From assembly GCA_963693285.1 (NCBI GenBank), contig OY848918.1, positions 1,409,001-1,473,000 of the forward strand: a DNA stretch of 64,000 bases, written 5' to 3'. Positions 1 through 64,000 of this stretch are shown one piece after another. The stretch's first letter is position 1. Each line of letters begins with the position of its first letter. This stretch comes from Xestospongia muta (Eukaryota > Porifera > Demospongiae > Haplosclerida > Petrosiidae). A program made the position numbers and the translations under genes. The notes under the pieces were generated by a model. It did no database searches, was not told where the DNA came from, and saw nothing but the letters and a program-made list of their open reading frames with translations.

Positions 1-131
1 ACTATCAGTACTTCTAGTGATGTCAGTCAACAATGCTTGATCTTTGTTACTGGTAATGTAACTAAAATATCGAAAGTTCTAATGATAATATCATTTCCAT
101 ACCTATATCACCAGTTTGTGAATTGCCCTCC

Positions 132-174
<43 letters not shown>

Positions 175-2290
175 AATTTGTCTCTTATATTTAAACTTAT
201 CAACAGATATACCACTAGTAGTTGATTCTATTGGTGCCGTGATACCAATAGTGTCAGTAGTATTAGCATCACAGAATGTCACATCACTTGAAGTAGTATC
301 TAATAAGGTAGTGTGATGTCATTGAACATCATAGTAGTAACTAATGAAATAACATGAATGATATACGATATAGTCAGTACATAGTACTTACTAATATTAC
401 TAAAAGTCTCAGTAGGAGATGGTAGTAGTAACATATACTCCAGTACTTGAGGGTACACAACAGATGGGTTGGTTATTATGGTACCATCTACTACATCATG
501 AGCTGTCACAGTATAGTTACCACTAACTGGTAGAGTTATATACTGGTATACTGTACTCTCCTCTATACTGGATTTACTCATATTAGACTTCGAGGTTTTT
601 TTAGAAAACTCTTTAAATATCACATGACATCCATCAGCAGTAGATCTCTCAGCAAACCTACACTCTACAACAACTGATCCACTATCAGAGTAATACTGTA
701 GAGTGAGTCCTTGAACATAATAGGTTGCTATATACATGTATTATATAGTGATAATGAATTATTATACATAATAATTACTCACAAAATAAGACACTATTTT
801 CATTCTTTGTGTTATTAAATAAATCCATAATTTGTATAATAAAAGTGTAGCTAAGAGAAGGATGTAGTGCAGTCATATTATAATATATTGTTGTTTTATT
901 AACACCAGTCACATTCTGTATGTTCACATTATCATTTGTTATACCATAGGTGAAAAGAACAATCAATCTGAAAAAAAATTTTATTATAAACATGTATTTA
1001 TAAATGTTTATTTGTCCTCATGTTGTTAGCAAATTGTGCCTAAACAAAAGAACTGTTTCCAGAGTTATTATGTTTCAAATCATGGCCAAGAATATTAACA
1101 GCATAATCTGATAATAGGTAACATTAAACAGATATAATTAATATAGTCTTACTTCCTATATTTGTTTGGTTATAATTGCAGCAAATTAACTGTATTGTTC
1201 AATGATAGCTGTGACACTAGCAGTATAAAATATCACAGTAGTTTGAGGATACTATGTAACAAATATAATGTATTAGTTGTGTTATCATCATTCTATTACA
1301 GAACCATATTAACAATAATATGATATGTTGTAATACTTCCTTGTGGAATATCATCAGAGTAAAATGATGGAGGAGACCAAGTTAAGGAAGGGTTTTTAGT
1401 AAAATTCAAGTTGAGGTGGTTGACAAGTGAAATACCATAATATTTTATAGTACAATTAATTTTTTTTCCGTTGATTAGGAGCAACTATTGACACTGACAA
1501 AGATATAAAGTAGAAACTACCATAAATACGTTTCACAAATTATGATAATAAGAAAATTTAATAGTAAATAATAATTAGATGATGTCATGGTTACAGGAGT
1601 CGATACATGGTACACTTTCATTTATGACTTAGTGTGACTCTTTAGGACTTAAAGTTTAGCAGTGTCTAAAATAGCATGTTAATAGCAAAGTATATTCACA
1701 TTTACTTTGACCATTTCAATAGCTTTATTATGTCTTTGTATTTACTCATATGACCATACTTTGCTAATGGACGATATAGCTAATTTTGGAAATGTCAAAA
1801 ATATTGATTATTAATTATACTACACTAATAGGAAGTACTATTGTGGTAAGTTATAATTGAAAATTAAACAAGAAAAGGCAAAGTTATGGTACAAATAAGG
1901 TCAAAGTTAATGTGATAGATTTTAGACAGAAAACTAGCTAATATTATGCATGACCCCCTGGGGTTTATAATCACTTTGAGGGGTTTTGCTGCCACTGTTC
2001 CATTAGTATCAAATTTCTTTTATCGTATATTAGTATTAATTATATAAATTACCTTTTACTGTTAAAACAGCTCCACTCTCATCTCAATCGAAGAACTGTA
2101 GCTAATTACAATACATTCAATATTTATTATGCTACAACCAGCAATAGGTAGTGCTCTTATAGTTAGTACTGATGACCACACATCAACTGATATATTGTTA
2201 GTAGTTACTGATATCTCTCTGTCTTGATTACTGGAATCAGTGAGTAAAGTTTCCCCCTACAGTATATCTCCTATACCTTTACAAGTAAAT
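1..2290 (-). pseudogene. L1: degenerate Ig/FN3 receptor copy, 3' part outside window
   Basis: Family exons can be recognised in order on the minus strand: Ig remnant (about 2285-2050), E3 remnant (1480-1300), E4 remnant (1120-1045), E5 (967-783), E6 (727-392) and a stalk exon (298-205). The E6 exon is open and normal. The Ig exon has a one-base insertion just before the conserved T-D-x-S-N-Q stretch and a second frame change near its end. E3 is cut short. E4 contains a stop. E5 lacks 47 bases at its start compared with its closest relatives, which removes the usual L-C-D-S segment and breaks phase. I read this as a decayed copy. The transmembrane exon and tail would lie left of the window. 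Assembly error is a less likely explanation for so many independent lesions. Confidence 0.7.
134..172. repeat. (TC)n microsatellite
   Basis: An almost pure run of CT dinucleotides lies in the presumed intron downstream of the L1 stalk exon. Confidence 0.95.
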
Positions 2291-2959
2291 ATATAGCACT
2301 TTGAGGATGATCAAAGTAGTTATCATGATATCTCTTCATATAGAGGTAGTTCTTCTGGTAATACTGGCATTGCTAATTGGATTTATTGCCACCCTTGTAG
2401 ATAGGACTGGGGTTGGTCTTAAATAATTCTCAATTAACTGGAAACCATTAATTAACTAGTTTAATAATATAGGATCTTACTCTTCTGTGACAATGTAATT
2501 ATAAGTCATCTTGTGAATGAAGTGTCTCATGACTATCTCTTCTCTCTAATGACATGAGACTGATATTAAGATTGGATATGAGATTGACATCAAATCTAAT
2601 GCTAAAACACAATAGAAATATCATTTAATTACATATAGTAAGTATATATTACTGGTTTTTATACACTGCAACTAAGTACTTACTCAGAAGATGGAGGGTC
2701 ATTACATTAAGGAGTAGAGGTAACCTCATTGTTCTCTTGTCATGTTGCCATAGTGATAGATGAAGGAAGTGGGACAAGAGATGGTGTAGATGGTGTTATA
2801 TCATTGTTTATACTAGATGGAGGGAGATATTTCATGTTGTGACTGATCTTGTAGTTGACTATTACCTCCTTCATATCTATAATACATATATCAACATGTA
2901 ATGATCAGTTATAACTTACTCATTAGTAGGTTTACTTTGAAATGAATCAGTTCTCTTTA

Positions 2960-3640
2960 AAGTACCTAAATATATGATGTCATATATGATGATGTCATTG
3001 TCACATGATCTACCACTGAGTTCCCAGTTCTTTCTCCTTCTCTTCTTAATACTATAATACATTACCAATATAACTAGTATTATTTCTAATTATATGATCA
3101 CTATAGTAACTGATATAGCTAGTGGAGAGGAAGAGAGAGTATAGGTTATTAGTATATATAAATGCATTATTATTTACATTATATGCCAGTATTTCTATAT
3201 GCAGTGTGTACTGATGAAATAGAACTAGTACCATCTCCTGATCAGTTGTCATTGGAACTATAAAACAGACTAGTTCATCACATGACAAAATCACATGACA
3301 CAGTTGGACTTGGTGCCTTTCTAATACTATTATACATTACTACACACATCTGTAGATGTAGGTTGACTTGATTGCGAGAGTATACTAATAATGTTTTCTC
3401 TAGTGTTACAACAACCACAATTCCAAAGAGACACCTTACAATGAACATAACTAAAAATAAAACTATATATCAAGTTATTCACATTTAATTGTTTAATTTT
3501 CATGTATTATATATATTACATGTAATGAGATATTTACCAGTATTGTTTTCTCTAGTGTTACTATGGTTACAATAACAATAGTCACAATGAGATAACAATG
3601 ATAGTACATAATGAACACAACTGATAATTAAACACACACA
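2960..3640 (-). pseudogene. G1: remnant of the unrecognised G family
   Basis: On the minus strand there are two copies of a hydrophobic leader-like exon (about 3620-3538 and 3440-3395, both containing V-T-L-E-K-T). They are followed by a segment around 3300-3170 that also occurs at 37.2-37.1 kb, and by a transmembrane-type exon (3110-3010) ending in a K-K-R-R-R-K-N-W stretch. The transmembrane exon contains an in-frame stop, and the G-S-D-N module seen in other G-family copies is absent. The family is not one I recognise. The order leader, module, transmembrane segment suggests a small type I membrane protein. Confidence 0.5.
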
Positions 3641-4131
3641 GTATATATCTAGTTCTATGAGATTGTTTTGATTTGAGAGGTAGACAATATATACTAACTA
3701 TATATTATGTTGTTATTATTATCACTAGTACATCATATGATAGTTGTAATAAGTACATCAATTAAACTAATAAATACATGTTTTCAATTACATATATTTA
3801 ATTAATTGTATATTAATTACATCAATACATGTAATCAATTACAGTGTGTGTCATAATATCATAAGATCACTTAGTTATGATAACTCAATGAGACCATATA
3901 TTATCATAAACCATATTATTATCCAGTAACCAATATACTCTACATATATAATACACTATAATGATAATATTATTATCTGTTGTTAACTTGAAAAACAGTT
4001 GCTATGACAACAACATCAACACTACTTGTCATAATCTCAGTAGTCAGTAATTAAATGTGATTGAGGATGAACTTAGAGCTTAGCTGATCACTAATTAAAC
4101 AATAACATTAAAATTATTAATAATGTGATAA

Positions 4132-6324
4132 TTATATTATAATATTTTCATAGTCAGCAGTACATGTCCTACTAGGTTGTACTGTTATATATGATGGATT
4201 AGTCTCTAACTCCACTCTTCTACTTCTCATCTCTAATCTGTGTACTATGTAATGATCATAATATGAACTATATAAAGTTATAATATGAACATAGTTACCT
4301 TCATCATATGCAGCATTATGAGTGATAGTTTGTTGATTAACTATAGAATAAAACCACTTGGAATAATTAATAATTTCTCACTCTCTCACCTCCAACTTCA
4401 TGTAGTTGATGTTTCTTCTTCAAATATACAATACTACTGACAACTAGACATATCACTATTATGACAGTTACTACTACCACACTAACTGTACTAGTGGTAA
4501 TGAGGAGAATAGTCTTATCAGTAGCTGTAATATTAATTAAAAAATGACATTAAAATATTTAATACATACTTACATGACACACTTGAATTTAAAGAAGATT
4601 CACAAAGATCTACAGATGTAGTTATGCTCCTATAATCACTACCTATCTTCTCAATTGATGTAGTACCTAATAAATTATTATAGAACAATACAAAACAGTA
4701 CAATATAATACTTACCAATAATAATAATAGTCTTAGTAGGAGATGGTAGTATTAAGATATATTCCAGTACTTGAGGGTACACAACAGATGGGTTAGTTAT
4801 AATAGTACCATCTACTATATCATGAGCTGTCACAGTATAGTTACCACTAACTGGTAGAGTTATATACTGGTATACTGTACTCTTCTCTATACTGGATTTA
4901 GTTATATTAATAGACTTCACAGTTCCTTTAGAAGACTCTCTAAATATCACATGACATCCATCAGCAGTAGATCTCTCAGCAAACCTACACTCTACAACAA
5001 CTGATCCATTATCAGAGTAGTAATGTACAGTGAGTCCTTGAACATGGTAGGTTGCTACAAAGAGAAAATATTGTTCATCCCTTAACAGAAATCATTTTGT
5101 GAACTTACTAAACATCATCTGATCTGAATTTATTGTTTTTTTCAAACTGTTTGTAATGTATATAGTAAAGTTATACTTCATAAAAGGGCTTAGGTCAGTT
5201 ATAGTATACTTGATCACTTGGTCAATATCAGTAATATTCACAGCTAGAAAATACTTATTGACGATCTCATTATTTTCTTTAACATTCTCAAACAAAACAC
5301 TATTACAAAGTTTAGGATAACTTTTGATCTAAAAATTAGTACACAATAAAGAGTTAAACTCATCTTATTACTTGCCATAATTTCAAATGTTCCATTGAAA
5401 TTGTCCCCATTTCTATCAAATATTACAATGTGATTCTTTATGCTAATATTATAATCTATACAGGTAACATAAAGAAGACCATAAATACTACAGCCTACCT
5501 CCATTATATTGATCTTGAGTGGTAACATTGTTAGAACTATATCCTTCACTATGAGCTATAAAAGTAGCAGTGTAAATATCACAGACTGTGAGGTTATATA
5601 ATTCATAAGATGTATCATTAGTGATATCATTATATAGTAACTGGCCATGTTGGTTCTCTATATAAATGTGATATGATAATGGGTAGTTCTCATGTGGATG
5701 CGACCAGGTCAACCAGCCAGAGAAATTAATAATATTAAAAGTAAATTGTAGGTCTTCTACTAGTACAATACCTGTTATTGAATTTACATAATAAAATTCA
5801 TACAAAAAACTAACCCTGGATTGTCAAAATGGCTCCTAATGATGCAATATCATAGTTTTGATCTATTAAAACACATCCAACATGTATTCCATCATTAGTA
5901 GGTAGTGCTCTTATAGTTAGTACTGATGACCACACATCAACTGATATATTGTTAGTAGTTACTGATATCTCTCTGTCTTGATTACTGGGATCAGTGAGTG
6001 AATTATCCTCTACTGTCCATGTTAAGACATTTCCTGTACCCTCACAGGTGAAGTTCACTAGTGTGTAAAGTGAAGTAGATACAGGTAAGGGAGCTACTGT
6101 GATATTAGCTGTAAGAAAACCAACAATTTCAAAGGTAATATAATTATATACATATATATATGTTAGTTAAAACGAGAGTTTGATTTATATTATGCTATTA
6201 TCCTGCCATTCTATTCAATCAACTACTATCATTAACCATTAACATCTGCATCTTTTAAAGTCAGTAGAAGGCTTCCTAATACAACAATAATGAGCTTTAG
6301 TGTCTCTTGGTCCATCAGAGGCAT
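4132..6324 (-). CDS. L2: Ig/FN3 transmembrane receptor, class A short tail
   Basis: Ten exons with agreeing phases give 558 codons: signal 6324-6237, Ig 6108-5815, E3 5771-5499, E4 5455-5376, E5 5328-5109, E6 5054-4716, stalk 4666-4574, TM 4524-4390, tail-a 4340-4299, tail-b 4244-4132. The Ig domain has both core cysteines (N-F-T-C and H-V-G-C) and the C-strand Trp. The TM exon is a long Val/Ile run followed by K-K-K-H. The tail carries N-P-S-Y and ends D-Y-E-N-I-I-I. The N-P-x-Y of tail-a in sister copies reads N-A-A-Y here. E4 needs a GC donor (GCAAGT) to stay in phase, and the signal exon has a weak GTTAAT donor. Many N-x-S/T sites suggest a glycosylated cell-surface protein. The ligand is unknown; an immune or self-recognition role is inferred from architecture and tandem context. 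Confidence 0.82.
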
Positions 6325-6459
6325 TTTGTTTCCCTTTTATCCAATCCAAATTTTGGTCTAGTGTTAAATTTTGAAGGCAAAATTTGATCTTATGATGCCT
6401 ATTTGAGATAATGATACCAGATTGACCTCAAAATTGTTGGTAATGTAAATAAAACTTGA

Positions 6460-6600
6460 TATCATCCTCATTTTAGCAAAACATTATCAGACCCTATCAA
6501 AAATGTACATGATATACACAACAAGACCCCATTATCAGTAGATATAGAGATACTCTGTACTCCATAACTACCTATTTGGGAGAAATGTAATATTAACTAT
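6460..6600 (-). pseudogene. Degenerate G-family exon fragment
   Basis: The stretch just upstream of the L2 signal exon matches, in decayed form, the start of the G-S-D-N exon at 49.9-50.1 kb (shared words include the reverse complement of 'cagaccctatca' and 'tgatatacaca'). It has no usable reading frame. A similar fragment lies upstream of L7 at about 32,820-32,940. Confidence 0.45.
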
Positions 6601-7103
6601 TGACTGTTTCTTTTACAATAACATCTACATTATTGAATAAAGCTTAATTAAGTTCAAAGGTATAATAGGTAGATGATGTTTGTGATCATAACTATATGCC
6701 ATTATTGTGACATTATACTACTGTACATAAATAGTATAAACTATATGTACTGTCAATTACCATTAATAAGTGACCTGTAATTTTACTAGTTAGTAAGAGT
6801 GGATTTCAGAGAGATAATAGTCAATACAGTTGATGTCTATATAACAAGTAAGCTAATGGAATAAAGAAATAACATTGACTTGATATCAGAGATGGATCCA
6901 GTAAACCATATCTGACAGTCTACTCCATATTATATTAATAACTAGGCCCATACAGGTAACTTTGAAAGACAGTTCCCATGACAAAACATCAAGGTTACTG
7001 ATAATGATATCAGAAGTTAATAACTAAAAGTGATTGAGGATAAACTTAGAGTTTAGCTGACACTAATTAAACAATAATATTATAATTATTAATAATGTTA
7101 TAA

Positions 7104-7312
7104 TTATATTATAATATTTTCATAGTCAGCAGTACATGTCCTACTAGGTTGTACTGTTATATATGATGGATTACTCTCTAACTCCACTCTTCTATTTCTC
7201 ATTTCTAATCTGTGTACTATGTAAGGATCATAATATGAACTATATAAAGTTATAATATGAACATAGTTACCTTCATCATATGCAGGATTATGAGTGATAG
7301 TTTGTTGATCAA
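7104..7312 (-). pseudogene. Orphan class A tail exon pair
   Basis: Tail-a (7312-7271, with N-P-A-Y-D-E) and tail-b (7216-7104, ending D-Y-E-N-I-I-I) are nearly identical to those of L2 and still open. No ectodomain, stalk or TM exon lies upstream before L3, whose own tail ends at 9447. The 54-bp intron between the two exons is itself open and in frame, so a read-through would add about 18 residues rich in tyrosine. The pair is probably what is left of a deleted receptor. It could also serve as an alternative 3' end for L3 transcripts, since L3 is the next gene upstream on the same strand. Confidence 0.6.
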
Positions 7313-7739
7313 CTATAGAAGAAACCACTTCACATAGATTTGTATCATCGCATGAAAGCTACCATTTTTTACCATGTAGAGTTTGATAGAACAGATCTGT
7401 CAGTATCCAGAACATTTGAGTTTCCATGTTGAAGGTTGATCCTAAAACAAGGTAAAGAAAGTATCTTAGCTAAAATCAGCAAGCCATGTGTGTTGTGTAA
7501 TTATTTTTCTTGGTTTTCCAAAAACTTTAATCAGATCTAGGATATCCATCTTCTTTCTTTAGAACTTTAGCATTTTCTATTTATCTATATATCATCAGAT
7601 GAGACTAGTAATAATTAATTATCACATATTTTATATTACCATTACACTCCAGCATATTGAGATGTATTCTTAATAATTTCTTATATATTTTTTCTTTTAG
7701 AAATATTGTGTTTTGTTTTGTTGCTACTTTCTGAGAAAA

Positions 7740-7952
7740 TTAATGTTGTTCTTTCCTCTGAAAACGTATACATGTAGCTACTGATAATATATATACAACT
7801 AACAGTGCTACGATAAGGTATTTTTGAAAATGGTATGATGATATTATACTTATGTATGACTCCTTGGTGAAGATTCTCAGCAAGTGATGTTTTTGAATAT
7901 AAAATATTGCACCAGTCAGTTTAGTATCATCAATGTTTTTGTATCCCGCCAT
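7740..7952 (-). CDS. Small hypothetical ORF with one hydrophobic segment
   Basis: A 70-codon open frame starts M-A-G-Y-K and contains one hydrophobic segment near its end (about residues 45-62), followed by R-F-Q-R-K. I do not recognise it. It lies between the orphan tail pair and the L3 tail, on the same strand. In AT-rich DNA a frame of this length can arise by chance, and no splice partner is evident. Confidence 0.2.
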   Translation of the reverse strand: MAGYKNIDDTKLTGAIFYIQKHHLLRIFTKESYISIISSYHFQKYLIVALLVVYILSVATCIRFQRKEQH

Positions 7953-7999
7953 TCAACCCACTGTAGTGGTTAATGATAGATAAAAGGAAAGAGATTAGG

Positions 8000-9220
8000 C
8001 TTGTATGCTTCATCTCAATTTATCATGAAAGCAAGATGATAGAGGGACTGGTAATAGTGTCATTGCTACATACTGAATAGCACATAAATTACAAGAAAAC
8101 AGTAATCACTACAAATCAGAGGTTACAGGGATTACACTATTGTCATATAAGCTATCATCTTTTCTTTTAAATACAATTTTTGGTTGGGCGATGATTGAAT
8201 TTAGGAGGCAACACTAACAAAATTTACTTGGCCATGCAGCTTCAGCAATGACTCCACACATTGACCATGTTCTTAAAGTAGAGGTTTGTGGTCCAAATAT
8301 TTATGGAATGAGTTAATATGGGGAATTTAAATTGCAAAATCATTATTAATTTTTACTATTGAATTTAAAGTAATGAAATTTTTGAAGAATTACAGTACCA
8401 TACATTGTCACTCATATGTAGTAATGGAAAAAATCTTATTCAATTTATTTTAAGTAATTGTCAATAATGCAAAAGGTAATGTAGTACTCCAATCAATTAG
8501 CCTAAGCCATGAACTAAAAACAACAACTACTGATTTTGATTGCTTTGCATGTAAGCAGTAATCTATTGTATTTTCTATGTATAGTATTCATTACTTATTA
8601 AGGAGTTGTTAACTTACCTTATTGCTTATCAGGAATGTAACTGTAGGTATATACTGTTGATTACAGTGAGTGAGTTTAAAAATGATCATATAATTGATTA
8701 CTTGTGGTTTGCAGTTAAAGCTTTTGAAAAATAAATAATTGGCTGGAATAGAAAAACGATGCATGTGTTAATTACCTTAATGCCAAATGAAAGTCCTAAA
8801 ACTATTTTGTAGAGTAAAACCTATAAAAAGAAGCGTTTTGATTGGTCACACCCATTAATGCACTTTCCATGATATGCTCAAATATCTTTTTGGATTATGT
8901 GGATTGGTATGCTTTGCATGTTAGACACAGACAGTCCTAAAATAATTTAGACTACATTTACATAAATTTGTGAATCAACTTTGCATTGTTGATTCTACAG
9001 TTAATATCAGCAAAATAAATATAACATAGATTATCAGATAGGTCAGACTTCATAATTTATCCTTTACAGTCAATAACACATGGAGTAATATGGTTGGACT
9101 TTTTAATAATAATGAGTAATGTTCATTGATGTGACCCAATTTAGACACCATAGCAGGTCTGCCTTGTAATTTAGTAGTATTATTACTTGTAAAAGAAAAC
9201 TGTTGAGAGCTAATGCCACT
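8000..9220. other. Non-coding AT-rich stretch
   Basis: No family exon, no convincing ORF and no clear repeat was seen here. It probably represents intergenic DNA or 3' flank of L3. Confidence 0.6.
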
Positions 9221-9229
9221 TGATGTGGT

Positions 9230-9680
9230 GTAATAGGTAATATAGGTTGTGATAGTAGAGGGTATACTTGAGGAGGTATTAATGACTGTTAATGTTATTG
9301 TGTCTTCTCAAATCAAGTAATTATACATAGAAATAGAATTTGTTTTTAACATTATATATACAGTTTCCTTTCAATAACAGCACACAAGATAAAACTTCTT
9401 TTCATTGGTCCAAACATAGTAAAGTAATCACTATTATATATCAGAGTCAGTGTACAGAAGTGTGTAATGAAGGTTGTACTTGAGGAGTTATTGATGACTG
9501 TTGTTGTTGTTGTTGTCTTCTCAAATCAAGTAACTATACACAGAAATAGAATTTGTTAATAACATTATATTCACAGTTTCCTTTCAATAACAGCACACAA
9601 GATAAAACTTCTTTTCATTGGTCCAAACATAGTAAAATAACCACTATTATATCAGAGTCAGTATAGAGGAGTATATATAA
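9230..9680. repeat. Tandem duplication of the L3 terminal exon region (about 220-bp units)
   Basis: Two adjacent copies share long matching stretches, for example 'cagcacacaagataaaac' in both, offset by about 220 bp. The right copy holds the presumed last coding exon of L3. In the left copy the acceptor has changed from TATAG to ATAA, and the frame stops early, so it looks non-functional. Confidence 0.75.
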
Positions 9681-11976
9681 TGTGTTATCTTTTATACTGT
9701 TTAGGAAAATAGAATGTGACACATGTTAATTTTGGTTATATCACACTAAAGTGTGCATGTGTTGTTCACTTACTTCATCAGAGCTTATATGGTAATGATC
9801 AGTTCTGGTAGTAGTATTAATAAACGATGTGGCAGCACTTGTTAACATACCTGGATTTTCATAACTAATATAATTATATGTATATCATATGTTTTAATTA
9901 TGTATCATATATACTTGTTGTTATCAGCATATGAAGTTTGTACAACTGCTCTCTCTAATGGAACAAAAGGGAATGTATAATTTATGGTTACTGTACTACA
10001 CAGTGAGTATATACCTTGACTGAGTGTCATTGATAGCTTTTTTCTCCTCTGAATGATAAGACCACCAATAACGATTATCATCAAAAGTACAATCAGTACA
10101 ACTCCAGTAGTTACAACACTTAATATCAAGTAAAGATTCTCTGGAGCTATAACATATACTAGCAATTACAGTGAACTAACTTTATCTATTTAACTTACCA
10201 TTCAAAATTCCACTAGTAAATACTGCAGATGTAGTTATATTAATAGTACTAGTAATGTTAATAGAAAAGGTAATAGCGGTATCCATACCACTAATAATTT
10301 TGCTGATCAAAGAAATATTTCTTGTTGTACCATCTGTAAGTAATATAAACAACACAACATAGTCAATATACTACATACCAATTGCAACAACTGTCTCAAT
10401 AGGAGATGGTAGTAGTATGATATACTCCAATACTTGAGGGTACACAATAGATGGGTTAGTTATAATAGTACCATCTACTATATCATGAGCTGTCACAGTA
10501 TAGTTACCACTAACTGGTAGAGTTATATACTGGTATACTGTACTCTCCTCTATACTGGGTTTACTCATATTAATAGACTTGACAGTTCCTTCAAAAGACT
10601 CTCTAAATATCACATGACATCCATCAGCAGTAGATCTCTTAGCAAACCTACACTCTACAACAACTGATCCATTATCAGAGTAGTACTGTAGAGTGAGTCC
10701 TTGAACATGGTAGGTTGCTATAGTGCATGACGACAGTGAGCTACTAAAATGTCACAGCAATGAAAAGGACTTACTGAAATATGACTCATTCTTTACTTTG
10801 GAGTTATTAAAATAATCCAGTATATCAGCAATGAAGACATAGTTCAGTTGAGGACCAACATTTACCATAGTATACTTAACAGTCACTGACTCTCTATCTT
10901 CTGAAGAAGCAATTTTTCTTTCAACATACCTTGTTTCTGTTCTGCTATTCAGTTGTGAGTTTTCACTTATAATACCCACTAATGTGCTGTTACAAACTCT
11001 AGGACAACCTACAACCTGGACATAAAATGTAGCATAGATTCCATATTTTATTGTTAACTTACTATGACTTGAAATTCTATATCAAAAACACTATTATTCC
11101 TATTAAAGACAATCTTGTAATCAGGTAAGACAATAAGAAAATATTCTGTAATATGATCTATGGATAAATCTAAGTTGGCAAGTCATTAAAATCAATACCT
11201 CCACTAAACTCCTCTTGTATAGTTACATTACTAGAACTATATTCTCTACTATGAGCAATAATAGTAGCAGTGTAAATATCACAGACTGTGAGGTTATATA
11301 ACTCATAAGATGTATCCTCAGTGATATCATTATATAGTAACTGGCCATGTTGGTTCTCTATATAAATGTGATATAATATTGAAGTGTTCTCAGAAAAAAA
11401 TGATGGAGGAGACCATGTCACAATGGAAGACCTCTGTAGACTAAAACTAAATGTGAGGTTTTCTACTGGTGTGATACCTGTCATTGCAAAATAAAGTACC
11501 ATAACTACACAACTTTATTACAACCAAAACTAACCTTTAATGGTCAATATAGCTTTTTTCTGAGTAATATGATCTTTTGTATCAACAACAATACATCCAG
11601 CACTAATCCTATCATTAATAGGTAGTGCTCTTATAGTTAGTACTGATGACCATGCATCAACTGATATATTGTTAGTAGTTACTGATATCTTTCTGTCTTG
11701 ATTACTAGGATCAGTGACTGAATTACCTCCTACTGACCAGGACAATATGTCTCCTGTACCAACACATGTAAAATTAGCCAGTGTATAAAGTGGAGTAGAC
11801 ACTGATGAAGGTGCTGTTGTGATGTTAGCTGCAATTGGTAAAAATAATAATCTTGTCATTATTTGCTCTGCAGTGGCTGACCATTGTAACTTACAAGCAA
11901 TAGACGTTTCTCTTAGAGTAATAAGAACGGATACTAACACAACAGTACGAAGAACCATAGTATATGGATACCTCAT
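9447..11976 (-). CDS. L3: Ig/FN3 transmembrane receptor, class B tail cut short
   Basis: Exons with agreeing phases give 600 codons: signal 11976-11895, Ig 11828-11535, E3 11477-11199, E4 11145-11063, E5 11015-10775, E6 10717-10379, stalk 10333-10199, TM 10146-10015, then 9954-9915, 9864-9774 and last exon 9533-9447. A second Met seven codons downstream may be the real start. The 63-bp-class first intron is open in frame. After the TM run and I-Q-R-R-K-K come Y-E-N-P and a D-H-Y-H-I-S-S-D-E block shared with L5 and L11. The tail then ends in a glutamine run (Q six times) and a stop, far shorter than L5, L9 or L11. E5 is the subtype shared with L4, L9 and L10. The protein is probably a glycosylated surface receptor; the ligand is unknown. 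Confidence 0.78.
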
Positions 11977-12033
11977 GACCGTTGGCAGAGATGAAACACC
12001 AACGCTTCATCACGTCACAGCGAAGAAGGGTTA

Positions 12034-12160
12034 GTCTGTCGTAGTAAGCCCTCCCGAGAGCCTGTTGCGTAGAATCGTCCCCGGATTGCCACGCTCGGGG
12101 CTGGAAGTCTGAGGATGAGACTATGGCTAATTTTAGGGTGTGGCGGAAAAGTCAGTACTG
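12034..12160. promoter_or_regulatory. Bidirectional 5' region between L3 and L4
   Basis: L3 (minus) and L4 (plus) start 185 bp apart, head to head. The spacer is clearly more GC- and CpG-rich than its surroundings and includes 'aatcgtccccgg' and 'ctcggggctgg'. A related 'tctcgtcccc' word occurs just upstream of L5 and L11. I infer a shared promoter; no TATA box or initiator can be assigned with confidence. Confidence 0.45.
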
Positions 12161-13959
12161 ATGTCCATGATCTGGGTAGTTGTAGTCCAGAGTCTTTTGC
12201 TCACTTTAAGCGAGGCTGGTAAATAGTACAATACAAGCAGCTGTGTTATTAAGCTTTCTTCACACAGCTGAGATCACAGTAGCCCCTTCATCAATGGCTG
12301 TTCCACTTTTCACAGTGGTAAACTTTACCTGCATATGCACAGGAGATATATTGACATGGTCAGTACATGGTAATTCAGTCACTGATCCCAGTAATCAAGA
12401 CAGAGAGATATCAGTAACTACTAACAATATATCAGTTGATGTGTGGTCATCAGTACTAATTATAAGAGCACTACCTATTAATGATAAGATTTATGTTGGA
12501 TGTACAGTACTGAGTATTGGTGGAACTATTAGGAGCTTCTTTATCCGTTAAAGGTAATTTTTATAATCCTGTAATGTAATTTAATGACTTGCAGGTATTA
12601 CAACAACAGAAAATATCCAGCTAACTTTTTCTTTCATCAATTCTTCCTGGTTGACCTGGTCTCCTCCATTATTCTTTTCTGAGAAATATCCACTATCATA
12701 TCACATTTATATAGAGAACCAACATGACCAGTTACTATATAATGATATCACTAATGATACATCTTATGAGTTATATAACCTCACAGTCTGTGATATTTAC
12801 ACTGCTACTGTTATAGCTCATAGTGGAGGATATAGTTCTAACAATGTTACTATTAAGGATGAGTATTCTGAAGGTATGTTACAATTGATGTTGCATGTGT
12901 ATTTTAATTTATCATTATATTTCAGAGTATAATGTTATAATCTTACCTGAATATAATATCCTTTTTAACGAACTTAATTTCTTCAATGTATGTTTTCAAG
13001 TTACTGTGAGTAATAAAATTACAAAAACAATCTGAATTTAGCATATAAAATTGTATACTTCTAGGTTGTAGGTTATCTTAGACTATGTAATAGTATGTTA
13101 TTGGGTATTACAAAAGAAACCTTGCAGCTAAATGGAACAGAAATAGAACATACTCGTAAAAATATTGCATCTCCTTCTAAAGAGTCAGTAACTGTTAACT
13201 ATGCACTAACCAATGTCGTAACTCTAATGAAGCTTTTTTTTTATTGCTGATATACTGGATTATTTTAATAACTCTAAAACAAAGAATCTGTCAAGTTTTA
13301 GTGAGCTTATATTATTGTTGACCCATGTAATATATCATTAGTTTTATTGTTATAGCAACCTATCATGTCCAAGGACTCACTCTACAGTATTACTCTGATA
13401 ATGGATCAGTTGTTGTAGAGTGTACGTTTGCTGAGAGATCTACTGTTGATGGATGTCATGTGATATTTAGAGAGTCTTCTTAAGGAACTGTGAAGTCTAT
13501 TAATATAACTAAATCCAGTATAGAGGAGAGTACAGTATACCAGTATATAACTCTACCAGTTAGTGGTAACTATACTGTGATAGCTCATGATATAGTAGAT
13601 GGTACTATTATAACTAACCCATCTGTTATATACCCTCAAGTACTGGAATATATCTTACTACTATCATCTAATGAAATTCTTGGTAAAATCTATATTGTAG
13701 TAGTGTGTGTTATAATGTGCTATTATAGGTACTACCTCTCTGATCAGTAACATTATTATTATTACTAGTACAATAACATCTGTAGAACCTACTAGTGGAA
13801 TATCTAGTAATGGTAAAGTTAATGTGTATGTTGATTGATTGTTCATGTATTGTTCTAGGAACTGTTGTTTTGTTGATTATACCTGCTATAGTTGTAGTTA
13901 TAGTATTATATGTGTCAATACTTATTATTATTTTAAAGAGGAAGAGGAAGAAGAAGAAA
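12161..13959 (+). pseudogene. L4: inverted receptor copy with broken ectodomain
   Basis: This is the only family member on the plus strand. Signal exon 12161-12218 (start M-S-M-I-W, phase 1 end) and Ig exon from 12268 are followed by E3 (about 12595-12875), E4 (about 12925-13010), E5 (about 13064-13310), E6 (about 13355-13682), stalk 13729-13812 and TM exon 13859-13959 with a basic K-R-K-R-K-K-K-K end. Three lesions are visible. There is a one-base frame change near the end of the Ig exon. E5 is scrambled around a T run near 13,240. An AAA-to-TAA change makes a stop in E6 at about 13,481, where relatives read S-S-K-G-T. Donor and acceptor sites are otherwise kept, so the decay may be recent. 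Confidence 0.72.
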
Positions 13960-14087
13960 GTAATGATAGGTTTGTTGTTGATATTATATCTTAATAACAT
14001 AAGTTATTTATTTCTAACAACAGGATTGTACTGCTTAAAAGACAAGTACTAATATCTCAATAAAATATTATCATTATTTTATATCAG

Positions 14088-16130
14088 TTGTGACCATCTA
14101 CTTCAGTTAATGGATGTTATGACAACACCAAGTGAGAACTGTACTACTGCTAATGTCGAGGTAATTAAGCCCATGTTCATCATTACAGTTAAATTAATAG
14201 TCTTAGCACTATAATTTATAGTATTAATAAAAGAATAGCTAAGAGCAGTCTCACCTACTTTTTTGTGATATTTTAAATATGGATGAGAGTATATGTTGCA
14301 AGAAAGAAAGATATGCTTATCCTTAGCAATGAAGTAAGAGCTTGATTTCCTTGTTGTTAGTTAATTAGCTAGTAATCAGTATTGGGATAACATCGTTAAT
14401 GCCCATGTCAACTTAGTAAATAAATAATGTAATAAAATAGTTACTACCTCTTGAAAAGTAATTAGATATTTACTATTAATTTTATTGATCATATCTGTCT
14501 TGTAAATACTCTAAAGCTACTTTAGTTATAACAACAAGATGCTATTTGAATTATTTTAAGTGAACAATTTAGTGGTGTGAGCCCAAAGTCAACAAGGTAG
14601 GGTTATGAGCCTCTCTCCATGCCACTAAAGCATATTCATGTTAACTTTGTAAGTCACTTTAATGGCTTTGTTTTTAATACACAAATTAATATGACCTCAA
14701 TACGTTTAACTTATAAACCATAAATTTAAACTTGCACTGCATGAACACGAGTGCTTTTAAATTAATTTGGTACCTTATAATTTAATTATAAGTTGAAATT
14801 AAAAAAGTAATAGTAAAATTATGATAACAAAATGAAGCATAAATATAATATGAACAGAATTTATAATTATCCCTTAAGAATCATTAGGTGTCATGATAAC
14901 ACATTTTATAGTCATGTTCTTTTTCTATTCTGTTTGTTAAAAGACTCAATCTTTGTTCTTGGGATATTACATGCAGTATAATGATTAAGTTATTTTAAGT
15001 CAAAATGGAAAGACCTTTTTCAAGTAGTATAGACTATAGTTATTCTACAAACTTTACCAATTTTGAAACAAATACTTTACCATCATCATATATATACTAA
15101 TTCACCTATTGGTAATAGCGAAATAATTTCTAGTAACTATATTACAGGGACTTTAGGAAAACCTCAAGATGGATGCATATAAAATAACTTACTAATACAG
15201 GGTATATATATTAAATATTCACTGATTGACTAGTATTTTTAAGTGAAAACAATGCATAATTTTGTTATCAAGCCAATATATTCAAAAAAATGTGTTTTGC
15301 TAAACAAAATAGTCAGCAGCTTGATATCTGTGAATCTGATCATTAAATTTTTCTTGTTACAGGATAGCCCTAATCTTCATTTGTATAGAAGAAATTCTTC
15401 TATCCTATTTACAGAAGACAATATTATATCTACAACCTGTGATGTATCATTTAATAAAAACCTTAAACAACTCAAATCTGATCGTGAACAATGTCAAGTA
15501 TGTGCATGCTACATATTCTAGTCATGCTTTATTACTCTTGTACTACATGATATGCTGGTTAAATCCTTGTAAAGGAACAATACAAGAATCCTCAGCGAGC
15601 TTTTGATAGCGGAAGTATCCAGTCATTCCTTGTGATCATAGGATTTTTGGTGAACTTTGACACTACAGATTCTGTACGTTTAATATCATATTCTTTGTAT
15701 AACAGCATATTTTTTTCTAAATAAGAAAATAGTCGTTGCCAGATCATCAAAGTTACAGTCTCTTGAATATAACTTTGAATTATCAAATACTTCTGATAGT
15801 GTTATTCAAGAGAGCTCTTGTATTAGTAGCAAGTCTCAACAATCTGAAGTTGCTGGTGTAACCATTGACAACTATAAATGTAAGATGTAAAATACATGAG
15901 TCATTGTATCACTTTTATTTGGTATAGTTGGAAGAGAAAAAGCCAAGTCTAGTATTGTAAGACTAATGGACACTAAATGTATTCCACATATGAATACGGC
16001 ACTATCATTACATAAACACTTAGATAACAGACAATTGCAAGCCAAGGGAGCTAGACAACATGCTATGTCTAGCAGCCTGTATGAACAATTTGGATATTCT
16101 ACCTCTGATAATGAATATGGTTACAATGAG
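14088..16130 (+). CDS. Possible cytoplasmic-tail exons downstream of L4
   Basis: Four exons with good splice sites chain in phase: 14088-14160, 15363-15497, 15726-15879 and 15928-16130. The last contains S-S-L-Y-E-Q-F-G-Y and N-E-Y-G-Y-N-E, so it is rich in tyrosine in acidic context. They follow the L4 TM exon on the same strand and would form a long tail unlike either class A or class B. The link across 13,960-14,087 is not resolved, since the obvious small exon there has a stop. The first intron is over 1 kb, unusual here. An independent gene cannot be excluded. Further exons may follow 16,131. Confidence 0.5.
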
Positions 16131-16139
16131 GTCAGTTAC

Positions 16140-17270
16140 TGTTTTAATACTCTGATATTTATTGAACACCATGATATAATGATCAGTTAATTCATCTAAT
16201 AATTTATGTACAAGTACATGTGTTGGCAATTATAACTCAGTTTGGTGTTTAATGCATGCATTGTCAGGCACATTATTTGTCATGGACATATTGGCTAGAT
16301 ATATTAGCTATATATTAGATATATTAGCTATAGATTGGACCATCACTAGTGACCCTACTACTACTAGCACTATAGCCAGTTTCTTTGGAACATGTAACTA
16401 TACTATGATAATAAGGTATAAGGGGTAATTATAACATGAGAGTGACAAAGAATTAGTCTTTTGTAATTGATTCTCCATGCATGAGAATACTGCCAAAGGT
16501 TAGATATCTTCACATAAATATTGTTAAATAAATTTGATAATTGCTACAACTAGCATGATTAACTATAGGCAGTTGATTAGTCATATGTGAAATGGCATAG
16601 CCAAGAAAAATTGTTATTACAGTAAATTTTTTAACTAGTGATGATGTGTTGTGACCAATTATATATATATAATAATAGACCTTAAGTTCGTTAATAGTAC
16701 TTAAAGAAAGAGCCACTTGTGCATCTCAAGTGCCAACACGTTCTCATACTGCATGCATGGATTTTATAAAATCAAATCACCAATATTGATTGGGTTTTAA
16801 CTTAATGATTTGCTTCTTTATAAGAGAATTGCCATCTTACAAAGATTTATTCATTAAGTAACTTTTATAATTATTTAAACTGTTATTATTTGGTTTACGT
16901 CCTAGGACTACTCAGCCCCTTCAATTCAATATCGTGTGTGCAGTGAACCATTTTTGAAGACTTCTGATTTCTCCATGTAAATTTTACCTTTGTTAAGGCT
17001 AATGACACAAAGTTCAATTTAAAGAAATATAATTATTTTATTATTGTTAAATAATACACTTTCACATAAACACTAGCAACAAAGTCATTAAGGAAGCATA
17101 AATATGAAAAACGTGACATCACACAACAATTATCAACACTACTTTATACAAATACAGCTAATTTAAGTAATGTTGTCTTTCAGACAAAGCTGAAATACTG
17201 TTACGTTTATTTCTTTCCAATCAGGGGCAGGTCTTTTAATTATCTGGATGATTAGATAGATAAATAATTT
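16140..17270. other. Non-coding stretch between L4 tail and L5 end
   Basis: No supported exon was seen. There are short AT-rich repeats ('agatatattagctat' occurs twice near 16,300). The two convergent genes meet here, so it should hold both 3' ends. Confidence 0.5.
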
Positions 17271-17273
17271 GCA

Positions 17274-20200
17274 TTATGTAAAGCTTACTTTCTTAGCTAC
17301 TTTCTTAGGAGTGCCCCAAAAATCTGGGTTTGTCTTTTGCAAACAAAGTTCTTGATTGTCTTTCCTGTCTGATAACACACATATGAGACTGGAATTAGGA
17401 TTAACTACATGATTGAGTAAAAGATGGACATCTGGATTTGGTATGGGACTAGAATCAGATCTAGTATTAGAAAAGAAATAAATTGAGTAGTTACATACAG
17501 TATGAACAAGTATAACTTACTCATGTTCACAAGTGGTCCTGTGATCGTAGCTATTGATAACTATATCACTTGTGTTAACTAGCTTTGGAACAGCACAAAC
17601 TAGCTGAGGTGTGGAGTTTCCTTCAGATTTATCAATATTATCTGGCTCATTTTCAATGGTGGCATCATTTTTGTTAGGTGTAAACTGATGAGAACATTGA
17701 GAAGGATTAGGTGAAACAAGTTCTGATTTTGTGTTAAAATAATGCAGTGAGCCAAAGAGTTCCTCTTGATATGAAGTGATAGGGATAACTCCACGAGTCT
17801 CATTATTCTCTTTGCTAGTAACTGTGCTTGGCAATTTGTTATTAACTTAATTAAAATATAAATTACTGTTCATACCACAAATAAATTCTTACCAACACAA
17901 GACATTGTTCCAGTGTCAGAGGAAGGGACGGGACTGGAATGTTCATACTCAATCACAGCTTCAACTATATAAATAAAAGAGGTTGATATCAAGGTTTACT
18001 TGTTATCTATTTTACCAATAGCATTCTGAACACAGTCCATTCCTTGAGGTCTCTGTGGACTAATATTTACAAACCGAGAATTACCCTCATTATTTTGAAC
18101 CATAGGTGACTGTTGCACGTTAGCATCAACTCCAAATTCAGACTTGTCTTCTGATATCTGCAAATGATATCACTAATAATAACAATAACTAATACATTTA
18201 GTATTACCATTTTATTAAGGTGTCCACAAATGACACTATACTGTACTGGAACAACATCACTAGTGGGTGGAGCTGTTGGATGAGGTGAAGCGAATCCAAT
18301 TTCAGCATATTGACATGTAGTCACTTCTCTTTGTGAGGTATCCTCATTAATACTTTCCGGAATAACTGATACTGATGTCCCCTCCTTTGAAATAGCACTT
18401 GTCAAACCACCAGACATTGTTATACCACTATCAGTATAATGACCAGTGTGTGTTGATGATATTGGTTTAGCAAGAGAAGAATTGTCAATGCAATGATCCT
18501 ATAAGATACAAACTTTAATTGGTTTACATCATCTTACATTTATTTACCTTTCCAACCATTTGTGAGATATCATGTTCATTGTCAGTAAAAGATGTTTCTT
18601 GGACATCATGTGTTAAAGATGTATTAATTTTCTTATTTTGTGAGGTAATTCCAAAGTTAAAAGACTCACCCTATAGTAAACAAATTAATCATATTCATGA
18701 CTATTACTAGTGCATGGTCAGTTCCCAATAGATCAGTAGTAAATATTATTAAGTTTAATGGATACTTTGTACAGAGCACTATAATATGATGATGTTGCTA
18801 TGCATAAAGATCAGTGTATTAAAGGATTCTTATAACTATACAGATTAAAATCAACATTATAAATCTCTTATTCTATACTAGTCTCATTGCCAATCTCACT
18901 CATATCACAGAGATAGAAAAACCTGCTTAATTATTATGGTATGAAAACATGGATTCAAAACATGCAGGATAATTTGGTTTACACTGATATTTGCTATAAA
19001 CCCTCCTAAATTCTCCATACACACTAAGTTCTGTTATGTTTTAATGTATTAGACCATTTTCTCTAGGGATTAGGGATGAGACCAACTATATCCATATTAA
19101 CTTACATTATTAGATAATGATGGGTCTGGATTTGGTAATAACAGATCATTTTCACCAATGCGATTTATTTCAGATGCCATAGAATGTCTTGTCTGCTTTG
19201 TAGTAGCAAACGAAAATTCTAGAGTCGTTTTGGCTTGATGTGGTATAACTGGAGATATTATAGGTTGTGAAGGTTTTTGAGGAGGTACAGTTGATTGTTG
19301 ATGTTGTCTTGTTATGTTAAATAACTAAGAACAAAACAACATAAATTATTATGAAACATGTTGATACATAACTATCAACATTATGATACTAAATCTCACA
19401 TACCTCATCAGGACTTATATGGCAAGGATCAGTTGTATTGACATTTGTTAACTGAGGTATAGCTTCATAGCTAATATAAGGTAATAGTGTAATATCATAC
19501 ATATATTTATGATATATCATTAACATACTTGTTATTGTCAGTTTCTGGACAATGTGTTAATGCTCTTTCTAATAGTAGAAATATAATTATGTAAGAGTAG
19601 ATGACAATATAACAATCTTGCCTCTATTAAGTTTTGTTGACTTCTGCTTTCTCTTAACACTGTAGCAATAAAGACCAACTACCAGAGATATCACTAATAT
19701 TATTATTACAAACATAACTCCTCCACAGACAGCAATTATGACAACCCAATTAGAATATTTGTTAACAGTAAAACTTGGAGTTGATTTGAGAGTTGACTCC
19801 AACATATAGGTCAAGCTAGTAATATCACTAACTTTTACAACACTTGATGTAGTACCTGCATAATATGACAATACAATAGTTAATTATATTATACTTACTA
19901 CTAGTAATAACAGTCTTAGTAGGAGATGGTAGTATTAAGATATACTCCAGTACTTGAGGGTACACAACAGATGGGTTAGTTATAATTGTACCATCTAGTA
20001 TATCATGAGCTGTCACAGTATAGTTACCACTAACTGGTAGACTTATATACTGGTATACTGTACTCTCCTCTATACTGGGTTTAGTGATATTAATAGACAT
20101 CACAGTTCCTTTAGAAGACTCTCTAAATATCACATGACATCCATCAGCAGTAGATCTCTTAGCAAACCTACACTCTACAACTACTGATCCATTATTAGAG

Positions 20201-22022
20201 TAGTACTGTAAAGTGAGTCCTTGAACATTATAGATTGCTAGTTATAGTGATAATACAAAAGTCATTGGGACATACATCATATAACTGTTAACTCACAAAA
20301 TATAACCTCAGCTTTATTGTTTGTGTTTTTATATAAATCCAAAACTAATGCAGTAAATGTATAATTAAGAGAAGGACGTAGTCCAGTTATATTATAATAA
20401 ACTGTTTTTTCATTAACATCAGTAACATTCTGTATGTAAACAGAATGATGAATTATAGTCTCATTGTTCACATTATCCTTTGTTATACCATATACGATAC
20501 TATCACATAAGTGAGGAGAACAACTGATCTAGAAAATTTTAAATATGTATGAGCATATGGTTATAAACATTAGTTCTTACATTGACAGGAAATTGTACTT
20601 CTATAGAACTATTTCCAGACTTTTCAAATTCCACAATATGTTCAAGTATATCAATAGTATAATCTGATATATAACAATACATTAAATGGATAATTGTAAT
20701 AATCTTACTTCTAGTATATTGTTCAGTAATAGTTGTAGCAAGTGAACTGTATTGTTCAATAAAAGCTCTAACACTAGCAGTATAAATACCACAGTCTGTG
20801 AGATTACTAGGTAACTGATAGAATGTATCAGTTGTATTATCATCTACTATTATAGAGCCATCTTGATTCTGTACAATAACATGATATGTTGCAATATTTT
20901 CTCGTGGAATATCATTGGAGTAAAATGTTGGAGAAGACCAGGTTATGAAAGGTTTATCAGTAAAATCCAAATCAAGGTCATTGATACATGAAATACCTAT
21001 AAAATTTATATTATAGCTGACAGGTTTATTCTTATGTTTTTTTATTTACTTGCTTGCCTTTATCACATTCTTAGTAGAATAAAACTGAATTTCAATTATT
21101 TTATTCATCATGAAGTAATTAAACAATATTATTTTCAAGAAGTTTATCTTAACATTTCTTTTAAAATTACACTCTTCATTGATAAAGTGGATATTGACAA
21201 TAGCAAAATATTTGATGTAGAGTTTTTAATGTTCCAAGCAATTTAACTGAGTTTAGTAAAATCACTGAACAAAAGGTTTTTTACAAGCCTACTTCTATTG
21301 ACTATATCACTGTAAAAATTAATATGTTATTTTAACAACTAATTTGTAGTTTAACCATATCCTCTAAATACTGATGCATATAGTAACCAATGAATTTTAT
21401 TAACCCTAACTGTGAGCAATGACAAATTGACAAATTGTAACTGATAGTGCTCAAAGCTTCTTGCTACTTTACTTTTCTGCCTATATTTCTATAGCTATTA
21501 GTCTTTGGTAGACACTGATGCTAAATATACAATCTTGTAGCTCTAGTCGGTGCTTTACTGTAAAGTAGGTTATTTTTTCAATTATCTTGTTTAGTTTACC
21601 TTTGACAATTAAGGTAGCTCCTTTCTGTTTTAAATCAAGAGGATTATAACTAATCACAGTACACTGAACAGTTATCCCATCATTAACAGGTAGTGCTTTT
21701 ATAGTTAGTACTGATGACCACACATCAACTGATATATTGTTAGTAGTTACTGATATCTCTCTGTCTTGATTACTGGGATCCGTAACTGAATCACCCTGTA
21801 CTGTCCATGACAATGCAACTCCTGTTCCCTCACAAGTAAAGTTCACCAGTGTATAAAGTGGAGTAGCAACTGACGAGGGAGCTACTAAGATGTTGGCTAT
21901 ATGAAAGGGAAGCAAACACGAAAACAGATAACAAAGACTATTTATGGAGTGTGTTGCTTACCAGAAACGTCAGTCTTTTTCCAAATAAGAAACAGATTCA
22001 CTAAAACAGTCAGAAAGATCAT
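17274..22022 (-). CDS. L5: Ig/FN3 transmembrane receptor, class B long tail with ITIM-like motifs
   Basis: Exons: signal 22022-21962, Ig 21896-21600, E3 20996-20709, E4 20663-20581, E5 20528-20297, E6 20237-19899, fused stalk+TM 19855-19622 (in phase only with a GC donor, GCAAGA), then about eight tail exons down to a stop at 17274. The whole protein is roughly 1,000 residues, close to half of it cytoplasmic. The tail holds Y-E-A-I-P, C-H-I-S-P-D-E, and in the exon near 18,420-18,210 two spaced motifs, C-Q-Y-A-E-I and V-Q-Y-S-V-I. The second fits the ITIM pattern [S/I/V/L]-x-Y-x-x-[I/V/L], so recruitment of SH2 phosphatases is plausible but inferred. The last exon contains D-F-W-G-T-P-K-K. 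The ectodomain is the subtype shared with L6 and L11. Confidence 0.75.
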
Positions 22023-22079
22023 TGTTGTGGTTTATTCTGGGCAGTCTACCGCTTAAAAGGATTGATTATATGGTAATTA

Positions 22080-22175
22080 TACCATTACTTCCGCTAGTCT
22101 CGTGCACTCTCGAGTTCCGCCCAGGGGCCTGACTATTAAAGTCTCGTCCCCAAACACCCACTCGCTTAATGGAAA
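22080..22175. promoter_or_regulatory. GC-rich segment just upstream of L5
   Basis: This short GC-rich island lies 60 bp upstream of the L5 start codon and contains 'gtctcgtccccaaac'. A near-identical 'gtctcgtccccag' lies just upstream of L11. It may be a promoter element or a short interspersed repeat. Confidence 0.35.
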
Positions 22176-22293
22176 TACAGTCTAGATTAAAGTGAATAAG
22201 TGCACATTCAGAGATCAGTGAGTGTACAAAAAAGTCTGCAACATAAAAATCAAACTTGATACGTAACATTTATTTTCAGCTACTGAGCTAATG

Positions 22294-22335
22294 ATGCATT
22301 CCAATGCAGTCTTTCTTGAGACTAGAGGAATGCAT
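22294..22335. repeat. Short hairpin
   Basis: Outer arms 'atgcattcc' and 'ggaatgcat' enclose inner arms 'agtct' and 'agact', giving a near-perfect stem-loop. The role is unknown. It lies between L5 and the 3' LTR of the retroelement. Confidence 0.6.
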
Positions 22336-22440
22336 GAACTTATTTGTGACAATAAGTGCCTTGGGACTATACATACTTAGGATGCTGCACTTGTAATGTA
22401 TCTAGCACCGGATCCCAGCTCTGACTGTTATATCCCCTTT

Positions 22441-22582
22441 AATTCGCAATTCTTACAATAATCAATGAGAAAACAGAGAGAGAGAGGAGAGTGGAAATAC
22501 ACAAATCAGAGCATACGTTCTCACGTGATTACAAATTATAACTTAATAGTAATAATAGTTAATTAACCATAAATACACAACA
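22441..22582 (-). repeat. 3' LTR of the BEL/Pao element
   Basis: This is the 142-bp partner of the 5' LTR. The visible differences between the two suggest an old insertion. No target-site duplication could be identified with confidence. Confidence 0.72.
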
Positions 22583-22592
22583 TCCTCCCTCT
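22583..22592 (-). other. Polypurine tract of the BEL/Pao element
   Basis: Read on the minus strand this is AGAGGGAGGA, directly abutting the TG that begins the 3' LTR. Position and composition fit the plus-strand priming site of LTR elements. Confidence 0.7.
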
Positions 22593-22639
22593 GTTGAACA
22601 GTGTACATTCAACACTCTCAATCAGTAAAATATGCAATA

Positions 22640-23960
22640 ATCTTCTCTTGCTTCGACAGCTGTTGAACGACGAGATCGTCCTGTATCATTATCTGTTGTC
22701 AGTCCTTGTGGAGTTTTTTCTTCCATTGAGTCAGGTGTACAATCAGTAGAACTGTTCGGCTCCTCATCGGTAGTGCCTACTTTTAATGGATACAAGTGTT
22801 GAATTGGTCATTGTATAATCATTGTTCGGCCCTTCTTAGATAGTACCAGCACACGAGCACTTCATACATTCCAATTTGTTCCTTTAATGGTACTCACAAT
22901 CCTACCTAACCTCCAGAGCCCTCTGGACTGGTTCTCGTCATACACGCTGATCACTTCTCCTTCCTTAACAGTAATATTCACACCTCAAATGAGACGGTTG
23001 GTGTGGTAAAACTCAATTCAACCAAATACTCTCACCTCCATCGTCTCCAGAATCTCTCAGAAACCTTAGCAATGTGCTTCATTCTACGTGTTAGTGAACT
23101 AGCTGATTCTTGGTAGTCGAGATCAATATCCCTTGAAGGGCCCTGTAAGGACAGAACTCCATAACCAATAAATAGGTGGGAGGGGGTCAGTGGTTCATCT
23201 AGGTCATCACTTGAAATGTATGATAGTGGTCTTGAGTTAAGAACTGCTTCAGTTTCGAACACAAGTGTTAGTAGTTCATTGTAAGTGATATCTGCTCTTC
23301 CTAGTGTCTTTATGAGACAACGTTTAGCAGACTTGATCAGTCTCTCGAAAATGCCTCCCCAACAGGGGACCTTCTCTAAGTTAAATGATCACTCTAATTG
23401 GAGATCAGAGAAATGTTTCTTGATCACAGGATCAGTGAATAGGCCACAAAATGAAATAGTCTTAGAGGCTGACTTAAATGTCTTGCCATTATCAGATATC
23501 ATCTTAGCTGGTACTCCACAAGTCCACGACTAGAGGGTAAAAGGTCGAAACTTCTCAGAAAGGTAGTGAGTGTATTGAGATCAGGTACCAAGTCAAGATG
23601 AACTGCTTTAGTGACTGCACAAGTGTACAGACAGACACAACCATACCTTGGGTCCTTCCTTTTGAGGAGAGGGTTTGACATAAAGTGGACCCCCAAAATA
23701 CACTCCAGTAAACTGGAACAGTCTCAATCATTTCACACGATACTCTGGTAATGAAGGAGGAGGTACACCCTGATACGATCTTCCGTCTGACCTACGACAG
23801 ATCACACATTCGTGGGTAATATGGCAAACAAACTGTATCCCCATAATTAACCAGAATGACAATCAAACTTCTGTTAGTGTCTCCTTGACACCAACATGTA
23901 GTACACACTCATGAGCATCCCTCATGATAATTTTTGCTATGTGATGCTGTTTGTCTAAGA
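22640..23960 (-). pseudogene. Integrase remnant of the BEL/Pao element
   Basis: Pieces in several frames cover a DDE integrase core: a first Asp in H-L-D-L-V, a second in S-D-N-G, and a Glu in the stretch just before V-L-N-S-R-P-L-S-Y. They are followed by the DUF5641-like C-terminal domain. At least three frame changes separate the pieces. Confidence 0.65.
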
Positions 23961-24093
23961 GAATTGGGTTCTGGGAGGAAACAGGAAGATCAGAATTGAA
24001 GATCCTACCACCATATCTCCCAATATAAGAACTATCAAGATAGAGGTCAAACTGTTGTTTCCATGAAAGAAATATCTTATCTTGTGGTAGTAG

Positions 24094-24471
24094 TCATTGT
24101 GACTCCATGAGCCAGTATAATCTAGCATCATCTAAAGTATTAAAGTTAATTAACTCACTTGTCTGTCCTATCTTCTGTAATAAGAGATAAGCAAACTTCA
24201 GGATGAGTGCTGTTACACGACTGAGGTGATTGAATGAGTTATAGTTCTCACAATTGATAACTTGCTCAATCTGAGGTTGATTGACATGATAATTAGATGG
24301 GAAGAGTTGTATAACAGTGTGACAATTCGACTCGGAATAGCATTCTTCAGGTAGACTGACTTGGTATCTCTCTCCATTGAATGAGATCTGTTGTACAAAG
24401 GTCTCAAACTGACGGTTCTTCTTTTGCAATCCCAAGGGACTCAAGATTCCAAAATTTCTTAAGCAAATCAT
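24094..24471 (-). pseudogene. Junction remnant where reverse transcriptase is deleted
   Basis: The first half resembles the segment that normally precedes the reverse transcriptase (R-Y-Q-V-S-L-P). The second half resembles the segment between RNase H and integrase (L-S-R-V-T-A-L-I-L-K-F). No reverse-transcriptase catalytic box lies between them. A deletion of well over 1 kb is inferred. Confidence 0.6.
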
Positions 24472-24519
24472 CTAGACTCTGTTCTGTGGGATATCCGTCA
24501 ATTCTTAGAGAGTGAGTAG

Positions 24520-25002
24520 TCATGAATGTGAGATGGACTGATGTTTATGATTGATGGACAAGACCCAATAGAACCTATCCAACCTTGGTCTGTATAAAAA
24601 GTGGTTGCTCCTCCCCTTTATAACCTTCCTGGTAGCCAAGCTCCAATAGATGTCAGACCCAACTAGTAAGTCAATCTTGAGTGTATCTCCAATATCTGCT
24701 GAGTCAGCTAGATCCAAGCCAATAAAGTGTTCATAATAATTCCTAGAAAGATCAATAGGTTGAGCAGTTAAAGGGTTACAAATAAATGGTACCACTAATG
24801 ATGTAAATGTCAAAGACTCTCTCTCTCTCTCTCTCGTAACGACATTTATCTCACCAACATTGCAAATGGTGTCTTGTCCCTCGTAGTTACCAAATGTCTT
24901 TATACATAGACACTTTGTTCCCTGCTTGGAAAGTTGTAGTGTTTCTCTCGTACGACTTGAGACATAGGTACATTGACTTCCACTATCCATAATCGTTCTC
25001 AC
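24520..25002 (-). pseudogene. Retropepsin-like protease frame of the BEL/Pao element
   Basis: The frame contains the D-S-G-S active-site triplet region near its start and continues for about 150 codons, consistent with the DUF1758 aspartic protease of BEL/Pao. It is separated from gag and from the downstream remnant by stops. Confidence 0.65.
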
Positions 25003-25451
25003 ACCTACACAGGTGGGAGCAGTTCCAGATAGGTTACATAGTCATAGTCTGGCTGTCTGTAGTAGGACAGGTGCCTGAGTGCCAGCATGAACCGTGTTAG
25101 TCTATGTCTGATTTGAGCTACTCTGTGTTCCTAGAGGAATGGTATGATTATTGTTCTGACTGCTATGTGGACAGATAGTAGTGTGATGACAACCTCAACA
25201 GTTGCCGCAGTTAGTCTTAGAATAACAACCTCGACTGATGTGGTGTTTCTTCAGACAAATGTAACATCTGCCTGACCTACGTAATACCTCTCTCTTTGCA
25301 CTCACTTCAGTCACCACAGTGCATGAGCTTGATAGATGTTCCTGTCCACAATAGACACAATGACTTGAGTGCTCCGAATGATTTAAAATTTTGAAGATGT
25401 GGGCGGAGTCCTCTTCACTGAGTGCTTCTGAATATGGCTGCTAGTAGTCGA

Positions 25452-25925
25452 TCATTCTCTTGCCTCTATCTCACGATTAATTATTCTCATCATCTGCTCA
25501 ATATTCCACTTACCACCACTAAGTTCATGACTAATAATGAGATGCATCTCTGCGGGTAATTTATTCATTAGTATTGAGGACAACAATTGACCACATGACA
25601 CAGCATCAATTCCTAGTGCTCTCAACCCCCTCACATGTGATTCCACAGTGTCATAGAGACGACGAAGTCCCTTGAGGTCGTAATGAGAGGTAACAGTTTG
25701 CAGAATCAATAGTGCATCCATATGTTTACTCACGATAAGTTGTTCATTACTGAACCTTCTCCTTAAAGTTGCTATAGCTTCCTCATAGTTTGCTGAGGTC
25801 AGCGTTAGGCTGGCAATTGCATTGGACACCGTGATTTCCAAGAAAGAATGTAGGTAACTGAATTTGTCAATGTTCGACAGAGTTGGGTTAGAGTGTATTG
25901 CCGACTCGAAAAAGTCCCAGAACAT
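25452..25925 (-). pseudogene. gag-like frame of the BEL/Pao element
   Basis: A 157-codon open frame of the DUF1759 type, the usual gag part of BEL/Pao elements. It includes the characteristic region in which a short leucine-rich stretch precedes L-P-A-E-M. The natural start would lie further upstream, towards 26,080, in other frames. Two CCHC-type knuckles follow on the same strand (about 25,360-25,180), with a stop between them, so the polyprotein is broken. Confidence 0.65.
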
Positions 25926-26088
25926 GACCCATTTAGTAAGATCCCTGTTAAACTTCTTTATTGTGTTGGTTGTGCTATCACCATAGGTGTGTCTATAAGT
26001 GAAGTATCTGTGGGAGTGGGTGACTCAGAGTGAGAATGGGTATCACCGGCGTGCGAGTCAGTAGGTGGGGGTGTGGCCTCTGGAGACG

Positions 26089-26235
26089 AATTCGCAATTG
26101 TTACAATAATCAATGAGAAAACAGAGAGAGAGAGATAGAGGAGAGTGGAAAACACACAAATCAGATCACACGTGATTACAATTATATAAGTTAACATATT
26201 AGTAATAATAGTCAATTAACCATAAAAACACATCA
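26089..26235 (-). repeat. 5' LTR of the BEL/Pao element
   Basis: This 147-bp block resembles the block at 22441-22582, with a few substitutions and small indels in an 'agag' run. Read on the minus strand it starts with TG. It is upstream of gag in the element's orientation. Confidence 0.75.
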
Positions 26236-27240
26236 ATACTATAGAATCGTTGAACTCGATATTGACTTCATTATCAAGCCATTGTCATTGCTGTACTGTA
26301 GTCTACGCTTTATATACAAATAATTAAAAAATGAAGGTGAGGACATGACATGCCAAAAAAAATTTCGAAAGATCTAGAAACAATGTAGTGATAAACACGC
26401 ATACAAACGATGCATAGTCTCTGATATATGTAGGAATATAAGCAGCCAATCAGTGTGTCAGTCTTACAAGCTTTTATTTTACGCGCATACGAAGACATAT
26501 AGATACATGCTGCTTATAAGCTTATAGTTTTCTCACAAAATTTAAATGGGGGCTTAGCTGGCCAGCTAGTGCAAACAAATCGTTATGCGCAACATGCAAT
26601 AACACGGTTGGGCTTTGAGAGCACCCTATTCAGTATTGAATATTATAATTTTGAAATAGTTGTTACATTGAGTATCCAGGATTCACAACAAGTAGAAGTA
26701 AGGGTGTAGAAATAACAAATTGAAATTTCAAGCACATATATTGACTGGTTAGAGGATTGATTCTCCAAGAAAACTGACTGTGAAATCAAATCTAGTCCAA
26801 ACTTCCTTTGCATGTTCCTCAATTAAAGTGTTGGGAGAGATCATATCTCCACTATATACACACTCCAAGAGATTTTTTCCCAGGTTTAGGATATATAAAA
26901 CTCGCCAATTAAGCTAGATTTTGTGCATACTCGATATCATCACCATATACTACTTGATATTGTATCAAATCAGAAATTTTTGGTATCACTCATTACTTGG
27001 GATATCTCTGCCCCTTTCATTGCATGAGCATCAATAAGTGCATGATAGAGTCACCACCTAATAAGCTTTGAATTATACATATGCCCAGTAAACAAATTTA
27101 ATTGCAAGGCATGATTTTGATTATTTCCCTGACTGAGAAAGTCTATAACACACAATCCAGCTTTTCAGTCTCTTAGCTCTTGCACTAGTGACACCTTTAA
27201 TTAGTGTTGACACACGACAATATGCCTATAATTATGGTAC
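26236..27240. other. Non-coding stretch between the retroelement and L6
   Basis: No supported exon was seen. The sequence is AT-rich without obvious repeat structure. It should contain the 3' flank of L6. Confidence 0.5.
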
Positions 27241-27253
27241 CATATTATTAAAG

Positions 27254-29695
27254 TCATATTACAATATTTTCATAGTCTGTAGGACATGTATCTCTAGTTT
27301 GCAACATTGAATATGATGGATTATTCTCTAATTCTAGTCTTCTTTTCATCTCAATTATGTGAACTATATCAAAATAAAAGCTGAATCATCAACATTAAAA
27401 TATACCTTCTTCATATGCAGGATTATGTGTGATATGTCGGTCTGCAACTATAAACATAGAACTATGATGTTTTGCACTAGTAATTTTTTCTTACCTCCAT
27501 CCTCATGTTTTTGCCTCCTCTTCATCCAAAACACAGCAATAACAGTAACTAACACAATTATAATAGCAACAATTATTATTAGACTGAGTGCAGTACAAGT
27601 AGTAAGAATTATGTATTGGAATCCAGTAGCTGTACACAAAGAAAATAATTAATAATAATGGAACATAAAAAATATGCAACAGCAGTCAAATAATTTTATT
27701 CTTTAAATTTGCTATCAATTAATACTGAGTTGTACAGGCAAAAAATAACTGAATTTAGAAATCATATCTGTACCACGTGGTCTAAAATAATTTTAGGACT
27801 ACCTGGCATGCTTCCTATGCCAGGCAAAAACATACATAATGTCTCAAGAGTAGGCTCCACCACAGTTGATTTCATTGTAATAGGAAGTAGTTTCTCTTTT
27901 GATATAGAACCTAATAATACATAATGCACAATATTGAACAATGCTTATCTTACTGATAGTAACATTCTTCTCATCACTTGATCTTGTACCTAGTAGTAAT
28001 TATATAACAGTACAAACAATAGTCAGTGCACTACTTACTAATAATAATAGTCTCAGTAGGAGATGGCAGTATTAAGATATATTCCAGTGCTTGAGGGTAC
28101 ACAACAGATGCATTAGTTATAATAGTACCATCTACTATATCATGAGCTGTCACAGTATAGTTACCACTAACTGGTAGAGTTATATACTGGTATACTGTAC
28201 TCTCCTTTATACCGGATTTACTCATGTTAATAGACTTCACAGTTCCTCTAGAAGACTCTCTAAATATCACATGACATCCATCAGCAGTAGATCTATCAGC
28301 AAACCTACACTCTACAAAAACTGATCCATTATCAGAGCAGTACTGTAGAGTGAGTCCTTGGATATGGTAGGTTGCTATGGAGACAAAGAAGTAAGTTACT
28401 TAACACTAAAATGCAAACCAACAAATTATTAACTTACAAAACGTTGCATAGTTTTGATTCTTTATGTTGTTAAATATATCCATAATGTGTGCAATAAAAG
28501 AGTAATTAAGAAAGGGATGTAGTCCAGTTATATCATAATAAACTGTTGTTTCATTAACATCAGTGACATTCTGTATGTAAACAGAATGATGAATTATAGT
28601 CTCATTGTTCACATTATCCTTTGTTATACCATATATGATACTATCACATAATTGAGGGAAACTTGTGACCTAGATTCATAAGAAATATCATTATGTCTTC
28701 ATTGGTCCTCACATTAATGATAAATTGTACAACTACTATTGAACTATTTCCAGACTTTTCAAATTCCACAACATGGTCAAGTATATCAATAGTATAATCT
28801 AATAGAACACAGTACATTAAATCAATGATTAATATGATCTTACTTCCAGTATATTGTTCGGTAGTAGCTATAACTAGTGAACTGTATTGTTTAACAAAAG
28901 CTGTGATGCTGGCAGTGTAAATATCACAGACTGTGATGTTACTAGGTAACTGATAGAATGTATCAGTTGTATTAACATCTGCTATTATAGAGTCTTCTTG
29001 ACTCTTAACATAAACATGATATGTTGTAATACTCCCTTGTGGAATATCATCAGAGTAAAATGATGGAGGAGACCAGGTTATGGAAGGGTTGTTATTAATT
29101 AAATACAAATTAAGATGGTTGATGGGGGAAATACCTATAATAATTAGAAAACTTTGTAATAATAATAAACGAGATTATTGTCAATACTGCCTGTACATTT
29201 AACGTTCATCAAATTAAATTACATTTGTTTAGATAATAATTAAATATCTACTAGTTATTTTTTAGTTTTCTGGTACCTTTGACTGTTAAAGTAGCTCCTT
29301 TCTGTTTTAAATCAGAAGGACTGCTGACCACATTACACTGAACAGTTGTTCCATCATTAATAGGTAGTGCTCTTATAGTTAGTACCGATGACCACACATC
29401 AACTGATATATTGTTAGTAGTTACTGATATCTCTCTGTCTTGATTACTAGGATCAGTGAGTGAACTACCCCCTACTGTCCATAGTAGTTCATCTCCTATA
29501 CCCACACAGGTAAAGTTAGCCAATGTGTAAAGTGAAAAAGACATTGATGAAGGAGCTACTGTGATTTCAGCTATAACATAAACTTCTAATGTATTATCTG
29601 TACTTGATATATAACTTACCACCTTCATTTCTATACCAAGGTGTAACAATAATAATCAAAAGAATATTTTTCAGGATGATTTTAGCTACTTCCAT
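27254..29695 (-). CDS. L6: Ig/FN3 transmembrane receptor, class A short tail
   Basis: Eleven exons agree in phase and give 570 codons: signal 29695-29620, Ig 29570-29277, E3 29134-28844, E4 28798-28713, E5 28669-28438, E6 28374-28039, two stalk exons 27989-27954 and 27910-27836, TM 27629-27495, tail-a 27447-27406, tail-b 27363-27254. The second stalk exon is extra compared with L2, L7 and L10. The TM run ends in W-M-K-R-R-Q-K-H. Tail-a has N-P-A-Y-E-E, and tail-b has N-N-P-S-Y-S-M-L and ends D-Y-E-N-I-V-I. The ectodomain (E3, E5) is the subtype of L5 and L11, which carry the class B tail, so L6 is the class A partner of that subtype. It is probably a surface glycoprotein. Confidence 0.82.
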
Positions 29696-29984
29696 TTTAC
29701 TGCAGTGAATTCTGTATATACTACTTACTACATGTATAGCACATTACATACATTAGGTATTATATAGTATAGTGTATGGCATATATACTATCTATAGTAT
29801 TATATAGTATCATGTATGGTATATATGTTATATATAGTATGATGTCTATAGCTATAGTCACTACCTTATCATATCATCAGTTTATATAACCTTCTTTGTA
29901 ACAGTTTCATAATAAATTTGCAAACCAATAACAATATATTATAAAATAGACTTTATATATTAGTTCTTTATATATTAATGAGAT

Positions 29985-30180
29985 GTTTACCAGTATTGTT
30001 TTCTCTAGTGTTACTATGGTTACAATAACAATAGTTATAATGAGATAACAGTGATAGTACATAATAAACACAATTGATAATTAAACACACACAGTATATA
30101 TCTAGTTCTATGAGATTGTTTTGATTTGAGAGGTAGACAATATTAGTTAGTATAATCATATTATATGATTATACTAACAC
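29985..30180 (-). pseudogene. G2: G-family leader exon remnant
   Basis: The segment matches, nearly base for base, the leader-type exon of G1 (3620-3538) and the one at 50,300-50,230, including 'ttttctctagtgttac'. No G-S-D-N module or transmembrane exon follows before the L7 tail. It is probably a duplicated fragment. Confidence 0.45.
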
Positions 30181-30521
30181 TATGATATTACTGACTCCAC
30201 CCACAGTTTCATCCAATATAGTGATGTCATAGAAGCATCATGGTCATTCAATGAGACCACTTATCATCATAAACCATATTATTATTATCCAGGAGCCTAT
30301 ATACCCTACCATATATAATACATATATATTAGTATTAATGTATTATTATGGTATTATGATACATACAATGTACTTTACATGCAGACTCATGCAGGTAAAC
30401 TTAAAAGATAGTTATCATGACAATCACAACAAGACAATAACTAAAATAAATTGAGGATAAGCTTAGAGCTTAGCTGATCACTAATTAAACAATAACATTA
30501 TAATTATTAATAATGTGATAA

Positions 30522-32677
30522 TTATATTATAATATTTTCATAGTCAGCAGTACATGTCCTACTAGGTTGTACTGTTATATATGATAGATTAGTCTGTAAG
30601 ACCACTCTTCTACTTCTCATCTCTAATCTGTGTACTATGTAAGGATCATAATATGAATTATATAAGATTATAATATGAACAACCTTCATCATATGCAGGA
30701 TTATCAGTGATAATTTGTTGATCAACTATATAAGAAACCACTTAAAATAAAGAATACCATCTCACTCTCTCACCTCCAACTTCATGTAGTTGATGTTTCT
30801 TCTTCAAATATACAATACTACTGACAACTAGACATATCACTATTATGACAATTACTACTACCACACTAACTGTACTAGTCGTAATGAGGAAAATAGTCTT
30901 GTCAGTAACTGTATAGATAACTTGAAAAATAAACACAAATAATGCACACTTACTTGGCACCTTAGAATTTAAAGAAGATTCAGAAAGTTCTTCAGATGTA
31001 ATCATGGTCTTATCTTTACTAACTATTTTTTCAACAATACACAACAGTCAGAATATACTACTTACTGATATTACTAACAGTCTCAGTAGGAGATGGTAGT
31101 AGTAAGATATACTCCAGTACTTGAGGGTACGCAACAGATGGGTTAGTTATAATAGTACCATCTACTATATCGTGAGCTGTCACAGTATAGTTACCACTAA
31201 CTGGTAGAGTTATATACTGGTATACTGTACTCTCCTCTATACTGGATTTACTCATATTAATAGACTTCACTGTTCCTTTAGAAGACTCTCTAAATATCAC
31301 ATGACATCCATCAGCAGTCGATCTCTCAGCAAACCTACACTCTACAACAACTGATCCATTATCAAAGTAGTACTGTAGAGTGAGTCCTTGAACATGGTAG
31401 GTTGCTATAAAGAGAAAATATTATTGATCTCTTTACACAAATCATTTTGTGAACTTACTGAACATCACCTCAGATAAATTTATTGTTTTCTTGAAACTGT
31501 TTGTAATGTATATAGTAAAGTTGTACTTCATAAAAGGGCTTAGGTCAGTTATAGTACAGTTGATCACTTGGTCAATATCAGTAATATTAACAGTTAGAAA
31601 ATACTTATTGATGATCTCACTATTTTCTTTAACATTCCCAAACAGAACACTATTACAAAGTTTAGGATAACTTCTGATCTAGAAATTACTACACAGTAGA
31701 GAGTTTAATACATCTTATTTACTTGCCATAATTTCAAATGTTGCATTGAATTTGTCCTCATTTTTATCAAACATTACAATGTGATTCTGTATGCTAATAT
31801 TATAATCTATACAAGTAACATAAAGAAGACCATATACTTTAGCCTACCTCCATTATATTGATCTTGAGTAGTAACATTACTAGAGCTATATCCTCCACTA
31901 TGAGCTATAACAGTAGCAGTGTAAATATCACAGACTGTGAAGTTATATAACTTATAAGATGTATCATTAGTGATATCATTATATAGTAACTGGCCATGTT
32001 GATTCTCTAAATAAATGTGATATGATAATGGATAGTTCTCAAATGGATGAGACCAGGTCAGCCAGCCGGAAAAATTGATAATATTAAAAGTAAATTGTAG
32101 GTCTTCTACTAGTACAATACCTGTTATTGATTTTAAGTAATAAAGTCCATACTAGGAACTAACCCTGGATTGTCAAAATGGTTCCTAGTGATGCAAGATT
32201 ATAGTTTTGATCTATTACAGCACATCCAACACTTATCCCATCATTAATAGGTAATGCTCTTATAGTTAGTACTGATGACCACACATCAACTGATATATTG
32301 TTAGTAGTTACTGATATCTCTCTGTCTTGATTACTGGGATCAGTGAGGGAATTACCCCCTACTGTCCAAGTTAAGATATTTCCAGTACCCTCACAGGTAA
32401 AGTTCACTAGTGTGTAAAGTGAAGCAGATACTGGTAAGGGAGCTATTGTGATATTAGCTGTAAGAAAACCAATAATGTCAAAGATAATATAATTATTTAT
32501 ATAATATATATTATATTAAAATGAAAATTTGATTTATATTGTGGTTTATATTATCCTGCCATACTATTCGATCAACTACTATCATTTACCATTAACATCT
32601 GCATCTTTTAAAGTCAGTAGAAGGCTTCCTAATACAACAGTAATGAGTTTTAGTGTCTTTTGGTCCATCAGAAGCAT
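30522..32677 (-). CDS. L7: Ig/FN3 transmembrane receptor, class A short tail
   Basis: Ten exons agree in phase and give 550 codons: signal 32677-32590, Ig 32457-32164, E3 32120-31848, E4 31806-31727 (GC donor, as in L2), E5 31678-31459, E6 31404-31066, stalk 31022-30954, TM 30908-30774, tail-a 30725-30684, tail-b 30634-30522. It is the closest relative of L2 over its whole length. Two changes stand out in the tail. N-P-S-Y has become N-L-S-Y, and a 5-bp deletion has turned the tail-a donor from GGTAAC into GGTTGT, which may weaken splicing. The end D-Y-E-N-I-I-I is kept. Role as for its sisters: surface receptor with unknown ligand. Confidence 0.78.
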
Positions 32678-33013
32678 TTTGTGCACTAACATTTTTATCC
32701 AATGCAAATTTTGTTTTAGCATAAAAATTTGAATGTAAAATTTGATCCTATGACGTCTATTTGAGATAATGATTCCAAATTGTCCTCGAAATAGTGGGTA
32801 TAGTAAATATAAACTGATATCATCCTCGTTTCAATAAAACATCTTCCATTATCAGACCCTATCATAAATGTATATGATATACACAAGACCCATTATCAGT
32901 AGATGTAGAAGCATTCTGTATTTCATAATTACCTGTAGTTTAATGTCAATGTGAGAAATAACGTTAACTACTCAATATTTCTTTTAGTATATAAAATGAA
33001 GTACCTTTTACTG

Positions 33014-33014
<1 letters not shown>

Positions 33015-33081
<67 letters not shown>

Positions 33082-33095
33082 TATATATATCACAA
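33015..33095. repeat. (TA)n microsatellite
   Basis: A run of TA dinucleotides with short interruptions, upstream of L7. It follows a decayed G-family fragment at about 32,820-32,940. Confidence 0.95.
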
Positions 33096-33099
33096 TAGC

Positions 33100-33715
33100 A
33101 TATAGATTTATCAAGTAAAACTTAATTAAAGTCAAGCATTATTTTGGTATAATAGGTAGATGATGTATCAATAACTATTTTCTATTATTATTACATTATA
33201 CTACTGTACATAAATAGTATGAACAATATGTACTATCATTTACCATTAATAAATGACCAGTAACTTTACTACTTGTAAGAGTGTTTTTCAGAGAGATGAT
33301 AATCAATATGTTAATATATAGAATAAATAAAATAACATTGACATGATATCAGAGATGGATCCAGTAAACCACATCTGACAGTCTACTCCATACTATATTA
33401 CTTTACAGTCATCCATTAATACATCTACAATAATGAACAGTGTATATAATGAGTGTAATGTGATTATCCACTAGTTTAATCCATTAAACTGTAGCAGTAA
33501 TAATACATACCAGACAACAACTATACTGCTATAGTATAACTAACTAACAGTACAGCCATGGGCTCATCACCAGGCTAGCTATGGTCTAGTATACTTTTAT
33601 TTTCTATACAATACAGTCTACTAAAATTGAATTATGTAATCTGTAGTGTATACATATACCACATGAGGATAACTCAACTAATAAACAGACACATTATAAT
33701 AACACTTTCATCTTC
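33100..33715. other. Non-coding stretch upstream of L7
   Basis: The sequence resembles, in weak form, the region upstream of L2 (about 6,660-6,920), for example 'gacatgatatcagagatggatccagtaaacca' in part. This supports a segmental duplication of L2 and L7 with their flanks. No exon was seen. Confidence 0.5.
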
Positions 33716-33719
33716 ATTA

Positions 33720-36490
33720 ATCCAGGTGATTTGTTGTTGGTACAGGGTTGTTTATGTTGTCTAGTAATAATCACAAACATGACTTATTAGTATGAGGAGA
33801 GGTGGATGATATATGTACATAGCATGATGTGGTATAACAGGAGATGATAGAAGTTGTGAATATAAAGGTTGTACTTGAGATGATTTTCTTCTCACTTCAA
33901 GTATGTGTTCATAGAAAGAAGCTAATATGCACATAGTTTGTCATCCTTTATTAATATTAATAATAACATAAGACAAATATCATGTGAGCAACTGTTTTCA
34001 TAATAGGATAAAAAAACTACGACACACATTTACTAATATAAACAGCACATCGTATAATCACAGTGTTATATTATAAGTGATCAACAACTTCTATGGTGTC
34101 ATTATACGGGATGAGACTATGGGTGGAGTCAGTAACATCATCAACACTATATATTTATAGCTTCAGTTAGTAATATATTATCTACAACATGATATTCCAT
34201 GTATATAAAAAAGTGTTATATAATTCATAATAATTATAAATTCATAAGTGATGATGTTACTTGTTTAGTTAGTTGGTATTACTATATCACATGACTCACA
34301 CTGTATTAATTATAATAATGTTTTACTGGTAATGTTACAATACCTTGAATGTAATAATGATAATTAACTTACAATAATCCAAAATGTCCCATTGTTTTTG
34401 TTAACAGAATTATCAAATAAGATAAGGTGATTATGTATCATAAGTGAGATCATTACATAATACTCTGTAATTCAGTTAAATTCAAAATGAGAATGAAATA
34501 GTTAATGTACCCTTTGGATAGTAACATTACTAGAGCTATATTCCCCACTATGAGCTATAACAGTAGCAGTGTAAATATCACAGACTGTGAGGTTATATAA
34601 CTCATAAGATGTATCATTAGTGATATCATTTTATAGTAACTGGTCATGTGGGCTCACTATATATATAGAAATAAGATAATAGGGGACTAAAGCCAAATTC
34701 TATTCATACAACAAATACAATCTAACTAAACACAGGACTTCATTCTACTTTAATATCTATGATTCCATTGTCAGGAAAAATGTCAGGACTGGGAAACTCA
34801 TAAATATAAATAAAAGAAAATAAATATATAAATAAAATAGGTTTCAATTTTGTCAATGGTATTTTGAACATAGTTCATTCTTTCAGGTCTCACATTATCG
34901 TAAATTGAGAGTAGTCTCACTATGAGCAACTGTGGCATATTACCAACAACTCTTAGTCCAGTCTTGTCTTCTGATATCTGTATATGACATCACTAATAAT
35001 AATAATAATAACAAATAATACTTATTATTACCATTGTTTTAAGAAGTTACTATACCATACTAGTACATCATTAGTGGGTTGAGTTATTGGATGAGGTGAA
35101 GCAAATCCAATTTCAGCATATTGATGAATACTCTTGTGAAATATCAGTGAGGTCTTCATAATTACCTCAGATAACTTATACTGATATCTTATCCTTTGAA
35201 ATAGACATTAATATATCACTATTAGTATGATGACTAGTAATGTGTTGTTGCTATCAGTTCAGTGAAAGTAGATTCTCATTGCAATGATCTTGTGAGATAA
35301 GAAGTTTAGTAGATATATATCATCATATCAGTTCCAAAGTAAACAGCCTCACTCTTTAGTATTAAAAACGTTTATCATATTCATAACTATTACTACTACA
35401 TGGTCAATAGATCAATAGTAAGTATTATTAAGTTTAATGGATACTTTATACAGAGTAACAGATCATTGTGACATGATATTGTTATACATAAAGTAAATGA
35501 GTCTATTATAGGATCCTTTACAACTATACAGATGACTTCTATTTTCTCTTCACTAAATTTATTATCCAAACATAAATTAATTGATATTAAACATTATTGA
35601 ACATGAATCATGTAAACACAAACAATAATCACTGTTAAATAACAACATTGTACATGATTGTGCTTAATAAAAGGAAAGTTAAAATATTCCTGTTAAAATG
35701 AAATTATTGAATTGTCAAGAATCACTCTAAACTTGGGAACGTATTAGTATAATACATGAAAATATCATTTGTTTTCCAAAGGAAGAGGAATCCCCATTGT
35801 CAAAAGAAAGGGTTATCACTTTAATTTCAAAATCAGAAGTTTCAACTATATAGATAATAAAATAAAATTAAGATGATATTTATACAATTGTCATTTACCT
35901 ATAGCATTTTGAACTTGGTCCATTCCTTCAAGTACATGAAAACATATACAATTCAAAGTCTGTGATGTCACATTGTTCTCTTCAACTGTAATAGAGTCTG
36001 ACACTGTAGATTTGTGAGAAGTATTATTAAGTGGATTAAAATCTTGACAAGTTTGATGTTGATCCTAAATTGACATAACAATATAGTTTGATAATTATAT
36101 GAGCTATAGTACTTGTTTATCCAATGACTGCTTAGATACAGTTGTTTGTGAAATAATAGACTTTGGCTGTATTCTTTTAGCTAAACATAAAACAGAAAAT
36201 GTCAACATAATAACTTTGTAAATATCTTATAATTACCTAAAATTAATCTATGTTCCATTATCTCGGTAGATCTGTTACCATCTTTCAAACCAAATGAGAC
36301 TCGTTATTAAATTCAAGTTGATCCTATGATATGGAGTTACTTCAATATGTTTATTAATATTTTCAGACATACTTGATCAAGCTGTCTACTAGGTCCTACT
36401 ATTGATCTGTCAGTGTCTACCTCAGAGTATGATCTATCCTCAATAGTGACTGACACAGTAGGACTATTAGTTCCACTCTAATGTAATAAG
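33720..36490 (-). pseudogene. L8: scattered class B tail exons and an E3 fragment
   Basis: Segments on the minus strand resemble class B tail exons of L5 and L9. Examples are an open stretch near 36,065-35,900 ending G-M-D-Q-V-Q-N-A-I, and another near 36,480-36,370 with the motif R-S-Y-S-E-V-D-T. A short E3 fragment (34,640-34,500) lies downstream of them, in the wrong order for a working gene, and no Ig, E6 or TM exon is present. I read it as a rearranged remnant. Several tail exons remain open, so use as part of another transcript is possible. Confidence 0.5.
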
Positions 36491-36939
36491 AGATATTACT
36501 GGTTAGTAATAATATAAGAGGTGAAACATGATGGTATGAATGACTACATAAATGGTTACACCCTGATAGCTACATATTAAAATTTATTTCATGTGTTGTA
36601 ATGTATGATCAGACACTGCATTTACTAATAAAGGTCAAGAACAAGAACCGATAAAATGAGGAAAAATATTTTTAGTTGTTTTCTGTTACAAACTGTAAAT
36701 ATAATGTGACTGAATCTGATACTTGCTGCACATAATAATATTTAATTGGCTGTCATTAATTTGTGATATACATTACAACAATAAATATAACATTTAATTA
36801 AATGACATTATATATAGGTTTTATTACCTTATTATTCATGTGGTTATATTTAATCATAGATGTTAAATCTTAATCACAAGGATCAGTCTTATTAAATGTC
36901 ATTTCTAATATGGCAGGTTAAAGTATCTTAATATATGAT

Positions 36940-37580
36940 GTCATATCTGATGATGTCATTGTCACATGATCTATGACTGACTTTCCAGTTCTTTCTCCTT
37001 CTCTTTTAAATACCATAATATACTACCAATATAACTAATAACAATATGATCACTGTACTAACTGCTGTACCTAATGGAGAAAGAGAGACAGATATAATTG
37101 TGTTATTATTACATGTACAATATATACCAGTATATCTGTATGCAATGTGTATTGATGTTGTCATGAGAACTATAAAACAGACAAGTTAATCACATGATAT
37201 ATCACATGACGCTAACATAGCACAGATGCCTCTCTAATAAAATTATACATTGTACATTGTACATTGACATATTTGTAGGTGTAGATTGATTTGGAGGAGA
37301 GACTTGAAAGACCTATACTGTTGATATTGTTACAGCTATACTAAAATGAGTCTTTCTGTCCATTATTGTTAATATCAAATATATCAACATTATATATTCC
37401 AGTCTCTAGACTTGTAATAAAACCAGTAACTATATTTTGTCCATTAGTACAACCAATATGTAGTGCAGTATATCCTGAACCTGATATCATCATCATTTCA
37501 ACAAAACACCCTCCATTATCAGACCCTATCATTAATCGTTCATCATATTGTGAGGGACACATCCAGATGACAAGCAATTA
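36940..37580 (-). pseudogene. G3: G-family module and transmembrane exon
   Basis: The exon around 37,577-37,341 encodes the G-family module: G-S-D-N-G-G-C-F-V-E-M, then S-G-S-G-Y-T-A-L-H-I-G-C and S-L-E-T-G-I-Y-N-V. A downstream exon (37,080-36,960) encodes a hydrophobic run followed by K-R-R-R-K-N-W, but a stop separates the two parts. Copy G1 has the same exon with a stop elsewhere. The module has spaced cysteines and ends like a beta-sandwich strand, but I do not recognise it. The exon's upstream edge merges into the tandem array at 37.6 kb. Confidence 0.5.
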
Positions 37581-39630
37581 TAGACTATATAGCAATGTAA
37601 ATGTGGAAACAAAAAAACCAACAGAGTAAACAAAATGATAACTTTGAATTGAATACACTTAGAAATTATACTACATTATATCATACTTACCAACTATTAT
37701 ATTGTAAAGGACACATTAAGATGACAATCACAGCAATGTAAATGTGGAAACAAAAAAAAACAATAGAGTAAACAAAATTGAATTCAATACACTTAGAAAT
37801 TATACTACATTATATTACACTTACCACCTATTATATTGTAAAGGACACATACAGAAGACAAGCATTGGCAGCAATGTAAATGTGGAAAAGAACAATAGAG
37901 TAAACAAAATAATAAGTTTGAATTGAATACACTTAGAAATTATACTACATTATATCACATTTACCAACTGTTATATTGTAAAGGACACATTAATATGACA
38001 ATAACAGCAATGTTAATGTGGAAAGAAAAAAAATAGAGTAAACAAAATTTAAATTCAATAAACTTAGAAATTATACGACATTATATCACACTTACCAACT
38101 ATTATATTGTAAAGGACACATACAGAAGACAAGCATTCGCAGCAATGTAAATGTGGAAAAAAACAATAGAGTAAATGAAATGATAATTTTGAATTTAATA
38201 CACTTAGAAATTATACTACATTATATCACACTTACCCGCTATTGTATTGTGAAGGACACATTCAGATCACAAGTGATCACAGCAATGTAAATGTGGAAAC
38301 AGAAAAACCCAACAGAGTAAACAAAATTATAACTTTGAATTCAATACACTTAGAAATTATACTACATTATATCACACTTACCATCTATTATATTGTAAAG
38401 GACACATACAGAAGACAAGCAATGTAAATGTGGAAACAAAAAAAAAACCAACAAAGTATACAAAATGATAACTTTTGATTGAATACGCTTAGAAATTATC
38501 CTACATCATATCACACTTAACAACTATTATATTGTAAAGGACACATTAAGATGACAATCACAGCAATGTAAATGTGGAAACAAAAAAAACGATAGAGTAA
38601 ACAAAATTGAATTCAATACACTTAGAAATTATACTACATTATATCACACTTACCAACTATTATATTGTAAAGGACACATACAGAAGACAAGCATTCGCAG
38701 CAATGTAAATGTGGAAAAAAACAACAGAGTAAACAAAATGACAACATTGAATTCAATACACTTAGAAATTATACTACATTATATCACACTTACCAACTAT
38801 TATATTGTAAAGGACACATACAGAAGACAAGCATTTCCAGCAATGTAAATGTGGAAAAAAAACAATAGAGTAAACAAAATGACAACATTGAATTCAATAC
38901 ACTTAGAAATTATACTACATTATATCACACTTAACGACTATTATATTGTAAAGGACACATTCAGATTACAAATAATCACAGCAATGTAAATGTAGAAAAA
39001 AATAAAATAGAGTAAACCAAATGACAACATTGAATTCAATACACTTAGAAATTATACTACATTATATCACACTTACTGACTATTATATTGTAAAGGACAC
39101 ATTCAGATCACAAGTAATCGCAGCAATGTAAATGTGGAAAAAAAACAATAGAGTAAACAAAATGACAACATTGAATTCAATACATTTCGAAATTATACTA
39201 CATTATATCACACTTACCAACTATTATATTGTAAAAGACACATTAAGATGACAATCACAGCAATGTTAATGTGGAAATAAAAAAATACAATAGAGTAAAC
39301 AAAATTGAATTCAATACACTTAGAAATTATACTACATTATATCACACTTACTGACTATTATATTGTAAAGGACACATTCAGATCACAAGTAATCGCAGCA
39401 ATGTAAATGTGGAAAAAAAACAATAGAGTAAACAAAATGACAACATTGAATTCAATACATTTCGAAATTATACTACATTATATCACACTTACCAACTATT
39501 ATATTGTAAAAGACACATTAAGATGACAATCACAGCAATGTTAATGTGGAAATAAAAAAATACAATAGAGTAAACAAAATTGAATTCAATACACTTAGAA
39601 ATTATACTACATTATATCACACTTACCACC
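37580..39630. repeat. Tandem array of about 15 units, mean 138 bp
   Basis: The word 'caatgtaaatgtgg' (sometimes 'caatgttaatgtgg') recurs about 15 times between 37,600 and 39,540, roughly every 138 bp. Each unit also holds 'aggacacat', 'acttagaaattatac' and 'atcacacttacc'. The last four units form two copies of a two-unit repeat of about 280 bp that are almost identical. Read on the minus strand each unit keeps a GTAAGT-like donor word after the end of what was an exon in the first unit. Confidence 0.92.
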
Positions 39631-39699
39631 TCTCATGAGTGAGTGATCATGACCTCAAATTAACATAACTAATAAAAATTGAATGGAATACACAAGGCA

Positions 39700-39880
39700 C
39701 CATATTATCTTTTCTATTACAACATCTTAGTTACTGCTACAAAGACAAAAGAGATGTAATATAATAGAGAAAGAAGTATATTATTAGATGAACATGATAT
39801 TCATCATCTAATGCTGATATATCTAGTGGGAGGAGCATCATATTTTTGAAGATAATATATAGTCAGTAACCACATCTGAA
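39700..39880 (-). pseudogene. Decayed class B terminal exon
   Basis: The segment matches the last coding exons at 53.2-53.5 and 52.5-52.66 kb ('ctagtgggagg', then 'ttgaagat', then 'accacat') but is broken by stops. It lies downstream of the L9 stop on the same strand. Confidence 0.45.
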
Positions 39881-39899
39881 GAAGTATATTATTACATGA

Positions 39900-42430
39900 T
39901 TCACAACATTCTGGTCTGACAATACTTGAGAAGTAGTGATCATTTTGTTATACGAGAGAAAATGATTATTTAATTGTACATTAAAGCATGTTAGGGAGAC
40001 TCCTGACTACATTGTACACATTTAGTTTAAAGTTAGATATAAACATAATAATAAAGCTAATTATATTATTTGTGTTTTTGTTGTTTGCTGTTCATATTTC
40101 CTTATTTTATTTTTCCATCCTTTCCACCTACCAATAATACACATAGGTTAATTAGATTGTTATATTAATTGATCTTCAATAGAGAGTGATAATGCTATGA
40201 TATTATATTGACTATAAGACAACTATGATATAATCTCAAGGCTATCTTACTCACTGACCAGATTAATAGTAAAACAAATCTTGGTTTGTGGATCCCATAC
40301 TAGTGATTCAGTACATTATGTCTATGAACTCTGTAAATTAAAGTCACCAATGTAGTCTACAACAGCCATACAATAACTGCTTCAGAATAAGGTTAGGGTC
40401 AATTGCGAGCTCAAACCTCTGACCACAATCATACATTAAACTATGTTAAGCATTAAAGTATATTAAGGGAACTACTGTCTGTACTTTGTATGTTCAAACA
40501 TTAGCAGTCCTTGTTTGAGTTCTAACGATAACTATGTCAATCAGATAGTAAACGTTTCATAGTATTTCTTTGCTGTTTTGTTTCCATTTCAGTTTTCACA
40601 TTTACTTATTGACTTAATATTGGTACATTTGTGTGGTTAGGTCCTTAAAGCAATTAATTATTTTATCAATCTATTGTTCAATACTTTCTTAACTAATGTT
40701 ATTAACAACTTTATTCCGTCAAATAATTATGGACAATTAGAGTATACATAGAAGACATTATTTGTCAGTTGTAGTACATACAATTGTTTATCATCTAGTG
40801 ACACATTAGAACTATAATATCACTATTATGTAAGTATATGTAGAACAATACCTTGTTAGAAGGGTCTGATGTTGTAGAAGTATATGTCTCTAGTCTCTAT
40901 AAAGATTCAACTAATCATAAAATGTTATTAATATCTATACTGTGAGTAGAGCTGTAGAACAAGATAAAGCAAGTCTGACCTCAACATATTGAGGTATACA
41001 ATTTAGTTGCTACAGCACTACCACTGTCAACAGAAACATCATTTGATGAGTGTCCTCAACAAATATATGGAAAATCAACAATGGCATATCTGTTTCTTGA
41101 ATGTCACAGTATCACACTAGATAGATGGATTACAATATTATTATTAAATGACAAACAATACAGACATCACATAATTACTATTCACATTATTATGTAGATA
41201 CTGCCTTTAGTGGGTGGCTCTGTAACATTAATTGTTGGGGTAATTGCAATTGGTAATTGTAATTAGCTGTAATCATTACATCATTCATAAAAATTGTAAT
41301 TGTAATTGCAATTGTATACCTGTAATTGAGAAGTAGTTGGATGGCTAAGCTACTATACAATAAATCTATTCTGGTAAAGGGTTATCACATCATGTGATGT
41401 ACACATGACCATAATTATTATGAATAACTAAAGTGGTTTATGAAACCATCTTGCAAATTGCCCTGTAACCTTCATGCACGATGTCATGAATGATGTAGAG
41501 CACTTGTATAGGGTACTGATAATAGTTATTGTAATTGTGTGTAATTGCTATCAATTTTTTGTTGTAATTGCTGTGTAAGGTGTAATTGGTAATTGAAATT
41601 GGGTGATCAAAAACAGAAGTAATGGTAATTGTAATCAATTACTTTTTATGGTAATTGCCACAACACTGCTCTGTAATATAAGTAATATCACAAAGAAATA
41701 GTAAGGGGTATATATCCTTATCATTTGGTCATCCTCACTTGTACTATATAGTGATATATATTGTTACTAAAGAATTTTAGAGATGATGATGACGAATTTA
41801 CTCATGCTGTTATCAAGTTGTGATCGTGGAGTTTGTAAAATTGTATTTGTGGAGGTATAGATGATGTCAAAATTGACACACACACAATATATCATAATTA
41901 ATATAAAATATATTAAAATTAACTTCCTGATAAAATATTACAAATGATCAATCTTTTTTTCTCATGAGATGCATACCCTAGTTTGTCATTTTCATTATTA
42001 TTATTATTATTGTTACTGATACTGTAATAGATAATGGAAGATAATATATATCCATCATCTTAAGTTCACACATCACAAGTAGATGGAGCTATATGATGAT
42101 AATTGATAACATATACTGTTTTCTTAATTGTTAATTCCTTAAGTATAAAGTGACCACAATCTATAGACAACATATGACAATGAGAAAATTAACAAAAAAG
42201 TTGATAGTGCATGCAAAGAATGAAACAAATGATAATTACAATAACATAAAATTATTAATAAAATACAGACAAAGAAGTTACTTAATCCACATTATCCTTT
42301 ACAAAAAAATAATAACGTAAATGATATATTAATAAATCTACAATAATATAACATTTAATTATCAAAGAGAAAGCACTTAGCAATACAAATGTTGCAATTA
42401 TCTTAATTAACTACACGACATTACAATTAT
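39900..42430. other. Non-coding stretch downstream of L9
   Basis: Apart from the inverted repeat at 41.2-41.7 kb I see no supported gene. The sequence is AT-rich with short simple repeats. Confidence 0.5.
41238..41670. repeat. Imperfect inverted repeat rich in TAATTG
   Basis: Left end 'aattgttggggtaattgc' and right end 'ggtaattgccacaacact' are rough inverses, and the interior is full of 'gtaattg' words in both orientations. It looks like a small non-autonomous element or a foldback repeat. No clear target duplication was seen. Confidence 0.35.
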
Positions 42431-42433
42431 TGT

Positions 42434-45400
42434 TCAAGGAATGAAGTTGTCTACTATAGTTTGGTGCACATTGTCTTGCTCATCTTCAATAGTGCAAGGT
42501 GACAAATGGTCAGAACAATGACAAGAATTAGGAAAAACAAGTTCGGTAATATTTTGTACTGAATTCACTGATCTCTCTTGACATGAAGTGATATTACTAG
42601 CTCCATGAGTATCGTTATTATTCTCATTACTAATTTCATTAGTTCTTGTATTCATTATGTTGTTAACTTAATAATAAATAAAAGGTATTATTTATAATAA
42701 AAATAAAATCAATACTTACCAAAACATGTGTTTGGTCCATTATCAGATGAAGGGTGAGGATTATGATTAACATAGCCAGTTTCAACTACAAAAAAACCCA
42801 GATTAATATAATGTGTTTATTTCTTATCTATCATACCAATAGTATTATCAATATATTCCATTCCTTGAGGTCTTTGCTGGACAACATTTACTACACAGTC
42901 CATTCCTTGAAGTCTCTGTGAGTTGACATTCTCCATTAACTGAGATCTACCCTCCTTATCTTGAACCATGGTTGGTTCTGGCACATTAGCTTCAACTACT
43001 AGTCCAGCTCTGTTATCTGATATCTGTAATAATATCACTAATAATAATAATTATTAATACACTTATTATTACCATTGTATTAAGAGGTTCACAAATGAAT
43101 GTGTGCTGTACTGAAACATTATCAGTGGGTGGAGCTATGTGGCAAGATTTAATGACTAATATCTACTCTATTATTATTGAGGTATACCTTCTTCTTCTTG
43201 TGTGGCATCATTAAGATGTTCATTATAACTTCCTGGAATAGCTGATACTGATGTCCTCTCTGTAATAGCACTTGTCATACCACCAGATATTGATATACCA
43301 CTATCACTATGATGACCAGTGTGTGTTGATGTTATTGGTTTAGTATGAGTAGAACTACCACCGTCAATATTCTGTGAAATAAAAACTTTAATGGACACAT
43401 ATTTTTAAGCAATTCATAGGCGTAAGAAGGGGGGCTGAAGGGACTGGAGCCCCCCCTAATATTTTCATATGGGGGGCTAGCCCCTCCCAATAGTTATCAA
43501 ATGTTTCCAACTACAACAATGACACTTGCACTTCTAATTTGTGGTTATGCACACTTTATTGTACAATGATCTAACAGATAAAACTTTTACAACAACACTA
43601 TTTTGAAACATTCAATGATTAATAGTTATATTTGATATTTCAATATTACAATCATATCTGTCAGCCCATCCCAATCATAATAGTCCTCATACGCCTATGC
43701 AATTGTTTACCTCTTTTTCCATTTGTGGGATATTTTGTTCTGTATTATTCTCATTAAGAGATGTTTCTTGAATATAAGGTACTACAGGAATGTTGTCCTC
43801 ATTTTGATCAGTGAGTGAAGTAGTTAACTTGGTTCCAGAGAAAACAGCTTCATCCTAGAACAATAAAATAAGTTAATTATATTCATACTATTAATAACAC
43901 ACACACAGTCCCAGAACAACAACAGTAAATATCATTATATTCAATGGAAATTTAGTACAGAGTGACAGATCATCATGTTGCTATGCAGAAATAGCAGATC
44001 AGTATATTAGATGACCCATTATTATAATAGACATTATAGAAGCTATTTTATTATCTTTCTGCTAAATCTGAGCTACATTCATTAATTTTTGAATGTGCTC
44101 TTAATATTTACAATATCCATTATACAAAGAATGTTCAAAATCTTTTATACTAGTCTTATTCATATGGAATTGAAGATAATAGCAACACATGAACATAACT
44201 TGAGATAGCTTTATGTATAATTTTTATTTGCTGAAATTGGCCATTTTAAATTGATACAGCTTCTCTAGAATAAGTGGGTCTAGGGACAAGACTAATGCTC
44301 TTTATAATTATTTTTACTTTATCAGATAATGATGGTTGTGGGTTTGGTAGTTTATAAAAAGAACATCATAATAACTTTGTGCTATATATTACATAAATAT
44401 ATACTTGGTCCATTCCTTGATTTACTACCAGGTGAGATCTACTGTCCTCATCTTGGGCTGCAATAGACTTAATAGTTCTGTTATTGTTATTAACTGTAGT
44501 TAGCTCATCATATGTTGGAGAATAATCCTAAAATGTGTATTATTATCATATTCAATCTGTAAGATAACAAGTCATTTTACACTACATATACAAAACAATT
44601 ATTTATATACGCATGTATGTATGCATCCATTCATCCCTCCATGCATGGATGGATGGATGCATACATACATGCATTCATGCATGCATGCATGCGTGTATGC
44701 ATACATACATACATATATATGTATGTATAGATATATGCAATACTATAATACAACAGATCTGATAATCACATATTATCACTTACATTATCGTATGATGACC
44801 TTATTAATAAAGGTGAATCTTCATAACTAATATAAGGTAATAGAGTAATGATAGTAATATATAGTAGTAACATACTTGTTCTTTGTAGCTTGTTCATTAT
44901 GTACTACTGCTTTCTCTGCTAATAGAGAATCCAGAGATGTAAAGTGAATATATTGATAACTCCAGATACCTTCATTGAGTGTTATCGATTGTTCTTTCCT
45001 CATCCTCTGAACAATAACACAACTAAATACTATCACAGATATCATTGCTATTGTTAGTATTAGTACAAATATCATATAGGGATTTCCTGGAAGTACATAA
45101 AGATATCATAATGAGAACTAACTTAAAAATTAAGTGACTTACTATTAGATACTCTACTAGTAGGTTCTATTGATGTTATTATATCAGTAGTACTAGTATT
45201 GTTAAAGTGAGAATGATTCTTTACTTGATATAGTAACTAGTAAGATATCATAGAACAGTAAATGATAGTCAGAATATACTACTTACTGATATTAACAACA
45301 GTCTCAGTAGGAGATGGTAGTAGTAAGATATATTCCAGTACTTGAGGGTACACAACTGATGGGTTAGTTATAATAGTACCATCTACTATATCATGAGCTG

Positions 45401-46800
45401 TCACAGTATAGTTACCACTAACTGGTAGAGTTATATAGTGGTATATTGTACTCTCCTCTATACTGGATTTAGTTATATTAATAGACTTCACAGTTCCTTT
45501 AGAAGACTCCCTAAATATCACATGACATCCATCAGCAATAGATCTCTCAGCAAACCTACACTCTACAACAACTGATCCATTATCAGAGTAGTACTGTAGA
45601 GTGAGTCCTTGAACATGATAGGTTGCTATGGTGATATGATTTTGTTATACAATATAAGAGTTGAACTCACTAAAATTGAACTCATTCGTTGTCTTAGACT
45701 TATTAAAATGGTCCAATATATCAACAATGAAGATATAGTTTAATTGAGGACCAATAATTGAAACAGTATAGTTAACTGTCACTGATTCTCTATCTTCTGA
45801 TGAACATACAATATCTTTACGAATGTGTTCTTTTTCTGTTCCATTCAGTTGTAGTCTTTCTTTTGTAACACCCAGTAATGTACTGTTACAAAGTCTAGGA
45901 TAACCAAAAACCTATACATACCAATATAATATATTAAATTAGACTATTGTTTTCTTACAGTAACATTGAAACCAGCATTAAAGGAATCATGTTTATTACA
46001 GATGATCTTATGATGAAGTAAGACAGTAACATTCTCTGTAATGTAATAGTATATAAATAAACAAGTAATTAATGTACTTTCATTATATTCATCTTGAATT
46101 GTGGTACCACTAGAACCATATTCTCCACTATGAGCTATAACAGTAGCATTGTAAATATCACAGACTGTGAGGTTATATAACTCATAAGATGTATCATTAG
46201 TGATATCATTATATAGTAACTGGCCATGTTGGTTCTCTATATAAATGTGATATGATAGTGGATAGTTCTCAAATGGATGAGACCAGGTTAACCAAGAACT
46301 GGTGATGTTAAAAGAAAACCAGAGGTTCTCTACTGGTGTGATACCTGTCATTGAATGACATCACATACACAGACTACATAACACTAACCATTAATTGTCA
46401 AAGTAGCCTCTTTATGATCAACATCAAGGTTTTGATCTAAAACAAGACAATGAACACTTATTCCATCATTAATAGGTAGTGCTCTTATAGTTAGTACTGA
46501 TGACCACACATCAACTGATATATTGTTAGTAGTTACTGATATCTCTCTATCTTGATTACTGGGATCAGTGAGTGAATTATCCTCGACTGTCCATAACAGT
46601 TTATCTCCTACACCCACACAGGTAAAGTTACCGAATCTGTAAAGTGAAGTAGTAACAGGTGAGGGAGCATCTGTAATAACTACGGAGAACGACTTATAAA
46701 CTATTTTATAACACTGTCATTTACCTGCGGCATCTGCCTCTCCCAGAGTGAACATAAGATACCCTAGAACAAATATAATAAGCCTCTGTTTTCTTATCAT
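42434..46800 (-). CDS. L9: Ig/FN3 transmembrane receptor, class B long tail
   Basis: Exons: signal 46800-46725, Ig 46679-46389, E3 46344-46078, E4 46035-45959, E5 45911-45671, E6 45625-45287, stalk about 45223-45143 (acceptor chosen to keep frame; the more upstream AG gives a stop), TM 45086-44970, then tail exons down to a stop at 42434. After the TM run and Q-R-M-R-K-E-Q come Y-E-D-S-P, S-S-Y-D-N, S-P-T-Y-D-E-L and V-P-Y-I-Q-E-T. One exon repeats a Q-G-M-D/E motif twice. At the position of the L5 motif V-Q-Y-S-V-I this copy reads V-Q-H-T-F-I, so the tyrosine is lost. E4, E5 and adjoining introns are nearly identical to L10. A MITE sits in one tail intron. Confidence 0.74.
43415..43699. mobile_element. 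285-bp MITE with perfect 10-bp TIRs and 5-bp TSD
   Basis: The ends are CATAGGCGTA (43415-43424) and TACGCCTATG (43690-43699), exact inverses. CAATT lies directly outside both ends (43410-43414 and 43700-43704). The interior near the left end holds C/G runs (ggggggct ... agcccccc) able to fold. It lies in an intron of the L9 tail and has no ORF, so it is a non-autonomous DNA element. Confidence 0.85.
44600..44735. repeat. Low-complexity palindromic ATGCATAC/TGGA tract
   Basis: Short words such as 'atgcatac', 'catggatggatgg' and 'tgcatgcatgcatg' alternate so that much of the tract can pair with itself. It lies in an L9 tail intron. Confidence 0.85.
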
Positions 46801-47008
46801 AGTGATAGGTATGACTGAGCTAGAATGGACCATTATAGTAAACAGCAAGAAACAGAGCACGTGCCCTAAAATAATTAATAATGAAGAAACGTGTTACTTT
46901 GCTCAATCATCTACGATGAATGTTCATAAATGACTATTTGGTATACAGTAATTTGTACTTTACATGCGAGAACTATGGAAGCCGAGGGCAGACATTCCAA
47001 GTTTCATT

Positions 47009-47335
47009 TCAACTTTCGTTCTTCTTTTTCACTTCAAATTTCAACTTCCTTCTCCAAATGGAAAATTCAAAATTTGATTGGAATGTCTCTCCTTGACTTA
47101 GCCTTTCTTTGAAGAACACTGCCACTTGCTTGCCAAGGATGGACATTCCTATTCTTTTTGTGCATCTTTGCGTAATTTGAAAATTCCCAATTAATGACCC
47201 AGTTGATAAGTTCCAATTCCTTATTCCGTTATTGACATGTGCACCATTTGTAACTTTTATTAGGCTTTTCCTGTTACTTAATAAAATACAGAGCGCGAGT
47301 ACCACAAGCCATTTTTTAGAATCAAGCATCAGCAT
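47009..47335 (-). CDS. Hypothetical small secreted protein
   Basis: A 108-codon open frame begins M-L-M-L-D-S-K-K-W followed by a hydrophobic stretch (about residues 10-20) that could act as a signal peptide. The rest is basic, with one Cys outside the signal. I recognise no domain. It sits between the L9 signal exon and the L10 tail, in DNA less AT-rich than its neighbours. It could equally be an unannotated repeat. Confidence 0.3.
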   Translation of the reverse strand: MLMLDSKKWLVVLALCILLSNRKSLIKVTNGAHVNNGIRNWNLSTGSLIGNFQITQRCTKRIGMSILGKQVAVFFKERLSQGETFQSNFEFSIWRRKLKFEVKKKNES

Positions 47336-47510
47336 CAGCCAGGTGTTTCCAGTTAGGTTGGGTTTCTAATTTTGTTTGTATATTGTCATCAACTGAGTTG
47401 TTAATTGATATTTTCAAATACACAAAGGTGCACAGAAGAAATAGGAAATAGAAATTGGAGTGTCCATCCTCAGCTTCTATAGCATTGTGATATTATCAAT
47501 TTACCACAAA

Positions 47511-49606
47511 TCATATTATAACATTTTCATAATCAGCAGTACACATACTAGGTTGTACTACAGTATATGATGGATTAGTCTCTAACTCCATTCTTCTCAT
47601 CTCAAATGTATGGACTACATAATGATAATAATGAATGCACACTAACAAATAACAAAATACCTTCTTCATATGCAGGGTTATTAGTAATAGCTTGCTGATC
47701 AACTATGAAATTAATGTATGTATGTGGTTAATTATTTAGCTCATAATATATCTCATTCTCTGACCTCCAATATCATTATGTTGACTTTGAATTCTCTTCT
47801 TCCTCAAGTAAACAGTAACACAAGTGACTATTACTATTATAACAACACTAATTGTACTAGTAGTAGTAATGAGGAGAATCATTTGATATGTAGCTGAGTT
47901 TTTAGAAGACGACAATGATAAATATAATGGATGTTATACTTACATAATTTATTGAGAGAAACATTGGATTCAGAAGGTACAGAAGATTCTACAGATGTTA
48001 TTATGCTATTACTATCACAAACAAGATATGGTCTTGATGTAGTACCTAGTAAGATATCATGTAACCAATACATTTGAGCAATACTAATACATACTAGTAA
48101 TAGTCTCAGTAGGATATGGCAATAGAAAGATATATTCCAGTACTTTAGGGTACACAACAGATGGGTTAGTTATAATAGTACCATCTACTATATCATGAGC
48201 TGTCACAGTATAGTTACCACTAACTGGTAGAGATATATACTGGTATACTGTACTCTCCTCTATACTGGATTTACTCATATTAATAGACTTCACAGTTCCT
48301 TTAGAAGACTCTCTAAATATCACATGACATCCATCAGCAGTAGATCTCTCAGCAAACCTACACTCTACAATAACTGATCCATTATCAGAGTAGTACTGTA
48401 GAGTGAGTCCTTGAACATGATAGGTTGCTATGGTGATATGATTTTGTTATACAATATAAGAGTTGAACTCACTAAAATTGAACTCATTCGTTGTCTTAGA
48501 CTTATTAAAATGGTCCAGTATATCAACAATGAAGATATAGTTTAGTTGAGGACCAATATTTGAAACAGTATAGTTAACTGTCACTGATTCTCTATCTTCT
48601 GATGAACATACAATATCTTTACGAATGTGTTCTTTTTCTGTTCCATTCAGTTGTAGTCTTTCTTTTGTAACACCCAGTAATGTACTGTTACAAAGTCTAG
48701 GATAACCAAAAACCTATACATACCAATATAATATATTAAATTAGACTATTGTTTTCTTACAGTAACATTTAATTCTATAGCTACATCAAAAGAATGATTA
48801 TAAAATATAACATTATAATCAAAAATAGTAATATACTCTGTAAAATAATTAATAATTAATAAACAATTTATTAACATACTTCCATTGTATTGATCTTGTG
48901 TGGTAACATTACTAGAATTATATCCTCCACTATGAGCTATAACAGTAGCAGTGTAAATATCACAGACTGTGAGGTTATATAACTCATAAGATGTATCATT
49001 AGTGATATCATTATATAGTAACTGGCCATGTTGGTTCTCTATATAAATGTGATATGATAGTGGATAGTTCTCAAATGGATGAGACCAGGTTAACCAAGAA
49101 GAACTGGTGATGTTAAAAGAAAACCAGAGGTTCTCTACAGGTGTGATACCTGTCATTGAATGACATCACATACACAGACTACATAACACTAACCATTAAT
49201 TGTCAAAGTAGCTCCATTATGATCAACATCAAGGTTTTGATCTAAAACAATACATTGAACACTTATCCCATCATTAATAGGTAGTGCTCTTATAGTTAGT
49301 ACTGATGACCACACATCAACTGATATACTGTTAGTAGTTAATGATATCTCTCTGTCTTGATTACTGGGATCAGTAAGTGAATAACTCCCTACTGTCCACA
49401 ACAGTTTATCTCCTATACCCATGCAGGTAAAGTTAGCCAGTGTGTAAAGTGGAGCAGTCACTGGAATAGGAGCATCTGTTATAGCTATATTAACAAAACC
49501 ACACATGATGAAATGATTTCCTAAACTTACTTGCACCATTTATAGACCAAGGTATGATGATAATTATCACAAAAACGTTTTTCAGGATGACCACAGTCAC
49601 CATCAT
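47511..49606 (-). CDS. L10: Ig/FN3 transmembrane receptor, class A short tail
   Basis: Ten exons agree in phase and give 554 codons: signal 49606-49531 (two adjacent start Mets), Ig 49484-49194, E3 49149-48880, E4 48837-48761, E5 48713-48473, E6 48427-48095, stalk 48045-47944, TM 47893-47765, tail-a 47702-47661, tail-b 47614-47511. The TM run ends Y-L-R-K-K-R. Tail-a has N-P-A-Y-E-E; tail-b has N-P-S-Y-T-V-V and ends D-Y-E-N-V-I-I. The ectodomain is the L9 subtype, with E5 and its flanking introns differing at only about three positions in 335 bp, but the tail is the other class. This is the clearest pair of like ectodomains with unlike tails in the array. Confidence 0.83.
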
Positions 49607-49866
49607 TACTGCTGAAACAAAATATTATGTATTCAGTACTTAATATTAAACATACTGTTATTGTCACTACAGTATATAACAGTTCTATATATTTGATGTT
49701 GTCATAAAATTTGACAATTCATTGTTGATTTTAGTTTACTAATTTTGACAACATTTATTTTATTCAATTAATAACAATATATTGTCAGCTACTGGTCTTT
49801 GTATATCAGTTCTATTATGACCAATATGTAGTCAATAACTACTGATAATAGTATATTGAACTCCAC

Positions 49867-50310
49867 TCAAAGGAAGTACCAATAATCCATTGTGGAAGTA
49901 GGGTCTGTACAACTCAGAAGAATGACATTATATATTCCAGTCTCTAGACTTGTGATACAACCAGTAATTATATTCTCTCTATTGGTACAACCAATATGTA
50001 GTGCAGTATATCCTGAACCTGATATCATCCTCATTTCAACAAAACACTCTCGTTTATCAGACCCTATCATAAATGCACATGATATACACAAGACCCCATT
50101 ATCAGTATATATAGAGACATTCTGTACTCTATAACCACATATTTGGGAGAAAAAAGAGAGAGATAGTTTGTTTGTAATCTGATATTATAACTAAATACAC
50201 ATACCATTATTAGTGGTACTAACATTACATGTAAGGAGGTGTTGTTTTCTCTAGTGTTACTATGGTTACAATAACAATAGTCACAATGAGATAACAATGA
50301 GAGTTAGTAC
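49867..50310 (-). CDS. G4: G-family module with leader exon, possibly partial
   Basis: A leader-type exon (about 50,300-50,230, hydrophobic V-T-I-V-I-V-T-I-V) precedes an exon holding the G-family module: C-G-Y-R-V-Q-N-V, I-Y-T-D-N-G, G-S-D-K-R-E-C-F-V-E-M, S-G-S-G-Y-T-A-L-H-I-G-C and S-L-E-T-G-I-Y-N-V, then a stop at 49,867. Several cysteines suggest a disulfide-bonded extracellular domain. I do not recognise the family. No transmembrane exon follows before L10, so it may be secreted, truncated, or once have been a 5' exon of a receptor. The leader/module join is not certain. Confidence 0.45.
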
Positions 50311-50419
50311 ACTATAAACAAATGATACTTGAACCATATCTTGTTTACTGAGATTGTGTTGATTTGAGAGATAGACAGTCTGCCAAACACTCTCATTATG
50401 ATAGTGTTATTGTTATCAT

Positions 50420-52470
50420 AGTACCACTGTAGAGAAAACAGAATTATATCATTTATGACTTTAAGAGTTAATTGAGTTTTATATATAATAATCATCACTA
50501 GTACTTCATTATAAACTATATCAATACTGTATATTAATTGAAGCTGACTATGCCCAGCTCATCCCATATAGTGATGTCATCATAGAAGTCACACCTATGA
50601 GATATCACTTAATATGTGAGACCATTTGTCATCACAAACCATGATATATAGTGTAATCCAATAATCTATATATTCTACAATATACAATACATGTACACTA
50701 TATATCACTACTAGTGGTATTATTATCAAGGTACATACAGATAATTTATACTTAGTTATAATAGCACCATCTATTATATCATGAGCTGTCACAGTATAAC
50801 GATGATAGATCAAAATTACAAACATTAAGTACTTATGTAGTATACAGTATGTCTGAGTTGATATATGTTTTGATGGTTTCTATGTATTATGGCAGAACAT
50901 TTTCCATATGCACTTCTCCTACTAAGTGCATTATGTGTGTACAAGTATTATTGTCACTTGTTTTGATGTCAGTATGTCCCAACAATAAGCAAATTTGTTC
51001 ATTTTTAGTCTAATTGCAGGGCTAATGGGTACTTCAATGTAAATAACAATGTGATATTCAAATACATCAAGTCAACATGGACATACATGTAAACTACATT
51101 ATCTATTAAATATGAACATGACCATTTGTTTATTGGAGGTATACTTTTATTGCTATCTACATGTATTAATTGGCTATTTACATATGAGAACAGCTTATAT
51201 AGAATCTGAGCACTGAGGTATCAATAACTTCCAGCAAAAACAATTATTCTTATAATTAAAAGTTATTTTGTTTGAAATAACTATTTATTGTGAAAGAATT
51301 TATTAATATTAACATTTACTGGACAAGTTTCAATTCTAAGTGTTAGTGGATGTGTTCTAAATGATGGCAGATATTTTCTATGTGATTTATATGAACATGA
51401 AACTGAACAATCACATTTCTTCATTAACACTTTAACTGTTATCTACTTCCTCTGTTATCATACATGAATCTTGTTTGATCTATATATGCTTTGCTGATTT
51501 CCTTATATGATAGAATTATATGGTTATAATAACATGACAAATAGATACTCATAAACCAGATGGTATTGACAGTTCTTACTAGTGTACTTATATTTTTATG
51601 TGTTAGAACTTGATCTGATAACAACAATTAAGATGTAATAGAACTAGTACCTTCTCCTGATCTAGTGAGGGAGGGAGGACTTGTATTGTTGATATTTCTC
51701 TATATATTGTGATGTCAATAGACACAACTACCATTTAAATATATTGAATTAATCTTGGTTCATGTTGGTTTTAATTTAGCTAAAAGATTATTTTAGTTTG
51801 AGAGATGATGTTGTACTCTTAATATGACATTATATAAATGTATATTAATACTATAAGTTACATTTATTTTATTTGAATGGAAGTACATAATTCAAACACT
51901 AAACATTTATGATACCCTATATATAAACTAGACAAGTATAAATACTAACTATCAACTTTACAATATTATCTCTTATATTTGCATCAATATGTGCATTCTA
52001 TTTCACTTAGTCCTGTAGAATAATGTTAGAAACTATCACAAACAATTACAACAATTGATTTTGATGGCTGTATTATTTTGGCTAACAAGGAACAGAGCTA
52101 GAAAAGTAATTCCTTGCCTTCATACAACTTGTGTTGGATTTTATATTTTATTGGTTAATTTGCAGATTATGGAGAAAAGATACTTCATCTGGTACATGTA
52201 TCTCAAAATATCTTTGATGTTCTTTTCACTCCAAGTGGCTACATACCATGTGCACTAATGGTTACTACACATAACATGACATCATGATGCATTATTTTAA
52301 TTTATAACGTTATTAACGTTTCACAAAATTATAAAGAAAATTGAAAGGGAATACAGAATATGATTACTACATTCTTTATTATAACATCTCAGTTACTGCA
52401 ATAATGACAGAAGAGATATTATTTAATAGAGATATTTGACAAGTGGGACAAAGTATACATTATTTAGACA
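50420..52470. other. Mostly non-coding stretch with family fragments
   Basis: It contains a short E6 fragment (listed separately), a possible G-family scrap near 51,640-51,670, and otherwise AT-rich DNA without supported exons. Confidence 0.5.
50744..50800 (-). pseudogene. Fragment of receptor exon E6
   Basis: About 57 bp encode Y-T-V-T-A-H-D-I-I-D-G-A-I-I-T, the core of the conserved membrane-proximal module, with no flanking exon sequence. A leftover of a deleted copy. Confidence 0.7.
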
Positions 52471-52479
52471 TCGAACTTT

Positions 52480-52660
52480 GTCCCAGAGACAGGTTGATTA
52501 CTACTGTCTGATTCAGTACAAGGTTTTTTGACAGATTCTTCTTCAATAACTAGAACAGAACCTTTTAGTTCAGATGTATCTAGTGGGAGGGATATCACAT
52601 CTTTTGAAGATGTATTATTAGTTGACTCGGGAACCACATTTGATGGTCTTATCTATGGTC
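52480..52660 (-). pseudogene. Second copy of the class B terminal exon
   Basis: It is homologous to the last coding exon of L11 (53487-53234): both have S-L-P, a P-C-T-E-S-D motif and an S-N-T-S-S-like serine-rich start. It is still open for about 60 codons. It lies just downstream of the L11 stop, so it may be an alternative last exon or a dead duplicate. Confidence 0.5.
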
Positions 52661-53233
52661 ATATCAAACTATAAATTATGTTTTCACTTTCATGGAAAGA
52701 TAGTTAACACATTGTAATACTGTCATCATCATAACAACATATAAAGTAAATATTGTTATTGTTTATCCCTGTCTCTGTATGGTTGCTATTACTTGGCAAT
52801 AATTATAGTGACACTTCCATTTGAATTATGTTCATTAGAGAGACTATTATCATTAGACAGATGGTCATAGTGTTATAGGTTGTAGTCTCATACAGTAATG
52901 CTATATACTTGAGTTCTCAATGAATTTGATTAGTTTCGAACATTGACATGATATTCTAACACAAGTCCTAATTACCATTTACAATACACAATGAAATATT
53001 AACTTGACTTCGTGTTGATTGAACAGACACTGATTTTCTTCTTGTATGTAGATTATTATCAGTAATTTATTAATAATATGTCCTCATGAGTTGTTATAAA
53101 TCTAAACAAACTAAAATGGTAACAGGATCAACAAATTTTTTCCAAAAAATTGTAATAACAGTCAATTTATAAAAGATAATAAAATGATATCAAATACTCT
53201 ATCATAATATCTCAATTATTAGTATAAGAGACA

Positions 53234-56200
53234 CTAGAAAGCAGCCTCGGAGAGAGACACATTACTTTTATCTGACTCAGTACAAGGTTGTATTTCTTCC
53301 CCGACATCAGTATTATCAGTAACTTGAACAGGAAATTCAGGTAGTTTGTCATTTATGGCTAATGAATTTACTGGGAGGGACATTGCATCTATCGAAGATG
53401 TTTCATTAGTTGATCCAGTAGCTACAGTATCTGATAATTCAATGGATTCCAGTCTTGCAGTACTTGAGTTTGTTTGTAGTCTTTTAACTAAAGAAGACAA
53501 TGATAGAATGACAAACAATTAATTGGATATCTTACAGTCATCAGTGATTGAACCAGGTTCCAATTCAGATTGGTCAGATTTGCTGCTATTAATGCCCTGA
53601 ACTCTATCAGAATTATTACAAACATCTGTAGATTCAGAGATATACTCCATTGATGATGATTGTATTGTTTTCAGTGCAATAGTGACCATTTCCTATATGT
53701 AAGAGAAAACATATTGTCTTAACAGATCTACAACATACAGAATATTCTTCATGTTTGTTGCTTGAATTAGTTCTACACACCAATTGAGATTCTGATATAT
53801 ATGACAGTTCTTGACACTGATCCTACAATGAATGATATGTAAACTTGATCCCATATACATAATAAATTAATATCATGTGCAAGAAAAATAATTAACTTAT
53901 TCTATTTCTACTTAATCCTTACTTCCTTCAATTCTGAATGAGGTTTCTCTTTAATGTTGTCATTGGATGACATCTTTTTATATTCAGCCTAGAGAAATTA
54001 ATTACATTGATGACTATGAATAACATATTCTCAGAAGAGTAACACTATTTACCAAACAGTAACAAATAAAAACAACTATTAATCAGAGACATAAGAGTTA
54101 AGACAGAAATTACTATTACAATATTGACACATAAATCAACTTTACGTGACAAGATCTGAGGTCACATGTTATAATATCCATGTAAAAATTGTCTAGATTT
54201 TTAAATAAAGTATAGGGCCCCATTTGTATCAAAATTGGAAAATTATCATGATATATTAAATAAGTTATTATTTATTAAATAACTCTTGATTTACTTCTTA
54301 TTTATTTAAAAATCAACTCAAGGGCAGCATTATTTTTGATACCATACAGAGAGAGGGAAGACTACTATTTGAGGACGGCAGAGACTTTTCAAGGAAATAT
54401 TTGACAATAATAAATATTATTATGTTCAATAAACACATTTATGTCATACATATTTTGTATATTATTAATGCTCGCATTTTCTAGCTTCAGCAACAAAAAA
54501 ATTGTTGAAACTATTAATAATAATGATAATATCAATGTCATAAGTTACTATTAACATAGTAACTTAATGCTTTCACTAGTTATATATAATTCATTAGCTA
54601 GGGATAGTCCATGATGTAATATAACATGCACTATGTTTATTGTTCATATAAATGGTACAATATAAACTATTAGTATTACATTATAAAGTAGAGTACATAC
54701 CTCATCATGACTTGTATGGTAGGAATCAGATACTACTGGAGTAGTTGAAGTTAACTGAGGTATATCTTCATAACTAATACAATAATAGTAATATCTGATA
54801 GTGTTATGATAATGATGTACTAGTAACATACCTATTGTTATAGGCTTGTTGATAATGTACTCTTGGCCTCTCTATTAATAGAAATGTAAAGTGAATAAAT
54901 TACTATAGTAACTACACATACCTTTAATGACTGTTATTGATTGTTTCTTCCTTCTCCTCTGAGCAATAACACATAGATATGGTATCACAGATACTATCAT
55001 CAGTATCAGTAAAACATTAGCAACTAGTACACTGAGTATCAAATACAAATTTCCTGCAACTATAAGTAATCATCAGTGTGTGCACTAAATCTTACCATTA
55101 TTAGATATTCCACTAGTAGGTTCTACAGACTTCATTATATGAACAGTATTAGTAATGTCACTAGTCAAGGAGACTGCATTTACAAGTGACGTTGTACCTA
55201 GTAATTAATGATAAAACAACAAACTTTTAATAAATCATACTGTTGCAAGGGTATGAAAATTTGAGGTTTAATTTTCATGTTTTACCTTTCAGTTAGTTAC
55301 CATTAACAATAAAATTTGTGGGTCTTAAAATTTAAGTGTACAAGTTGTGGTTGCAGTTAGGTCAAATATTTTTGTAAACAGACTAAAGAACATTTATTTT
55401 ATAAAATGTGTAATATAATATTATACTACAGTATAATAAAAACAGACTTCTAAGATTAACAACAGTGGGAATTTGTGATTGCAACTATCAAGTCTTTCAA
55501 GCAAGATACAACACTGTCAACATACCAGGTCTATAATCACTATATTAAACTCATTTATAACAACTTTGAAACAAATAGGTATATTTAAAGTAGCCTGTAT
55601 ATTTTTAATTTAATGAAACAAGAATATCCCCCACAAAACATTAAAATTAAATGCAAATTTAATCCCCATAAAATTAGTACCTTTGTGGAACTTACCAACG
55701 AGAATAGTAGTCTCACTAGGAGATGGTAGTAGTAAGATATATTCCAGTACTTGAGGGTATACAACAGATGGGTTAGTTATAATAGTACCATCTACTATAT
55801 CATGAGCTGTCACAGTATAGTTACCACTAACTGGTAGAGTTATATACTGGTATGTTGTACTCTCCTCTATACTGGATTTAGTAATATTAATAGACTTTAC
55901 AGTTCGTTTAGAAGACTCTCTAAATATCACATGACATCCATCAGCAGTAGATCTCTCAGCAAACCTACACTCTACAACAACCGATCTGTTATCAGAATAG
56001 TACTGTAGAGTGAGTCCTTGGACATGGTAGGTTGCTATGAGAGTATAAAAAAATTGAGTAGGACAATGCTCCAATTGACTTACAAAATATGACATGATCT
56101 TTATTCTTTGTTGAATCAACCAAATTATCAAGTGATGCAGTAAAAACATAATTGAAAAAAGGTTGTAGACCAGTTATGTCATAACATATAGTTATTTGAT

Positions 56201-59200
56201 CATCTTTAGTACTGCTGATGTAAACAGGATCATAAGATATAGTGTTATTGTTCACATTATCTGTTGTTGTACCATATATCATAACATTACATAGCTGAGG
56301 AGAGCAAGTGATCTAGAAATAGTTAAAATTTATCAACACAAGTAATTAAAAAGCTTAGTTCTCACATTGATAGGAAATTGTACTTGTATTAAAGAGCCAT
56401 ATTTGGTGCTATTAAATTTTACAACATGGTCAAGTATATCAATAGTATAATCTGATATATAACAATACATTAAATGGATAATTGTAATAATCTTACTTCC
56501 AGTATATTGTTCAGTAGTTGTTGCAACAAGTGAACTGTATTGTGAGGTAAAAGATTTAACATTAGCAGTATAGATACCACAGACTGTGAGGTTACTAGGT
56601 AACTGATAGAATGTATCAGTTGTATTATCATCTACTATTATAGAACTGTTTTCACTTTTAACAATAACGTGATATGTTGTAATAGTTCCTTGTGGAATAT
56701 CCTCAGAATAAAATGATGGAGGAGACCAAGTTAAGGAAGGGTTATTAGTAATATCTAAATCAAGGTGGCTGACAGGTGAAATACCTATAAAATTTATAAA
56801 AAATAAAATTAATGGTATTACTGATAGTTTTACCACACAAAACAAACACAACTGGTTCAGATTACATTTAGCTGTCCACCAGTGAAATTTGAGCTTCTTA
56901 AATGACATCGTCAGATTATTAATAATATATATTGCTTACTAGAAAGTCAAGCCAGATCAAGTAATTGTTATAGTTAATTAATGAAACTATTCTAACATTC
57001 AGTTATCATACCAGCATGTAAAACAATGTACATTAAACTACATATATAATACCATTGACATAACTCTAGCAAAAATTAAACTGGACATAACATCTCAAGA
57101 TTTGACCCTTCAACTAAATAATATAAAATATAAAATGTTCTCTTCCTTAATCTTTCTTTATTTCCTCCATTATCTTCAATGAACAACTCTCTTCTTTCTA
57201 CTCTTTCACTTGTCATTCATACAATGCTGTGCTTACTACTTATAAAGAGAAGCTGTTACATTGACTGAAGTATAATCAAATAAAATATGGAATGAAGTAC
57301 ATGTGTCATCCAAATTGTCCATCAACACCACCAATATAAGATGCTCAGGCACATTCCACAATTAAAGAGGTGTGGTCTTATGGAGCATTATATAGGAAAA
57401 TATGCATTGATCAATTTTTATTACTGTTTGTGACTAGTAAAGGCAAATAGCAAAATAACTTGTAGCTAAACATGCCACAATTAATAAAAATATCTCTGTA
57501 TCAAGATTTCACTCCATTCAGAATTCAGATCTTCACACAAATATTCCTAGTATTATATGTTTATTGTTAAAGTATTTAGTATTCATCAATTTCTAATGTG
57601 GAATATAACAACAAATCAACGACACACTTGTATAGAGACATAGTTATATGTTCAAAATGACACTGTTCTAATAATTTGAGTACTATTTTTATACCATACC
57701 CCATTAATTAAAATAGGGAGAAGGTTACAAGTGCTGGGTGTCACAATAATCTTGCAAATAGGTAATGTCATAGTATGCTATAAACACAGATATGTTATAA
57801 CTCTTTTTTGTGCCAGGCAGTCCTATAATCATTTTGGACCATGTGTTATGTATTTATGCATACACGCACACACACACACATTGACACTGGCAATCAAAAG
57901 AGTTTAGACATCCATGTATTTCTCATTAAAACAGTACTTAAGCTTATCTACTTAGACAAAGCACAGTACTTAATAGAACATCTTACAGCTCTTTAGTTAT
58001 ATCTATAAAAAGCTGTTTACACAAGAGCAATTAGAACAGTGATCAAAAATTTGTTTGTTCTGATAAAAGCTGGATTAAAATGTCAGGAGATCAAGAAGGA
58101 AGCCACTATTACTGTCATGATATAAAAGACAACAGCTTCAATAGGCAAATGATCACAGGGAGTGGACAGAAGACTTGTGAAAGAAGTTACATCACCTGAT
58201 GAGTCCAAGCTTAATAATCTCTTCCATAGTGATGGTTGAAGATACATATGACACAGGCTATCAGAAGAGTTTAACGAGAATTGCGTACAAGGTATAGTAA
58301 AGCATCGTAGTGGTAGTGTGGACTATCTAAGACAATGAAAAGTGTATGTTAGTACAAGTTAAAGGCAAGATGGATAGATTTCAGTATTTAAAAATACTAG
58401 AATTTACAATAATTTTATCAGCCTGGTTAATAAGAGGGTTGGACTATGTCTTCTTAGATGATAACATCTATTGCCATAAGGCTCATCTAATAACAGATTG
58501 GATGGATGAAAATGATGTTAATCATACTACAGGGTTGGCACAATCTCCAGACTTAAATCCAATAGAGAACTTTATGGGACTATTTTGAGAGGAAACTAGA
58601 AAAACCCCGGTAACAGACACACACACACACACACTGACAGACTACAGTACCCTCACTATGTGCCCACGCACAGCGAGGTTAAATATACATATTACAAGGT
58701 TAGCTACAGTATACACACACACACATATATATACGTATTTGTATATGTATACACACATAAATATATTTCTAATATTCTATAGTCTTCAATAGACACTGGT
58801 GCTAATTACACAACCATTATAGCTCTAGTCAGTATCTTCCAAAACAATTGTAGGATGATCTTTTTTAAAATATAATCTCATTAATTTAATTTACCTTTGA
58901 TTGTTAACGAAGCTCCCTTTTGTTCTACATAAAAAGGATTAGAACTGATCACAGTACATCCAACACTTATCCCATCATTAATAGGTAGTGCTCTTATAGT
59001 TAGTACTGATGACCACGCATCAACTGATATATTGTTAGTAGTTACTGATATCTCTCTGTCTTGATTACTAGGATCAGTAAGTGGATTAGCCCCTACATTC
59101 CACCTCAGTACATCTCCTATACCCTCACAGGTGAAGTTAGCCAGTGTATAAGGTGAAGAAGTAACCGACGTCGGAGCTACTGTGATCACAGCTGTAACGA

Positions 59201-59346
59201 AAGGGAAGCAAACATGAAGCAGATAATACAAACTATTTTATGGAGTTGTGTCTCTTACCAGCGACATTTATCTCTTCACAAGTAAGTAGGAGAGTCGCTA
59301 AGACAGTCAGAACAATGGTAAAAGCCTTCTCTTTCTTACAAGCCAT
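53234..59346 (-). CDS. L11: Ig/FN3 transmembrane receptor, class B long tail
   Basis: Fourteen exons agree in phase and give 746 codons: signal 59346-59259, Ig 59191-58895, E3 56784-56497, E4 56451-56366, E5 56312-56084, E6 56034-55696, stalk 55197-55096, TM 55059-54922, then 54871-54832, 54773-54701, 53988-53923, an exon near 53,823-53,740, an exon near 53,697-53,538, and 53487-53234. The TM run ends A-Q-R-R-R-K-K-Q. Tail tyrosines include Y-E-D-I-P, D-S-Y-H-T-S-H-D-E, A-E-Y-K-K, L-S-Y-I-S-E and M-E-Y-I-S-E. The 2.1-kb intron between Ig and E3 is unusually long and holds a Tc1 remnant. Ectodomain subtype is shared with L5 and L6. It is the first gene of the array in its own direction. Confidence 0.8.
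56900..57870. other. Non-coding part of the long L11 intron
   Basis: No exon or repeat family was recognised apart from an (AC)n run at about 57,864-57,880. Confidence 0.5.
57880..58640 (+). mobile_element. Tc1/mariner transposase remnant
   Basis: On the plus strand, pieces in several frames resemble a Tc1-like transposase: a helix-turn-helix-like start near 58,070, a middle part near 58,200-58,330, and a catalytic C-terminal part at 58,346-58,588 with A-Q-S-P-D-L-N-P-I-E-N. Several stops interrupt it. It lies in the L11 intron opposite to the gene's direction. The terminal inverted repeats were not resolved; CA-repeats lie near both ends. Confidence 0.72.
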
Positions 59347-59364
59347 TGGCGTAGTTAGTCTCGT

Positions 59365-59416
59365 CCCCAGACCTAGACCCAGACTCAGACTACCTGGCTT
59401 GCGAGTAGGTCTGGGG
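59365..59416. repeat. GC-rich hairpin upstream of L11
   Basis: CCCCAGACCTA (59365-59375) and TAGGTCTGGGG (59406-59416) are perfect 11-bp inverse arms around a 30-bp loop. It sits 20 bp upstream of the L11 start, beside a 'tctcgtcccc' word shared with the L5 upstream segment. Confidence 0.7.
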
Positions 59417-59625
59417 TTTCAAGACGGACCCGTCAACGGATCATCATCGTCTAATAGTCTCGTCCACCATAATGGGGAGGAGACTAGATGAATGGCGAAG
59501 ACAGGAATGTTACTATCAAAAATTCATGAAGATAGGCGGAAGATAGGCGTGGTGACTCCATATGCTATGAATAATCTATATTACGAGATTGTAGTAATAA
59601 AACATTAAGACGTTAGATTAATAGA

Positions 59626-61018
59626 ATGGATTATGATGACAATTTTTCTGAAGTTCCTGCTGCTTGCCAAAATAGCAAAATGTTTCCTGAAGTTGGAGTT
59701 GGACTACAGAATCTAGGAAATACATGTTTTGCAAATGCAACAGTACAATCACTGATTCATTGCCCAGACTTTCACAGACACTTCATATCACATAAAGAAA
59801 GTGGTATGCAACTATAACACTTTTGCCAATTGTACATTGAATTGTCTGTCTTTTTTTCAAGAATGCACAGGTATATTTTGCATGGTATGTGTACTAAAAA
59901 AAACAAAGGAAGAATTACAAAATAGTTCAACTTTAATTGTTCCAAAGGAGTTGTACAAAAATAGTAAGTCATAATATACAATATTACTATATATGAATGT
60001 ACAATATTACTATGAATCATCTTTCCTAAGAAATATTACCACATTGGCAGTTTAACAATCAAGAGGATGCACATGAACTTCTACTTGGAATTCTTAAGAG
60101 CCTAGAAGATGCAGACATTAGGTTATTATTATTTTCAAATAATAATGTAACAAACAATATTAACATAATGTTTTATGTAGTTCTCAAATAAACATTGGCA
60201 TTGAGACTGCAGGTAAATAAATGATTGATATGGTGATCACTTAAAAATCCTTTAAAAATACAGTTCAATGTGTAGAATGTAATGTAATAAATTAACAGAA
60301 AGTTATCAGTCTCACATTCAAATTGATACACAGGTTGGTTAAATTATAACAGTTTGCTGTGTTGAAGTAATTGTTTTCAGAGTGAGAATATACACAAAGT
60401 TATTAGTGAAACTCACAAAGAAGAAATGTTGTCTCTTGATGACCTTGTATATTGCGTACAGTACATTTGGTAGTATTTTTGGACTGATAGAAATATATTC
60501 TCTATTAGATGTAAGGAAAATACTCAAGCTGCTTTGAAGCATGACATCTCACACCTGCCATCAACACTAATAATTCACATCAGAAGGTAGACAATTTATA
60601 AAATTAGATGACTAATGTTACCACTAAATTAAATGTAAGGTTTACCTGGGAACTACACATGATAAGAAAGATAGTCGGCATGTACATATTACTGAGTCAG
60701 TAGAAGTCCATGATAAAAAGGTGTTGATATCAATTGAAGTTATGTAATGATATAATCACCTTGTTCATATTAGGCAAACACAAAACGATATACTCTGTCC
60801 TCCATTATTGTGCACATTGGCTCTACCCCACAATCAGGTCATTATGTGTCATATGCTCGTACAGCTGAGGGATGGTATGAGTTTGATGATACATTGGTAA
60901 TTTTTTTTTAATTCAGTGTCAATATTATGAAATTTCATGCTAGGTGATACCAACAGACCTAGCAAATGTTTTAACAAAACAAGCATATATTCTATTCTAT
61001 ACTGAGGCTTGTGGCTGA
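59626..61018 (+). CDS. Ubiquitin-specific protease (USP, C19) catalytic domain protein
   Basis: Exons include 59626-59803, 59862-59963, 60031-60121, 60181-60212 and about five more to a TGA at 61016-61018. The Cys box is G-L-Q-N-L-G-N-T-C-F-A-N-A (active Cys). It is followed by N-N-Q-E-D-A-H-E-L-L, a possible C-x-x-C zinc pair, H-L-P-S-T-L-I-I-H-I-R-R, the His box G-S-T-P-Q-S-G-H-Y-V-S-Y-A with W-Y-E-F-D-D, and the closing A-Y-I-L-F-Y. The order and words fit the USP36/42/17 type. The protein would be little more than the catalytic domain. One exon around 60,263-60,330 shows a stop after C-V-E-C, so the copy may be damaged or my exon edge may be wrong. It removes ubiquitin from substrates in this family. 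Confidence 0.72.
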
Positions 61019-61109
61019 GGTTTGCACTTTGACATTGATCTTAGGTGTATGGCATGATGTGTAAATTATAACATTCCTATCACCACTATTCTGTCTTTTT
61101 CACATTTGT

Positions 61110-61195
61110 TACCAATATAGGTGAAACGTGAAATCAAAAAGAAGCTAAGCTTATCAAATAAGAGAAAACTAACAGCATCCACTCTTCCTACAAAG
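61110..61195 (+). other. Lysine-rich exon-like segment after the USP
   Basis: Following a TATAG acceptor, an open stretch reads V-K-R-E-I-K-K-K-L-S-L and ends T-L-P-T-K-K. It could link the USP to the protease domain that follows, but the phase across the USP stop does not work as read. Confidence 0.3.
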
Positions 61196-61239
61196 AAAGA
61201 TTGTTGTTGCTATTAATTACATTTATCACAGCACACTAC

Positions 61240-62350
61240 ATGTATTTACATATGGAGAAGTGTTGTCAAATACAGTCACTTACTTCAACAGTTGTGTCAA
61301 TTTCTTGGGAGAATGTACAGTAAACATACAAATAGCAATTAATGTCAAAGGAACTGATCTCCAGCGTCTACATCAAGTGTGGGGAATCAAGTTCAAGTGG
61401 TGAATGTTGGCTCAATGACAATGTATGAAATGTAATAGATTACCAATAAAAAAATTTAAATACCATTCCAGATAGTCAATAGCTATATCCTCATAATATG
61501 CAATAGTATCAAGAAGAAAACTGTAAGTAAAGACATAAGAAGTGCTCACATTAACTCCTTATAGGGAGTGAACATACTACCCATTAGTTCTTTTTTTCTG
61601 GAGGGATTAAATGCAAAAGGAATTGACAATATACTTGAAAAGTGGTATAAAAAAGTTAGAACTTCATTACCCATTATTACTAATTGCCTCACTTAAACAG
61701 ATAAAAATGTTTTCAGAATTTGACATGTGGATTATACCTATCAACATGCAGACATGTTCATTGGACAATGATGGTATATAATTTCACAGTCCTTACTTTT
61801 AGTGTATATGTACTCTAAACAGGTGATTGACTTCAAGGGAAATATCACACATTATATTACATAGACTCCTATGTCTGTCCTACCAATGTAACATGGGCTG
61901 AAAAAGTAATAACGTGAGAAAAAATAATATCATGTACATTACACCTTCCTCTTATGTAATGAATAGGAAATTCATAGACAAAAGATATGTGCAAGAAACA
62001 GGAAATAACTTTGACTGGACAAAATGGGACAGAAACTTTCATCCTGTAAGTAGAAATACAATAAATGAAAATTAATGTTTGAAGGAAAAATTTTATTACC
62101 ATAGGATGCACCACTCCAACAAAACTCATTTGATTGTGGGATATTTGTAATAAAAGTATGTAGTGTATTTGTCATGGATTCCTTTCAATACTAAAAATAT
62201 AGATGGCACTATGTATTACTAGCACAACTGATGCAGACTTTACCCAGGTATAAGCTTTATAAATCATGAGAGCGATGTTCATTTACTAGTACAGAAAAGA
62301 TGTACCAAGATTTAGATATGAGGTCATGTATGAAATTCCTAATCAACACC
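61240..62350 (+). pseudogene. Ulp1/SENP-type (C48) cysteine protease, frame-broken
   Basis: Pieces on the plus strand follow the order of the Ulp1 fold. G-E-C-W-L-N-D-N (about 61,400) matches the start motif W-L-N-D. Next come I-V-N-S-Y, an I-S-S-F-F-L segment, W-I-I-P-I-N (about 61,730), H-W-T-M-M-V with the catalytic His (about 61,757), Y-Y-I-D-S with the catalytic Asp (about 61,860), and Q-Q-N-S-F-D-C-G-I-F-V-I-K with the oxyanion Gln and catalytic Cys (about 62,115-62,155). Two frame changes are visible, one between the P-I-N and H-W segments and one before the D-S. All catalytic residues are still recognisable. Family members cleave SUMO or related modifiers. It is either a decayed gene or one read with assembly errors. 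Confidence 0.65.
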
Positions 62351-62414
62351 TTTTGTATGTTGCTAAAAATAATATATTATTAATCATGATGCATGTGTTA
62401 TGTATTATATTAGG

Positions 62415-62940
62415 AAACAAAATGAAGATCGATTAAATCTGCAAAAAAATGCAGCTCTTGCCTGTGCTATTAAAGGTAATCCAACTAGGGGAAGTGCTAG
62501 CAATGTTGGCCTACAGCCCTCAAAGTGTAAGTCTTAATTAATGGGCATCTTACTTTGCCATGTGATAGCAACCAATACAACACAACCATAACTACCAAAG
62601 TCACATCACAAGCCAGTAATCTAACTATAGAAAGTGGTACCAAAACAGGTCTACAGCTCTTAAAGAGTAAGTTTTAATTCACAAGCAATTTACTTTGCAT
62701 ATGATAGCAACCAATGCAAAACAACCCTCAACCATAAAAGTCACAGGAACCACACAAAGGACACAATTACAAAAGGTTAAAATTGGGACTACAATGGTGC
62801 AAAATTAGCAGCCTCATATATGTAGGTAGATAACAAATACCAATGCTTGCATTGTGGAAAGGTATATCAAACCAGAAGTGGCCTTTTCAAACATAAGAAA
62901 GCTCTTCATTATGAACATTCTGGAATTCTTCATAGTCAGG
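62415..62940 (+). CDS. Short exons leading to a C2H2 zinc finger
   Basis: Open exons with fair splice sites lie at about 62,415-62,527, 62,566-62,668 and 62,708-62,781; the last two seem to be a tandem duplication of an exon-intron unit of about 140 bp. They are followed by an exon from about 62,827 with Y-Q-C-L-H-C-G-K-V-Y and F-K-H-K-K-A-L-H, a C-x2-C-x12-H-x4-H zinc finger. The finger lies just before the transposase domain, as expected for a DNA-binding part of the same protein. Joining of these exons is inferred. Confidence 0.5.
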
Positions 62941-63107
62941 AGCCTACTACCACTTCACAACACAGAGACTAATACAGCTACGTGAACATTTAACGAACAC
63001 ACACAACATAGAGATGAAACTGAATACAATGACATTTGTAGATAATGAAGGTATAATGCTATCCATGTATCAGCTAAGAGGCTAGTGTTATATTAATCTC
63101 CCTGTAG

Positions 63108-64000
63108 GATTTAAAACATGGAAAACATGCTTTGAAGAAGAGACTTCATCTTCTTTCATCAAAGCAACAGGAAACAAAAGAGATAGTGATGACAACTTAA
63201 TATGTTACTATTATTGTAACAGAAGTGGATTTTACAATACTAAGGGGACTGGAAAACGACAGATGAAAGTTCAAGGGACATGCAAGCTAAATACCTATTG
63301 TACAGCCTTAATTAAGATCATGACTAAGCAAACTACAAGTAAAGTACAGGTAGAAGTATGTAATACACACTATGGACACACAACAGATCTAGGACATTTA
63401 CGCTTACCTGATAATGTCAGACTCTCTGTTGCTGGACAATTGCTTCAAGGAGTCTCATTTCAACACATCTTGGCAAGGTACGCGACAGTGTTGGCACAAA
63501 TTTGAAACGAGTTCACCTACTAAGTAGAAAAGACATTGGAAATATTGAAAAATCATATCACCTAAACACTAAACAAAGGGATAAGAATGATGCAACAAGT
63601 GTGGACTGTTGGGTAAAAGAAATGATGGAAAAGGAAGAGAGGAATCCAGTTATTGTTTATAAACCTCAAGGCTGTCCTCAGTCAGTTGAATTCAACAACA
63701 TGTGCAATGATGACGTCCTGATATGTCTACAAACACCAATGCAAGCATCCATGATGAAGCAGTTTGCCCATCAGAGAATAATATGCATCGACTCCACCCA
63801 TGGCACTAATAGCTATAATTTCTCTTTGGTCACATTGGTAGTAGTAGACCAATTTGGTGAGGGGTACCCAGTGGGTTGGTGTTTATCAAATCGTGAAGAT
63901 AAATATGTACTTCACAATTTTTTCACAGCAGTTAAGAAGAGGGTCGGTTCCATAACACCACAATGGTTTATGTCCGATGATGCCAAGCAATTTTATAATG
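63108..64000 (+). pseudogene. MULE-type transposase domain, runs off the window
   Basis: After an acceptor at about 63,108 an open stretch carries a FLYWCH/FAR1-like cysteine and histidine region (I-C-Y-Y-Y-C-N-R-S, then V-C-N-T-H-Y-G-H). The transposase core follows, with I-D-S-T-H-G-T-N (first Asp, about 63,788) and M-S-D-D-A-K-Q-F (second Asp, about 63,975). The window ends before the third acidic residue. A one-base frame change near 63,470, in the segment after F-Q-H-I-L, separates the two open parts, so this copy is probably inactive unless the base is an assembly error. Such genes are widespread in animals as MULE elements or domesticated derivatives. Confidence 0.7.

Follow-up and report, generated by a model that had tools for sequence, protein, structure and literature searches.

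A stretch of 64,000 nucleotides of Xestospongia muta DNA (hereafter the window) holds a small part of a tandem family of predicted single-pass type I receptors, in which two kinds of cytoplasmic tail are found on interchangeable ectodomains. Judging from exon counts, the array comprises about 100 or more receptor genes in two clusters on contig C2. We judge these to be putative recognition receptors of the paired immune-receptor kind, and the explanation that we favour as a whole, with some reserve, is a paired-type recognition array with variable outer parts, a constant E6 domain, two tails and specificities driven by gene conversion.

Profile searches over the reading frames of the window (GC content about 31%) showed the exon order Ig, FN3, E4+E5 and E6 repeating on the minus strand, with nine full-length copies of E6, eight of which have the other ectodomain exons open. 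In g2 to g9 all four of Ig, FN3, E5 and E6 are open, g1 is partial, and one inverted broken copy and single-exon fragments are also present, which makes the count of about eleven copies, eight of them open, given in the initial annotation a fair one. The features are as follows.

399 to 2256, minus strand: g1, degraded, with a full E6 (399-725) and partial E5, FN3 and Ig (profile searches).
4135 to 6324, minus strand: g2, with signal (6324-6237), Ig (6108-5815), FN3 (5771-5499), E5 (5328-5109), E6 (about 5054-4716), TM (4528-4391) and class A tail (4341-4135); E4 is assumed by likeness to g6, its donor being read from the translation.
7107 to 7313, minus strand: two class A tail exons (tails 1 and 2) standing alone, with no TM exon of their own found in profile searches.
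10013 to 11958, minus strand: g3, open from signal to E6 (439 residues), with a class B-like TM exon (10156-10013); its E4 acceptor is one of three candidates.
12267 to 13687, plus strand: broken inverted copy, Ig, FN3, E5 and E6 with a stop.
17517 to 22022, minus strand: g4, open from signal to E6 (432 residues), with TM (19718-19620) and class B tail exons (18498-18208 and 17846-17520).
27257 to 29695, minus strand: g5, open from signal to E6 (438 residues), with TM (27633-27496) and class A tail (tail 1 at about 27439-27404, a weak match; tail 2 at 27364-27257).
30522 to 32677, minus strand: g6, complete nine-exon gene (527 residues), class A tail, GC donor after E4.
42461 to 46800, minus strand: g7, open from signal to E6 (430 residues), with class B-like TM (45084-44968) and eroded class B tail pieces (43356-43210 and 42646-42461).
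47514 to 49603, minus strand: g8, open from signal to E6 (428 residues), with TM (47897-47772) and class A tail (47703-47514).
54920 to 59346, minus strand: g9, with open Ig (59191-58895), FN3, E4, E5 and E6 and a class B-like TM (55063-54920); its candidate signal ATG at 59346 is the right-hand limit of the locus in the initial annotation.
37365 to 37565, minus strand: a second, diverged E6-like exon type, also at 49903-50145, with fragments at 6477-6578 and 32773-32892.
34505 to 34630, minus strand: FN3 fragment (profile search).
50739 to 50822, minus strand: E6 fragment (profile search).

The g6 gene stays open past the TM and both tail exons as far as a stop, and its product would be a type I receptor with a signal, Ig, FN3, a split FN3, the FN3-like E6, a single TM and a tyrosine tail, the full set of parts expected of an IgSF/FN3 type I receptor (signal and TM were called from hydropathy only). 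When signal, Ig, FN3, E4, E5 and E6 were spliced in the six copies g3 to g8, no stop was found in any of the six products, which are 428-439 residues long. The splice AG and GT are partly there by construction, because the exon finder picks the nearest in-phase AG and GT; independent support for them comes from most copies, where AG and GT (or GC) recur at a matching position next to the exon. Introns are in phase 1 throughout except between E4 and E5 (phase 0), and the GC donor that ends E4 of g6 was assumed for g2 as well. A Dscam-like reading, with alternative exons, was rejected because signal and TM exons turn up again in one copy after another, several of which also end in a stop of their own. 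The tandem Ig/FN3 receptor array first annotated is hence real, with its ectodomain, single TM and conserved tyrosine tails; the description as tyrosine-tailed holds for g2, g4, g5, g6 and g8, while the tail of g7 looks eroded and g3 and g9 read to the TM exon.

Domain assignments vary in their basis. Of 22 copies of the FN3 exon, 21 match Pfam fn3, the best at 5.6e-7; the exon also matches the RPTP-F FN3 structure at 1.8e-4, and the E5 profile matches neogenin FN3 at 3.4e-4. Pfam hits for the Ig exon are weak, and its assignment rests on a conserved C-W-C pattern and on a predicted structure that matches the Ig domains of LRIG1 and LRIG3 (2.7e-4 and 3.0e-4). For E6, which had no match in the domain-family search, the model is a beta sandwich (pLDDT 70.8) whose best Foldseek match is Tencon, an FN3 design, at E 2.1e-3 in a mixed list that also includes sugar hydrolases and SoxYZ.

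A search of the genome with an E6 probe yielded at least 145 matches at E<=0.001, a lower bound since the best 150 of 251 candidates were scored. We checked 118 of the 145 for stops and coverage; the 27 left out are fragments and remote matches, and among them are an open full-length E6 on contig C3 (78% identical) and a remote match at C2:4.22 Mb (29%). Open full-length exons (at least 98 of 110 positions covered, no stop) account for at least 102 of the 118, with 66 at C2:1.115-1.865 Mb and 36 at C2:2.865-3.224 Mb, nine of the total lying in the window. The window is therefore not the whole locus, the array being about ten times larger than first seen. Beyond the window, the cluster sequence that we read was the interval 1.10-1.30 Mb of cluster 1 (200 kb) and three pieces totalling 29.5 kb.

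The two kinds of tail differ in their tyrosine motifs. Class A tails carry NPxY, YxxV and YExI motifs, and their last exon occurs at 52 places in the genome at E<=0.001, three of them with a stop. Class B tails, found at 14 places at the same threshold, carry ITIM-like motifs (SxYxxV, VxYxxI), and the ITIM pattern is present, as a motif only, in four of the eight matches listed (VQYSVI, VQYIGI, SQYITV and SQYTTV). We dropped a reading of class A tails as ITIMs, drawn from g6, as the listed tails show NPSYxxx to be the usual form and the canonical form in g6 to be the exception. Neither a YxxL/I pair, as in a canonical ITAM, in the 13 class A tails listed nor a basic residue within the TM stretch of g2 or g6 was found. 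The genome also encodes four SHP-type phosphatases (SH2-SH2-PTP frames); the one frame compared matches SHP-2 at 1.6e-196, and one such phosphatase is 77% identical to its Amphimedon counterpart, 61% to that of Ephydatia and 60% to that of Dysidea. Both FN3 subtypes occur with both TM/tail kinds, and g7 has a class B-like TM where g8 has a class A tail, on otherwise similar ectodomains. Similar ectodomains are thus borne by distinct tails within one cluster, as in paired receptors, and the tails would act as their motifs suggest.

In two protein searches with the receptor, with about 8000 candidates scored in each, the closest named proteins were uncharacterised ones of Amphimedon queenslandica. 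LOC109585247, LOC109585793, A0A1X7TVB1 and others have the same Ig-FN3-FN3-E6-TM order and the same two tail kinds, and are 31-32% identical to g6 in direct search. These closest matches, with the phosphatase identities above, agree well with a sponge source, and 31-32% for the receptor and 77% for the phosphatase speak against Amphimedon queenslandica itself as that source; a further database entry is 97% identical in the SHP-type protein. Terpios hoshinota, with 40.85% GC (PMC12465263), is an unlikely source given the GC content of the window. We found 24 Amphimedon protein entries, against at least 102 E6 exons here, and five of them are placed on a contig 86,552 bases long, which is probably a single one. 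Among the 13 of the 24 proteins used for identity and tail analysis, four tails are class A, six class B and three neither; ITIM-like motifs (SAYTTV, VEYxxV) are present as motifs only, and the ITIM pattern is also found in Amphimedon ectodomains. The words immunoglobulin, Ig-like and fibronectin do not appear in the main text of an Amphimedon graft transcriptome study (PMC5450542). Aimed full-text literature searches turned up no paper on the array, and the papers searched contained no description of its Amphimedon relatives.

The ectodomains are mosaic. We compared 23 genes block by block, 21 from cluster 1 and only 2 from cluster 2, corresponding to 23 of the 32 E6 exons above 165 bits (the other nine are without a full upstream exon set); one further comparison used 20 compact units from the 26 E6 exons above 150 bits. 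E6 and mid-Ig are nearly uniform among the 23 genes, synonymous sites included (pS is 0.072 in E6 against 0.564 in E5), while the adjoining blocks and the introns have diverged, and the p-distance of E6 is 0.057 both within cluster 1 and between clusters. No correlation was seen between E6 distances and those of any of the six other blocks (Mantel test, 499 permutations), nor do E6 nearest neighbours agree beyond chance with those of any of the six: for Ig-N and E6 they agree in 1 of 23 genes, a value reached by 454 of 500 permutations. For Ig-N and FN3-N they agree in 13 of 23, reached by none of 500; the Mantel test, in which Ig-N correlates with no other block, runs against this result. Comparison of g7 and g8 shows sharp tract edges, with a shared E5 (3 of 241 positions differ) next to an unrelated E4 (35 of 77) and unrelated signal exons (43 of 76). 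Because E6 and mid-Ig are uniform at synonymous sites and the E6 genealogy is discordant, gene conversion between copies would most simply account for the pattern. In one recent pair (L029) the shared Ig tract (1 of 297 positions differ) includes the variable part of Ig, and outer segments therefore do not always escape conversion; this pair was discarded as evidence of conversion specific to E6, which differs at 27 of 330 positions, no more than the introns do (40 of 511).

The alternation of uniform and variable parts inside Ig is absent among the 13 Amphimedon proteins (mean identity 0.60 for Ig-N, 0.56 for Ig-C and 0.62 for E6). That purifying selection, whether at the amino-acid or the nucleotide level, keeps the uniform blocks is quite improbable: E6 also ranks first in conservation among the Amphimedon blocks, by this small margin, but here its synonymous sites are also nearly uniform, its uniformity is equal between and within clusters (cluster 2 contributing 2 of the 23 genes), its nearest neighbours are at odds with those of every other block and the g7/g8 tracts end sharply. 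The codon data do not show diversifying selection, because in no block does pN exceed pS across the full length (the ratios of proportions are 0.52-0.72; rows with stops were dropped from the windowed analysis, as were Ig and E6 rows with less than 50% identity). In E6 and mid-FN3 the difference between pN and pS is not distinguishable from zero, and in codons 16 to 75 of E6 most 15-codon windows show pN equal to or higher than pS, with few synonymous changes behind them. A claim of positive selection from pN>pS is unsupported over any block.

Under the paired-type reading, the membrane-distal part, which differs among copies (first half and F-G end of Ig, start of FN3, E4+E5 domain), would bind varied ligands, and E6, beside the membrane, would stay constant, perhaps as a site of dimerisation or of binding to a shared co-receptor. 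Once the receptor is engaged, class A tails might recruit PTB/SH2 adaptors and class B tails the SHP-type phosphatases encoded in the genome, and the cell would balance activating against inhibitory input. Germline gene conversion could create new specificities by moving tracts between genes; it would keep E6 and mid-Ig uniform, and mid-FN3 within the first cluster, with selection keeping the outer segments different.

The large number of copies, the two kinds of tail borne by reassorted ectodomains and the mosaic exons fit an immune-type recognition locus better than structural adhesion. To this extent the recognition-locus reading of the initial annotation stands, and immune-type recognition in general is probable; allorecognition in particular we would put at a clear minority chance.

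What is recognised could be microbes. A germline innate repertoire that tells bacterial food, symbionts and pathogens apart and plays no role in self-recognition is a serious possibility, if short of an even chance: the size of the array, the plan of g6 and the two tails fit it equally well, and invertebrates often use large, variable germline arrays against microbes, but no known microbe-binding domain scored above cut-off in the ectodomain exons scanned. A polymorphic allorecognition locus, at which individuals compare receptor alleles or haplotypes at contact, is by analogy a more doubtful candidate. The mosaic ectodomains would suit it, as does the functional analogy with Alr and fuhc, described in the consulted parts of PMC11999971 and PMC12065747 as clustered IgSF genes with tyrosine motifs; against it, about 100 units exceed the 41 Alr genes reported there. 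Equally tentative is a sponge self/non-self locus with a germline repertoire of some 100 or more paired Ig-FN3 receptors, diversified block by block through gene conversion and deciding between fusion and attack through ITIM-SHP versus NPxY/YxxV signalling. Structural or developmental adhesion molecules of the RPTP/contactin-like Ig-FN3 type, expanded without a recognition role, are unlikely. The nearest solved folds do include domains of the adhesion-type RPTP-F, neogenin and PTP-delta, but about 100 copies, two tails and a mosaic outer part on a near-uniform inner domain would be unusual for such molecules.

Sponges are a phylum branching near the animal root, and the molecules of their allorecognition are unresolved. 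The array offers a concrete, directly testable candidate for self/other discrimination, resting on at least 102 open E6 exons, two kinds of tail that another sponge also has and the SHP-type phosphatases that this genome encodes. A 2025 review traces ITIM/ITAM-based allorecognition 'from cnidarians to mammals' in the parts consulted (PMC12065747); the self/non-self reading, if true, would extend ITIM-SHP versus NPxY/YxxV logic back as far as the sponge lineage. Uniform and divergent parts also alternate within one and the same exon, which offers a clear natural case for studying gene conversion against divergence in receptor diversification.

Among known systems, sponge aggregation factors, which are Calx-beta proteins, are candidates for sponge cell recognition. 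We discarded a link to them, as the Calx-beta match in Amphimedon P0016 is below the curated cut-off and none of 60 Calx-beta genome matches lies on C2. The vertebrate paired receptors KIR, LILR and SIRP resemble the sponge array in having similar ectodomains with different signalling tails, tandem arrays and gene conversion. Their ectodomains are Ig-only, however, their activating forms rely on charged residues in the TM and on adaptors, and the likeness is one of architecture. Hydractinia Alr shares clustered IgSF receptors and tail tyrosine motifs (consulted parts of PMC11999971 and PMC12065747), whereas here FN3 domains dominate and a single Ig domain is distal; our two receptor searches, among the candidates scored, gave Amphimedon proteins only and showed no sequence relation to Alr. 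The Botryllus fuhc FcoR, from a different phylum, has Sushi and C2 Ig domains where the sponge array has FN3, but is likewise, in the consulted part of PMC12065747, a type I receptor of 520-610 amino acids with an Ig ectodomain, ITIM or hemITAM tails and paired genes.

Profile searches of the window revealed a recurrent minus-strand unit made of an Ig exon, an FN3 exon, a small E4, E5, the membrane-proximal E6 (about 110 residues) and then transmembrane (TM) and tail exons. Most copies of each exon are flanked by splice-like AG/GT at a constant position, and the spliced ectodomains of all six receptor copies g3 to g8 are stop-free, at 428-439 residues. The complete reference gene, g6, has nine exons and encodes a full protein of 527 residues, with a GC donor at one of its eight introns. 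Eight E6 copies in the window show 86-93% protein identity to that of g6. Other elements of the window are the following, the first of which we take to belong to the BEL/Pao class; the tandem array sits in an interval of strong AT skew.

23032-26024, BEL/Pao-like retroelement pieces upstream of g4 (DUF1759 match, weak DUF1758 match)
37591-39628, tandem array of a 141-base unit, 14.7 copies
63086-63999, MULE/ZSWIM-type transposase frames

The FN3 exon matched Pfam fn3 at E<=0.1 in 21 of 22 copies (best 5.6e-7), and matched an RPTP-F structure at 1.8e-4. Since E5 matches neogenin FN3 at 3.4e-4, a phase-0 intron is taken to divide a single FN3 domain between E4 and E5. Pfam matches to the Ig exon were only weak (Ig_3 in 4 copies of 22, I-set in 2); the model of this exon, the one confident of five (mean pLDDT 75), is predicted to form an Ig sandwich, nearest to Ig domains of LRIG1, LRIG3 and PTP-delta (2.7e-4 to 4.8e-4). 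For E6 the family search returned no match above cut-off. Its predicted structure is a beta sandwich (pLDDT 70.8, pTM 0.67), with which Foldseek yielded a mixed list headed by FN3 domains at 2e-3 and no match <=0.001. Taken as described, the receptor anatomy is almost certainly correct. Dense runs of I-set Ig exons, in an I-set search that scored 150 of 1733 candidates, mark separate large IgSF arrays at C5:0.92-1.33 Mb, C5:4.66-4.74 Mb and C7:0.30-0.67 Mb.

Two kinds of tail follow this ectodomain. Class A (13 listed, two of them partial) is short, with an NPAY exon and a last exon carrying NPSYxxx and ADYENI-like motifs, while the class B tail is a long one that carries QYxxV/I and VQYxxI motifs. 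In the window, class A occurs in g2, g5, g6 and g8 and class B in g4; g3, g7 and g9 have class B-like TM exons. Genome-wide, the class A last exon was found at 57 places at E<=1 and 52 at E<=0.001, the latter all on contig C2 apart from one on C3; four places lie at C2:1.02-1.04 Mb, beyond the E6 clusters. Class B matches, all of them on C2, number 19 at E<=1 and 14 at E<=0.001. Both FN3 subtypes are found with both tail/TM kinds, and ectodomain and tail therefore reassort.

An E6 probe of the genome (158 Mb in 28 contigs, the window being C2:1,409,001-1,473,000) gave at least 145 matches, of which at least 102 are full-length and open among the 118 examined; these counts are lower bounds because 150 of 251 candidates were scored, and the number of E6 exons is not the number of genes. 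At least 66 full-length open E6 exons, 63 of them on the minus strand, span 749 kb in cluster 1 (C2:1.115-1.865 Mb), and at least 36, of mixed strand (21 plus, 15 minus), span 358 kb in cluster 2 (C2:2.865-3.224 Mb), with median spacings of 7.2 kb and 7.6 kb, respectively. Not every E6 exon in the 200 kb read at C2:1.10-1.30 Mb is part of a complete copy. A second subfamily lies on the plus strand of the same cluster, its E6 just 24-27% identical to the main type:

L007:2926-3261, plus strand, second-subfamily E6
L009:9021-9353, plus strand, second-subfamily E6
L016:6947-7282, plus strand, second-subfamily E6
L017:4513-4848, plus strand, second-subfamily E6

Block comparison of 23 genes with a full exon set (two of them from cluster 2) showed that divergence alternates along the gene. 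From the first part of Ig through its middle to its F-G end, pS was 0.46, 0.13 and 0.44 (pN 0.24, 0.08 and 0.31); the two FN3 blocks gave 0.47 and 0.22 (pN 0.32 and 0.14), E5 gave 0.56 (pN 0.35) and E6 gave 0.07 (pN 0.05). Aligned introns of 20 units are 0.41-0.59 identical, against 0.80-0.98 for E6. E6 distance is 0.057 both inside cluster 1 and between clusters, whereas mid-FN3 is uniform inside cluster 1 only (0.115 versus 0.380 between clusters), cluster 2 being represented by the same two genes. E6 distances correlated with no other block among the 23 genes, and E6 nearest neighbours agreed with those of six other blocks in 1-4 of 23 genes, none beyond chance. Outer blocks shared nearest neighbours far more often than chance predicts (Ig-N/FN3-N 13, Ig-N/Ig-end 11 and Ig-end/E5 10 of 23), levels reached by none of 500 permutations each; a Mantel test counts against this result, as Ig-N correlated with no block in the 23 genes. 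Two pairs show the mosaic directly: g7 and g8 differ at 3 of 241 positions in E5 and at 35 of 77 in E4, and a gene pair in another genome piece (L029) differs at 1 of 297 in Ig and by about 8% in E6, FN3 and introns, a common tract that extends over the variable Ig segment. This mosaic pattern is most simply explained by gene conversion acting most widely on E6 and mid-Ig, and selection may hold the outer segments apart.

Protein database searches, in which about 8000 candidates were scored, found 5 relatives directly and 24 by profile, all named Amphimedon queenslandica. No receptor relative from Ephydatia, Dysidea or Oscarella was among these candidates, though the database has their SHP proteins. 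Five Amphimedon entries cite an 86,552-base contig and have close gene numbers, and are therefore probably clustered there too. Among 13 relatives, four have NPAY-type tails (P0002, P0003, P0013, P0016), six have long tails with VEYxxV (P0001, P0005-P0008, P0010; those of P0001 and P0007 look alike) and three have neither. Mean identity is 0.62 in E6, the most conserved block by a slight margin, 0.60 in Ig-N, 0.59 in FN3-N, 0.56 in Ig-C and 0.26 in E4+E5; by these values, and unlike the Xestospongia muta array, the 13 proteins show no alternation within Ig. Sub-threshold stretches resembling Calx-beta ahead of Ig in P0016 and a P-loop at the C end of P0006 (P0010 similar by eye) are possibly gene-model fusions. 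Tandem Calx-beta frames at C10:186-220 kb form a candidate aggregation-factor-like locus.

SHP phosphatases are general in animals. An SH2 search of the genome recovered paired SH2 domains in single frames, including four SH2-SH2-PTP proteins, all with Y_phosphatase and two SH2 stretches:

L030, C3:11955501-11962500, three single-frame SHP-type genes in tandem
L031, C5:8740001-8743500, one single-frame SHP-type gene

The C5 frame matches SHP-2 at 1.6e-196. The first C3 gene reads VQCSNGVGRTG where the C5 copy has VHCSAGIGRTG. The genome hence encodes an ITIM-type effector, whose binding to the receptor tails is putative. SH2-containing frames also cluster at C8:6.53-6.58 Mb and C6:0.115-0.237 Mb.

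No description of this Ig-FN3-E6 family was found in full-text searches for the family itself, for sponge recognition and for Hydractinia Alr, including portions of the Amphimedon graft (PMC5450542) and life-cycle (PMC3447736) transcriptome papers, of the Terpios genome paper (PMC12465263), of reviews of invertebrate IgSF and Botryllus (PMC11999971, PMC12065747) and of an allorecognition perspective (PMC12018476); subscription papers fell mostly outside this scope, and an earlier description elsewhere is possible. The family probably consists of immune-type recognition receptors; a service in allorecognition is plausible, at rather less than an even chance. Without being assigned to Alr, KIR or any named family, the array would work like paired receptors.
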